Assembly (NCBI GenBank): GCA_963930775.1
Contig: OZ005691.1
Location: 1,798,001-1,862,000 of the forward strand
DNA from: Cliona cf. orientalis
Taxonomy: Eukaryota > Porifera > Demospongiae > Clionaida > Clionaidae
DNA: 64,000 bases
Direction of reading: 5' to 3'
Under the pieces are notes generated by a model. That model was not told the origin of the DNA. It worked only from the letters and a program-made list of their open reading frames with translations, and ran no database searches. How positions within the stretch are numbered: the stretch's first letter is position 1; each line of letters starts with the position of its first letter. Made by a program: the position numbers and the translations under genes. Below, in pieces: positions 1 to 64,000 of this stretch.

Positions 1-65
1 TGGACTCGCAGGAGCAGGAGGTCAACCTGCAGAAGAAGGCCACGGGCGGAGAGTGCCTCGACAGG
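1..65 (+). CDS. MYLIP: MYLIP/IDOL-like E3 ligase, FERM F1 exon (partial, gene starts upstream)
   Basis: First visible exon of a FERM-RING ubiquitin ligase. Reading from base 3 gives 21 codons ending GGECLDR, which matches the end of the first strands of the FERM F1 (ubiquitin-like) lobe. It stops after a complete AGG codon at 65, followed by the donor GTAAG (66-70). Joined to the next exon it reads ECLDR-VCKTLGILERDYFG, a typical FERM F1 sequence. The start codon and promoter lie outside the window. Identity rests on the whole four-exon model, which ends in the RING type peculiar to MYLIP. Confidence 0.85.
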
Positions 66-1610
66 GTAAGCCCTGAGGATCTGTCTGACATAGTAGCTAG
101 TTTATACTCGATAGACCGTTGTGGTGGGTCAGTGTCACCGTGTACATGCATGATAATTTCTCAGTATCTTGATGTAAAGTATAAATATCATAGGTAAATA
201 GTATTAGTCTATGCCTATATAAATCTTGAATAGTTCTATACACTCATATATAAAATTATGGGCGATTGCTCGGTCAATCTATGCTCTGATCACGCTCCAC
301 GAATGATCGATTAGCTAGCTGGCTGGCTTGCCTGCTTGCAGCTGCCACCTGTTGGCCATCTAAATGTGGTATTGCTTGGTGCTTTCAATTCGTATTCTCT
401 CGCAGACCACAATGGACGATTTTTATTATGATGACTACGAGAGAAAGAGGGAGGCCTTTTTCGCGACTTCAAAGGCACATGAAGACAGGGGCTAAGGTCG
501 GTATGTACACGGATGGCAGCTAGATAGAGCGACAACCTGTCTCGATTCACTTTTACTCAGCTGTTTTGCACATGAGAAAGTATGCCCGTACCTCATATTC
601 CGTGTATTCATAGCACTGAACTAGCTCCCACTGCGTGTGATGGGCCATGGACGACATCCACTCACCGTAATGAATAGAGCATAATTTGACTTATTCATTA
701 TATGCGCGTGGCTTTGTGCATTAGTCGGGATATTGTCAAGGGAGTTTTGATTTCATACTTTATTTTGTTAACGTTGCTGGCTTGCTATCAACAAATACAC
801 AAAGCCTTGTAGATGCACAAGTACCTGGCCCCACTTCCCCTCTTCAAAGGAGAGCCCCTCACTCATTATAATATACATGTTGCCTGTTTATTACAAATTT
901 AGATATTGAAGTTGATAAACGCTCATGTTTGCGCTACAGTAATTCGCAGTGTCCATTTTGGTGATTTATGGACTATGAAACTGTGTACACACGCACACCT
1001 TGCTCGCTAAACAGTGCACGTACACGTACATGTACACAGCTCTACTTTCTTGCTAACTGTCGATATCAGTGCATGTACATGCACATGTATTACTCACATT
1101 TAATCTGTGACATAAAAATTAATATACTGTGCTTTGCAGGTCAGTTGTCTAGAGAAGTTAGGGAATATGGCACCTGTCTCTGTCACTATATAAACTGAAA
1201 GCCTCTCCTCTGTGACTCGTAGTACAACTGAATTAAGCACTTGAGAGCCACTGCCTATTTTCACCCTTTCCACTGAAAAATTGACTTTAATACATTGTCA
1301 AACAAAGTACACACGCTCACACACACGCACGCGCACATGTACACACATACACCGCATAAGTAGCCTTGTTTTTTTGGTATTTGCTTGTTTTTAGTCTATT
1401 CATTCCTGGCTTTTCAATATTGTACTCTGAAAAGATCCAGGAACCTGGGGACTGTTGACTGCATACTTTACTAAACGGTGTATGAATGCAGCATGCATAG
1501 CAGTAATTTATCATTGTTTTTGTGTAGTTTCTGTACCAAGTTACTTAACTTGTACATGCACTACAGATGTTCGTAACATTGTTTTTCTCTTATGATACAT
1601 GTAATTACAG
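66..1610 (+). other. MYLIP intron 1
   Basis: 1.5-kb intron, donor GTAAG at 66 and acceptor ATTACAG ending at 1610. AT-rich, with short TACATG/CATGTA-type palindromic repeats (about 1020-1090). I see no coding sequence or transposon in it. Confidence 0.75.
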
Positions 1611-1801
1611 GTTTGTAAAACTCTGGGGATTTTGGAAAGGGACTACTTTGGTCTGCGCTACGTGGACAAAAATGGCGAGTATCTCTGGATCAACCTGCGT
1701 AACCCGTTACACGAGCAGCTAGTCCCCGGCAACCGACCCGTCATGGAAATGAGAGTCAAGTATTTCGTGAAACCACAAAAATTGCTTCAACCAGTAACAA
1801 G
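1611..1801 (+). CDS. MYLIP: MYLIP-like E3 ligase, exon 2 (rest of FERM F1 lobe)
   Basis: Phase-0 exon of 191 bases. It reads VCKTLGILERDYFGLRY, then WINLRNPL, then MRVKYFVKPQKLLQPVTR. DYFGL, LWINL and the V-K-[YF]-F-V strand are classic FERM F1 landmarks. The last codon is split (two bases here) and completed by the A that opens the exon at 14220. Donor is GTTAG at 1802. In MYLIP/IDOL the FERM domain binds cytoplasmic tails of lipoprotein receptors. Whether this animal homologue has that substrate is unknown. Confidence 0.9.
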
Positions 1802-1860
1802 GTTAGTTAGTTGGTGATCTCTCACTCTCTCTCTCTTTTCTCTCTCTCATTCTGTCTCTG

Positions 1861-1870
<10 letters not shown>

Positions 1871-1934
<64 letters not shown>
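1871..1934. repeat. (CT)n microsatellite just after the exon 2 donor
   Basis: Uninterrupted CT dinucleotide tract of about 64 bases, beginning some 70 bases downstream of the exon 2 donor. Confidence 0.95.
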
Positions 1935-1938
<4 letters not shown>

Positions 1939-2470
1939 ACTTGCTCCACTTAACGCATTTGGGCATTCTAATTATTGCCAGCTGTCTAAGTAATTAATGC
2001 CACTACAAATTGCTTCAATCACTTTAGTCAGGTACGCATAATGAATGTCTCCTCCCTGCATACTCTCATCTATTATGGTGACCCAACTTATGACAAATTT
2101 AGCGCTAGAAAACAAATAACGAAGATTCTCTACGTACAGTCAACCAAACAGTTAGCTATCACAACGGAGAATCTATGTTTGTTTCTATGCAGAAAGCAAC
2201 TGAGAACAGTGTCATTTGATTCAAATTTAGCCCTGGAGGCTATATAACCGTTTTGGCTGCATAATTTCTTTGTGTGTGCTGGGACCGCCTCTCCCATCCA
2301 ATGGTTTCAGATCCAAATTTCGAAATTGTTGGACTGCTGCCCATTCTTATAATTGAATGAGAAACCTGCTATATGTTCTCCGCTGGCTGTTTTTAGTTGT
2401 AAGAGGAGGAGGGGAGGGGGAGGGGGGGGGGTTTACTGTTGTACTAGTCATGCGCCTTTTGCGTTATTTT

Positions 2471-2471
<1 letters not shown>

Positions 2472-2510
<39 letters not shown>
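2472..2510. repeat. Poly-C run of 39 bases
   Basis: 39 consecutive C residues, preceded about 40 bases earlier by a G-rich stretch. It could form quadruplex/i-motif structures. Its exact length is uncertain in any assembly. Confidence 0.9.
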
Positions 2511-4215
2511 ACAAAGCAAGCAAGGGCTTAGTGTGAACGCAATACGCATGAAACTACATATGGTTAAACTTGGCTTGAATTTGGTCACCCACCGTGTCTA
2601 GTTAGTGATTTAGTAGAAGTACATACATCTTTTGAAAATGAAGACTTTTTGATCTGATTGATTATTATAGGGGGTCCACTGGTCAACCAGCAAAATTAGA
2701 GTTTTACAGGCTGTTTTAATTGCGTGGGGGGGGGGGGTGCATTTATCCATGCATCTCTTATGAGTCTTCCAATAATTACATGCGTGTGTTTGATCGTGGT
2801 CGATGCCGTACGCTAGCGTGCACGGGGAGGGTTTCTGATTCCTTACCTTTCCAGATTCATAGCTGCTTCGTGTGTACACACATACATGTAGCACTTTTTG
2901 AACTTTCATTATGCGAAACCTTGTGCGTTACGATTCGTTCATTGTCTGTGGGCCGTTTGGCTGCATACAAATTGGTTGGTGATAATATGAAGGTGGCTAC
3001 GCAAGTATACATCCTTGATATGCAGAAGAAATTGCATCAACTGTTAAACTTTATAAAATGCCTAGCAATATCTACATTACACAATGCCATTAGCTGCAAT
3101 GGTCGTTATGGTACAATACTAATAATTGTTTTTTTTGTGCATGGTGCAAGTATTCGTTGTATGGTATATAGTAGTTGGTTTTTTTTTGTGTGTGGTGCAA
3201 ATATTCGTTGTTTTTGCCATCATCCTAGCGAGAGTTTTAAAACAACTAAGGACCTGAGTGAATATTTTGTCTGGACTTTGCGAAGACAATTCCACAAGAA
3301 TTTTACAGTTTCATGAGATTCTCACAGTTCATCCCAACAGTTTATTACGTTAGAGAGTGGAGTGTTTGGATACAGAGTAGAGTGTTGCTGGCCCACCAAT
3401 CAACCACTTTTCCATGGCCTAATTAGGTGGGTGTGGTCTCAGGGTAATCACTATGCCAATGCTGATTAGGCTGTGCATAATTATATAACAGAATGCTAAA
3501 TACGTAATATGTCACGTTAATTAGCCTCCCATTCTAATTTTTTGTAGCCATGGTGATTAACAGTCATGTGATTCTCAGAACCTGGCCGCATTAGTGATGC
3601 ATATAAGATTAAGGAGATCCCCCCTCAATTAAAGCCACGTGTCTTTGGGAGTAATTAAGATATGATTATGCCAAAATAATTATTAGCTAAGTAGCTTTAT
3701 CTTTATTAAATTCCTTGAAAAACGGCCAAATGTCATAATATGCTGTCACGTGCACTACGTATACTTAATTTAAAATTGTGGTGTGAACTACCCAACTAGG
3801 TAACGGAAGCTACGAAGCTATGCGCTACGTGGAAAGTTTATGACGGGAGACCACTAATCATATTAGGGGTGCCCATTGGATTAGATTAAAGGCTCATTTG
3901 TAGGTAGTTGCGTACCCCATGTGGCCTGGTGTGGCGTGCCGTAGCTTATTGCTGTTTACATGAAATCATAATATTTCAAGAAGACCACAATTATTTGGGG
4001 AACCCATGCACCCACACATAATAATATTATATGTATGTGCTTCTGTTATGTAAGCCTAGGGCACACTCACCACACACACACACACTCACACTCACACTCT
4101 CACACATAAACTAATCATACTTTCTCACAGCAGTTTAATTATTTCACAAGAGCCTCAGTACTCTAATTTAGCACACCAGCGTAGTAGTCATATTATTGTA
4201 TTTGCACCAGCCGTT

Positions 4216-4218
<3 letters not shown>

Positions 4219-4290
<72 letters not shown>
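4219..4290. repeat. (CT)n microsatellite
   Basis: Continuous CT tract of about 72 bases inside MYLIP intron 2. Confidence 0.95.
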
Positions 4291-4294
<4 letters not shown>

Positions 4295-5062
4295 TGTACT
4301 ATACTACTATACTGCATTGTAGTACCCTATTAAAATTCTTCTTTTTTGTAATTATGTGAGTACAATGCACACAATATCCCTAATACGTTGTTTACTCCCA
4401 GAGTTATAGAGTGCACATGTGTCCCCAGTCCATATGGGTAGCAGCTGCCAGGGTGGCCTAACCTCACTTTTGCATGCATAGCACAAAGCTCAGCCCAGCT
4501 CACCTTTCAACAAAGGTTCTCTATTTAGCCACCACAGCTAGCTAGGCCACAGCCTGACACATACACACATTCCCAAGGCCAGTCAATTGACAATTGAATG
4601 ATGATTTTCTCGAGTTCATTAGGTTCATTGTGTGGGCTGGAGTAGATGCTAGGCTGGGAGACCAATCCAGAGGATGTGTGCACCTATGGGTAGGCGATTA
4701 TTTGATTTGGGTACTGTGTCCCCATGAGAAGATTGCACTTTATTAGATTTTTATTAGATATTGGATGTACATGTACTTGTACATGTGCATGTGTGTACAG
4801 TAGTTATGGCAATTGGACCACCTTTGTAGTTCACTGTGTGGTTACAGGTACTGTAACGTCATTATAAGGCCCGCCGCCGGACATGTGTTAAAATTTGATA
4901 TGACACGTGGACAGTGTGGGTGTAGCTAGCTAGCTAGGGCTTGTTATTGTGGAAGTTAGAAGTCATACCAAGCATGAGTGGATTTCCTTGATCTGTGCTT
5001 TGTTAGAACCTGCTGTACTCTTGTTTAAGCAATTCCTAACCTTGTTTACCTGGAAGCTAGTA

Positions 5063-5096
<34 letters not shown>

Positions 5097-7786
5097 ATCT
5101 GCCACAAAGGAAGAGGATATGGGTGCATGCTATATTAATAGTGCTTGTCATGACCTTGCTCATTCAGGCAGGATCAAAAGATTAATCAATATTAATAGCA
5201 CATCTCCTGGAATTTAATTCACGGGGATTTCTTGTGAATGTTTTGAAGGAAACAAACATTCCTGGGACCATAGCTACTGGATGTGCATGGCTGTAAAATG
5301 ACATGAGGTCTACTGGTATCATTTGAGCACTTGACATGCAGTTTATAGCAATATGCACTGGGAGTATAGCTAGGTCTTTAAGATGTGATAATCCTCGCTA
5401 CAGACCTAGCTAGGTATGTTCTTGATCTCAGTGAAGGCACATGTTGACTTATAGTTCTGTGTTCCACTACTCAATTCAATTGTGACAGGTGCTTGAGGGC
5501 CTGTGTACTCTAACATGGTTGGCATGGCAGCTGTAGTTGATTACCCCTCGTCTCCATGGCCACTCGACACTCGTTAAGTAGTAGCTACTGTCTATAGACT
5601 GCTCTCACCTAAGCTAGGTATGAATGCTTACTATAAGCTTTGAAGCTGCTAGCTTGTCTTTTTTATTCTGAATCAGCTAGTGCTCCTGTTGGTTGCCAGT
5701 TAACCATGCTGTGTATGTCCTTAATCGATTCCAATTAGGTTCAATTCACATTGTGTGCAGCAGTCAATCGGCCATGTGTATGTTTAAGCTTTCATGCAAA
5801 CTCCTAGGCTAGCTTGCCTTTGATTCGGTGTTTGATCGCCCACCTATGATCACTATAGTTAGCCAGGCCAGTACATACACACCCTAATCCACTCTGATTT
5901 ACTCTCCACCACACCTGTACTAGATTGAGGCTTCATCCTCATAAGGCTTTTAAGCTCCCGAGCTTCTAGCACATGCACCATAAATCAATCCACTCTGATT
6001 AAACTCTTCACACGTGCATATTCTGCAATTAAGGTTTCATACTTGGGCTGCTTTTGAGCTCCCAAGCTTCAAGGAGATCAACACAGCTGTCTTTTGATTC
6101 CCTGTTGTTCATTATTCCTGCATGGCTGGGTGGTCAGCCAAACCCTGCCAGGTGTCGTATTGAACAAGTAGCTAGCTGTCAATTTCGAGGGATGACATCA
6201 TGCGCGAAACATGATCGTCACCATCGCCACCACCACCACAACCTGCAACTGACACTCTAATTAATCATTTCTTTAATCAAACCCCCATCCATCACCATAG
6301 TCACATCATAACGGTACATCTGTGTGGGCCATTCACTGTCTGTCTTGCAGACATCAAAGGGCTGAGCAATCGCATGAGGTTTATTAGAAGCAAAAGGTTG
6401 CCATGATTGATTGATTGGCTGACTATAATGTATATCAGATCGATCTTCAGCCCTATAGCAGCCGCCCAGGGAATAGCTGGAGTGTCTTATAGTTTTTGTA
6501 TAGGTCAGGGTTGGCAAGGTGTCGAGTCCGCCCAGACCTTTCATCTCTTTTGAAGCCATTTCGTTCCGCCAGCATGCTCGCCCACAGCAAGTTCCGGTGG
6601 AGGCCTTTGGCAAAGCTGGCTAGAGGGTGTAAAAACCCTTATCACTTGCCCCGAGGCTACGGAGCATATACATCACATGTGCATGTACGTGACATGTATA
6701 TATTTATATGCATACAGTATAATAATTCCTTCGGCTTTCTTCAATTCCTCTTAACTAGCTAGCTGAGGACTGATTTCAGCTAGAAGTGTTTTTTAGGCTT
6801 TAGTTGCAAAACAATCTATTAATTATGGTTGTACTTTAGCAAGCTTAAAAGCCTTATTTAATGGTTCTAGAGTGGTAGGTAGGTCTTCCTTGTTCACCTC
6901 TTTTGAGCACAGCTTGTTCCAATGTCAACTACAAACTTGGTGTGACTGTCCTTGAAATGTTTCATCAAAATTTAATATCATCATCATCTTTATACTATTT
7001 CACGGCTGATTTTACCCATCACGAAAGAGTGTTGTTTTTGTTTTGAAAAAGAAGCCAGCTCTGATTGCTTTACATCTGGCAGCAATTTATGACAGTCACC
7101 GTATCATGCAGCTAGCTTGTATATAAGTGGACCTTAAAAATATTTTGAGGTAATTTTCAGCTCAAAACTTCTAAACAGACCTGCAGGATATTAAAAAAAA
7201 TGTGTGCACATACCATCTGCACTGAAATTGTCCATTTTTGGGCCTACATGTACCTCTACGTATATACTTGGAGGTTGGAATGATCCATGTACATGTAAGC
7301 CTGTTGGGCAAAAATTAATTAATTACAGCTGTCTGGATCGAAGGCATTCACTGGGCTATATTAAAAGAGAGTACAGATATTGCATAGCTACTCATTAAAC
7401 TGTTGTTGACAGGAACCCTTGGCATGGGGCAAATCTTGTAATCTGGCTGTCAGTAGGTGTACAGCTGGATTCAATTATCCAGGAAGGAATGTGTCACTTT
7501 CTTTCATCTGGTCTGATATCTAAACCACAAGTAGTCATGTGCAGCCAATGGTGAGGCATAGCTCTGAGCTATATTATAGTACATGTACATGTAGCTGGGT
7601 GGGTCCACTTCCTTTCTCTCCTCTCTGCTTTCATTAGACAGCTGCTCCCTGACTACCATTATGGAAATCTAGACAGATTCCATCACACTTAGACTAATTG
7701 AAAGGTGAATGACTGCATGTACATAGCTATAGGCCAGTGGTTCAGCTAGTTAGACTGCATGGTCATTGACAAGCTGTGTACAGCTC

Positions 7787-7829
<43 letters not shown>

Positions 7830-10689
7830 CCTCCCTCCTTCCCTCCTTTACACTTCCCTTACTTGCAATGGATGATTTGTTTCCCTAGCTGCAGCTCTTG
7901 GAATGGTTGTGTATGTATAATATGTGTAGGATGAACCTTTATCTCACACTTTGTACCAGCAGACTGACAAATTGCCGACTACCTTAACCCTATAGCCTAT
8001 AGTGTTTATAACAGAGCTCAATCAATAATATTATGTCAAAACAGCTGCTTCTCAATCGTGGCCACGTTACATGTTGTCGTGTGACACGTACACGTGCATA
8101 TACATACATACATACATACCATAATTTCACGGCCAACCCCTGTCGTTTGGCGTCAATGATGACGTCATTGTCGTACGCGAAATTGGCAAACGATGTGAGG
8201 TGAGGGGTGCGGCGGCAGTTGTATGACCACTTGAGATAAAGAGTGATAATTTGTCCGTACGCCTTTTTATCTCTTTTACCCCATCAAAATGGCCAAGTAA
8301 ATAAGTAGCTTCACACACACACACGTACGTACGTGGTGGTGGTGCAACGTGGTGACAGTCAAGTGGGCTAGCTACTAGCTTTGGACGCGCATGAAAGGCA
8401 CGGATTGATGAGATCAGATCAAGTTCTGGGGCGGTTTTGGCACTGCATCACGCTCAGCCTGGTGATATGATGGGGGTACTTTGAAATTACTGCATGATGC
8501 CATATATACAGACCAGTAGTCTATAGGACTGCCTCTGTGTAGGACCATACAGTATGAGTGTGTGTGTGTGTGTGTGTGCTGTACCTGTAGTGAAATTGAC
8601 CTTTCAAAAAGAGAGACATTTTGTCGTTTTATACGTACAGCCTAATTGTCAAGTGAGATACGTACGTAGGTGCTGCATAGCTATTGTATGCGTTCGTGGA
8701 GGTAGTTACACCCTTCCTCTGACTGGCTATCAATAGGCTCCGCTTTGATGGCCAGCCCGTTCAAAAGCGTTTCAACGTCAAAATAAACGGAATGATGCGT
8801 ATATTATACGTATGATGTCATGATAATGACCTCATTGTGTCCGTTATTGAATTTGGTGTTGTGTGTTTATGGGTGTGCCTAGTGTGCGGTTAGCCATAGC
8901 AACGCTTTGAGATTTCCGTTAAATGTAAATATTATTGTTTTGAGGGCAACTTTAATGCAGTTACGTAGCCACCAGTCATAATTCATTAGCTACATGCAAT
9001 GCCATCCAACTTTGTACATTCTGAAGTATGAAATAACTACTGATGTTGCGGCATGTGTCTGAGCGGTATTTAGACTAAACCTGATCATATGCAATGTATG
9101 ATGTATGGTTGTATGATGTATGGTTGGAAACCATGCAATTACATGTATAATAATAAATATACCTCAATCAGTACATGTAATACTTGGAACAGTACATTTG
9201 ATACGAGCATGTATGTATTATGAATGGAAAGACAGTGTTCTCAAGTTCTATACATGTGAAAAGGATAGACGATAGATAGCTCCATGAAATATCCTTTGTT
9301 GAGTCTGATTCCCATGGAGGAGCTCTCTTCCCTGTGTATGGCTTTTCCCACTTTTTTCAAGTGCAACAACCATGTTAGCTACATGGGTGGGGGGGGGGGG
9401 GGGGGGAGGGCTTGAGAAAAAGTCATTTTTTCTTGTGCGAGCTCTTACCCATATGTCCAATGTGCTTGGCATATTATACCTTGATCACTCTTAACCATTC
9501 ACAGCTAAGTATAATATAGGTCCAAGTTCAGTTCAGCTTAGCATGATGCAAGCACAGCCTGGCTGTCTATGCACTGTGTACTAGCTGGCGCACAAGCCAC
9601 TGTAATGGTTACACCTTCCTATCTGCATGGTGACCTGGATGTTACACAATAATTAATGCTGGTTACCATAGCTGCAAGCTACATAGGTCAAAGGCAGCTG
9701 CCCTTGAACTTTAAAGAGCTGATGATGACATAGGTGTCAGAGATGGTGCACTTGTATGCAATATCCCCTCAGGGTCAGGATGTACAGTGGAACATGTACC
9801 CAAATTTGTAGCCAGGTCCTTGGTCCAATGGAGGCGTCAAGACGGACCATCTCTATCTATGAGCATGTGACCAAAATTTCAAGCTTTGCCATTTCCTAGC
9901 ACAATGGCATCAAAAGGCACACTTTCTTGAATGCAATTCCCACCCATGCACCTACGTACCTCTTCTGTCCAAATGTACAGCAGCCTAGCCTAGCTGGGAA
10001 ACTAATATCTATAGTAGTGCATGTATGTATGTCCTGCCAAACCTTTCAACCTACTACCTGTTACTTGGGGACCTCTCTTCAATTTGCTTGACACCCTTAT
10101 ATAGGCTAGGCTTTTTACCTAGCTTGAAAAGTTTCCCTATATATATATCTCAGGGACTATCCTCTGATAATAATATGAATGTAGAGGGGATTAGCATGAA
10201 TGCTAGCTGATATTCTGTAGTAGGGTAATTATTTTTGTTGTGGAATACATGCAGGGAACCACCAAATAAGTGTAGTTTGGTGTAGAACAATGTACATGAA
10301 AGTGATCCATTCAGAAATCTCCCTGCCCGGCAGTAGAGTAGGGTCACGTACGTACGTACATGTTACTACATGTACATGTACATGTACAACTGTACTAGCT
10401 AGCAAGCAGGTGCATCCCTTGCCTACCTGCATGTATGTATAATATTATTGTATACTCCTGTGAATTGCACAGGCTTCTTGTGGTTTAATCTCCTTCCCTC
10501 GTGTGTGCATGAAAAAATCCCCTTAGACCCAGAGCAAGCTAGACCTAGAGGTGGCAGGCCTAGCCACATGCACACTGTATATTATACTTTGATGGGAGGT
10601 GGTGATTGGCATACCATGTACCAGTGTGGTTTAATTGTATCAGTGGCTTGTTGTGTAATGTGTCTGCCACATCCAGCTGGCCCAGACTG

Positions 10690-11070
10690 AGTGGCTCCAG
10701 CCTCTAGACCACTTCCTCTCTGGATCCCTGCTACCAAACAGTTTCCTCCTCTATGCATAATTTATGTCTCAGCTCAAGGAGTTAGGGAAGGAGGGAGGAG
10801 GAGGGAGAAAGAGAGAAAGAAAGAGAGGGAGAGAGAGTGGCTCCAGCCTCTAGACCATTTCCTCTCTGGATCCCTGCTACCAAACAGTTCCTTCTCATGT
10901 CTCAGCTCAAAGAGTTAGGGTGGGAGGGAGAAGAGAGAGAGAGGGGGGGGGGGGGGGAGACAGAGAGAGTGAGTGGCTCCAGCCTCTAGACCATCCCCTC
11001 AACCAAATAGGAGTCTCTTTCCTCCTCTATGTCTCAGCTATTTGGTAATGGGGAGGGAAGGAGGGAGGGA
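10690..11070. repeat. Minisatellite, about three ~140-bp copies
   Basis: The phrase GTGGCTCCAGCCTCTAGACC recurs at about 10690, 10838 and 10974. Each copy is followed by a CTCTGGATCCCTGCTACC-like block, ATGTCTCAGCT and a GGGAGGGAG purine tail. The third copy has lost part of the middle. This is a simple local tandem expansion. Confidence 0.85.
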
Positions 11071-11323
11071 GGAAGAGACCCTTTGTACATGTACATCGAT
11101 CATCATAGCTTTTGGGCAGAGTTGATACTCTTGTCTGTAGCTGTGAAGGACAGGATGCATGCAGCCTGCACTAGCGGCAGCTGTACAGGTGCACAACTGG
11201 CATATCATGGCCTCGTTGAAGTGGAAAAACGTGACTGTAATAATGCATAAGTTGTTGTAAGATATTCAAAGCTGAGCGTGCATTAATTACTATACTATCA
11301 ATCCGCTATAGACGGACAGGCGG

Positions 11324-11741
11324 GGTCAGAGTACAGCTAAACTAAACTGAACTGCACAAGTGTGCAAGTGCATTGTGCGACTGCTGTCTTTTCAAGCTGG
11401 TGTTTAGTTAAGTGGATCACAAGGCACTATGCGTGATATGCTATAAATTAAATTAAATACAAGGTTTGTTAAATATCTGAATCGTATGAAGTTATTGCAC
11501 CTGCTTCTCAATTATAACATATTACACGTACACGGTCAGAGTACAGCTAGACTAAACTGAACTGCACGAGTGTGCAAGTGCATTGTGCGACTGCAGCCTT
11601 TTCAAGCTAGTGTTTAGCTAAGTGGATCACAAGGCACTGTGCGTGATATGCTATAAATTTATTAATACTAGTTTTGTTAAATATCTGAATCGTATGAATT
11701 ATTTATTGCACCTGCTTCTTAATTATAACATATTACACGTA
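11324..11741. repeat. Tandem duplication, 210-bp unit, two copies
   Basis: GGTCAGAGTACAGCTA at 11324 recurs at 11534. The whole ~210-bp unit repeats head to tail with about 5-10% divergence and ends ATTACACGTAC in both copies. Confidence 0.9.
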
Positions 11742-12311
11742 CATCGCCATGAGGTGACTTCCTTTGAGGACAAAATCATGTGAAATGCTACGTCGAGCCT
11801 TTAATACCACCTCTAATTCTCAAGGCTAGAAATCCAAATTCTCTCTCTCTCTCTCTTTCTATCTCTCTCTTTTTTCTCCACCCCCTCTCTCTCTTTCTCA
11901 TGTACATCTTCCCAGAATTGTACATACGCACACCACGCACACTTAGTCTAGTACTATTACATGCATCACTCATGCATGTACATGTACATGTACATGTACA
12001 TTTACAAACATGTCCGTCATGTATGAACACATGCACACTAATTATTTTTATGTGTTTGAACACTAATCTAATAATTACATTGGCGCCCGCCAGGCGAGAG
12101 AGAGAGAGAGAGAGAGGGTGAAGAACGACGTTTTAAAATTAGCAACAAGCATATTGGATTGTCTAAACATAGAACTTTGCATTGATAGCACTACTGTTAG
12201 TACTTGTACGTGCGTGTAATATTACACTAACCTTCATGCATAGTTGTGATTTATGTCAAAAGTTCCACTCTCTGTTGAGCTTACACCTTGATATGTCTGT
12301 ATGTATGTATA

Positions 12312-12316
<5 letters not shown>

Positions 12317-12360
<44 letters not shown>
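12317..12360. repeat. (GT)n microsatellite
   Basis: GT tract with one GCGA interruption inside MYLIP intron 2. Confidence 0.9.
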
Positions 12361-12362
<2 letters not shown>

Positions 12363-14219
12363 TCTGGCTTTAACAAGCAACAGTCGCCGGTCAATCATTA
12401 CCAGCACACATTCAATGCATGCATACATGTTATACATACTTGTACGTAATCATTACATACACGAAGTATGGCTATGAATTGATCTTCTGAATCAGCATTT
12501 GCTTGTTTTATTAAACCTTCAGTCGCTACTTCCTGTGTGTGTAGTTTTGTGTGTCTGCTCTACATTCTTTGGTCCTTTTGATGATGTACCCTGTGAATTC
12601 CAGGCAAGCATGCATGCTGATACAATTATCTATCCCTACCCAAGTGGTTCTTTTGATGTTCTCCGGTCTGGCCTTGCTCGCCTCAAATTCCAACTTCAGG
12701 CACCCATGCACACTTATGCCTTATGCAATTACGTATTTATATCAAACGTACACAAATCTTGTGGAATCTCAATACTTTTGTCAGCTGTATCAAATCACAT
12801 CTCCCCCCCCCCCCAAGAACATTTTATCTCTCTCTCCCTCCCTATCTCCCTCTTTCCTTCTCTCTCTCTCTCTGTCTCTCCTTCTCCTTCTTCATACTTT
12901 GTAAGAGCACACTGTCTCTCGTTTCTGCTCCCTCTCTCCCTCCTCCATCATCTTGTGTGTTCTTCTCTGTTAGCCGATACCCAGCTTGGGATACCTGGGG
13001 CCTTTTCATGACATACGTAGCTATAGTTGTTGCATGTGAATATTCGACGTGTGTGTCCCAAGACTCTAGGCTCCAGTAGATCCATATAAAGCTATAGCAT
13101 GCTGACCATAATAATAATATACCATACCAGTTGCATCATTCCCCCCCCCCCCCCCCCCCCAGGCCCTCTTAGCATTAATTTTCATTAGTGTCTCACGCGC
13201 AAGTATTGAAAATCTGGGAGGGTCTGGGGACGAGGCTACCACTGACTCAGCTTTTGTGTCAACTATGATTCATAATTTTCTTGGTGTGCTCCTTATAACA
13301 AACAGTGAGCTAGTTTAAGACTTGATCACCACATACCTACATAGACCACTGGAATGTCATATTGGTCCACACTGACCCTGTTTGACCAGTTTGACTCTAT
13401 ATTATTTTCTTCCTAAGAGCCTGCATTCTGCACTTTTGGTGGATAATCTAATCATGAGCACACACTCAGAGAAGCCCTTTTTTATTTAAATTATTGAGTG
13501 AGCAATTAATTTTCGTTTCCTCATCTTGTCAGCCATTGCCAGTCACATGTGCCTTCCAGGAGGCCAGCTATGTAGTACTAGGGGTGAAGCCCCATCTCCT
13601 GTGGCTGTAGTTTAGTTCCAGAAAGCCAAGAAGCTTTAGAAACCACATAGTAACACATACATACATACATACATATAGTTTATGTATTAATTAGCTCTCT
13701 GCATTTCTGTATGGTGTGCATATGATAGGCAAGGTGTGTGGTTTTGGTTTTGGGGTTTTTTTTTAGGTGAGTGTGTACGCGCACAGAGAACTAGTTCTAA
13801 GGCCTCCCCTCCCCCCCCCCCCTTCCTCCACATATCTGTGGTCGTTGTGTGTGCGCTGCCTGTAGCTTGCTATGTGGTGTTGGTGGTGTGGTAGTGGTGG
13901 TTGAGAAGAGGAGAGGAAAGAATTGGATTTTTTGTGAGCGTGGGCAGCTGAGCTGTAGGCTGGCTACCTATATAGGCTAAGCTTGCATGTGGATTTCATG
14001 GTTTGTGGCTTTGAAGAAAAGGAAATAGAGTTTTTTCCCCTGAGTGGCTTGACTTCTTTCTCGCTATCTCCTTTATCTCTCCCTCCCTCCTTCTCCCCCT
14101 CTCTCTCTCTCTCTAGCTCTCTCTCTGTCTCCTTTTCTCTCACTACCTTCTCCTCTATTTCTTAGAGCATGCAATACATAACAATCTTCAATCTTTCCTT
14201 CTCTCCCATACCCCAATAG

Positions 14220-14603
14220 ATATCACTTCTACAAGCAGCTCAAGCGAGACCTGCTCCATGGCAAGCTCAAAGTTGGGACCTCGGTCAAAGCTGCCCGGTT
14301 GACGGCCCTCATTGCACAGATCGACAAAGGCGACTATCGTGTCGGCTTCCAGTACCAACATAAGGTCATGTGCCAGGCAACCGAGAGCGACAACATGGAC
14401 GCGAGAATTCGACGGGAGCACCAGAAGATCGCCGGAACTTCGGTCGAGATGGCTACGGAGAAGTTTCTCGAAGAGGTCTCGATGTTGGAACTCTACGGGG
14501 TGGAGTTGTACCACGTGTTGAACAATCATCGGGTGCCGCAGGTGATAGGGGTGGGGCCTGAGAACGTACAGGTCTACTCGAGGAGCATGGAGCTACAAAA
14601 AAG
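14220..14603 (+). CDS. MYLIP: MYLIP-like E3 ligase, exon 3 (FERM F2 lobe)
   Basis: 384-base exon after acceptor CCAATAG. The first A completes the split Arg codon of exon 2. The frame reads YHFYKQLKRDLLHGKL, then LTALIAQIDKGDYR, then AGTSVEMATEKFLEEVSMLE, LYGVELYHV and IGVGPENVQVYSRSMELQKR. This is the helical acyl-CoA-binding-like F2 lobe running into the first strand of F3: ALIAQ...GDY, the GTS...A helix and YGVE..IGVGPE are all at MYLIP-like spacing. It ends with two bases of a split Arg codon before the donor GTGTGTG. The exon is clearly GC-richer than the flanking introns. A CT-rich tract lies upstream and a GA-rich tract downstream. Confidence 0.93.
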
Positions 14604-14990
14604 GTGTGTGTATGCGTGAGTGTGAGAGAGAGTGGGAGAGAGAGGGAGAGAGAGAGAGAGAAGATGAGAGAGAGGTGACTCAGAGAATGTCTGTTATAAA
14701 TTCCTTAGGGAAATTTGATGAATCAAAGTTGGGGCAGCTAATTAATTATTGACAAAATGGTTGACTTATCATGAAATCTCTCCCTCTACCCATTCCATTC
14801 CAGTCCATTCCCATTTCCATTCCCATTCCATTCTGCCAGCTTGTTTATCTCAATCACTACATTATAATTATTGTAGTGTTTGTACAGCTACAACTTGTAC
14901 CCTAATTGCTCTAATTAGTATCCATTATTGGCTAATTAGCGTAAGTCGCCAAGCCCTTTTCAAGTGTTTATCTTACATTATTAAAAACAT

Positions 14991-15024
<34 letters not shown>

Positions 15025-16339
15025 TTTGTTTCTCTTTCTTACCTGGCCCTGCGTAGTACATGCTTTAGTTCCAAGCCACCCCCCGTTTGTCTGACTCAAT
15101 GATCCATGAACGGTCACTAATCCCCAACCATTTACTCTAAAGCATTCTTTCATCCTCTGATATCAAGCACCTGAAATATCAAAAGGAAATGGTCGTCTGT
15201 ATTATAATTATTAGGAAATACGACTATACAATGCGTTTATGATGTACGTACAGAGGCTGTATTGTTAGTACAGCATAATATAGTGAAGTATAGTCTAGAG
15301 TGTTTCTTCAAGGGAAACTATATATATAGCTATTGCATGCATCAAGTCTCGAGACAATCTGTCTCCCTGCCTGTCATGTAAAGGAATGTGTTTCATGATC
15401 CATTATTCCAGCAGTGTTGATAGCACTCTCTGGTAGTGTACACTGTTGTTTTAGTGGTGCTCTGCTCAGAGTCGTGAATAATGTTATAGACCATTAATCT
15501 TTTAATATTTACATGCCTGCATGCGCACAATTATTAGATTAGTATGCTTGCATTATGTGGAAATTATCAGATGTTTAGATAAGCGTAAAGAAAACGCTCA
15601 ATGTATATTTGTATGTGAGTACAATAGCTCATTGTTGTATTAACAGAAATATCTAGAGTCTACCTACATGTACGTACTTAGATAGGCATACTTGATGGTG
15701 TCTACAAGATTAGTACTCAAAAGGATGTTTTACCTCATTTGCTGATTGGTGAACCCTAAATAATTAGTATTTAAACGAGGCCAGGCCATGAGGCCATCTT
15801 GTGGCATGGCAAACAATTTAAATATTTATTTAGCTACATCATTCCAGTATTAAGTCAACTACTTCATAACCTCACTAAATAAATTTAAATAAACCCAAGG
15901 GCCACAGTCAGTCTTCAGTTGTTACATATGTAGGAAGAGGAAGTTTGCTTTTAATTATAGGAAATGTTGCATTTTCTTTGGAAATGCATTAAAATTACTT
16001 TTTCTTAATAATTAATTCTTTATTACCCACATGTACACTGAAGTCGAGTTATTATTGTATTAAAAGGATTCCTTTCAAACCCCAGCATCCTTACCAGTTC
16101 TAACCAAAACCCAGCCCTGGGAAGATTTTTCTTAAAAATGACTAGTTTCATCAATAACAGATAGTAGATTATTGTCTGTGCTGAAGTACCTGCTGCAGAT
16201 AATAATATTATGTCTCTGTTGTGTTCCGCTAGTGATTGGAGGGCTGTAGCTTGTGTAAGTCTTCACAGCAAAACTGCTTATTTTTCTTAAAAGACATTGC
16301 ATTTTCTTGTACATTCCATCAACTACGGTAGCGTCACAC

Positions 16340-16460
16340 GGTTAGCTTGTATATTCTGCACAGTAGCTTGTATACTATGCACCGTAGCTTGTATACTATT
16401 GTGCTGTGGCTTGTATATTCTGCATGGTAGCTTGTATACTCTATAATGTAGCTTGTATTA
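16340..16460. repeat. ~21-bp minisatellite (GTAGCTTGTATACT-like), about six copies
   Basis: TAGCTTGTATAxTxTGCAC-type units recur at about 20-24 bp spacing from 16343 to 16456, with scattered substitutions. Function unknown. Confidence 0.85.
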
Positions 16461-17812
16461 GGATGCGCCACATTTTGTCTTCCTCAAGCACGAATGAAAA
16501 GAGAGTAATTATTATTTGTATTTTTTTGCGCTGGTCATATCACTGAACATCAAAGGCTGGCCGCAAGAATGCCGTCTACCTAGCAATAGGTATATATCAT
16601 AATGTATGCACCTCTATGCAAAAATACATAGCAAATAATATTATTGCAATTGTATTGTATTGTGCTAGCCGACAGTGTGGTATTACCGACTTATTGTTCT
16701 GGCATATGGGCTGATATTTGAGCGCCATTCACAGAAAATTGAGGTAGTCTATGGGACAGTTATTATTGCTCATTGATAAATTTCATAGCATAGCTAGTAG
16801 CGTGGAAAGCTCAATCAGGTTCCTGGATTTTGGCGGGATCAAGGTCGTGTCTATTGCTGTGAACTGATGGCCGGATAATTTTTTTTTCCCTCATGGGACA
16901 CCTGGCCAAAGCGGGCTATAGAAGTTACATCATACATCACACTCACACACACACAGAGCATGTTAGTTGCCCACCATAAAAGTATTTAGGCTGCTAGCTG
17001 TATCACAGTGGTGCTGTTTAGCTAGGGTATTGGACAAGCAACTGGTGTAACCTTGTTATAATAATGTCCTGTGTACAGTTGCTAAGTTACTGATAGTCTA
17101 AGAGATTCAAACTACCTAATAATCGTTATTGCAGTATAGCCAATTTAGCACACAATTTTATCTTGATTCAGTTAATAAGAGTGTTCCCTGCCTTTATGGC
17201 TGCATCGAATGCTACATTACATCATTAATCCATCCAAAGCTGAGATTCAATTTGCGTAACCTTTCAAGTAGACTACCCAGGTTGCCTAGCAACCAGGCCA
17301 GGTACAAACTTGCACTTTTTTATTTAACAAGTAAAGATTATCTCCCTTTTAGTCATTAGCAGTCTAAGGTAAGCGGATAAAGTGTCAAGCTCTAAAGCGA
17401 TTAGTGATTTCATCATAAGTCTCTAGGCTCAAATTTTCAAACATTAGCCATGAAAGGTCACCTGGAGCTTAGATCTGTTACTCGAATCTGCCCTCCTTAA
17501 CTTAGCAGTGACGCAGGGGAAGGGTATCAGTTGGTCCAATTTTGGAAGAAGATACGTCCATAATGGCTGCATGCATAGATACGTATGTATGGGCTGTGTT
17601 TTCAAAGCTGCCTATGGTCGAGTGATTATATGTACGTATTGCTCTAAGACTCAGCTCTCTGATCTTTTCAATGGTATGTATGAGAAGGGAGGAAAGCATT
17701 GCAGCATTGAAAAACTGAGAATAGGGGCTGCATGAGGAATGAGGCCAATTGACTACCGTAGCTGAACTTATTGGAGAAGACTACCTATTATACTGCTGCA
17801 TGTGAATTTGAA

Positions 17813-18260
17813 GGTTGTATAGTAGGGTTACCGCATTCAAACATGAGCCATAGTAGCCATAAATCTTCAAAATGAAGCCTCTGCTTGCTTTTCTTGTACT
17901 ACATACATGCTAGCTAGCTATCTGCTTCATACGCATTTGCTTCCAATTGCTTACCTGTGAAGTTCGAGATTACAATAACATTGTAGGGTTGTCATAATCA
18001 AACATGAGCTATGATAGTACAGTAGCCTTAGTTCTTTGGAAGAAACCTTTGCTTAATTGTCTTGTACTATACCTGTATACTATTTGCTTCCAATTGTTGC
18101 TAGAGATTACAATATCATTGTAGGGTTGTTATAATTGAACGTGAGCTATGATAGTACAGTAGCCCTAGTTCTTAAGAGAAGCCTCTGTTTGCTGTCTTAT
18201 GCTACGCCCTGCTTCATAATAATAATTTGCTTCTAATTGCTTATGTGTAAAGTTAGCTAG
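17813..18260. repeat. Degenerate direct repeat, three ~150-bp copies
   Basis: Blocks starting GTAGGGTT at about 17821, 17983 and 18121 each contain an AAACATGAGC-like phrase, a TAGTAGCC/CAGTAGCC phrase, a GAAGCCTCTG-like phrase and CTTGTACTA, then TTGCTTCCAATTGCT. Copies are 10-20% diverged. Confidence 0.75.
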
Positions 18261-20962
18261 TATAATTGTGTTGTGAGGTTTCACGCACGAGATTGAGCGC
18301 AAGGTAGTACGTAGCGGACATCATCTTCAAAAGAATTTCCGCTGCTTGGTGTTCCCTCTTTGTAAGACATCGTGGCTATAGTCACTGCTTGTGGCTCTTG
18401 CTTCTAATTATTGCCTAGTTCTTTGTTGTGTACATAATGTTTTATTCCCCAAGCTAGTGTGCCTCCATGTGTCCATGTGTGCATGTGTCACCTGCATCCC
18501 CTGTGCTACCGATTTTCAAGGCTTGGAACCTATGTAGCAATAATTACGAGTGGCCCAACACTGGGTGAAATACATTATAATATTCTGCAGTGTGCGCTTA
18601 GTGATTCAAGCATTCTAGTACATGCATGTGCATGGAAGATTCAAGTGTAACTACACAGGTGCATGCATGTACCACCTAGCCATTCGATAAGAATCAGAAT
18701 TGATGTTTAATCTCTGACCACCATAAGTGTTGAGGGAAAGGAAGGGAAAGGCCTCGGTGCTTCTGGTGCTGACCAGTGAGTGGTCTGCAGGGTCACCATG
18801 GTGGCCCGGGCAGCGGAGTGGGCCCCCACTACAAGGGAAGAGGTCACCAACCAGATGTATGCTTTGGTTAGGAGAGAGGGGGGGGGGGGAGGAAGGGGAC
18901 AGATGCACAGAGAGAGAGAGAGAGAGGGGGGGGGGGGAGGGAGCTCAAACTACATACCTAGCTCACCACAGTAGAGAAGGGTACAGACAAGGTTAGAAAG
19001 AGGGCAGTCATCTCATGCATGCTCTCAAACAGGCTGAATTTAAAGCCTGTACCACAAGCAGACCAAGCCAAGGCTAGACTGCCTGAACCATCACAGTAGG
19101 CCCAGGAGGAAGGGTTGGGAAGAAGTCTCCACACCTTTGGAAGGTGCTGTCTCTCTTCTATAAATCCTTCCCAAGGTCTCCTGAATCTTTTTCTTACATG
19201 TGGTATCCCTGTATTGGCTGGCCTCCATGTCCTCTATGTGGGGAATCCGCTGTATATAGGAATAGCTTATTTGAAAAGGAATATATATAGTGAGATGGAG
19301 GGAGAGAGGGAGAGGGAAGAAGAGAGAGAGTATATACTATAGCTGAGATGGAGATCATTGATTACATAAAAAGGGGATGCATGACATTGGTGTGGTTTTG
19401 TTGGATAATGGAGCACTGACCACTGTTTAAACAGGCCACCCTCACCTAGCTACGTACATTGTATCCCCACGACTCTAGCTGCCTGGCCACACTCTTGTCA
19501 AGTGACCGACAGTATTCATGTCGACATGACTAGGACACGTGCTGCAAACTGTTATCTAGAGCTAGCTGCCTTCCTTTATCCTTCTACAATGATATAACTT
19601 GTCCGCAGAGATAGTGTATTTGATAAGGGGTCATTTTTTAACCACGAATTTGCGTTTGTTGATGGACGGGGTCTGCCAAATACAGGTAGCACCATCTGTC
19701 GTATATATAGTCTGTATGGAAGTATGCTCTGTGTGTGTGTGTGCGCACATGTGGAGTGTGTGTGTATGTGTGTCTGTAGTGTTGGGCTAGCCTAGGCACT
19801 TAGCGGTGGTATGCGCTGTGGTTTGCCGGTGACCTCCCTGCACTCTGCCTACGGCCGTTTGACCTTCTGTCTGTAGTGGTGCCTACGTACATACTATGAC
19901 ATTCCTCTCCGTGCGTGGCCTAGCTTACACAATTAATAGACCTACCATGGTTTTACGTGTGGTAGTATGTTGCATGGGAGTACGTATAGATAGTGATTAC
20001 GTATAATTTTCAGGATTTCACTCAATCCTGGGTAGGAGCGAATGCTTAGCTAGTGCCAAGAGTGCAATGGTAGGAACTAAGATCATGTACATGTACATGT
20101 ATCAGTACTGTAATTTGAAGAAGACCCTATATCAGGACATTTAGAGGAGATCCAGAGGGAGAGGGCTATATAGGTGGGTGGATGTGCACATACTGATACA
20201 ATAATATTGTGTGTTTAGTATAGGAAGAGAACTAGAGAGAGAGACATCATTCAGTATTTGACAGATTCCGAATCTCTCTCTGTGTGCAAACTGAGCACCC
20301 GCACAAAGTGGTACCTTTCAATTACTGCTGCACCATGCATGACACTGAATAACACAACGGATCGAATAATGCTTCAACTGTTGCCCTAGCTATATGTGTT
20401 GCTACATACATGTATACCCTCTTTCTAATAACATCGTCTAGCTAGGGTAATATGGCCTCAATGTATCTCCAATTAGATTTGTTACCATCCTGTCTCTATG
20501 GCTACACAGAGGCCCCTGGAGTGAGTGAGAAGTCTCTGTAATTCCTACTGATTCACTTGAACCTAGCTACAACTTAATTTAATGTCATGCTGCATGTACA
20601 TGTATGTGTATGCAAAAATGTGCTGAGTGTGTGTATATAGTGACTGATAGGAAGGATCTAGCTTGAGAGAGAGAGAGAGTCCTTTGTGTCCTTTCATTGG
20701 CTTTTGTGTGGTGTCAGGTGGTGCCTGTATCCACTTACCCGCTCACCACAGACCTCCTCACCCTCACACACACTCTTTGATAACACACTGGATTGTGTAA
20801 CCCATTTGAGGTGGTTGTGTGCTTGTGAACATGGTCCAATTATCCATTATTTGATTGACATAAGCCCCAGTGCATCCCCAGCTTTCAAGTGTGTCAGTCT
20901 CTTGGGACATGGCTAGTTATGTAAGCTACACATGCTTACATGCTTTCAACTGATCGAGTCAG

Positions 20963-20963
<1 letters not shown>

Positions 20964-21043
<80 letters not shown>
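20964..21043. repeat. (CT)n microsatellite, ~80 bases
   Basis: Longest uninterrupted dinucleotide tract in the window. Confidence 0.95.
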
Positions 21044-21048
<5 letters not shown>

Positions 21049-21702
21049 CCTATACCTACTTCACTCACGGTGATTGCAGTCTATTTTCTTGTCTCTGTTG
21101 ATAAAGCTAAGGCTCTTGGTCACACTGTGTGACCAGCATGTGTTTAGACAAGCTAGACCCTAGGCCCTGCCAGCCATGAGAGGGAGTTTTAAGGGTTGAG
21201 AGATCAAAGACTGGCGGTGGGTGACTGTGGGAAGCCATGTTCCCCCTCTCTCCCACGTCAGTCAGTTGGAGGGAAGAGTGCAGCTGTATTTTGCGTTGTG
21301 CTACCTACCTACTGTACGCATATGTTGTTTACGGCTCTGTATGCTTGATTTTATTATTGTCACAAAAGTGGATTAAGTTTGTTTTGTTTTTTGTGTGTGT
21401 GTGTGTGTGTGTCCACATCAAGGTCTAGCTAACTGACCTTAACTGACCTTAACGCTTTCCCATACATAGTGTAATATAGTGCTTCTACTACTGTACCCCC
21501 TCACTACTGTAAGATTAAAGGCTTAAGTTGGTTTGGATTACGGAACAAGGGGCTGGGGGGGATTGAGTTGCAATTTTGGAAGGATTCATATTATGGGTGC
21601 ATGCTTCCATGTTGTGTTTGTAGGGATGTGTGTGCATGATGCAATATGTATCTGTAATTCTGTAATGTCTAATGAATCCCAACTTAATCATCTCTTTCTT
21701 CC

Positions 21703-21751
<49 letters not shown>

Positions 21752-21752
21752 G

Positions 21753-23376
21753 ATTCAGCTACTCCTCGGTCCAGTATACGGCCTTCCACGCCAAAAAGTT
21801 CACCGCTCTCGTGGCCTCTTCCTCCAACAACAGCGGAGGCTCTCGTGCCGAACAGATGGACTTTGAACTCAAGAGCCGAGCCGCCTCCCAGGCCCTCTAC
21901 CGAACCATCACCGAATTCCATACCTTCTTCAGACGAGAGAGCGTTAGCAGTGTGGTGAAGACGGCCGGATTTTGTAAGTCTCTTCTCGGGAACTTCAAGG
22001 GCCAAGACCCGGATAGGTTCTATTTTGACGTGATGAAGACGCATCGAGAAGTAGTAGACCACGTGTGGTCGATCCTCCACCCTAGCACGACGCTTCTTCA
22101 TGACAACAGTGATGTCGATCACACTGCCCATCATTCACAGCTAAACTCCTCCCCCGCTAACTCGAGGCCGACGACTCCCTCGTCCACTCGTAGGAATCAC
22201 ACGACGTCATCCGACACCAACTCCCCCTCCCGAAGCTCCTCCTCTTCGTCGGTACGAAGCCACACCCCCCATCATCACCACCACCACCACCACCACAATC
22301 ACCATAGGGACCACTCGTCATCGGGAGGGAGTAGGCGTGGCTCACAGCAGAGCGTAACAAGCCCCACCCACTCCACGACGTCATCGATGGCCGGCGACGA
22401 CGACATCCCGCCTCCCCTCCCTCCTCCAGCCAGGCACATGCAACGAGCTGCCAGTAACATGCACAGAAGTCACTCGGTGCAAGAATCGGACATCAGACAT
22501 GCCATTCTACAACGCTTGCCTCCCCTGCCCCCTTACTCCCAGCGAAGCTGTAGCTCGGACGCTCTGATGCGAGCCAGCAACGGCCGTCGGTCGCAGAGAA
22601 GCATGCTCAATCACGGGCCACACATGGCGTCGACGGCAACTTTTAATCCGTACATAAGTCCCTCGATTTCCGAAACGGAATCGGATTTGGACGAGAGTAT
22701 GTACGCCAGTGGAGGCTCGGACTGTTACGTTGCCATGTCCACCCAATCAGAACCCACCTACTTTCCGAGTTCGAGATCCGATGCCAGCGGCTCGAGCATT
22801 ATGACGGCTTCGAGTGATGCCACAAATTCTAGTAGCATCCATAGCCACCAGCTACACAACGTTGCTCAAGTTCACCCAGCCCGTCCCGGCTCCGACACGT
22901 CTGGAATCCCGTCGGACACGTACATCACGTCCGGCGACTCAGAGTGCAGTAACGGAAGCTTCCGGGCACACTCCCCTCCCCCGCTCTACACGGAGGTTGA
23001 CCCGGAGAACACCGTCTCGATAAACTTCGGCAACGAATCCTCCTCCTCCTCCTCCATTAATCCTTCCCTCCCAAACTCAGGTAGCTTGAGTCTAGTCAGT
23101 CCCATCATACCTGTACCAGCAGGTTCAAGCTCAAATGGTGCTGTCTTTAACTTCGATGCAGCTGCTGTTCTGACGAGAACCCGGGAGCTCGAGGGAGAAC
23201 TCCAGAGGCTCCGCTCGGCCATGACGTGCCGCCTGTGCAAACAGAATCCCATTGGAGCGACGTTCTGTCCGTGCGGGCACACCGTCTGCTGTTTCCAGTG
23301 CGCCCAGAGGCTGAGAACTTGTTGGGAGTGTGACCAGCGTGTTGCCTCCGTCCAGAGAATGTTGTTGACCCGATAG
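21753..23376 (+). CDS. MYLIP: MYLIP-like E3 ligase, last exon (FERM F3, linker, C-terminal RING)
   Basis: Acceptor CCTCACAG; the first A completes the Arg codon split from exon 3. Bases 21754 to ~22085 give the F3 (PH/PTB-like) lobe, including KSRAASQALYRTITEFHTFF, the same landmark as in vertebrate MYLIP. A Ser/Pro/His-rich linker of about 360 codons follows (22086-23170), with nine consecutive His codons near 22270 and a PPPLPPP stretch. It is much longer than the linker I recall for vertebrate MYLIP. A short helix (TRTRELEGELQRL) leads into the RING at 23227-23331: CRLC, then FCPCGHTVCCFQC, then CWEC. FCPCGHTVCC is the signature of the MYLIP RING, which recruits UBE2D-type E2 enzymes in vertebrates. 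The stop is TAG at 23374. The helix and RING are conserved, whereas the linker looks free to vary. I do not see the Cys cluster that I recall just before the RING region of vertebrate IDOL. Confidence 0.95.
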
Positions 23377-24713
23377 GAGGAGGTACGTAGATAGGTTGAA
23401 ATTGAAACTCTCTTACTGTATGTACGTATATGTGGTGAATGAATGTGTGTGCGTAAGAAATCTGTTGACATGAGCATTTTGAATATTGCAACCACAGAAC
23501 TGTGAATAGTTGCAAAATTGGGTGCTATTTTGTCACTTTGAGCTGTATATTGTATTATAATACTAAATTTTTAATGTGTCTTTGTTAGCTATTATATCAA
23601 ATCATGCAGTACTATTGTGATTATACTAATTATTATTTTCAGCTTAATAGTTAGTTATGAATCATTGCAGTAATTATTATTATTATTAATATTATAGTTT
23701 CTGTGCCTTGTGTCGTGTAATTATTATGGACGCTCATTAATAACTATTAATAATCATCTCATTACAACTTGTGACACCATTATCCATTCTCCCTCGATCA
23801 GTCATCACTTTCTCACTAACAGTTTACAACACCGATGTATCTAACGAACTAAAGTATTTTTCACATCTTCATTAATAATATTAATTATAACTTTAATAAT
23901 GTGACTTTCTATGCCCAATGTCGTCGTATGCGTATACATGTTTTATGATAATATGGTTTTCTCTTCCTTTTAACAAGCTCAATAGTAATATTTTTATAAG
24001 GATTGACTTGATTGGAAATTGTAATTGATTATATATATAGGGCATGACAAGCACGTATAATTTGTTGGTAGTTGCCTAGCAACCAAAGTTTTTATAGGCG
24101 ATTTGCCAGCTATGGGAAGGGGTTGGGTCATCATAAAGTAGGCCAATGATGAACAGAGGTCAACTACCAACAAAATAGTTATCTGCCAGTAATTGGGGTG
24201 CATGAGATGCATATGTATTGGGGATTAGGTTTGCTTGAGCAGGCAATGGCCATGCAGCATGGGATGGTTGCCCCTTCTGTTTAGGAACCCACAATGTTAT
24301 ACTGACTTTTCATGCACAATATCCAGACTCAGAATACATTATCACAATAATAATACATTATTAATTTTAATAGTTGACAATAATTGCAAGGAAAGAAACC
24401 ATGCATGCATGAATGATCATTACAAACCTGTTACATATATACACAATTTATAATTGTTAGGTTTGGTAATTCCCCAGAAACAACACTTATAAAGTAAGTA
24501 ATCGTAGCAACTTAATTAATTTGTTTTCAGTTGCCTTACTATTAATAATGGTGGGTATACAACAATAAGCTATTCAAAATCTTCCAATAATAATATAATA
24601 TAATTTACTATAACCACTAAAAATTTGTTAAAATTAATTACTCCTAATAAGAAGAGTCCAGAAATAATAACATCATAATAATTCTGTCACCACCTCCAAA
24701 ATACAAATGCCCC
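23377..24713. other. MYLIP 3' UTR and tail-to-tail intergenic region
   Basis: AT-rich 1.3 kb between the MYLIP stop and the USP10 stop, so it must hold the 3' UTRs of both convergent genes. I found no unambiguous AATAAA on either strand close to the stops. It contains the dispersed repeat at 24060-24196. Confidence 0.6.
24060..24196. mobile_element. Dispersed inverted-repeat element, copy 1
   Basis: Ends are TTGTTGGTAGTTG and its reverse complement CAACTACCAACAA, separated by ~110 bp. A copy in the opposite orientation lies at 41277-41410, with about 90% identity that also covers the flanking GATAACTATT. No coding sequence, so a MITE-like element. Confidence 0.75.
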
Positions 24714-24922
24714 CTAGGATGACATGATGGTGTCCTTTCGACGGTAGATCAGGAGGTAGGCGACCTTATTGACCCCTGCAGAGCCACCCGGTTTCAGAAC
24801 AAACTCTTCTGGAATGGAACGGATGATGCTGTCGTCAGCTCGGACCCACCCTCCACTGACCGGGTGAAACACGTCGGCAGTGTAGTGACCACCTGTGGAG
24901 GACTTGCCGTGGTGGTAGACAA
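24714..24922 (-). CDS. USP10: USP10-like deubiquitinase, last exon (catalytic His box)
   Basis: On the minus strand, acceptor CTCTCCAG is followed by TT, completing a Val codon, then VYHHGKSSTGGHYTADVF, GGWVRADDS and VAYLLIYRR, ending at TAG (24714-24716). This is the C-terminal end of a C19/UCH ubiquitin protease: GGHYTADVF carries the general-base His and the W-x-R-x-DD segment the Asp that orients it. The wording VVYHHG-S-TGGHYT-DVF and the YLL-YRR ending are those of USP10 rather than other USPs. A long (CT)n-rich polypyrimidine tract (24927-25050, seen as GA on +) precedes the acceptor. USP10 homologues remove ubiquitin from p53, G3BP-linked and trafficking substrates in vertebrates. Substrates here are unknown. 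Confidence 0.92.
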
Positions 24923-24926
24923 CTGG

Positions 24927-25050
24927 AGAGGGAGAGAGAGAGGGAGGGAGAGAGAGGGAAGGAAAGAGAGAGCGGAAAGGAGTGGGGGAGGGGGGCAAAG
25001 AGAGAGAGAGGTAAGGAGAGAGGGAGAGAGAGGAAGAGAGAGAGAGAGAA
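24927..25050. repeat. GA-rich (CT-rich on coding strand) microsatellite
   Basis: Imperfect GAGAGGGA tract directly upstream, in transcript direction, of the final USP10 acceptor. It serves as, or merges with, the polypyrimidine tract. Confidence 0.85.
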
Positions 25051-25952
25051 AGTACGTAGTACACTCCCACACTATTGATTTCAGCATACCACACACTATA
25101 TAGATCAAGCTAACGAACTTAACGAGATAAACTACATGTAAATCCATCCCTTAACTTAACAAGGTGCTAGCTAATGAGGCTCCAGAGCATAAAATGGCCT
25201 GACGCACGATTAATGACGACGACGACGACCAATAACTGTCACTCTAGAATTCCCCAGCCCTGAGGCAACTAGCGTATACTATTACACCTTACAAAACATT
25301 CTATGCACATAAGAACACACTTAAAAAAATCCTGACGAGTAGGGTATACAGATCTAATCGCATTAAGGACATTCGATCTGACCAAAAGTGGTAGAAGCAT
25401 TTCCGTAGAGTCACCCAGCTGGGGTGGCCTATTCAAAACCTCTGCATTCATCCAGGTCGGTCTGGGCCAGGCAGCTAAGATTACTGGCACCAGCACATAT
25501 TAGGTTAGGGTGCTAGGCTAGGCTAGTCAGTGTGTGATTCCATTAACGTACATTAATTTTGATTTTTAATACATTTGAGGTAGTGGGAATGGGACAATTG
25601 AAACGTAGTCTAGTGGGCTAGAGCCTTATGAGTATTTGTTAGGATGAGATGCCATTGTTGCTGAAAAATTAGCCAGGTTCTTGAACCCCTCTTTCAGCAT
25701 AAACCATCATTTGCATATGTCAAGCGCTTCTTCTGTGTTATTGGCTTGCTTTGATTCATAAATGGCAGTTGCATGATTTTAGCAACGAACCGTATCGATG
25801 TAAACACAAGTACTCTATAGCCCTCCTGTCAGCCTTGTATAGGCTCATTTGCTATAATTATTGACTTATAAGAAACAGAGAGAGAGAGAGAGAGAGAGTT
25901 GTTAGTTGAGCTTTCTGTGACAGAAAAAAAAAAAACAACTTCATAATAACTA

Positions 25953-26173
25953 TACCGTATAGCCAGAAATATTGGCGGGAATTAAATTTGGCGGTTGAGC
26001 CCAATATCGCTATTGGAAGAATATTAGTGGATTTAAATTTGGCAGTTCGGTACGGGATCGCCATACATATATATGCGAGTAGGAAATTTTGGCGGATTTT
26101 AATTTGGCGGTTGTAATATAGATCGCCAAACCGCCAAATTTAATTCCCCGCCAAATTTTCCGGCTATACGGTA
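25953..26173. mobile_element. MITE with TACCGTATAGCC / GGCTATACGGTA ends
   Basis: 221-bp element with inverted ends TACCGTATAGCC and GGCTATACGGTA. The inner arms are TTGGCGG-AATTAAATTTGGCGG and its complement. No coding capacity. It belongs to the CCGTA-ended, TA-target group seen several times in this window. Confidence 0.85.
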
Positions 26174-27368
26174 TTATGTTTCGATTCAAACTCGATTCAA
26201 AGATCTCTATCATTATGAGATCGAAACATCTTTCCGCTACAGAACGCTCAACAAACATTCCTTATTCTTATAAGACCATCACTGCTCTCCTTCCTCCCTC
26301 CCTTCCTCCTTAACCAGCCTCCTTATGTAAATTAGCATCCCTACATATGCCTCTATCTATATATGCATGCACATACAAACTGTCATAATTAATTTTGAAG
26401 CTGTTGAAGATACCAACATGTAGCTAGCGTCGAGTCGACAAATTATACTGACAGGACAGCCCCAGATTGACCATATAAGCTCATGTGTTGCGTACACCAT
26501 CAAAGGAGGGGCCCCTCTATGAGATTACCACACCAAAAATTACATTTCATCTCTTCAAGGATCACAATAGCTCCTTTGAAGATCCCAACGACAAAGGGAG
26601 AAGCGAATAGAGCAAACGTTGGTTGATTGGTAACCCTTCCTCGGTTTCTCTATGAGATCATATTCGGCCAGGGAGCTTGAGGGGGTCACATATCAGATGA
26701 TAATGTTAGTCTATGCCATAGCTCGCTCGCTCACTCTCTCTCTCTCTTTCTCTCTCTCTCTCTTTCTTTCTCTCTCTCTCCCTCTCCCTCTCTTTCTCCC
26801 CCCCCCCCCTCTCTCTCTCACATACACACACCATGGGCATAGACCTGTGCTATGTACCACATATCTAGCTAGTATCTCCCTCCTCCTTTGCTAGCAGTAC
26901 ATCAGCACAAGTCTGGGTTTTGGAAAATGTCGGACAAACACAGGTCCTTAAGTGGTGCATTACCTAGTTTTACATAAGACGTATACCCTTGACAAAAGTC
27001 CTTTTTCTCATTTCTTCCAAACTTCAAACATTTATCATCTCTCCCACCTAACTCCAAGTTAGTCCTGACAAAAGCCAACTATTTTCACTGCGGTAGCCCA
27101 ACTCAGACTTAATTCAAAACCATTGTTTTATCTTTCCCTATGTGTACATGAAATTTTGGCTGACTGTAGAGCTTTACAGAGGCTTCCGTGGCAACGGGAG
27201 TTGATAAAAACAACCATTGACAATGTGTGTTTGCCACTGTTCTTTGATATGGTCCATAATTTGGTAACTAGGGGCTGTAACCATGGAGACAGGTGGTATC
27301 TATACATGCATAATATACACATGCAGCTGCTGAAGGTAAATAGACCCTGGACTAGTCTAGACACTAAC

Positions 27369-27466
27369 CTTTTCAGTTGACGACCTTTACCAACTTCCTC
27401 CACAGGACTATACAAATACAAGCCAGTGTACTGTATGTTATGGGGAGTGCACTTGTGTGCCGACAT
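27369..27466 (-). other. Exon-like stretch with ATG and donor (uncertain)
   Basis: On the minus strand an ATG in good context (GGCAAGATG) opens 32 codons, MSAHKCTPHN...KGRQLKR, and runs straight into a donor GTTAGTG. A GC box-like CCCCGCCC lies about 40 bases upstream of the ATG. I recognise no protein and find no partner exon. It may be an alternative promoter/first exon within USP10, an unrelated nested gene, or chance. Confidence 0.25.
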
Positions 27467-27844
27467 CTTGCCAAAGCTTCAAAGGGCGGGGCTCCAGTTG
27501 TGGGCAATTATCATGCCTATATTAGCTAAGGCACATGTCTAATTCGATCAGCCTCACTTTTGAGAGCTATAATGTATAATATTATGTGTAGTACGCTAAC
27601 AAGGATCAACACTTCAGCGATTGGCTGTAACTATTATGTCAATCAATGTTTACTCTCTCTAGGACTGGAGGGGTGTCCACGCATAATATGATACATTAAT
27701 TTTATAACTTTTGTACATGTATGCTCACTGCTATGCACAATTTGTATGCATGTACATACATACGTATGTGCTAGTGTATGCTTGTATGATTGTATTAGCT
27801 AAGCTTTGCCAACAGTTTCTATGTGGCTTCAAGAGCATGGAGAA

Positions 27845-28130
27845 TTGAAGAGACGGAGGCCATTCAAGACTGTACGCTTATTTGTCATGTTTATCGTCAA
27901 GACGGCCACCCTCTTCTAAGAAATTATCATACCGATATTATAATAATAATATTATTATGTAGTCCCCCTTCAAAATCCATGGCCCCCTGTGAAGAGAAAG
28001 GAAGGAGGCCACTCAAGACCGTATGCTTATTTATCATATTTATCGTCGTGAAGGGCGACCCCCTCTTAGTATAAAAATTATCATACAATTTGTAAATATT
28101 TAGTACCTCCCCCCCGCAATCCATGGCCCC
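27845..28130. repeat. Direct repeat, ~145-bp unit, two copies
   Basis: AGGCCATTCAAGACTGTACG at about 27855 and AGGCCACTCAAGACCGTATG at about 28005 begin two copies. Each continues CTTATTT.TCAT.TTTATCGTC and ends CAA.ATCCATGGCCCCCT. Confidence 0.85.
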
Positions 28131-28497
28131 CTAAAGGAAATACACCATTAATTTTTGTATATTTCCATACACTTCAGTGTCACTCTCCTCTCAACTGAGC
28201 GGTCATCAAGAGGAGTTATGCAGGCCAGCTGCAAGCGTTGATATTCAAAAGCATATGCAAAGTATCACTATAGCCAACTGTGGACAAGATCTAAAGCTCA
28301 CTCTCACTCTTTCTAACATTTCATCAAAGAAGTGTTATGCACAGGTGTTGTGTTGTGCCCCCTCCTTTGAGGAATAAACTTAAGAGTGCATCCAATCGTC
28401 AGTGGCAGGCCTCCCAATGCTGGCTATGATATGCTATATGTATATATGTACATGTATCTTAGCGTAATGTTTTTCAAAGGGATTACAACATGCAATT

Positions 28498-28703
28498 TAC
28501 TGTATAGCGGGTAACTTTGGCGAGCATGAAACAACTCTCCATTGGTATTGGTGAAGTTTAAATTTGATAATCTAAATACTTACCACCATAGGTTAGGTGT
28601 GCATGTATTAAATTCAATTGGCGAGTTTTTAATTTGGCTATCTATGCCGAATCTGCCAAATCGCCAAATTAAAAACCTCATCAAAGTTTCCAGCTATACA
28701 GTA
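28498..28703. mobile_element. MITE with TACTGTATAGC / GCTATACAGTA ends
   Basis: 206-bp element whose left end TACTGTATAGCGGGTAAC and right end (AGCTATACAGTA) are inverted. The interior contains GGCGAG.TTTAATTTGGC palindromic arms. Related to the elements at 25953 and 58020. It ends only 20 bases from the USP10 66-nt exon. Confidence 0.8.
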
Positions 28704-28722
28704 TTAATTAAATCAAGCTTAC

Positions 28723-28788
28723 CTGCCCAGAGCTTGTATGATCGCTGTGAGGGTGTGAGCTTGTTGCGAATCAGAGGAGAGAGCAGAT
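28723..28788 (-). CDS. USP10: USP10-like deubiquitinase, 66-nt exon
   Basis: Minus-strand exon of exactly 22 codons. Acceptor ACGTAG, donor GTAAGCTT. With the single G left by the exon at 60717 it reads DLLSPLIRNKLTPSQRSYKLWA, and a final G joins TT of the last exon as Val to give LWAVVYHHG. That reproduces the ELLSP...NK...R-[TS]-Y-[RK]-L-[FW]-A-VVYHHG stretch of USP10 at the expected length and in phase (1-1) on both sides. This small exon fixes the intron structure: the 31.9-kb intron upstream of it must contain the entire paralogous cluster. Confidence 0.9.
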
Positions 28789-28912
28789 CTACGTGTGTGT
28801 GTGAGGGAGTGTGTGAGTGTGTACAGCACATATGTAATAATATTATGAGTTTATTATCTCTACAAAAAATTAGTACGATAATCTTGCCTGAGTGTTCAAG
28901 TTGTGTATAATA

Positions 28913-29084
28913 TACCGTAAATCGCGAATATTTCGTTTCTAAAATGATAATTTTTCACGTTAAATAATTTTCGGACAAACGACCCTGTACCGCATTGTCG
29001 TTAATATTGCGCATACGTTTAATTTTCGCACAAGCCATGGTATCCGAAAATATTTTAACATCGAAATATTCGCGATTTACGGTA
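28913..29084. mobile_element. MITE with TACCGTAAATCGCGAATATT ends
   Basis: 172-bp palindrome-like element. Left TACCGTAAATCGCGAATATT and right AATATTCGCGATTTACGGTA are perfect inverted 20-mers. Flanks are TA-rich, consistent with TA targets. Non-coding. Confidence 0.9.
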
Positions 29085-29097
29085 TACTGGCTACATA

Positions 29098-29799
29098 CAG
29101 TGCAACCAAGCAAGAGAGCAAAACTTTTCTATTTCAGAATTTGAGCCTATTTTGACTCATAAAATAAAATCTATTATAGATAAGAGTTTGAAATTTGGTA
29201 CCAATCTTCTTCAACATAAACTCTACATAGAATTTAAATTATGGGATGTAACCATGATTATTTCCATTTTTATGGCTTCATGAGATAACATGGCTCTCCA
29301 AAATATGTTAGGCACATTAAATGAGTATTGTTTTCGGTTAAGGGTGTGCGCTCTACCCAGTCATGCACATCCATATAAAGTTCATTGGACATGAGTGTAG
29401 AGGCTGTGCAGTGTTTTGCTAACCAGATATTGTCCTAAAATCCCTTTCGGAGGGCCAAATATGTTAGGCACATTTTTTCCTATTTAGTTCTAGTTAAGAA
29501 ATTCCACTTGGTGGGCTGATAGCACTTGTAGTAAAGTTACTAAATCCCAAATTTGAAGTCTTGACTCCTTACCACTTCCAAGATACAGCCACTTTTATCC
29601 AAAATCAGTGAAAAATCTATGAAAACGGGCCTGCACATATGTGGCTTCTGTATTAGCTATATATGGGAAATTTGCAATTTTGTAAAACACAATAAAAATG
29701 ATTGTTGTGGCCATTTTGATATCAAGTAGGTCTGTCTGTGTAGTTTTTAGCCCAAAAATATGGTTTTAAAAAGTTTTGCTCTCTTGCTTGGTTGCACTG
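29098..29799. mobile_element. 702-bp TIR element, CAGTGCAACCAAGCAAGAGA ends, TA target
   Basis: The left end CAGTGCAACCAAGCAAGAGA (29098) reappears inverted at the right end, finishing CACTG at 29799. The terminal repeats continue for about 30 bases (GCAAAACTTTT). TA flanks both sides. The interior has no long open frame, so it is probably a non-autonomous Tc1/mariner-superfamily element. It sits directly beside the MITE ending at 29084. Confidence 0.88.
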
Positions 29800-30101
29800 T
29801 ATAATAATAATATTATGTACTTAGGTGTATGTGTGTGTAACTGCATTTGTTTTGCCACGACCATCTTTGTGCAGTTAACAGTGTGTGTATGTGTTTAAGT
29901 AAACACTTGTGAGATACAAATTTGTTAAAGAAATAAATTCAAATTCATAAAAACAGGACATAATGTATGTATACAAGAGTATTTGTATCAAATCAAATCT
30001 AAGTACTATGTAGGCTTATAATAATAATACAGAAGGGGATGTATTATATAATTGTGTATGTATAAGTTACTCTGCTGAGGCACTACTCCATTATTTATAA
30101 A

Positions 30102-30984
30102 TCACTGCACATAGAGCTCAATCAGTTTAATGGGAATATCTTCTGATTCTGGTGAAAAATAAGTGCAGATCCTCAATTCAATGTCATCAGTTGTTGCATT
30201 GGTCAGGTTCTTTGCAAACCATGGAGGGTTGTTGAACTGACAGCATGTGCTGTTGGATGTACAGTTCTGACCATCCCAGAGGACATCATCGGGAAAGAGC
30301 ACATCTCTATACTGACTGTTATCCCACTCAGAGTGTAGACCACTCTCACAGAAGTAATCATTTCCAACAAATGCAGGGACAACACTGGGTGGTGAAGTAT
30401 CACAAGGGCAGCTAAAGTTAGGAAATATGGTAGTCACTTCACTTGCTCCTGCAGCAAATGTCCAAATATGCTGTCGACTACCACTAGCTCCATGAGTCAG
30501 ACTCACACCATCAACATAGTTGCTATCAATGTAACTAATGTTATGACCAAAAGCACCAGCTGCTCCAAAGTGATATCCCCTTATCCTCCCACACACACGG
30601 CTGTATGGTAAACCTCCAATATTGAATGTGGTTGAAGAACATCCTCCTGCAGTTGTGTGCGATCGTCCACATGTTCTCTTGGAATATGATGTCAAGTTGA
30701 GTCCAGTAGGGCAGTTGTAACTGGTATCAGTCATATTAAATAAAAGCGACACGCCTCCATACTAGTATGCCATTGCAAGTATGAATGAGACTAGTTGAAC
30801 TTAAAATTGCAGAGTTAGCAATTTGATGGATTTCATTTCTCATTATTTCCCTTTCCTCCATCGAAGGACACTGCCATTCATCACCTCTTTCCTTAATCTT
30901 TTGTTCCTGTCCACTGGTTATGATCACCGACTGAGGAGTAGACAGCCAGAGAAGCATAAACAATGCACTAAAGATCAAATTCAT
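30102..30984 (-). pseudogene. Cluster unit 1: secreted Cys-rich family, frameshifted
   Basis: Starts at ATG 30984 (MNLIFSALFMLLWL signal peptide) and reads through CPSMEEREIMRNEIHQIANSAI to WRRVAFI. There the minus-strand AATATG context carries one extra base (around 30736-30745) compared with sister units, so the frame shifts. The following ~210 codons are then open again from NMTDTSYNCPTGLNLTSYSKRTCGRSHTT through HIWTFA, DYFCESG, VLWDGQNC and NNPPWF to ELYVQ-TGA at 30102. Everything else is conserved, so this is either a very young pseudogene or a one-base assembly error. It belongs to the signal-peptide subfamily beginning MN(SAMN)LI, shared with units 3, 4, 8, 9 and 10. Confidence 0.8.
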
Positions 30985-31387
30985 GGCTGAATTCACTCAT
31001 ATCAGCTGAATAGTAGATAACACTAGTTTTGTTCTCAGATCGACAGTAGGACTAAACTTTGAAAATATTAGGTCATAGAGCTGTGTTATTATATAATAAA
31101 CACAACTTCAACAATAAATATTTGTGCAACAGATGCTAGAAACATTAGGTCTATGTAAAATCACACACAAATGACCAAGTAAACATTGAAACAATAAGTT
31201 TCTCAGATACCATGTCGTAGTTAGGCCTGACTTGTTTCAGGCATGAAGGCACTGAGGGCTTGATGCACAATAATATATAGCTATAAATAGGTGGTAGACA
31301 TTATCCTACAACCTATAGTCACCAAGTAGCTCACATACTCAGGACAACGGATTGACCAAACACCTACTTATATAATTAATATCGTCG

Positions 31388-31532
31388 TATAGTGGGAAAT
31401 TTTGTGCTGGTACAAAATTTTGCCGAGTTGCCACCCAGGCAAGCAGAAGAAATTTCATGGTTTTGCTAGTTTTGTGGCAGCTGATCGATCTATCTATGAA
31501 ATAATATGTGAAATTCTATGAAGATTTCCCAC
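31388..31532. mobile_element. MITE with TATAGTGGGAAATTTT end, interrupted at its right end
   Basis: CGTATAGTGGGAAATTTTGTGCTGGTACAAAATTTTGCCG opens an element whose other end (AGATTTCCCACTATACGG in sister copies at 34495 and 45926) is split here by the insertion at 31533. It is part of the duplicated spacer that accompanies several cluster units. Confidence 0.75.
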
Positions 31533-31955
31533 TACCGTATAGCGGGAAATTTTCGCTGGTGCAAAATTTCGCGGATCCGCCATTCACACGTCCAGAAGAA
31601 AATTTCGTGGTTTTAATTTTCGCGTCTTCTCTCCATAAAGACCACACCCACGTCAACAACAACACGCGACATGACGGGGAGAGAGTCCAGTGATTATCGC
31701 CAATACTGATAAAGAGTCATCTCGTTTACACAGCTACAGGTACTAGGTGCAGTCGATCAGTTGTTCATGTATCACGTGCGTGCGCTCGAGCTAGCTAGCT
31801 GGCCTGGCTAGGCTCGCGCTCGCTCGGTCGCACGCGCGCATGCGTATACGCGCACGTGTAAGTTTAAAGTTTCGCGGTTCTTATTTTCGCGGTAGCTGAC
31901 CAATCCGCGAAAAACGCGAAATTTTGCACCATGCGAAAATTTCCCGCTATACGGT
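31533..31955. mobile_element. MITE nested in the end of a related MITE
   Basis: Left TACCGTATAGCGGGAAATTT and right AAATTTCCCGCTATACGGTA are inverted. The interior is GC/CpG-rich and includes a CGCGCGCATGCGTATACGCG-type stretch (near 31835). Sister spacers read CCCACTATACGGTAATACT without it, so the insertion was at a TA inside the older element's terminus. Confidence 0.85.
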
Positions 31956-32264
31956 ATATGGTAATACTAAACATGATTCGTGTCACTTGTATAGACACTT
32001 TGCATGCAAAGTGTCAAAGCAACATGAAAAAGTGATGCAAATCTGTCAAAACAGGCATAACCGATGTCTATAATCTAGCCAACTAAAATCTCCATGCATA
32101 TAAGGTTATGTACCATATAAAATTTATTCTCTCTATAAAATAATGATAATGTTGTCGGAGTGCTTAAGGAAGGACATGTACTGCAATGTACATAGGTGTG
32201 TGCATCATGTGTATGATTTACTTTCATTTATTGAAAGACAGTCCACTACTTGACTGTTTATAAG

Positions 32265-33146
32265 TCACTGCACATAGAGTTCCACGAGTTCAATGGGAAT
32301 ATCATCATCCATTATTGGGCCATTGGTGCAGATCCTCAATTCAATGTCATCAGATGTTGCATTGGGCAGGTTCTTTGTAAACCATGGAGGATTGTTGAAC
32401 TGACAGCATGTACTGGTGGATGTACAGTTCTGACCATCCCAGAGGACATCATCAAATAAGAACACACCAATATGCTGACTGTCAACCCACTCAGACTGTA
32501 AACCACTCTCACAGAAATAATCATTTTCAACAAATGCAGGGGCAGCACGGGCTGATGCTGTATTACAAGGACAGGTTGAAAATCTGTAAAAATCTCTGGA
32601 TACTTCACTTCTACCAGCAGCAAATGTCCAAATATGCTGTCGTCTTCCAGCACCTCCATGAGTCAGACTCACACCATCGACATAGTAACTATTAATACCT
32701 TCGTAGATGGAGCTGTAAAAAGCACCAGTTCTCCCAAACTGGTATCCCCTTATCCTCCCACACACACGGCTGTATGGTAAACCTCCAATACTGAATGTGG
32801 TTGAAGAACATCCTCCTGCAGTTGTGTGTGATCGTCCACAAGTCCTCTTGGAATATGATGTCAAGTTGAGTCCAGTAGGGCAGTCGTAGCTGGTGTCAGT
32901 CATGTTGATAAAAGTAATACGCCTCCATCCCGGTGTGCCACTGCAAACTGAGGATGCAATCACTGAGTCAATAATTTGATAGATTTCATTCCTAGCTCTC
33001 TCCCTTTCCTCCACTGAAGGACACTGCCAATCATCACCTCTTTGCAGCACCTTAGCATTAGTCTTTTGTCCCTGGCCACTGGCTGTATTGATTAATGAAC
33101 CAGGAGCAGACAGCCAGAGAAACAGTAGTAAACAAAGGACAAACAT
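32265..33146 (-). CDS. Cluster unit 2: secreted Cys-rich family protein, intact (293 aa)
   Basis: Single exon from ATG 33146. Signal peptide MFVLCLLLFLWLSAPGS, then a short spacer with WQCPSVEERERARNEIYQI. The conserved ectodomain begins at ~residue 73: GTPGWRRITFINMTDTSYDCP, SKRTCGRSH, PYSRVCGRIRGYQFG, DGVSLTHG, QHIWTFAAG, CPCNTA, AFVENDYFCESG, VLWDGQNC, CCQFNNPPWF, DDIELRIC and terminal ELVELYVQ. There are thirteen cysteines after the signal peptide. NMTD and NLTS are potential N-glycosylation sites. No transmembrane segment or known catalytic motif is visible, so it is probably secreted. A minus-strand AATAAA lies ~33 bases beyond the stop (32227-32232). I recall the same architecture in uncharacterised sponge/cnidarian proteins; function unknown. 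The signal peptide is shared with unit 11. Confidence 0.88.
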   Translation of the reverse strand: MFVLCLLLFLWLSAPGSLINTASGQGQKTNAKVLQRGDDWQCPSVEERERARNEIYQIIDSVIASSVCSGTPGWRRITFINMTDTSYDCPTGLNLTSYSKRTCGRSHTTAGGCSSTTFSIGGLPYSRVCGRIRGYQFGRTGAFYSSIYEGINSYYVDGVSLTHGGAGRRQHIWTFAAGRSEVSRDFYRFSTCPCNTASARAAPAFVENDYFCESGLQSEWVDSQHIGVFLFDDVLWDGQNCTSTSTCCQFNNPPWFTKNLPNATSDDIELRICTNGPIMDDDIPIELVELYVQ

Positions 33147-33575
33147 TATAGTTACTTGAATTCACTTTCTTTTTGCTTATTTACTTGAACAACAGCTAGT
33201 TTGATACCAATCTTCTTGTCCGATAGACACTTCTGAATCTTTATTCGGCAATACTGCTATATAATACGTGAATCATACATATAATATTATGATGTCACGT
33301 TGTGAATAGTAAACATTACAACTTTGTCTAAACAGTTAGAAAATCTAATTTTAAAAAGCAAAAACAGTAATCAGGGTCAATGGATTCCATAGGTTACGTA
33401 TACATTGTATAATTGTACATGGATCAATGAAATACTCCTCAATGAAGCAATATTCCTAACAATAATTATCATAACACACACTGCTGAGCTCACTCTGTAT
33501 AACCTAAGTAAAGACAACAAGACTATCGAAATGCTTAAGGTACAATGTTAGCTGCAATGATGAATCCAATTTCAT

Positions 33576-33860
33576 TTAGTACTCAGTCTGCACGTAGAGC
33601 ATGCACCACACACGCCTCCATCCTGGTGTGCCATTGCGAAAGTGAATGTGGCCAGTTGCAATTAATATTGCAGAGTTAGCAATTTGATGGATTTCATTTC
33701 TCACTGCCTCCCTTTCCTCCACTGAAGGACATTGTAAATCACAGCCATCTGTTTCCAAGACCTTAACATTAGTCAGTTGTCCCTGTCCACTGGTTACAAC
33801 AGAAGATGGCCAGAGAAGCGTAACCAAGGCACTAAGGATTAAATTCATAGCTGAATTCAT
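33576..33860 (-). CDS. Cluster unit 3: internally deleted family member, 94-aa open frame
   Basis: ATG 33860 gives the full signal peptide (MNSAMNLILSALVTLLW) and N-terminal segment (CPSVEEREAVRNEIHQI...GTPGWRRV). The next codons are WCMLYVQTEY-stop: the frame jumps from GWRRV straight to a copy of the terminal LYVQ. About 200 codons of ectodomain are missing, but the product stays open. Unit 8 has the same N-terminus, so unit 3 is a deletion derivative of a unit 8-like gene. It is either a decaying remnant or a gene for a short secreted peptide. The wild-type AATAAA-bearing 3' spacer is not next to it. Confidence 0.65.
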   Translation of the reverse strand: MNSAMNLILSALVTLLWPSSVVTSGQGQLTNVKVLETDGCDLQCPSVEEREAVRNEIHQIANSAILIATGHIHFRNGTPGWRRVWCMLYVQTEY

Positions 33861-34494
33861 TTGTATCTGATTCAGCTGAGTAGTAGATAATACTAGTTTT
33901 GCATGTTCTCAGATCAACACATTAAACATATTAGGTCATACAGCTGTGGTAGTGTTATAATAATAAATACAACTTCAACAATAAAATTAATGTTTTTGCA
34001 ACAGATATTAGCAACATTAGGAATCACACACATGACCATACAGGGAAAGAGACACCTCTTGGTGACGTTGACACATTCAACTTGTTATTCATGACTGATT
34101 TTCGAATATTCGAGATAGATGATCGATAGAGAAGCAGCAGAACCAAGCTAAGGGATGTTTTCAGCCATGTTTTTATCTCAAACTAACAATCGTGCATGGC
34201 TTGAGATTGTGGCCACACCTACTTAATTGTGTGTGGCTACTATTCGAGGGCAGCTACTAATTGGTGTGCAGCTTCTAAATACAGTATCAGTCGTAGTTGG
34301 GCCTGACATGCTTCAGGCACAAAGCCACTCCACTGAGGGCACATGAGAATTAGGTTTTCACTCCTTGATGAAAAATAAGAATATAAATAGGTGATACATT
34401 ATCCTACAATCTACAGTCACCAAGTAGCAGCTCTTACATACTCAGGACAATGGATCGAGCAAATACCTAATAGTATACGTAAAGTAAATAATAT

Positions 34495-34650
34495 TATCGT
34501 ATAGTGGGAAATTTTGTGCTGGTACAAAATTTTGCCGAGTTGCCACCCAGGCAAGCAGAAGAAATTTCATGGTTGTGCTAGTTTTGTGGCAGCTGATTGA
34601 TCTATCTATGAAACGTGAAATTCTATGAAGATTTCCCACTATACGGAAAT
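34495..34650. mobile_element. MITE with CGTATAGTGGGAAATTTT ends (spacer copy)
   Basis: CGTATAGTGGGAAATTTTGT at the left and AGATTTCCCACTATACGG at the right are inverted. Near-identical copies in the equivalent spacer occur at 31388 (interrupted), 45926-46082 and, degraded, near 49545. The element was therefore present before the unit duplicated. Confidence 0.8.
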
Positions 34651-34936
34651 AGAAAATATGATGCGTGCCACTTGTATAGACACTTTGCATGCAAAAGCAA
34701 TGTGAAAGAGTGATGCAAATCTGTCAAAACAGGCATAACCGATGTTTATAATCTAGCCAACTAAAAGCTCCATGTATAAGGTTATGTACAACATAAAGTT
34801 TATTCTCTCTACAAAATAATGATAATGTTGTCCGAGTGCTTAAGGAAGTACATGTATTGCAATGTAGGTGTGTGTATCATGTGTATGATTTACTTCCATT
34901 TATTGAAAGATAGTCCACTACTTGACTGTTCATAAG

Positions 34937-35843
34937 TCACTGCACATAAAGTTCCACGAGCTCAATGGGAACATCATCTACCGTTATTAGGCTATTAGTG
35001 CAGATCCTCAATTCAATATCATCAGTTGTTGCAGTGGGTAGGTTCTTTGTAAACCATGGAGGATTGTTAAACTGACAGCATGTACTCAGTCTGGTGGACG
35101 AACAGTTCTGACCATCCCAGAGGACATCATCAAAAAAGAATACACCAAAATGCTGACTGTCAACCCACTCAGACTGTAAACCACTCTCACAGAAATAATC
35201 ATTTCCAACAAATGCAGGGGCAGCACGGGCTGATGTTGTATTACAAGGACAGATCGAAAATCTGATAAAATCTCTGGATATTTCACTTCTTCCAGCAGAA
35301 AATGTCCAAATATGCTGTCGTCTTCCAGCACCTCCATGAGTCAGACTCACACCATCAACGTAGTAGCTATTAATACCTTCGTAGATGGAGCTATAAAAAG
35401 CACCAGTTCTCCCAAACTGGTATCCCCTTATCCTCCCACACACACGGCTGTATGGTAAACCTCGAATACTGAACGAGGTTGAAGAACATCCTCCATCAGT
35501 AGTGTGTGATCGTCCACAAGTCCTCTTGGAATATGATGTCAAGTTGAGTCCAGTTGGGCAGTCGTAGCTGGTATCAGTCATATTGATAAAAGCAACACGC
35601 CTCCATCCTGGTGTACCATTGCAAGTGTGAATGAGGCCAGTTGCATTTTAAAATTGCAGAGTTAGCAATTTGATGGATTTCATTTCTCATTGTTTCCCTT
35701 TCCTCCATTGAAGGACACTGCCAATCATCACCTCTTTCTAAGACCTTGACATTAGTATTTTGCCCCTGTCCACTGGCTACGATCACTGACTGAGGAGTGA
35801 ACAGCCAGAGAAATATAAGCAAGGCACTAAGGATTAAATTCAT
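34937..35843 (-). pseudogene. Cluster unit 4: secreted Cys-rich family, frameshifted
   Basis: ATG 35843 (MNLILSALLIFLWLF signal peptide) reads to ANSAIL, where one extra T/A pair (35645-35653: TTTTAAAA versus TTTAAAA in unit 9) shifts the frame and leads to a stop 30 codons later. The remainder, from NMTDTSYDCP to ELYVQ-TGA (34937), is fully open and almost identical to unit 9, including flanks. Minus-strand AATAAA at 34899-34904. A homopolymer indel in an otherwise pristine copy could be an assembly error. If real, this is a very recent pseudogene. Confidence 0.82.
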
Positions 35844-35939
35844 AGCTGAATTTACTCTTATCAGCCGAACAGTAGATAGTACTAATTTTGCTCTCAGATC
35901 GACAGTAGGACTAAATTAGGTCATACAGGTGTGGTATTA

Positions 35940-36130
35940 TACCGTAGATCTGGAAATTTTCGTGTAAAGAAACTTTCGTATGTTAAATTTTCGTGTAAAA
36001 ATATTTTCGTAGGAACGACCCCTTACCGCATTAGCGTTAATAGTGCATGCTAATTTTCGTAAGATTAATTTTCGTAGCCGCCATCGACTACGAAAATATT
36101 TTTACAACGAAAGTTTCCAGATTTACGGTA
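35940..36130. mobile_element. MITE with TACCGTAGATCTGGAAA ends and empty site in paralogue
   Basis: Inverted ends TACCGTAGATCTGGAAA and TTTCCAGATTTACGGTA, with interior TTTTCGTA repeats. The homologous spacer of unit 9 reads GTGGCATTATAACACAAAAC with no element (near 47355). This gives the precise empty site and a TA target duplication. Confidence 0.92.
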
Positions 36131-36555
36131 ACACAAAACTTCAATGATAACTGTTTTTGCAACAGATATTAGCAACATTAGGAATCACACACATGCATGA
36201 CCAGGAAAACAGACACCTCTTGATATTGACACGATAAACTAGTTTTTCAGGATTGATTTTCAAATTTTTGAGATAGATGATCATTAAATAAGCAGCAGAA
36301 CCAAGCCAAGGGACGTTTTCTGCTTTTACCTCAAACTAATAATCGTGCATAGCTTGCAATTGTAGCCACGCCTACTCAATTGTGTTTGCACATGTGTGCA
36401 GCTTCTATATTCAAATAAATATGGTATTAGTTGTAGTTAGGCCTGATTTGTTTCAGGCACAAAGCCACTGACAGCATGAGAATTAGGTTTCACTCCTTGA
36501 TGCACAATAATAAGAGTGATGCATATCTGTCAAAACAGGCATAGCCAATATTTAC

Positions 36556-36940
36556 AAGTATAAAAACAATTGAATAAATTGAAGGATGAAGTAGGGATGG
36601 CAGGGTCAAAAAGTATACAAACAAGATTTATAGGGATAACCAAATCCACTATACATCCCTACGCTTGTTTGTCATGCACCTATTGATGTCGACTTGTTCG
36701 TGCTATCCAAGTTTCTTGACTTGTATGTGGGAGAGATCATTTTGTTCCCTATCACTGATGGCTCAGTTTTGATTCATCGCATTATTACTGGTTACTTTTG
36801 CTCCCCATGCATATAGCTACTCAAAAAGCAAGCGTAGGGATGTATAGTGGATGTGGTTATCCCTATAAATCTTGTTTGTATACTTTTTGACCCTGCCATC
36901 CCTACTTCATCCTTCAATTTATTCAATTGTTTTTATACTT
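36556..36940. mobile_element. 385-bp element with ~110-bp terminal inverted repeats
   Basis: AAGTATAAAAACAATTGAAT at 36556 is mirrored by ATTCAATTGTTTTTATACTT ending at 36940. The arms extend through GTAGGGATGG, AAAAAGTATACAAACAAGAT and CATCCCTACGCTTG. A partial copy lies at 51273-51553. Long-arm foldback/MITE without coding capacity. Confidence 0.88.
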
Positions 36941-37014
36941 GTTTCTATTCCTTTTTTTATTGCTTTAGTACAATTCATTGTTTGCTCCTTCAACTCCAGT
37001 GTAGCTTCGGTAGC

Positions 37015-37560
37015 TAGCTAGGTGCCAAAGTTCGCGCGTGCGCTGAAAATCAGTAGCCACGCCCCTATGCCTAGGCAGCAGGCTGACAAAGAATGGTAGC
37101 GATGATACCGCTTCTTGAGCTGACTGACTGCTGAGGACCACCCTTGGAATGGCCGCTCCTTGAACCTTCGTATTCATGATCGAATCAGCGCAGCACTAGT
37201 GCTGTACGCGCTAGCCTAGCCACCAGTGCGCTAGCGCTCGCACTAGCCAAGCTACGTACCTAGCGCTAGCGCGCGCCTAGCGCCTTTGTACTATACTATA
37301 CTGGACTCGACTGGCGGCGCCGGCCTCTAACGTCGCGCGCGCCGCTGACTACAGTCACATGACTTCGCCGCGCTCACCATGGCAACACATTCTGAGCATG
37401 CGTATTACAATACAAAATGGCGAATCAGACACACCCACTCGCAGATACGCTGTACACGCCCACAATTAAATCGCTGTCCTGATATCACAAAACTAGCGTA
37501 CCACAGACGTGCGCGCTATAAAATGGAGTGGATTTATACTCAAGCTAAGGTGAGAAGTCC
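37015..37560 (+). promoter_or_regulatory. CpG-rich island with TATA box
   Basis: About 500 bases dense in CG dinucleotides and GCGCTAGCGC-type words, in strong contrast to the AT-rich cluster. Near its right edge TATAAAA (37517-37523) overlaps ATG 37523, which opens MEWIYTQAK followed by a donor-like GTGAGA (37550). It could be a promoter/first exon of an unseen transcript or the body of a GC-rich transposon. No other exon was found. Confidence 0.4.
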
Positions 37561-37922
37561 TGGAAATATCGAGTTAGCCCGAGAAAAGAAGAAGACAAGA
37601 AGATTGAGATTTTTGCCTTTTTAAAGATTTCTTTACACAGCTTGTTCAGGCTTACCCGATTGTTTCCACGGATGGTTTGGGTCTTGATAGATAGGTATTT
37701 TGATGTAGATTATAAATATGAAAGTTTAAAATCTTAGCGTTTTATTCGCTCTGCACTTTTTTGTAATGTATTACATATATGGCATATCCGGGCCATCCCT
37801 ACTTATAGAGTCTACCGACTCTATGATAATCTAGCTAACTAATAGCTCCATGTATAAGGTTATGTACAACATAAAGTTTATTCTCTCTACAAAATTATGA
37901 TAATGTTGCCCAAGTGCTTAAG

Positions 37923-38196
37923 GAAGTATGTGCAATAATTATCGATAGCTACGAGCTAGATCTTGTTACACCAATCCGGCATTATTTCTCACAATGAAAA
38001 ATAAGAATTCATCATAATGCCCAATCCGGCATTATTTCTCACAATGAAAAATAAGAATTCATCATAATGGCATTATGATGAATTCTTATTTTTCATTGTG
38101 AGAAATAATGCCGGATTGGTGTAACAAGATCTAGCTCGTAGCTATCGATAATTATGACTACCCAATCAAGAAGTCCGCTGAAACGAAGTATGTGCA
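37923..38196. mobile_element. Near-perfect palindrome insertion flanked by 12-bp direct repeats
   Basis: Arms from 37935 and to 38155 are complementary (ATAATTATCGATAGCTACGA and its reverse). Inside, a 49-bp block starting CCAATCCGGCATTATTTCTC occurs twice directly on the left arm and once inverted on the right. The insertion plus a 29-base tail is bracketed by GAAGTATGTGCA at 37923-37934 and 38185-38196. It interrupts the conserved 3' spacer of unit 5. Confidence 0.85.
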
Positions 38197-38285
38197 TGCA
38201 ATAAATGTGCATATATTAGTTGTGTGTGTATCATATGTATGATTTTAATTATTGAAAGACAGTTCACTACTTGACTGTTTATAAG

Positions 38286-39167
38286 TCACTGCACATAGAG
38301 TTCTACGAGTTCAATGGGAATATCATCATCTATTATTCGGCCATTGGTGCAGATCCTCAATTCAATGTCATCAGTTGTTGCATTGGGTAGGTTCTTTGTA
38401 AACCATGGAGGGTTGTTGAACTGACAGCATGTGCTGTTGGACGTACAGTTCTGACCATCCCAGAGGACATCATAGGAAAAGAGCACACCAGCATGCTGAC
38501 TATTATCCCACTCAGAGTGTAGACCACTCTCACAGAAGTAATCGTTTCCAACAAATGCAGAAACAGTACGGTGTGTTGCTGTATCACAAGGACAGGTTAC
38601 TTCAGTGAGAAGTCCGATAGTCACTTCACTTCTTCCAGAAGCAAATGTCCAAATATGCTGTCGTCTCCCACTGGCTCCATGAGTCAGGCTTACACCCTCA
38701 ACGTAGTAGCTATTAATACCTTCAAGTTGGTAGGAGCTGAAAAAAGCACCAGTTCTCCCAAACTGATATCCCCTTATCCTCCCACACACACGGCTGTATG
38801 GTAAACCTCCAACACTGAATGTGGTTGAAGAACATCCTCCATAAGTAGTGTGTGATCGTCCACAAGACTTAGTCCTCTTGGAATATGAAGTCAAATTGAG
38901 TCCAGTAGGGCAGTTGTAGCTGGTGTCAGTCATGTTGATAAAAGCAATACGCCTCCATTCTGGTCCTCTGCAGAATGATGAAATTACAGTTTCACGTATT
39001 TCATTTCTTGCTCTCTCCACCGAAGGACACTGCCCATCATCACTTCCTTGAAGTTCCTTTATGGGAACAGTCATCTGTCCCTGGGCACTGGCTCTCAGAC
39101 TGGTGACTGAGCCAGGAGCAGACAGTGAGAAAGTCGAAAATATCAAGTACAATACAGTCCAGCTCAT
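38286..39167 (-). CDS. Cluster unit 5: secreted Cys-rich family protein, intact (293 aa)
   Basis: Start chosen at ATG 39167 (MSWTVLYLIFSTFSLSAPGS), which aligns with the MNWTVVYLIFSVF signal of units 6, 12 and 14; upstream codons in frame have no ATG. The N-terminal segment is shortened (CPSVERARNEIRETV). The ectodomain is complete: GPEWRRIAFINMTDTSYNCP, SKRTKSCGRSHTT (two extra residues), PYSRVCGRIRGYQFG, EGVSLTHGASGRRQHIWTFASG, CPCDTA, DYFCESG, VLWDGQNC, CCQFNNPPWF, DDIELRIC and ELVELYVQ, ending at 38286. The 3' spacer carries the palindrome insertion at 37923-38196. Likely secreted; role unknown. Confidence 0.88.
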   Translation of the reverse strand: MSWTVLYLIFSTFSLSAPGSVTSLRASAQGQMTVPIKELQGSDDGQCPSVERARNEIRETVISSFCRGPEWRRIAFINMTDTSYNCPTGLNLTSYSKRTKSCGRSHTTYGGCSSTTFSVGGLPYSRVCGRIRGYQFGRTGAFFSSYQLEGINSYYVEGVSLTHGASGRRQHIWTFASGRSEVTIGLLTEVTCPCDTATHRTVSAFVGNDYFCESGLHSEWDNSQHAGVLFSYDVLWDGQNCTSNSTCCQFNNPPWFTKNLPNATTDDIELRICTNGRIIDDDIPIELVELYVQ

Positions 39168-39994
39168 TCTCAACGGCTTTCTTGGAGGATTGAATATCAA
39201 CTCAATTTGTAGCTATAGCTTATAAATGTTGCAAGAAATTTGTGTACATTTAGAGCAGATATGATCAAACAGTGTCTGCATGTGTTTATCATTATAAGCA
39301 CATTAGTAGCCCAATAATGTAAAATATAAAATTTTTTGGTAAATGATAAACTTTCACATACCATATACGATTAGTGGGAAGTATTACCGAAAAATTTGCG
39401 GAGTTTCCACCCAGGCCAGTAGAAAAAAAATTTTCATGGTTCTAAATATTTTGTGCTATAGCACTCTAGTAAGACCACACCCACTGCTTAAAAATTAGCA
39501 CTATAGCATGCACACACTGAAACTTTCATGGCTCTTATTTTTATAGCAGCTGATCTATCAATGAAAATAGCAAAATTCTACAAAGATGTCTAGCTATATT
39601 ATGGTAACACTGGACATGGGCACATGTATGTGTGTCTATGTGTGAGCACCCCAACTACTAATGCCATGTAACTACAGTACTAGCGTACTAGATAATAATG
39701 CATACGCAATGGTTTACACGATTATCCTTGCAATTAACTTATAATACAAGAACAAACACACACTTGAAAGATATATCAAGTTCTGAATCAAAAACCGAAC
39801 ATAATGTATGCATATAAGAAAGTATCGGTAACACTGCAAATTATTCAAAGTGCTTATATGTGTATTTCATCGTGGGGAAATACACATTGCACTGCTGAGC
39901 ACACACTATCTAACCTAAGACTAGTACAAACTACGTGATTTCATGCTCTGGATGTAGCGTTACTACAAACAGCTGCAATGACAAGTTTCATGGT

Positions 39995-40960
39995 TCAAAT
40001 TTTACTGGATGTAGAGTTCGATGAGTTCAAGTGGAACGTTTGCATTTGATAGAGAATTTGGAGTATACAGATCCTCAATTCAATGTCATCAGTTGTCGCA
40101 GTGGGCAGGTTCTTTGTAAACCATGGAGGGTTGTTGAACTGACAGCATGTACTGGTGGATGTACAGTTCTGACCATCCCAGAGAACATCAGGAAAAAATA
40201 CACCAAAATTGCTGCTCCACTCAGAGTGTAGACCACTCTCACAGAAGTAGTCATTTCCAACAAATACAGGGACAACACTGGGTGATGCTGTATCACAAGG
40301 GCAGGCTTCATTGGGAAGTACACCGATAGTTACTTCACTTATTCCAGCAGCAAATGTCCAAATATGCTGTTGCCTTCCAGCAGCTCCATGAGTCAGACTA
40401 ACACCAGCTACATACTGGCCATTGATTCCTACAGCACTATTATGAAAAGCATCAGTTGATCCAACCTGGTATCCCCTTATCCTCCCACACACACGGCTGT
40501 ATGGTAAACCTCCAATACTGAATGTGGTTGAAGAACACCCTCTCCCAGTTGTGTGTGATGCTCCACAAGTCCTCTTGGAATATGTTGTCAAACTGAGTCC
40601 AGTAGGGCAGTTGTAGCTGGTATCAGTCATGTCGATAAAAGCAACACGCCTCCATCCTGGTGTGCCACATATGCCTACTGTGGTAGACATGGTTGTCACA
40701 GCGGGTGTAGTTGTTGCTGGGGTAGTGGTTGATAGCACAGTAGTAGTTGGGGTTGTGGTGGCAATCGCTGAGGAAATAATTTGGCGTATTTCATTCCTAG
40801 CTCTCTCCCTTTCCTCCATTGAAGGACACCGCCCATCATTACCGCCATCAAGCACTTTAATACCAGCTTTTATAATCTGGCCACTGGCTATGTGGATGAC
40901 TGACTCAGGAGCAGACAGACAGAAAACTGAAAAAATTAAGTACACTACAGTCCAGTTCAT
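39995..40960 (-). CDS. Cluster unit 6: family protein with mucin-like linker and frameshifted C-terminal tail
   Basis: ATG 40960 gives MNWTVVYLIFSVFCLSAPES, then CPSMEERERARNEIRQI. A ~30-residue Thr-rich linker (TTTPTTTVLSTTTPATTTPA) precedes GTPGWRRVAFIDMTDTSYNCP. The ectodomain is complete through CCQFNNPPWF and DDIELRIC. After RIC the frame is shifted: it reads ILQILYQMQTFHLNSSNS... to a stop at 39995. The other frame encodes the normal NVPLELIELYIQ-stop about 20 codons later. The product would thus have a novel tail in place of the invariant ELYVQ. Possibly functional with a changed tail, possibly an early pseudogene. Confidence 0.75.
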   Translation of the reverse strand: MNWTVVYLIFSVFCLSAPESVIHIASGQIIKAGIKVLDGGNDGRCPSMEERERARNEIRQIISSAIATTTPTTTVLSTTTPATTTPAVTTMSTTVGICGTPGWRRVAFIDMTDTSYNCPTGLSLTTYSKRTCGASHTTGRGCSSTTFSIGGLPYSRVCGRIRGYQVGSTDAFHNSAVGINGQYVAGVSLTHGAAGRQQHIWTFAAGISEVTIGVLPNEACPCDTASPSVVPVFVGNDYFCESGLHSEWSSNFGVFFPDVLWDGQNCTSTSTCCQFNNPPWFTKNLPTATTDDIELRICILQILYQMQTFHLNSSNSTSSKI

Positions 40961-41276
40961 TCTCAAGTGAGCTTTCTCGAATAGCGATAGCTTTAATCTA
41001 ATGCTTGCAGCTCATAAATAAGGGTTTTTTTATACTTCTAGATAATCCATAACCAAATGTATGTCATGCATGCAATTACCTCTACAAATTGGCCATTAAC
41101 CGTTGAATTCATGAGTTCGAGTTCTTATTGTAAAAATTTATGGAATTCCCAAATGATTGCATTATCTTCCCAGAATACTAGATCCTCCTGAGTATAACAT
41201 GCACAGTTACCGTGTTTATGCAAATAAAACGCAAGATCTAATTAGCGCAAGAAAATTCGCATCCTAGGACTTCTCA

Positions 41277-41410
41277 TAATTACTGGCAGATAACTATTTT
41301 GTTGGTAGTTGACCTCTGTTCATCATTGGCCTACTTTATGATGACCCAACCCCTTCCCACAGCCGGCAAATTGCCTATAAAAACTTTGGTTGCTAAGCAA
41401 CTACCAACAA
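41277..41410. mobile_element. Dispersed inverted-repeat element, copy 2 (inverted relative to copy 1)
   Basis: TTTGTTGGTAGTTG at the left and CAACTACCAACAAA at the right, with the interior about 90% identical to the reverse complement of 24060-24196. The extended match includes ACTGGCAGATAACTATT outside the terminal repeats. Confidence 0.78.
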
Positions 41411-41753
41411 ATATACATGCACTTTGTAAAGATAAAAATTAATATCACTTCGTTTTAATTTCCGGCATGATAATGTCTACATAGATATGAATATATTATT
41501 ATACTTCATAACGTGTTCTTTATTTAATTTAGTGAACTTTCAAATAAGGTACAAAGTTTGCCTTGGTCTGAAAAACGAAATATTACTGTTTAACCTAGCC
41601 TATCTCATGTGCCATAAGAATATCTCTAAGAACTAGTTAACTGTTGATGAATTCATATACTCTTTGGATATACGTAAAGCTGAGTACACTTCTCTATATA
41701 AAGACATGTTACTATTAATAGCCGCAATGAGGAACTTAATTCACGGTTCAAAT

Positions 41754-42135
41754 TCATTGGATGTAGAGTTCGATGAGTTCAAGTGCAACATCTGAATTAC
41801 TTACACTCACAAGACAGATCCTCAATTCAATGTCATTAGCTGTAACAAAAGGCAGGTTCATGGAGGGTTATTGAACTGATAGCATGTGCTGGTGGATGTG
41901 CAGTTCTGACCATCCCAGAGGACATCATTGGAAAAGAATACAAAAGCATAACTGCATGGTGTACCACTCTGAGTGTAGACCACTCTCACGGAAGTAGTCA
42001 TTTCCAACAAATGCAGGAACAACACTGGGTGGTGCTGTATCACAAGGACAGCCAAAGTTGGAGTTAGGATATCTGATAGTTACTTCGCTTGCTCCAGCAG
42101 CAAATGTCCAAATATGCGGTCGATTGCCAGGGGCT
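41754..42135 (-). pseudogene. Cluster unit 7: 3' half remnant
   Basis: Minus strand from the HIWTFAA region down to a terminal ELIELYIQ-TGA at 41754. It contains CPCDT, FVGNDYFRESG (Cys lost), VLWDGQNC and FNNPP, but the segment encoding WFTKN is deleted near 41862-41870. Several frameshifts occur, for example after HSEW. The 5' half is absent: at about 42135 it abuts sequence shared with 58300 onward, so truncation coincided with a duplication or deletion breakpoint. Clearly dead. Confidence 0.85.
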
Positions 42136-42547
42136 GGTCGATAATTATAGCATTAATTGTGACGTGAGTGAAAGTGTAATACTTCCTTGTGTCAGCTGTA
42201 CTCGAGCAAACTTGCATAGTAGCAGGAAAAACTAAATGCACACACACGACGCCCTTTTCAAGGCAAAAATATGAGTTATGTCACAATCAGGAACACACAC
42301 CATGTATAGCTCTGGCTATAGTTTCATAGTCGACAGCAATCTCTCTAAACGTGGTTAGCTAATCCCAAAAATTATAACTATGAATTAACTACACATGTAT
42401 TTCATTTGTAGTTATTTGGCCACCTATTTGTACAGATCATCCCTGGGCCAATGTTTCAGAACTACTTCATGTATTGAGACTATACTGAAACCTTTTAATA
42501 CCAACCACCTATAAACTTTAACGGGAATATTTCTGGGGTTTGCTTAA

Positions 42548-42946
42548 AGGCATTGTGCCCATACACAAGGTGTAATTGCTTCATAATGAGCTCATTAGCT
42601 CAAAAATTCAATTAAAGTGGGCACAGGAAGTATGGGCACGCCCAATATCACGGTATAGTCCACAGAAGTACGCAGAGATCAAACACGTGCAGCGCAAAAG
42701 ATGCTCGTGACAGTTGAATTGAAAAGCCTGCAATCTGCGATTATGGACGGCTAGAGTAAGAATACTGATAAGTATAGGATCGAGAGCCTACACGATGCTT
42801 AGAAAGTCGAACGCCCAGAAGAGTGAGCCTCAGCGGGCAGATTTGAATGTACACGCGAACTTATCAGCCATCCGCCACGCCCAGTGTTCATTTACCGTAT
42901 GGGAGCGTGCGGCTTCAATTAGCAGGCAATCAATGACACAATGCCT
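42548..42946. mobile_element. ~400-bp TIR element, AGGCATTGTG ends, TTAA target
   Basis: TTAAAGGCATTGTG at the left is mirrored by CACAATGCCTTTAA at the right. Both copies of TTAA would be the target duplication (piggyBac-like signature). Non-coding interior. It stops 9 bases before the next element. Confidence 0.7.
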
Positions 42947-42955
42947 TTAATATTA

Positions 42956-43452
42956 CAGTGGAACCTCTCTATTACGGCCCTCCGAATTAAGGACACCTCC
43001 GTTATACGGACGGCCACTGAGGGTCCCAAACGGTCGGCCATAGAAACGTGTACTTATCTGACCTCCGAATTAAGGACACCTCTCTATTCCGTATTACGGA
43101 CGCATGGTCCCGCCCCAAACGGACATATTGCATAGTTAATGAACTCTATAATACGGTCAAGGCCACGCCTCCGAGTGTGATCGCGATCGCTAGTGCTGCA
43201 GTTCCACATGGATCATCATGCGAATGGTTGATCAAAATAACAAAAATCGATATATCTATCTCTATCAGACCTCATTTGGACCTTCTTTTGTCTCTCTGAG
43301 TAGTTTCAGTGATGCAGGTGAGTGCCACTGATTGAGGGGTGTGGCTTGCGAGACGATGCATGCTTGGAACCAACCTCCGAACTAAGGACACTTCTATAAT
43401 AAGGACAGTTTGGTAGGGTCCCAGTGGTGTCCGTATTATGGAGGTTCCACTG
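42956..43452. mobile_element. 497-bp TIR element, CAGTGGAACCTC ends, TA target
   Basis: CAGTGGAACCTCTCTATTAC at the left and GTATTATGGAGGTTCCACTG at the right are inverted, flanked by TA. Internal copies of CCGAATTAAGGACACCTC recur three times or more. The paralogous site at about 59205 reads TAATATTAAATTATTAATG without it, confirming a TA duplication. Probably a Tigger/pogo-type non-autonomous element. Confidence 0.9.
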
Positions 43453-43973
43453 TAAATTATTAATGTTCTAATTAAGAAGGAAGTGAGCGGCTATAAGGGA
43501 TTCTACTTGGACATAATAATCTGTACATGGCCACAGTGCTTAATAAGAAATTCAGTTAACATTCAATGTTCCAATTTAGGAGGAAGTGAAAGGGTCAGTC
43601 AGTAGTGGCTATTCCACAACAAAATGTACACAGCTTTGGTATTTATGTCATTAGTATACACATGTGCATACTACATGTGTACACATACCCCATATGCTTG
43701 CTTCCCTCTTGCTGGCTGGTCACATTCTCTCTCTCTCTCTCCCTCCCTCTCTCCCTCTCCCTCCCTCCCTGCACACTCATTCGTTAACTATCAAGCAGAA
43801 TGAAGCAAAGCTCATAAAGTGGCCTCCACATTCATACATACATGCACACACATATGCAGAAGGATGTTTATTTACTCTTCATTTGCATTCTTGTATTTGG
43901 ACGAGATATATTATTGTGTATGTATAGGCACGAGTTAATAATCTACTGAGGCCACTACTCGACTGTTCATAAA

Positions 43974-45334
43974 TCACTGCACATAGAGTTCCACGAGTTC
44001 AATGGGAACATCATCAATTGTTATTGGGCCATTAGTGCAGATCCTCATTTCAATATCATCAGCTGTCGCAGTAGACAGGTTCTTTGTAAACCATGGAGGG
44101 TTATTGAACTGACAGCATGTACTACTGGATGTACAGTTCTGACCATCCCAGAGAACATCATCGGGAAAGAAGACACACCGTTATGCTGACTGTCAAACCA
44201 CTCAGAATGTAGACCACTCTCACAGAAGTAATCATTTCCAACAAATGCAGGGGCAGCAGGGGGTGATGCTGTATCACAAGGACAGGTCACTGCAGTGGGA
44301 AGTCTAACAGTCACTTCACTTCTTCCAGAAGCAAATGTCCAAATATGCTGTCGTCTCCCACTTGCTCCATGAGTCAGGCTTACACCCTCGACATACCGTA
44401 AACTCTGGTTATTAAGCGCACCTCGCTATTAAGCGCACATTATTTATTAAGCGCATGCCCTCTTCTTGTCATAAGCTATTGTTTATTAAGCACATGCGCT
44501 TAATAGGCGTGGCATTCTATGAACCTGACCTTGACCGGCTGGAAAGTATTTGGAATCAGGTATCTTTGGAGAAATGATGGCCACGAATAACGTTATCATG
44601 CAAGAAGATCGACAAATCACCAGCACTCGTCATCTTGAGCGGCAACTGTAAACGCTAAAGTGCTCGATCGATCGAGCACTAGCGCCATTAGCGCTAACGG
44701 GCCTCGCATCCATCACGTGCCCAAACGTTTGTGGGCGTGGTTATGTGCCATATAAGCGCATATCCTTTATTAAGCGCATACTGTCATTCCGTTTACCGCT
44801 ATAAGCGCATGCGCTTATTAACCAGAGTCTACGGTAGTAGCTATTAATACCTTGGTTGGAGCTAAAAAAAGCACCAGTTCTTCCAAACTGATATCCCCTT
44901 ATCCTCCCACACACACGGCTGTATGGTAAACCTCCAGCACTGAATGTGGTTGAAGAACATCCTCCATCAGTTGTGTGTGATCGTCCACAAGTCCTCTTGG
45001 AATATGAAGTCAAATTGAGTCCAGTAGGGCAGTTGTAGCTGGTGTCAGTCATGTTGATAAAAGCAACACGCCTCCATCCTGGTGTGCCATTGCAAGTGTG
45101 AATGTGGCCAGTTGCAATTAATATTGCAGAGTTAGCAATTTGATGGATTTCATTTCTCACTGCCTCCCTTTCCTCCACCAAAGGACATTGTAAATCGCAG
45201 CCATCTGTTTCCAAGACCTTAACATTAGTCAGTTGTCCATATCCACTGGCTACAACCACTGACTGAGGAGAAGACAGCCAGAGAAGCATAACCAAGGCAC
45301 TAAGGATTAAATTTATAGCTGAATTCATTTGCAT
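43974..45334 (-). pseudogene. Cluster unit 8: family gene disrupted by MITE insertion and frameshift
   Basis: ATG 45334 (or 45328) gives MNSAINLILSALVMLLW, then CPLVEEREAVRNEIHQI and GTPGWRRVAFINMTDTSYNCP through FFSSNQGINSYY, where the coding sequence is split by a 439-bp TIR element (44396-44834). Beyond it the gene resumes (EGVSLTHGASGRRQHIWTFASG, CPCDTA, DYFCESGLHSEW). A 2-base difference near 44168-44176 then shifts the frame before VLWDGQNC. The end ELVELYVQ-TGA lies at 43974. Dead as a full-length gene; a truncated product ending in MITE-encoded residues is possible. Unit 3 is its partner in the block duplication. Confidence 0.9.
44396..44834. mobile_element. MITE inserted in unit 8 coding sequence
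   Basis: Ends CCGTAAACTCTGGTTATTAA and TTATTAACCAGAGTCTACGG are inverted. The word TTATTAAGCGCA and its complement recur inside. Host sequence GACA-TA / TA-GTAGCTATTAAT against GACATAGTAGCTATTAAT in intact units shows a TA duplication. Confidence 0.95.
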
Positions 45335-45925
45335 CAGCTGAGTAGTAGATAATACTAGTTTTGCATGTTCTCAGATCAACACATTAAACATATTAGGTCA
45401 CACAGCTGTGGTATTGCAATAATAACAAATACAACTTCAACAATGAATGTTTTTGCAACAGATATTAGCAACATTAGGAATCACACACATGACCAGGAAA
45501 AGACACCTCTTGGTGACATTGATACGATAAACTTGTTATTCACGACTGATTTTCGAGATTGATGATCGATAGATAAGCAGCAGAACCAAGCCAAGGGATG
45601 CTTTCTGCCATGTTTTTACCTCAAACTAACAATCGTGCATGGCTTGTGATCGTGGCCACACCTACTTAATTGTGTGCGGCTACTATTCGAGGGCAGCTAC
45701 TAATTGGTGTGCAGCTTCTATTCGAATAAATACAGTATCAGTCATAGTTAGGCCTGACATGCTTCAGGCACAAAGCCACTCCACTGAGGGCACATGAGAA
45801 TTAGGTTTTCACTCCTTGATGCACAATAAGTACATTATCCTACAATCTACAGTCACCAAGTAGCACCTCTTACATACTCAGGACAATGGATCGAGCAAAT
45901 ACCTATACGTAAAGTAAATAATATT

Positions 45926-46082
45926 ATCGTATAGTGGGAAATTTTGCGCTGGTACAAAATTTTGCCGAGTTGCCACCCAGGCAAGCAGAAGGAATTTCAT
46001 GGTTGTGCTAGTTTTGTGGCAGCTGATTGATCTATCTATGAAATAATATGTGAAATTCTATGAAGATTTCCCACTATACGGT
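45926..46082. mobile_element. MITE with CGTATAGTGGGAAATTTT ends (spacer copy)
   Basis: Same element and same relative position as 34495-34650; part of the duplicated spacer rather than an independent insertion. Confidence 0.8.
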
Positions 46083-46361
46083 AATACTAAATATGATGCG
46101 TGCCACTTGTATAGACACTTTGCATGCAAAAGAAATGTGAAAGAGTGATGAAAATCTGTCAAAACAGGCATAACCGATGTTTATAATCTAGCCAACTAAA
46201 AGCTCCATGTATAAGGTTATGTACAACATAAAGTTTATTCTCTCTACAAAATAATGATAATGTTGTCTGAGTGCTTAAGGAAGTACATGTACTGCAATGT
46301 AGGTGTGTGTATCATGTGTATGATTTACTTCCATTTATTGAAAGATTTGACTGTTCATAAG

Positions 46362-47267
46362 TCACTGCACATAGAGTTCCACGAGTTCAATGGGAACATC
46401 ATCTACCGTTATTAGGCTATTAGTGCAGATCCTCAATTCAATATCATCAGTTGTTGCAGTGGGTAGGTTCTTTGTAAACCATGGAGGATTGTTAAACTGA
46501 CAGCACGTACTCAGTCTGGTGGACGAACAGTTCTGACCATCCCAGAGGACATCATCAAAAAAGAATACACCAAAATGCTGACTGTCAACCCACTCAGACT
46601 GTAAACCACTCTCACAGAAATAATCATTTCCAACAAATGCAGGGGCAGCACGGGCTGATGCAGTATTACAAGGACAGGTTGAAAATCTGATAAAATCTCT
46701 GGATACTTCACTTCTTCCAGCAGCAAATGTCCAAATATGCTGTCGTCTTCCAGCACCTCCATGAGTCAGACTCACACCATCAACGTAGTAGCTATTAATA
46801 CCTTCGTAGATGGAGCTATAAAAAGCACCAGTTCTCCCGAACTGGTATCCCCTTATCCTCCCACACACATGGCTGTATGGTAAACCTCGAATACTGAATG
46901 AGGTTGAAGAACATCCTCCATCAGTAGTGTGTGATCGTCCACAAGTCCTCTTGGAATATGATGTCAAGTTGAGTCCAGTAGGGCAGTCGTAGCTGGTATC
47001 AGTCATATTGATAAAAGCAACACGCCTCCATCCTGGTGTACCATTGCAAGTGTGAATGAGGCCAGTTGCATTTAAAATTGCAGAGTTAGAAATTTGATGG
47101 ATTTCATTTCTCATTGTTTCCCTTCCCTCCATTGAAGGACACTGCCAGTCATCACCTCTTTCCAAGACCTTGACACTAGTCTTTTGTCCCTGTCCACTGG
47201 CTATGATCACCGACCGAGGAGAAGACAGCCAGAGAAACATAAGCAAGGCACTAAGGATTATATTCAT
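46362..47267 (-). CDS. Cluster unit 9: secreted Cys-rich family protein, intact (301 aa)
   Basis: ATG 47267; signal peptide MNIILSALLMFLWLSSPRS. CPSMEGRETMRNEIHQISNSAI is followed by TCNGTPGWRRVAFINMTDTSYDCPTGLNLTSYSKRTCGRSH and PYSHVCGRIRGYQFGRTGAFYSS. Next come DGVSLTHGGAGRRQHIWTFAAG, CPCNTA, AFVGNDYFCESG, VLWDGQNC, CCQFNNPPWF, DDIELRIC and ELVELYVQ-TGA. Thirteen cysteines follow the signal peptide. Minus-strand AATAAA at 46334-46339. Unit 4 is a nearly identical copy with a single-base frameshift, so unit 9 best represents the ancestral reading frame of this subfamily. Probably secreted; role unknown. Confidence 0.9.
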   Translation of the reverse strand: MNIILSALLMFLWLSSPRSVIIASGQGQKTSVKVLERGDDWQCPSMEGRETMRNEIHQISNSAILNATGLIHTCNGTPGWRRVAFINMTDTSYDCPTGLNLTSYSKRTCGRSHTTDGGCSSTSFSIRGLPYSHVCGRIRGYQFGRTGAFYSSIYEGINSYYVDGVSLTHGGAGRRQHIWTFAAGRSEVSRDFIRFSTCPCNTASARAAPAFVGNDYFCESGLQSEWVDSQHFGVFFFDDVLWDGQNCSSTRLSTCCQFNNPPWFTKNLPTATTDDIELRICTNSLITVDDVPIELVELYVQ

Positions 47268-48033
47268 AGCTGAATTTACTCTTATCGGCCGAACAGAAGA
47301 TAGTACTAGTTTTGCTCTCAGATTGACAGTAGGACTAAATTAGGTCATACAGGTGTGGCATTATAACACAAAACTTCACTGATAACTGTTTTTGCAACAG
47401 ATATTAGCAATATTAGGAATCACACACAATCATGACCAGGAAAACAGACACCTCTTGACATTGACACGATAAAATAGTTTTTCAGGATTGATTTTCAAAT
47501 ATTTGAGATAGATGATCGATAAATAAGCAGCAGAACCAAGCTAAGGGATGTTTTCTGCCATGTTTTTACCTCAAACTAACAATCGTGCATGGCTTGTGAT
47601 CATAGCAAAGCCCACTCAATTGCATTTGCACATGCGAGCAGCTACTATTCGAGGGCACCTACTATTTAATTGGGGTGCTGCTTATATTCAAATAAATACG
47701 GTATCAGTTGTACTTATATAGGCCTGACTTGTTTCAGGCACAAAGCCACTGACAGCATGAGAATTAGGTTTTCACTCCTTGATGCACAATAATAAGAGTG
47801 ATACAAATCTGTCAAAACAGGCATAGCTGATGTTTACAATCTAGCTAATTAAAAGCTCCATGTAAGGTTATGTACAACATAAACTTTATTCTCTCTACAA
47901 AATTATGATAATGTTGTCCGAGTGCTTAAGGAAGCACATGCATGCAATACATGTACATATAGGTGTGTGTGTATCATGTGTATGATTTACTTCCATTTAT
48001 TGAAAGACAGTCCACTACTTGACTGTTTATAAG

Positions 48034-48900
48034 TCACTGCACATAGAGTTCTACGAGTTCAATGGGAATATCATCAATTGTTATTGGGCCATTAGTGCAG
48101 ATCCTCAATTCAATGTCATCAGATGTCATAGTAGGCAGGTTCTTTGTAAACCATGGAGGACTGTTGAGCTGACAGCATGTGCTATTGGATGTACAGTCCT
48201 GACCATCCCAGAGAACATCATCGGGAAAGAGCACACCAACATGCTGACTGTCATCCCACTCAGAGTGTAGACCACTCTCACAGAAGTAATCAATTCCAAC
48301 AAATGCAGGGGCAGTAGTAGTTCTGGATGATGTTGGATCACAAGGACAGGTTGGAAATCTGCTGGTTACTTCACTTCTTCCAACAGCAAATGTCCAAATA
48401 TGCTGTCGCTTTCCAGCACCTCCATGAGTCAGACTCACACCATCGACGTAGAAACTATTAATACCTGCAAAGGAGAAGTAGAAAGCACCAGTTCTCCCAA
48501 ATTGGTATCCCCTTATCCTCCCACACACACGGCTGTATGGTAAACCTCCAACACTGAATGTGGTTGAAGAACACCCCGAAGTAGTGTGTGATCGTCCACA
48601 TGTCCTCTTGGAATATGATGTCAAGTTGAGTCCAGTAGGGCAGTTGTAGCTGGTATCAGTCATGTTGATAAAAGCAACACGCTTCCATCCTGGTGAGCCA
48701 TTGCAAGTATGAATGTGGCCAGTTGCATTTAAAATTGCAGAGTTAGCAATTTGATGGATTTCATTTCTTATTGTTTCCCTTTCCTCCATTGAAGGACACT
48801 GCCAATCATCACCTCTTTCCAAGACCTTGATACTAGTCTTTTGTCCCTGTCCACTGGCTACAACCACAGACTGAGGAGCAGACAGCCAGAGAAGCAGCAC
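48034..48900 (-). pseudogene. Cluster unit 10: family gene with broken start (8-bp deletion in signal peptide)
   Basis: The ectodomain is fully open (CPSMEERETIRNEIHQI to ELVELYVQ-TGA at 48034). The signal-peptide codons run LLLWLSAPQS and are in frame only back to GTG 48900; further upstream a stop closes the frame. Compared with unit 8, the eight bases TAACCAAG (plus strand) are missing near 48896. The normal ATG (MNSAMNLILSA...) therefore reads into another frame and stops after about 30 codons. The first in-frame ATG is in MEERE, which would lack a signal peptide. Either a pseudogene by start loss or a cytosolic product. Minus-strand AATAAA at 47996-48001. Confidence 0.78.
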
Positions 48901-49989
48901 TAAGGATTAAATTCATAGCCGAATTCATTTGTATCAGCTGAGTAGTAGATAATACTAGTTTTGCATGGTCTCAGATCGACATATTAAACATATAAGGTCA
49001 TAGAGCTGTGGTATTATAATAACAACAGATACAACTTCAACAATAAATGTTTTTGCAACAGATATTAGCAACATTAGGAATCACACACATGACCAGGAAA
49101 ATAGACACCTCTTGGTGACGTTGACATGATAAACTTGTTATTCGCGACTGATTTCGAATATTCGAGACAGACAATCGATAAATAAGCAGCAGAACCAAGC
49201 CAAGGGACGTTTTTTGCCATATTTTTACCTCAAACTAACAATCATGCATGACTTGCGATCGTGGCCACACCCACTTAATTGTGTGCGGCTACTATTCGAG
49301 GGCAGCTAAACTAATTGGGATGCCACTTCTATTCGAATAAATACAGTATCAGTCGTAGTTAGGCCTGACATGTTTCAGGCATGAAGCCACTGAGGGCATA
49401 TGAGAATTTGGTTTTCACTCCTTGATGTGCAATAATAACATAAATAGGTGATACATTATCATATAATCTACAGTCACCAAGTAGCACCTCTTACATACTC
49501 AAGACAATGGATCGAGCAAATACCTATAATTTTATGTAAAATTAATAGTGGGAAATTTTGTGCTGGTACAAACTTTTACCGAGTTGCTAACCAGGCAAGC
49601 AGAAGAAATTTCATGATTCTGCTAGTTTTGTGGCAACTGATTGATCTAAGTATATGAAATATGCAAAATAATTTTATGAAGATATGGTAACACTAAACAT
49701 GATGCGTGTCACTTGTATAGACACTTTGCATGCAAAGTGTCAAAGCAATGTGAAAGTGTGGTACAAATATGTCAAAATAGGCATAACCAATGTTTATAAT
49801 CTAGCCAACTAAAAGCTCCATGTATAAGGTTATGTATACAACATAAAGTTTATACTCTCTACAAAATTATGATAATGTTGTCCGAGTGCTTAAGGAAGCA
49901 ATACATGTACATAGGTATGTGTGCGTATCATGTGTATGATTTACTTCCATTTATTGAAAGATAGTCCACTACTTGACTGTTTATATAAG

Positions 49990-50859
49990 TCACTGCACAT
50001 AAAGTTCCACGAGTTCAATGGGAACATCATCTACCGTTACTAGGCTATTAGTGCAGATCCTCAATTCAATATCATCAGTTGTTGTAGTGGGCAGGTTCTT
50101 TGTAAACCATGGAGGATTGTTAAACTGACAGCATGTACTGGTGGACGAACAGTTCTGACCATCCCAGAGAACATCATCGGGAAAGAGCACACCTCTATGC
50201 TGACTGTCAACCCACTCAGAGTGTACACCACTCTCACAGAAGTAATCGTTTCCAACAAATGCAGGGGCAGTAGTAGTACTGGATGACGCTGGATCACAAG
50301 GACAGGTTGGAAATCTGCTGGATACTTCACTTCTTCCAACAGCAAATGTCCAAATATGCTGTCGTCTTCCAGCACCTCCATGAGTCAGACTCACACCATC
50401 AACGTAGTAACTATTAATACCTTCGTTGGAGCTGTAAAAAGCACCAGCTACTCCAAACTGATATCCTCTTATTTTCCCACACACACGGCTGTATGGTAAA
50501 CCTCCAACGCTGAATGTGGTTGAAGAACATCCTCCATGAGTAGTGTGTGATCGTCCACAAGTCCTCTTGGAATATGATGTCAAGTTGAGTCCAGTAGGGC
50601 AGTTGTAGCTGGTGTCAGTCATGTTGATAAAAGCAATACGCCTCCATCCTGGTGAGCCATTGCAATAGGAGTCAATCACTGAGGCAACAATTTGATGGAT
50701 TTCATTTCTTGTTGCCTCCACTAAAGGACATTGTAAATCACAGCCACCTGTTTCCAGTACCTTAATATCAGTCTTTAGACCCTGGCCACTGGTTGCACTA
50801 ATTACTGAACCAGGAACAGACAGCCAGAGAAACAAGAACGGTGAACAAAGGACAAACAT
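49990..50859 (-). CDS. Cluster unit 11: secreted Cys-rich family protein, intact (289 aa)
   Basis: ATG 50859; signal peptide MFVLCSPFLFLWLSVPGS as in unit 2. CPLVEATRNEIHQI, then CNGSPGWRRIAFINMTDTSYNCP, SKRTCGRSH and PYSRVCGKIRGYQFG. Then DGVSLTHGGAGRRQHIWTFAVG, CPCDPASSSTTTAPAFVGNDYFCESG, VLWDGQNC, CCQFNNPPWF, DDIELRIC and ELVELYVQ-TGA. The SSTTTAP insertion between CPCD and FVG is shared with unit 10 (SSRTTTAP), a sign of gene conversion or block duplication between neighbours. Minus-strand AATAAA at 49950-49955. Likely secreted. Confidence 0.9.
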   Translation of the reverse strand: MFVLCSPFLFLWLSVPGSVISATSGQGLKTDIKVLETGGCDLQCPLVEATRNEIHQIVASVIDSYCNGSPGWRRIAFINMTDTSYNCPTGLNLTSYSKRTCGRSHTTHGGCSSTTFSVGGLPYSRVCGKIRGYQFGVAGAFYSSNEGINSYYVDGVSLTHGGAGRRQHIWTFAVGRSEVSSRFPTCPCDPASSSTTTAPAFVGNDYFCESGVHSEWVDSQHRGVLFPDDVLWDGQNCSSTSTCCQFNNPPWFTKNLPTTTTDDIELRICTNSLVTVDDVPIELVELYVQ

Positions 50860-51272
50860 TATAGTTACTTGAATTCACTTTCTTTTTTCTTAATTATACT
50901 TGAGCAATAACTAGTTTGATACCAATCTTCTTGACTGATACTTCTAAATCACTATTCAGCGATACTGCTAATACGTGAATCACACATATAATATTACAAT
51001 GTCACATTGTGAGTACTACGCATACATGCATGAAACATAACAACTTCAAGTTCATAGTCCATACTATATTATGTTCACAAGATGACTGAACATGTATAAA
51101 TGAAAATGATGTATAGCATTTCCCAATAAATGGCTGTGTCCGTTGCACTGGAGGAAGCTCACAATGATGAATCAATTTATATTTACTGGACGTAGAGCAA
51201 TCAAGCCCTGCCACTTGTAATTATTATTGTGTATGTACATGCACAAGTTAATAATCTACTGAGGCCATGTTT

Positions 51273-51553
51273 ATACAAGTATAAAAAACAATGAAATTGA
51301 AGGGAGAAGCAGGGATGGGAGGGCCAAAAAGTATACAAACAAGATTTGGAGGGATAATCATGTCCACTATACATCCCTACGCTTGCTTTTTTCGATTATG
51401 GCTACCATATGCCTGTTGACGATAATTCATTGGTGCTATCCTTAACCAAGAGAAATTAATGCTAGCTTAATGCTTCGCTCGTAGAGGTGGGGGGATTGAC
51501 TATCGCATTGCTGTCTGGTTAGTTTATTCCTGCACCTACTCAAAAAAAAGATG
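51273..51553. mobile_element. Partial copy of the long-arm TIR element
   Basis: ACAAGTATAAAAAACAATGA, GGGATGG, AAAAAGTATACAAACAAGAT and CATCCCTACGCTTGC match the left arm of 36556-36940. The interior also matches (TGTTGAC..., GGTGCTATCC, ATCGCATT). The right arm is lost at about 51553, where sequence shared with 60190 begins. Confidence 0.8.
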
Positions 51554-51920
51554 GCCAGCCCTGGACGATGACTTCAGATGTGGTCACACTATAGATCAAC
51601 GTAGCTACCATACGTAGATGTAAGATGGGTTAAAGCACTCTTGGTGCTTAGCTTATTCAATATCTCAGTATGGGCAGAACTTCTGCAAAGTGAATAGTAC
51701 AATCTTGGAAACCTATCACTGCTTGTTGGCATCCCTCCACTTGTGGGGTAGGTTTCACATCCTCCAGTTCTCTACGACTTGCATGTATAGTATTTTCAGT
51801 GTCCCAGCTAAAGGAGGTATATACCCTCCTAAGCTTTAGAGGAAATAAAATTAATACGTGTCTGTAATCATCTGGACTAAAGGAAATACACAGACATCCA
51901 GTGAGTACTTTATTATTTTA
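51553..51920. repeat. Segment duplicated at 60190-60505
   Basis: GGCCAGCCCTGGACGATGA... (51553) and GGCCGGCCCTGGACGATGA... (60190) start homologous stretches. They continue through CACACTATAGATCAACGTAG, TTCAATATCTCAGTATGGGC, AGTGTCCCAGCTAAAGGAGG and CACAGACATCCAGTGAGTAC. Non-coding; probably the flank of a dead transposon, given the transposase scrap that follows. Confidence 0.8.
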
Positions 51921-51992
51921 GGCCTTCTTGATCTTCTTGAGCCAGGAGATTCGGTAATGGCAGACAAGGGGTTTACGATCGCCGATCTTACT
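51921..51992 (+). pseudogene. DDE transposase fragment (DDE_Tnp_4-like)
   Basis: 24 codons reading GLLDLLEPGDSVMADKGFTI and ADLT. From memory, SGLLDLLEPGD-VMADKGF is the conserved block around the second catalytic Asp in DDE_Tnp_4/Harbinger-type transposases. The frame ends about 12 codons later. Only this scrap remains. Confidence 0.75.
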
Positions 51993-52329
51993 GAATGGCG
52001 TGGTATAATTAGCTACATGACATTATAGTAGTTGGGTACTACTATAATGGTCTCATAACATATATATGGAGCGATTGACGACCCTTACCAGAAAAACGTG
52101 CGTTTTTCAAAATTGAAATTATTTTTTTTCCATGCATAGTATTAGATTAAGTACGATATTAATACTAGGCATACAAAAAGATCTACTGTCAGAAAAATAT
52201 TTATAACAATATAATTAATAATCAATTAGCTTTTACAAGTTACAGATATCACAAATTTCATCATGACTAATTCTACAAAGAACATAGTTTTACTATTAAT
52301 AACCGAAATAATGAGTTTAGCTGTTCCAA

Positions 52330-53229
52330 TTACTGGACGTAGAGTTCAATAAGTTCAAGTGGAATATCTGCATACAATATATCGGTACAGATCCTCAATT
52401 CAATGTCCGACTCTTCAGTTGTGGCATTGGGCAGGTTCTTTGCAAACCATGGAGGGTTGTTGAACTGACAGCATGTGCTGTTGGATGTACAGTTCTGACC
52501 ATCCCAGAGAACATCATCGGGAAAAAGCATAAGATCTTCATCTACTGTAACAGTGTAATTCCACTCAGAGTGTACACCACTCTCACAGAAGTAATCATTC
52601 CCAACAAATGCAGGGACAATACTGGGTGATGCAGTGTTACAAGGGCAAGCATAACTGTCATCAAAAATGGTAGTCATTTCACCTGCTCCTGCAGCAAATG
52701 TCCAAACGTGCTGTCGGCTGCCAGCAGCTCCATAAGTCAGACTAATACCCTCAACATAGTAGCTATCAATGTTAATCCCTCGAGTAGACGAAAAGAAAGC
52801 AATAGGTGCTCCAAGCTGGTATCCCCTCATCCTCCCACACACGCAGCTGTATGGACCTCCAACACTGAATGTGGTTGAAGAACATTCCTCTCCTATATGT
52901 GATGGTCCACACGTTCTCTTGGAATATGACGTCAAATTGAGTCCAATAGGGCAGTCGTGGCTGGTGTCAGTCATGTTGATAAAAGCAATACGCCTCCATC
53001 CTGGTGTGCCATTGCAACTGTATTCACCTACAGTCACTGAGCCAACAGCTTGATCAATTTCATTTCTTGCTCTCTCTCCTTCCTCCACTGAAGGGCATTG
53101 CCCATCATCACCGCCATCAAGCACTTTAGCACCAGCTATTATAATCTGGCCACTGGCTATGCGGATGACTGATCCAGGAGCAGATAATGAGAAAACTGAA
53201 ATAATCAAGTACACTACAGTCCAGTTCAT
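52330..53229 (-). CDS. Cluster unit 12: secreted Cys-rich family protein, intact (299 aa)
   Basis: ATG 53229 gives MNWTVVYLIISVFSLSAPGS (as in units 5, 6 and 14), then CPSVEEGERARNEIDQ, CNGTPGWRRIAFINMTDTSHDCP, SKRTCGPSH and SVGGPYSCVCGRMRGYQLG. Two residues are missing from GGLPYSR and an extra Cys has been gained. Next come EGISLTYGAAGSRQHVWTFAAG, CPCNTA, AFVGNDYFCESG, VLWDGQNC, CCQFNNPPWF, then EESDIELRIC and ELIELYVQ-TAA. It is more diverged than other units at otherwise invariant sites (THG to TYG, HIW to HVW), suggesting an older or functionally distinct member. Probably secreted. Confidence 0.88.
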   Translation of the reverse strand: MNWTVVYLIISVFSLSAPGSVIRIASGQIIIAGAKVLDGGDDGQCPSVEEGERARNEIDQAVGSVTVGEYSCNGTPGWRRIAFINMTDTSHDCPIGLNLTSYSKRTCGPSHIGEECSSTTFSVGGPYSCVCGRMRGYQLGAPIAFFSSTRGINIDSYYVEGISLTYGAAGSRQHVWTFAAGAGEMTTIFDDSYACPCNTASPSIVPAFVGNDYFCESGVHSEWNYTVTVDEDLMLFPDDVLWDGQNCTSNSTCCQFNNPPWFAKNLPNATTEESDIELRICTDILYADIPLELIELYVQ

Positions 53230-53606
53230 TCTCAAGTGAGCTTTCTTGAGCTTTAATTTAATGCTTGCAGCTCATAAATAAGGGACTTTTGTACTTCTAG
53301 ATAAGCCATGACCAAATGTGTGTCATGCATGCAACTTTAATTAATTTACTCCTCTATAAATTGGCTATAGGTTTCTTAGAATGACCATCAAATTCACAAG
53401 ACTTAGTCCATATTGTAAAATTTACAGAATTCCCAAATGATTGCACTATCTTAATTCCCAGAATACTAGATCTTCCTGAGAATAACACAGTTAATTGAAT
53501 ACAATAGTTGAAATTCTATTTTTATGCCAAATCATGGCAAAATGTTTCTACTAAAAGTTATTACTATAATTTATTAGTTAAAAAATGCATGTGGTTCATA
53601 TTAAAT

Positions 53607-53669
53607 TCACTGGACGGAGAGTTCAATAAGTTCAAGTGGAACATTGGAACTATTTGCATATTTCACAAG
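53607..53669 (-). pseudogene. Cluster unit 13: isolated C-terminal tail
   Basis: Only 20 codons plus stop remain: LVKYANSSNVPLELIELSVQ, closest to the tail of unit 15. It is joined to a MITE-like sequence (53670-53820, compare 39420-39600) and then to a 5' spacer typical of units 2 and 11 (from 53830). Confidence 0.75.
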
Positions 53670-53829
53670 TAGAAAAAATTTTAACGATTCTAAATATTTT
53701 GTGCTACCACTCCAACAAGACCACACCCACTGCTTCAAAATTAGCACTATACAATAAAATTTTGTGGCTCTTATTTTCACGGCAGCTGATCGATTCATGA
53801 AAATAGCAAAATTCTATGAAGATTTCCAT

Positions 53830-54010
53830 CTTCACTTTCTTTTTGCTTAATTACTTGAACAATAACTCTATAGTTTGATACCAATCTTCTTGTCCGACAG
53901 ACAATTCTGAATCATTATTCAGCGATACTGCTAATATGTGAATCATACATATAATATTATGATGTCACATTATGAGTTGTCTGAGCCTATCTCGGTACGC
54001 TATATCTTCA
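53830..54010 (-). promoter_or_regulatory. Orphan 5' flank of a unit 2/11-type gene
   Basis: TTCACTTTCTTTTTGCTTAATTACTTGAACAA..., GTTTGATACCAATCTTCTTG and the following CATACATATAATATTATGATGTCAC stretch match the 5' flanks of unit 2 (33165-33300) and unit 11 (50875-51005). Here no gene follows. Confidence 0.65.
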
Positions 54011-54509
54011 ACTGGCAAACTTCATGCACAAAACACTTTTTTATTTCACAGCACATGGTTACTCAAATTGAACAAAATTACAAATTTACTTTAAGTATAT
54101 AAGAGAGTGTGACAAAACGAATAACGATGTTTACCAATTCCTATCCATGAGTATTATGTATACATGCGTGAAACATTACAACTTCTGATATCGTAGGTAC
54201 AAGCTCCCAGTCCATACGTGACTATGCTCACTTGAGGTAGGATGACTATGAACATGCTGAAGTGAAAGTGATGTAGCATTTCCCAATGAATGGCTGTGTC
54301 TATTGTACTGAAGAAACCTCACACAATACCATATAGCTGGTTATTAAATGACAAGATCATTAATTTCTGTCTAAACAGTTCGAAATAAAATGCAAAAAAA
54401 AACAGTAATCTGGGTCAATGGATTCCATAGGTTATACGTATACATTGTATAATTATGCACGAATCAATGACTTAATGAAGCAATTTTCCATGCGCTCATA
54501 ATAATAATT

Positions 54510-55129
54510 GTACCATGGTTGTAAATTCTGACCAATCAGATTTCTCCATATGGGGTTGATAAATCACTTATCAAACCTTGTATTTATATACAAGGTCTGA
54601 TAACTACCTCAGGGCACACTAGTAGGACTGTACTCACTGTACTCACAATTGCGTTGTGATAGTACTATGCGTATGTACGTGAAGGTTAATTGCCATAAGT
54701 GGGCGGAGTAATTGGATGCTGAGTCGGCGAATCTTGGAGCTCGAGGAAGATCATGGCTAAGAAGGCACATTTTGTACTGCACTGTCCAACAAGAAAGCTA
54801 TCGTTGTGAAATTTCGAAGCATCTTAATCTTCTTGAAGGCCTGGCCCTGAGCTGACGGTAGGTGTATTAAATACTAGACGGCTTTCACGGTCATTACGGC
54901 GATTCGAAATTTTTATTTTGCTGTGTTGCTGGGTGCTGCTCGAGCCGACTTTTATAGCCAGCGCTGTCATTGCTACCATGAGGATGCGTCATCAGGGCTA
55001 CGTAGCCCATGGTACAAGTCCGTTATACACCTCGGTTCGGTCTCTACGCGATTTACACAGCCTCGGGCCTTCAGCCCTCGGTTGTGTAAATAGCGTAGAG
55101 ACCTGCACCTCGGTATATAACCTATACTT
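54510..55129. mobile_element. ~620-bp insertion with internal hairpins
   Basis: The paralogous spacer at 33450-33500 reads AACAATAATTATCATAACACAC continuously. Here ATAATAATT and ATCATAACACAC are separated by ~620 bp. The insert contains a hairpin GGTCTCTACGC...GCGTAGAGACC (55035-55105) and an imperfect palindrome near 54570-54605. No coding sequence recognised. Confidence 0.7.
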
Positions 55130-55356
55130 ATCATAACACACACTGCTGAGCTCACTCTGTATAACCTATATATAAGTAAAAAAAACATGACAGTATCGAA
55201 AATTAATGCTTTGGGTAGAATATTAGCTGCAATGACGAATCCAATTTCATTTACTGGACATACAGCAATCAAGCCCTGCCGTTAGAGTAATTATTATTGT
55301 GTATGTATATGCACGAGTTAATAATCTACTGGGGCCACTACTCGACTGTTCATAAA

Positions 55357-56529
55357 TCACTGCACATAGAGTTCAATGAGTTCAATGGGAACATCATCAA
55401 TTGTTATTGGGCCATTAGTGCAGATCCTCAATTCAACATCATCAACTGTGGCAATTGGCAGGTTCTTTGTAAACCATGGAGGGTTGTTGAACTGACAGCA
55501 TATGCTGTTGGATGTACAGTTCTGACCATCCCAGAGAATATCATCGGAAAAGAGCATACCAGCATGCTGACTCCCATCCCACTCAGAGTGTAGACCACTC
55601 TCACAGAAATAATCATTTCCAACAAATGCAGGGGCAGCACGGGCTGATGCTGTATCACAAGGACAGATTGAAAATATAAATCTGGCAGTCACTTCACTTC
55701 TTCCAGCAGCAAATGTCCAAATATGCTGTCGTCTTCCAGCACCTCCATGAGTCAGACTCACACCATCAACATAGTAACTATTAATACCTTGGTAGATGGA
55801 GCTGTAAAAAGCACCAGTTTTCCCAAACTGGTATCCCCTTATCCTCCCACACACACGGCTGTATGGTAAACCTCCAACACTGAATGTGGTTGAAGAACAT
55901 CCTCCATCAGTAGTGTGTGATCGTCCACAAGTCCTCTTGGAATATGATGTCAAACTGAGTCCGGTAGGGCAGTCGTAGCTGATGTCAGTCATGTTGATAA
56001 AAGCAACACGCCTCCATCCTGGTGTACCATTGCAAGTGTATGTAGGAGTCACAGTGGGCACAATTGTCACAGAGGCAGCTGTAGGCATAGAGGTTACAGA
56101 GGCAGTGGTAAGTATAGTGAAGAGTGCAGAGGCAGTGGTAGGACTGAGGGTTACAGAGTCAGTGATAGGTACAGAGATGGGAGAGTCAGTAATAAGTACA
56201 GATGCTGTGGTAGGCACAGAGGTAGTTATAGAAGAAGTAGACATAGTAGTTAGAGAGTCAATGGTGGTGGACATAGCTGTTGCTGAGGAGGTTGCAGTCG
56301 AGGCAATGGTGGCGAGTGATGATATGTCGGCAAGTAATGAATTGACGATTTGATCAATTTCATTCCGAGCTCTCTCTCCTTCCTCCACTGAAGGGCACCG
56401 CCCATCATCACCGCCTCCAAGCACTTTAACACCAGCTATTATAATCTGGCCACTGGCTATGCGGATGACTGATCCAGGAGCAGATAGACAGAAAACAGAA
56501 AAAATCAAGTACACTACAGACCAGTTCAT
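55357..56529 (-). CDS. Cluster unit 14: longest family member with mucin-like linker (390 aa)
   Basis: ATG 56529: MNWSVVYLIFSVFCLSAPGS signal peptide, then CPSVEEGERARNEIDQIVNSL. About 115 residues rich in Ser, Thr, Ala and Val follow (T-T-A-S-V and I-T-D-S-V style repeats), probably O-glycosylated if secreted. The canonical ectodomain then runs CNGTPGWRRVAFINMTDISYDCP, SKRTCGRSH, PYSRVCGRIRGYQFG, DGVSLTHGGAGRRQHIWTFAAG, CPCDTA, DYFCESG, ILWDGQNC, CCQFNNPPWF, DDVELRIC and ELIELYVQ-TGA. The linker lies exactly where units 6 and 15 also carry Ser/Thr insertions, and other units have none. It is encoded by short imperfect tandem repeats, so length may vary between individuals. Confidence 0.9.
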   Translation of the reverse strand: MNWSVVYLIFSVFCLSAPGSVIRIASGQIIIAGVKVLGGGDDGRCPSVEEGERARNEIDQIVNSLLADISSLATIASTATSSATAMSTTIDSLTTMSTSSITTSVPTTASVLITDSPISVPITDSVTLSPTTASALFTILTTASVTSMPTAASVTIVPTVTPTYTCNGTPGWRRVAFINMTDISYDCPTGLSLTSYSKRTCGRSHTTDGGCSSTTFSVGGLPYSRVCGRIRGYQFGKTGAFYSSIYQGINSYYVDGVSLTHGGAGRRQHIWTFAAGRSEVTARFIFSICPCDTASARAAPAFVGNDYFCESGLHSEWDGSQHAGMLFSDDILWDGQNCTSNSICCQFNNPPWFTKNLPIATVDDVELRICTNGPITIDDVPIELIELYVQ

Positions 56530-56870
56530 TCTCAAGTGAGCTTTCTTGAACTTTAATTTAATGCTTGCAGCTCATAAATAAGGGGCTTTTGTACTTCTAG
56601 ATAAGCCATGACCAAATGTATGTCATGCAGACAACTTTAATTAATTTAAATTGGCTATAGGCTTCTTGGAATGACCATTGAGTTCACAAGTTCATATTGC
56701 AAAATTTATGGAATTCCCAAATGATTGCACTATCTTCCCAGAATACTAGCCCCTCCACAGTTAATTGAATACAACATCTGAAATTCCACTATTTATGGCA
56801 AAACTTTTCTATATACTAGAAGTTATTACTATAATTTATTAGGTAAAAATGCATGTGGTTCAAATTAAAT

Positions 56871-57851
56871 TTACTGGACGAAGAGTTCGATAAGTTCAAG
56901 TGGAACATCGGAACTATCCGCATATTTCACAAGACAGATCCTCAATTCAATGTCATCAGTTGTTGCATTGGGCAGATTCTTTGTAAACCATGGAGGATTG
57001 TTGAACTGACAGCATGTGCTAATGGATGTACAGTTTTGACCATCCCAGAGGACATCATTGGAATGAAATATACCAAACTGGCCATCAAATATGGAGTGTA
57101 GACCACTCTCACAGAAGTAATCACTTCCAACAAATGCAGGAACAACACTGGGTGGTACTGTATCACAAGGGCAGGCATGATGAGAAAACATGGTAGTCAC
57201 TTCACTCAGTCCAGCAGCAAATGTCCAAATATGCTGTCGACTTCCAGCACCTCCATGAGTCAGGCTTACACCATCAATATAGTAGCTATCAATGCCTTGG
57301 GCATTAATAAATCCACCAACTGCTCCAACCTGATATCCCCTTATCCTCCCACACACACCGCTGTATGGTAAACCTTCAACACTGAATGTGGTTGAAGAAC
57401 ACCCTGCAGTTGTGAGTGAAGCTCCACAAGTCCTCTTGGAATATGATGTCAAATTGAGTCCAGCAGGGCAGTTGTAACAGGTGTTGGTCATGTCGATAAA
57501 AGCAACACGCCTCCATTCTGGTCCACTGCAGCCAGTCATAGTGGGATGCATATGGGTAGCTATAGAGTCAGTGGTAGACATAGTTTTTGCTGAATTTGCG
57601 GTCGATGATAATGGGACGACAGTAGTCGAGGCCCCAGGGGTGGTGGGAAATGCGTCGGCAATTACCGAGGTAACAATCTGGTGGATTTCATTTCTTGCTT
57701 CCTCTCGTTCGTCCACTGAAGCACACCGCCCATTGCCATCTCCTTCCAAAACCTTAAAGTCGGTCATTTGCACTCCAGCACTGGCTACATTAACTGACCA
57801 AGGAGCAGGAAGCCAGAAAAGTAGAAGTATTGAAGAAAGGACACAAACCAT
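56871..57851 (-). CDS. Cluster unit 15: secreted Cys-rich family protein with Ser/Thr linker, intact (326 aa)
   Basis: ATG 57851: signal peptide MVCVLSSILLLFWLPAPWS, distinct from the other subfamilies. CASVDEREEARNEIHQI is followed by a ~45-residue Ser/Thr/Pro linker (TTPGASTTVVPLSSTANSA). The ectodomain starts GCSGPEWRRVAFIDMTNTCYNCP and continues with SKRTCGASLTT, PYSGVCGRIRGYQVG, DGVSLTHGGAGSRQHIWTFAAG, CPCDTV, DYFCESG, VLWDGQNC, CCQFNNPPWF, DDIELRIC and ELIELFVQ-TAA at 56871. The final Y of ELYVQ is F here. It is the most upstream unit in host-transcript order and the most divergent. Probably secreted; role unknown. Confidence 0.9.
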   Translation of the reverse strand: MVCVLSSILLLFWLPAPWSVNVASAGVQMTDFKVLEGDGNGRCASVDEREEARNEIHQIVTSVIADAFPTTPGASTTVVPLSSTANSAKTMSTTDSIATHMHPTMTGCSGPEWRRVAFIDMTNTCYNCPAGLNLTSYSKRTCGASLTTAGCSSTTFSVEGLPYSGVCGRIRGYQVGAVGGFINAQGIDSYYIDGVSLTHGGAGSRQHIWTFAAGLSEVTTMFSHHACPCDTVPPSVVPAFVGSDYFCESGLHSIFDGQFGIFHSNDVLWDGQNCTSISTCCQFNNPPWFTKNLPNATTDDIELRICLVKYADSSDVPLELIELFVQ

Positions 57852-58019
57852 GCTTCAATCAATCTCTTTTTTTTGGCTAGTTAATAATATTTGCTTGATT
57901 AGCTAGTCCGATTTTAATCTAGTCTTTGGATCAATATTTTGCACTTGGACCGTACACTACTAACACGCAAATACATGTAAAATATAAATGTGCATGGCTA
58001 TTTATAGGAAATTACTACA

Positions 58020-58235
58020 TACCGTATAGCAGGAAACTTTGGCGGTGTTTTTTTAATTTGGCGATTTGGCAAATTCAGTATAGATCGCCAAATTAAAAAT
58101 TCACCAAATGAATTTAATACATGTACAGCTGTGGTGGCAAGCAATTAAATTGCCAAATTTAAACTTGCCAATACCAATGGAGAGCCATTTCGCTAAGTTT
58201 AATGCTCGCCAAAGTTACCCACTGTATGCTATACG
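58020..58235. mobile_element. MITE with TACCGTATAGCAGGAAAC end
   Basis: Left TACCGTATAGCAGGAAACTTTGG; the right end is degraded (GCCAAAGTTACCCACTGTATG). Interior GGCGATTTGGC/GCCAAATT arms are shared with 28498-28703. Confidence 0.75.
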
Positions 58236-58294
58236 TGTAGCTCACAACAAGAATTATATTGAGCTGCAGAACCATCCTAGGAGCCGATCAACAA

Positions 58295-59660
58295 CCTGTA
58301 GCATTAATTGTGACGTGAGTGAAAGTGTAATACTTCCTTGTGTCTGCCGTATACTTGAGCAAACTTGCACAATAGCAGGAAAATTTTAATGTACACACAT
58401 TTTAGGGCACAAACATGATTACAATCAGGAGCACACGCCACCCATAGAGGTTTTGGCTGTAGCTTCTCAGACACTAGTCTCCCAAAATGTGGTTAGTTAA
58501 TGCCAAAAATCGTAGCTGTGAATTAATTACACATGTATTTCACTTGTAGTTAACTGATCCAAAATGGGCTATTCTAGTATTTCCTTAAAATGACATACAT
58601 GTAAATTAGAGTGGTTATCAGACATTTAGCTTCCTAAGGAAAGTCACACACAACACTGCACGAGATCTAGGAATTGGAAATTCCCCATCAGTTTCACTAA
58701 TCATCCACAGTACTTAAATATTATTATAAATATCAATTTTAGTGCACTATAACAAAATCTAAAGTGAATGGCACATATTATTTGATATCACTTTGCAAGA
58801 CATACTCGTATACAAATTATAGGAAGTGACATGTTATAAGCACAAGGGAAATTCGTAAATACATGTACAAACACTTCCAGGAAACACCCGACACAGGATA
58901 TTGGGCGCATACATGTAGAGGTACATGGACACAGTGCCACCAGACACGACTTGACTGGTGCCTTCCTTTTCACGATAAACAAAATTAATGACGTAGTGAA
59001 GCATAATTAAGTATCATATTTAAGATAAATAAAGTTAATGATGTATAATGACGTGGCACAAGTACTATGGCAGAAGTATATCGAGCAGATACATGTATAC
59101 ATGTAACTTATCACTACGCACACTGATGCATGTATATAGACTGCCTGACTTCGATAATATCATTATGTACATGGCAGTGCTTAATACCAAGTTCAGTTAA
59201 TATTAAATTATTAATGTTCTAATTAAGAAGGAAGTGAGTGGCTACAAGGGATTCTACCTGGACACAATAATCTGTACATGGCAGTGCTTAATAAGAAGTT
59301 TAGTTAACATTTAATTAAACATTTATCAATATTCCAATTTAGGAGGAAGTGAAAGGGTCAGTGGTGGCTATTCCACCACAAAATGTACACAGCTTTGGTA
59401 GAGTAATCAGGCTATTGGCATACACATGCGCATACTACATGTGTACACGTATCCTCTAGCTGGCTGGACACACTCACTCTCCCTCCCCCTCCCTTTCTCT
59501 CCCTCTCTCTCCCCCGTCCTCCCTCCCTCCCCGCCCACTAATTCATTAACTATCAAGCAGAATGAGGCAAAGCTCACAAAAGTGGCCTCTACATTCATAC
59601 ATACATACATGCACACACATAAGCAGAAGGGATGTTTATTTATTCTTCATTTGCATACTT
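58295..59660. repeat. Segmental duplication partner of 42150-43930
   Basis: Matches begin at GCATTAATTGTGACGTGAGT (58301) and, after an unshared stretch, resume at TTATTAATGTTCTAATTAAG (59208) through ATGCACACACATA.GCAGAAG. Divergence is roughly 10%. This copy lacks the TIR elements found in the other. Confidence 0.8.
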
Positions 59661-60010
59661 GTAGCTGGACAAGATTCTGATTACGTGACAGCTGCACTGT
59701 AGTGTAGGGTGGAAACTCACCTACGTACATGTACATTTACACATATCATACAAATTGTAGCAAATTCGCTCATTTTCCAAATGACTAGCCACCAAGATGT
59801 ACACAAAAGATAGGAAAACATGCCTGTACACGCGTAGCATTGATACATGTAGAAGCAGACTAACACGTAGAGAGATTACTAACACACACAGAACACATGT
59901 ATAGGCGTGAAAACATGTGCATCCATGTATATAATACATCCTTACGTACGTACATGTAAGTATATTGCACAGATGTACATGAGCATATAAGGGGCACACA
60001 AGATAAGTAA

Positions 60011-60137
60011 ATTTCCAGGGATCTTCCCTCTCAATCGCAAGTCAGCTAATGCAGAGAAGACTGTGCAGCTTCAAGAGGTTTCAGAAGCCACCAGAAGAGG
60101 AAATTTTCCATGTGAATGTTTGGCGAACAAGCAGCAG
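60011..60137 (+). other. Exon-like stretch with splice signals (uncertain)
   Basis: TTTCCAG acceptor-like, then two open frames and a strong donor GTGAGTGTG at 60138. One frame reads NAEKTVQLQEVSEATRRGNF, the other LMQRRLCSFKRFQKPPEEEI. No homologue recognised; it is opposite in strand to the host gene. Could be a transposon-derived exon. Confidence 0.2.
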
Positions 60138-60716
60138 GTGAGTGTGTATATCCCTTACCCCCTTCCCTGCATGCGGGAAGAAATATGGCCGGCCCTGGAC
60201 GATGATTTCAGATGTGGTCACACTATAGATCAACGTAGCTACGTAGATACAAGATGGGTTATGGTGCTTATATAGCTTATTCAATATCTCAGTATGGGCA
60301 GAGCCCTAGCTCAGTGCACATTGGCATCCCTCCACTTCTGGGGTACATTTAGGCACATCCTTAAGTTCTCTATGACTCGTAGTATTTTCAGTGTCCCAGC
60401 TAAAGGAGGCATATACCTTCCTTTAGAGGAAATAAAGATTAATATGTGTCTGTTATCATCCGGACTAAAGGAGATACACAGACATCCAGTGAGTACTTTA
60501 TTACTGGTTTTTCATGAAGTCTCATCTCAAGGCCATGGGTAGCTCATGGACTATATAATATGAGACTTGATAAATCATAATATGTGCATGTATATACATG
60601 TGGGTACATGTATGGTCATGCACAGCATATCGATTAAAGGAGGACTCCTCCTTTCATGAGTAGTAATAGTAGTATTCTCATAATAAGCTTTAGAATTTCA
60701 CAAGTCATTGACTCAC

Positions 60717-60861
60717 CTTTGCCTACTTCGAGGTCAATGCCATATTGGACGTGTCTCTGAAGCTTCTGGGAGCCGCCAGTCAAGTTGAAGACAAACCTCT
60801 TTAGATGGAGGATGAGAATGGGGGGGAGGCGAGCTAGAGTGATACGCTTGTGGGCATCAAC
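60717..60861 (-). CDS. USP10: USP10-like deubiquitinase, LHLKRF-box exon
   Basis: Minus-strand exon of 145 bases. Acceptor CTCAG, then VDAHKRITLARLPPILILHL, KRFVFNLTGGSQKLQRHVQY and GIDLEVGK, then a single G before the donor GTGAGT. LPP[IV]L[IV]LHLKRF is the signature preceding the catalytic His box in C19 ubiquitin proteases, and TGG-QKL...Y-DLE matches USP10. It is phase 0 at its start and phase 1 at its end, fitting the 66-nt exon at 28723-28788. The acceptor is preceded by a CT-rich tract (60866-60950). The rest of the gene, including the catalytic Cys exon, lies beyond the window. Confidence 0.92.
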
Positions 60862-63800
60862 CTGAGGAGAAGGGAGGGAGGGAGGGAGGGGGAGAGGGTA
60901 AGAGAAAGAAAAAAAGAGGGGGTGGGGAGGGAGAGAGAGAGAGAGAGAGTAAGGGTATGCTTAAGAGAAACAGTATTAAAGTAGGAGACTAAAGAGCTAT
61001 CCACTCCGCTCCACTCCACTCAATGTGTGCACGGCAGCTGCCAAATATCCGACACCACGAACAATACTAATCTACTCATTTGCATAACACAAACAAAATT
61101 CAATCGGAGCTGCACTCCATGATCCAGACAGCAGCCAGCTCACAATCAGCCAACCTAGACACTCAGACTCCCACCACCCTACGTACAGTACATGTACATG
61201 TAAGCCAGCCCAGGCTAAAACACACAGCTATGTACATGTACATGTACATGTACATGTATATACATGTACAATTTGGCTGCTATCAACACGGGCATGAATG
61301 AATGAGAAGGCGTCCATCTATGAACTATGATGTAATTATGTATGCTAATGATGTCAATGGATCACTATGGCAGTTGGTAACCCATCCCTTCCCCAAAGTT
61401 CAAAACTAACACTCCATTAATTTCATACGCATACTTCCCAGTAACAAAGGAAGCCTTTATGGGCATGGCTAGGAAAGAGCAGTAAGCAAAAAATTAAAGT
61501 CCATTTTTAAATGTACACGTACGTAAGGGCATGCTTACTTTTTAGAGTACGACAAAAGTCACGCTAGTTCTGCTCTTTCGATCAACATTTCCATGAACTT
61601 TCCATTAGGTGCATGCGCACAAGTCATGCCAGACTATATATACACACACCAGCAAGCCAAAACAGACAGCTAGTTACGAAAATATTATGTAAGACACTAG
61701 CCGACTGACGACTGGCTGAAGGGCTACAAATGCTATGCGGTACATGTTATGTTTAAAATGTGGGAAGGCATTTCCACGGACAGCTGCAACTCATTAAACC
61801 CAGCAAAAACAACCATGGGTGCCATATGCACAAAGCATGCGACATTCGGATACCTATACACAATAATAATACTATAAACTATTGTGAACTTGTTAATGCA
61901 CAATCGCTGCATAAAATGGTATCTCATTACATAATGAACAATAAAATTAATATTGGGTGGGTGCCCATGTATAAAATTAAATATATTATTATATGCATGT
62001 ACGATGTGAACTAATTTCAGTCTGTACTTTCCTTGAAATGCATTTTAGGTACATGTACATGTAGAGTCACATCAGAATCATACATTCAGAAGGCCCACCC
62101 GAGAGATAATTAGCGTAGTATTAATATCACAAGTTAAGTGTGTGTACATGTATAATATATGTGTGTGTAAGATTTATATCCATGTATATCGTATTACACA
62201 TGCACACACACATACATGTACTTGATGATTACAAAATCATTGCCATAGTATACTACTACGCTGGCAGTTATGTCAAAAAGAGTGTAAGCCTAGCCTGATG
62301 GTGCTCATATTTTAATTTGTCTATATACTGTGTAGCCACTGATTGGTAACTATATAGTGTAGATCGAGCCATATGTCTTCATTCAGCAAATAGGATGAAG
62401 AGTGCATTAACATGTGCTTGTTATCACACATACACTTCGTATATCCCTTTAGTGCCCTGGAATGGACGTTGGGTCTGTGAGGGGTCAAAAAGGTACTCCC
62501 TCCCTCCCCCTCTCTCTCCCTCTCCCTCTCCTTTGATCTGGAGGGGGCAGATGTGGGAAAACGTTTTGCCATTGCATACAAATACTGAACACAAAGACAA
62601 CTAACACAGAAACCACTGCAAACTAAACAGTACAAAACCACTAGCTTGGCTATATATACACACATGAGTACACATATCATCAACGTAGCATACTATACAT
62701 ATTTTCCAGGGATTGTATTTTTTATTAGCAGACGTACACTGACGCCCACACAAAACCAAGCCAGACGCAGACAGAGGAGCTGAGCAGGCACTGCGTCACC
62801 ACAGCAACACACACAGAAGCCACAAAATGGACACACTAGTTGTCTCTCGCTTGCTCGCTCCCTCGTTCATTCATCACAACACAAAGGCCACGCACGGCCA
62901 GTGGAGCGACCTTTGTTCGACCAATCAGAGCTACTGACTTTTCTGTCTGGGTACTACGCCACTTGATAACCACACATATATGTACATACACGCATTTATT
63001 CATGTCTGTTTTGATAGCAGCTGAACTACAGTAGAGCACTGTACACACATAATGTAAGAATGTACATTGTACAAACATACACACTGTTTCCATCTCTCTC
63101 GCTCTCTCTTTCACTGTCAGCTGTCAATAGGTATATCGTGTGTCTACCAGTCTACACAAATTGGATCAAGGTGGCTAATGTTGTCAAGCAGACTTCTAAA
63201 GATAGACGCACCTAATTATAGACTCGACAATCAGATGGGATTCGTCCTCACCAGGTTAAAATACGAAATACTACAGGTTCCCACCCACATACTTAATTAA
63301 TTCTCAACGTATACACAGCTCACAAATAAAGCCAAAAAATTAATAACAATCTGGTGTAATAAACCACTCCATTTGTTTAATTAGGCCAAAGGTACATGTA
63401 AGGTCATGAAGGTACCACCATTGCAACGGTTTCCAACAAGGAAGACAGCTACACACTATGGAGTGGAAACCAAAAATCAAAACCATATCGTTGGTCATCT
63501 AATTAGGCCCACGGGAGGTAGGTACGCATAACATGTACAGTGTCATGTATATAAGGTCAAGGTATACATATCTTATTATGCACTGCGAGGACTTCATGTG
63601 CAAAACTCTACACAGCCCACAAAATTATGAAGTCGAAAACAGTAAACACTCTATACAGTAGATTTTGATTACTGCATTGTCCAATATGTACGAGTATGGC
63701 AAAAAGGTCTATATTATGAAATTGGTTATTATCATAAACATATACCATAATACATGTTGTACGTGATGCCATTTAATTGAGTATTTGAAAGTCAATAAAT

Positions 63801-64000
63801 TGCTGTTATGGATAAGGGAGGAAGGGAGGGAGTATTTATAATTATTATGTAGCCAACAATAAGCCTTATTCAGAGAGAGAACAAAGATCTAATAGTAGGT
63901 AAAGGGTCGACAAACGTTCAACTTATACAGATATGGTAAGGGTCGTCATGCGATCTTGATGAGAAACGACCACCATTACCATACACTTTAGTATACCTCG
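60862..64000 (-). other. USP10 upstream intron (partial)
   Basis: I looked on the minus strand for the preceding USP10 segment and found no matching exon. The stretch contains GA-rich sequence (60866-60950), a (TACATG)n palindromic repeat (61226-61266) and otherwise unremarkable AT-rich sequence. Confidence 0.6.
61226..61266. repeat. (ACATGT)n self-complementary microsatellite
   Basis: TGTACATGTACATGTACATG-type hexamer repeat, fully palindromic. Shorter versions occur at about 11965-12000 and 10365-10388. Confidence 0.9.

Follow-up and report, generated by a model that had tools for sequence, protein, structure and literature searches.

Intron-nested genes are common. How a cluster of 15 related units came to lie within a single intron of a USP10-like gene in the sponge Cliona cf. 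orientalis, and whether the cluster matters to its host, are the questions raised by the window analysed here, a stretch of 64,000 nucleotides of contig OZ005691.1.

The host gene and its cluster-holding intron

The host was recognized from the following features, given in the direction of its transcription.

63997..64000, minus strand: 3' end of a USP10 exon at the window edge (whole exon 63997-64068, running into L009; SESIWSVKDAMEALATKEIVRMSE)
60717..60861, minus strand: USP10 exon preceding the cluster intron, with the LPPILILHLKRF block (joined frame, UCH match)
28789..60716, minus strand: USP10 intron holding the cluster, 31,928 bp (GT donor at 60716, AG acceptor at 28789)
28723..28788, minus strand: USP10 exon of 66 bp that follows the cluster (joined frame, genome search)
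24714..24922, minus strand: final coding exon of USP10, which carries the His/Asp box (GGHYT ... DDS)

The original prediction that exons 60717-60861, 28723-28788, and 24714-24922 form one open frame when joined was confirmed; an AG acceptor precedes all three, and the first and second are each followed by a GT donor. Exon 63997-64068, which has AG...GT borders, and its predecessor exon join in phase upstream; five exons in all were joined in this way, and further USP10 exons continue in L009. The joined peptide matched UCH (PF00443) at positions 141-254 with an E value of 2.2e-22, and it also matched the catalytic domains of USPs in the PDB and was colinear over both joins in the three alignments listed. 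The UCH catalytic domain, including the His/Asp box, is present in the host: the last exon carries GGHYT and DDS, and the Cys-box peptide GLINQGNWCY was located in L009 by eye. According to the available part of PMC4450067, aligned vertebrate USP10s have FG(D/E)F, and that study's own search for G3BP-binding FGxF motifs accepted D, E, or S. The peptide LFGSFSEED, seen by eye approximately 70 residues into a 552-aa stop-to-stop frame (L009:4511-6169, minus strand), fits the wider FGxF motif only and is a candidate G3BP-binding motif.

Whole-genome search found the three exons at one location only (C3; 97, 98, and 96%), and the other 10 genome matches were of 28-49%. Considering that the stretch is repetitive and comes from a single assembly, an assembly error might have put the cluster between the USP10 exons. 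However, the window lies without any N in one contig of 11.96 Mb, the host exons occur nowhere else in the genome, and three further loci have the same arrangement. This explanation was rejected as highly improbable.

Units of the cluster

A tblastn search with the seven intact units gave 16 match stretches, all 16 of which were on the minus strand, the same as that of the host. Two stretches were merged as a single unit split by 411 bp, giving 15 units.

56871..57851, minus strand: intact unit, 326 aa
55357..56529, minus strand: intact unit, 390 aa, with a long Ser/Thr-rich linker
53610..53669, minus strand: unit fragment, last 20 codons (tblastn)
52330..53229, minus strand: intact unit, 299 aa
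49990..50859, minus strand: intact unit, 289 aa
48034..48882, minus strand: unit broken by stops near the 5' end, open part 251 aa
46362..47267, minus strand: intact unit, 301 aa
43974..45328, minus strand: single unit interrupted by an insert of 411 bp (44423-44833)
41757..42134, minus strand: unit fragment, C-terminal third (tblastn)
39995..40960, minus strand: unit with a 321-aa open frame, C-terminus frameshifted
38286..39167, minus strand: intact unit, 293 aa
34937..35843, minus strand: frameshifted unit
33534..33860, minus strand: unit fragment, first ~106 codons (tblastn)
32265..33146, minus strand: intact unit, 293 aa
30102..30984, minus strand: unit frameshifted near codon 86 (tblastn)

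The predicted number of 15 units holds if the broken ones are counted, but only 7 of the 15 are intact open reading frames (289-390 aa). One more is open and frameshifted near the C-terminus, four are broken, that is, near full length with a frameshift, stop, or insert, and three are fragments. As had been claimed, every unit lies on the host strand and the intact units are intronless, each consisting of a single exon. The exon joins, the single occurrence of the host, and the tblastn matches bear out the nesting within one USP10 intron at the DNA level. In the split unit, the N part covers aa 1-161 and the C part aa 155-293 (tblastn), and no second copy of the insert was found in the sequence searched.

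The units have strand and position in common with USP10 and might be read as its alternative exons. However, every intact unit begins with an ATG of its own, has a hydrophobic N-terminus, and ends in its own stop; elsewhere, comparable genes of about 300 aa in a single frame occur in arrays. We rejected this reading, which is extremely improbable.

The encoded protein family

The N-terminus was hydrophobic in all seven intact units. Judging from their sequences, the units are probably genes for cysteine-rich proteins, which would be secreted. The intact units are under purifying selection, with dN/dS values of 0.38-0.58 (median 0.49) over the 21 pairs of the seven.

Pfam gave no family for any of three units at E values up to 5, NCBIfam gave no significant match for the two units run (best E 0.23), and the PDB gave none by sequence (E up to 1) or by profile (E up to 10). 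No paper was found by a literature search on six peptide words of the family. Scans for relatives in prokaryote genomes and viral contigs yielded 25 and 9 pattern matches, respectively, none of which was a relative by tblastn; each scan used two short peptide patterns from 11 closely related units, a design that distant relatives could escape. Structure predictions from the window sequences alone had mean pLDDT values of 30 and 44. Because neither prediction was usable, any molecular role is a guess, and ours would be an extracellular one, in defence or recognition.

The same family in introns of other genes

Each of two genome-wide searches scored the family at more than 130 places. Nine units, mainly from another subfamily, make up a second cluster that occupies a 28,007-bp intron of NFU1, where eight of the nine are antisense to the host. 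Single units were found in ORC1 and in an intron of an Ig/FN3 gene, which brings the different host genes found to four with USP10. Since the family lies within introns of at least three further genes, it settles in introns repeatedly, and the view of USP10 as a unique or special host was not borne out.

We regard it as rather likely that the nesting arose by chance, in that a large family disperses, introns account for a large share of an animal genome, and USP10 carries no particular significance. The many places genome-wide and the four different hosts favor chance, as does the frequency of nested genes in several sponges and other animals given in the available parts of PMC10282587 and PMC8527503. 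However, the sponge table of PMC10282587 also contains two species with 0 and 83 nested genes, and its authors state that such counts depend strongly on the annotation method. Twelve dispersed loci of the family that were inspected (four nested, two seemingly intergenic, and six undecided) give no test. Chance nesting is compatible with the origin proposed below.

A family of one genome that clusters in introns of unrelated housekeeping genes offers a natural series for studying host transcription in the face of densely nested genes, which share the host strand in USP10 and lie mostly on the other strand in NFU1. The series also allows asking whether introns shelter fast-changing secreted families. 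Moreover, it warns that in gene models of genomes like this one, housekeeping genes may be missed or broken when their introns hold many other genes.

Origin and growth of the cluster

When the cluster is subtracted, 1,313 + 2,865 bp (4.2 kb) of the intron remain, which is near the lengths of the neighbouring USP10 introns of 3,800 bp (24923-28722) and 3,135 bp (60862-63996). In a careful 52-row tree, 11 of the 12 window units formed one clade (84/90), and a single clade for all 12 was not rejected (p-AU 0.40). A quick tree of 60 rows placed all 12 on one side of a branch relative to the NFU1 and C2 groups (SH-aLRT 82). Unit 56871 grouped with two NFU1-intron units in the 52-row tree (95/92) and also in a FastTree run, a placement that would imply either two founders or an export.

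Two units are mosaics. The upstream region of unit 32265 is like that of 49990 (139/167) and its domain is nearest to that of 46362 (580/620), while unit 52330 has an upstream region like that of 55357 (247/301) and a domain nearest to that of 30102. Over the last 620 nt of its coding DNA, unit 34937 is identical to unit 46362 at 606 of 618 positions. The duplications include non-coding flanks (families D15, D16, D18, and D20).

Building on the observed anatomy, tree clustering, and mosaic units, we consider one history very probable as a whole. One founder copy, possibly two, of a large single-exon gene family would have entered an ordinary USP10 intron of ~4 kb and multiplied there by tandem duplication, flanks included. 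Copies would have been lost, 5' and 3' parts would have been exchanged between copies, and the intron would thereby have swelled to 31.9 kb. Each unit would be a separate gene, with 5' and 3' flanks of its own and presumably its own promoter, and the host polymerase would transcribe through the units, splicing then taking them out with the intron. The nesting is most likely tolerated, not useful.

Poly(A) signals and a possible effect on USP10

Signals just after several unit stops had been predicted, and AATAAA or ATTAAA indeed occurs at +23 to +37 from the stop in 7 of the 12 units inspected; in six of these seven, the signal lies in one common 3' module. A signal within 60 nt was present in five of the seven intact window units versus none of the 28 C2-array units (L021-L048), with shuffles at about 17%. 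AATAAA was about equally frequent on the sense and antisense strands (28 versus 23), which gives no evidence of either gain or loss. The copies of the units have diverged and their flanks are duplicated. The upstream regions of the units fell into unrelated groups by local matches, the only measure used, since the aligner inflates pairwise flank identities (0.80 on average for random 80-mers). By eye, the window units also lacked an upstream block seemingly common to the C2-array units, and thus no common promoter was found.

Alternatively, the cluster might act as a switch of USP10: firing units would make the host polymerase stop and polyadenylate in the intron, leaving a USP10 with the Cys box and without the exon bearing the His/Asp box. 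Because that exon is downstream of the cluster, premature polyadenylation in the cluster would yield a catalytically dead USP10. If true, the switch would tie a deubiquitinase and stress-granule control to the expression of secreted proteins. The common strand of units and host and the poly(A) signals, with their excess over the C2-array units and shuffles, are consistent with it. Comparable interference, in which transcription of a nested gene affects the host transcript, is described for H13/Mcts2 in the available part of PMC13309782, although that case is one imprinted nested gene and not a cluster. However, a signal lying in one common 3' module was possibly inherited by descent, the sense and antisense counts are similar, and the NFU1 units are mostly antisense, which means that the arrangement does not hold generally. 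We consider the switch unlikely. A joint reading, in which a lineage-specific secreted family repeatedly founds intron clusters in housekeeping genes and the USP10 cluster became a switch, is quite unlikely. Founder insertion, multiplication in place, and removal of separate genes with the intron is the explanation that we prefer.

Comparison with known nested clusters

The KRTAP10/KRTAP12 cluster in TSPEAR is also a tandem array of numerous intronless genes, all of one family and within a single host intron, but these encode vertebrate hair proteins and the host is another. The claim that a family expansion of this kind within an intron was undescribed did not hold. As given in the available part of PMC1891103, 12 GMC genes of Drosophila melanogaster, spanning 80.9 kb, lie within an intron of Flo-2 of more than 83.2 kb. 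Like the USP10 cluster, this is a single family that has expanded within one intron of a conserved gene unrelated to it, and its 12 genes are uniform in orientation. However, the GMC genes are antisense to Flo-2, whereas the USP10 units are on the host strand. The GMC cluster has one non-GMC gene within it and is conserved across four insects, whereas about half of the USP10 units are broken and their family also fills the NFU1 intron. The TipE cluster, which lies in the last intron of CG18675, is likewise one family nested in one intron, and escapes from nesting are inferred for two lineages in the available part of PMC3240667, but this nest has four family genes, in stable order across insects.

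Our literature search found no paper on a deubiquitinase hosting such a cluster, and a host of this kind may well be new. What differs from GMC/Flo-2 is the strand shared with the host and the recurrence of the family in several hosts.

The unit cluster lies within a USP10 intron

On the minus strand, the USP10 exons at 60717-60861, 28723-28788 and 24714-24922 fuse into a single frame, as the original prediction had proposed; their splice sites are canonical. The joined 139-aa peptide matched UCH positions 141-254 in a profile search and aligned across both exon joins with USP15 chains in the PDB (three alignments shown). A fourth exon (63997-64068) and its preceding exon were likewise joined in phase. 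Further upstream, the stretch L009 contains GRQEDAEEFLG...EEWEQVGPKNKSTITRQ and GLINQGNWCYMHAV as well as a 552-aa frame that includes LFGSFSEED, all of which resemble human USP10. In the vertebrate sequences aligned in PMC4450067, the motif by which USP10 binds G3BP is FG(D/E)F; the FGSF of the L009 frame matches only the wider FGxF pattern of the search described there.

When the whole 216.8 Mb assembly, which holds the window at C3:1798001-1862000, was searched with the joined peptide, the three exons were found on contig C3 only (97, 98, and 96% identity), and the remaining 10 of 13 matches had 28-49% identity. Thus, an intact USP10 must splice over the cluster interval. By eye, a 506-aa ORF with a C-terminal RING-like cysteine pattern was seen just past the USP10 3' end (21856-23376, plus strand), and exons reading like an Aurora-type kinase were seen upstream of USP10 (L010, ~5000-7400, minus strand).

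Structure and exchange of the units

A tblastn search with the seven intact units, copies of a probably secreted, cysteine-rich family, returned 16 stretches between 30105 and 57851, all on the minus strand, in agreement with the prediction that every unit lies on the host strand. A single unit accounts for the stretches at 43977-44422 and 44834-45328, its two ends being separated by 411 bp, which gives the predicted 15 units: seven intact, one open with a frameshifted C-terminus, four near full length and broken, and three fragments. Each intact unit is one ORF, 289-390 aa long, so complete units are indeed intronless. All seven have 13-15 cysteines and a hydrophobic N-terminus, a putative signal peptide; none has a second strongly hydrophobic stretch, and two carry a longer Ser/Thr-rich linker. 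Pfam gave no matches for the three units searched, the best NCBIfam E value for two units was 0.23, and sequence and profile searches of the PDB gave no match. MITE-like elements were also seen in the intron at 28911-29086 and 31533-31956, with inverted repeats starting TATACCGTAAATCGCG and TACCGTATAGC.

Among the 21 pairs of intact units, dN/dS was 0.38-0.58 (median 0.49), indicating that the proteins are constrained, but loosely. Duplications took the non-coding flanks along with the genes. When four modules were compared across 11 units, the best partner shifted along the gene. Unit 32265 was closest to 49990 upstream (139/167) and to 46362 in the domain (580/620), its N-terminal module being a near tie; for 52330 the partners were 55357 upstream (247/301) and 30102 in the domain, and for 39995 they were 55357 and 56871. 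Within a tandem array, gene conversion or unequal exchange would be expected to leave such shifts.

Poly(A) signals had been predicted shortly after several unit stops, and AATAAA or ATTAAA was present at +23 to +37 in 7 of 12 units, six times within a common 3' module. A signal lay within 60 nt in five of the seven intact window units versus none of 28 units from the C2 arrays (L021-L048); the expectation from shuffling is ~17% per gene. The USP10 intron has 28 AATAAA on the sense strand versus 23 on the opposite one, indicating no depletion on the sense strand. The most interesting candidate consequence is that cluster activity could truncate USP10 ahead of its His/Asp-box exon.

The family recurs in introns of other genes

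Two genome searches were performed, one with a single unit (131 of 749 first-look candidates scored; 145 match rows, some being second stretches of one unit) and one with a divergent member (140 of 668 scored); the lists overlap, and each is a lower bound. Large arrays lie on contigs C2, C5, and C11. On C6, family units adjoin an exon of NFU1, whose profile matches are:

C6:7909598-7909795, minus strand, Nfu_N positions 1-67
C6:7881525-7881596, minus strand, Nfu_N positions 65-88 (alone only E 1.65)
C6:7869312-7869413, minus strand, NifU positions 34-67

Across 28,007 bp, the first two of these exons are in phase, and their joined peptide matches Nfu_N 35-88 (E 2.5e-19). This intron (C6:7881599-7909607; L052, L061, L065-L069) holds nine family units, two from the single-unit search and seven from the divergent-member search. 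Eight of them run antisense to NFU1 (plus strand) and the ninth is on the minus strand; seven have long open frames, one is interrupted by a stop, and one is partial. They form two subfamilies. One clade for the eight of the nine included in the tree was rejected (p-AU 0.00025, on a tree with long branches), so the family either came into this intron on two or more occasions or exchanged members. The main subfamily is ~40% identical to the window units, and its expansion was separate from that of the USP10 cluster.

Single nested units were found in two further genes. On C15 (L054:3690-5991), a plus-strand unit lies antisense to its host within a 2,300-bp intron whose flanking exons join in phase; the host pieces match, in order, AAA, Cdc6/ORC lid, and Cdc6_C, and the gene is presumably ORC1. 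A second set of exons matching Cdc6_C was seen at C15:2027968-2028489. On C1 (C1:3095810-3096625; L063:2811-3626), a minus-strand unit lies antisense in a receptor-like gene on the plus strand, with two Ig exons on one side and two FN3 exons on the other; the splice borders were judged by eye only.

Across the 12 dispersed loci examined (the window, L049-L054, L056, L057, L060, L063, and L064), four are nested, two look intergenic, and six are unassigned, counts that are no test of enrichment. The two seemingly intergenic loci are L049, adjoining OSGEP, and L064, adjoining a gene that looks by eye like VAP but has no Pfam support for this. At L049 (C3:912000-921900), minus-strand units sit beside two similar plus-strand OSGEP/TsaD C-terminal stretches, one of which matches PF00814; the arrangement looks like a local segmental duplication.

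Founders of the USP10 cluster

A careful tree was built from 52 of 56 collected rows, leaving out L052_39 and L060_52 (long branches) and L055_46 and L029_8 (unusually long or incomplete). Eleven of the 12 window units formed one clade (84/90), 28 non-window units (27 from C2, one from C9) formed a separate clade (99/99), and window unit 56871 grouped with two C6 units (95/92), as it did in a FastTree of all 56 rows. A single clade of all 12 window units was not rejected on the careful tree (p-AU 0.40). A quick tree of 60 rows was built later, with L055_46, L029_8, and L060_52 dropped; in it, a branch set all 12 apart from the C2 and NFU1 groups (SH-aLRT 82; 13 ungrouped rows outside the count). 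The cluster may thus have had one founder or two. By eye, many C2-array units (L021-L048) seem to share a block in the 95 nt upstream, for example TTGTTTGCTGTACA...CATATAAGTCAAGATTGA before the ATG, which was not seen in the USP10-intron units.

Comparison with known nested families

The anatomy of the USP10 intron is real and clean. The original prediction knew of no multigene family expanded to such size inside a deubiquitinase intron, but for an intron of another gene a comparable expansion is described: in D. melanogaster, an intron of Flo-2 of >83.2 kb contains 12 GMC genes over 80.9 kb (PMC1891103). A CG18675 intron houses TipE genes (PMC3240667). For sponges, PMC10282587 lists 2,432 nested genes in Aphrocallistes, 3,358 in Amphimedon, 5,032 in Sycon, 83 in Oopsacas, and 0 in Ephydatia, its authors regarding the low counts as probably due to annotation settings. 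In a ctenophore, nested genes hold 12.24% of exonic bases, many parallel with the host (PMC8527503). Among the papers listed by our literature searches, none showed a family that is nested in several hosts; as evidence of absence this is weak. A nested family cluster is thus already known as a kind. The GMC genes are antisense to Flo-2 (PMC1891103), whereas the USP10-intron units lie on the host strand; the variant features are this orientation and the fact that one family recurs within introns of four different genes.
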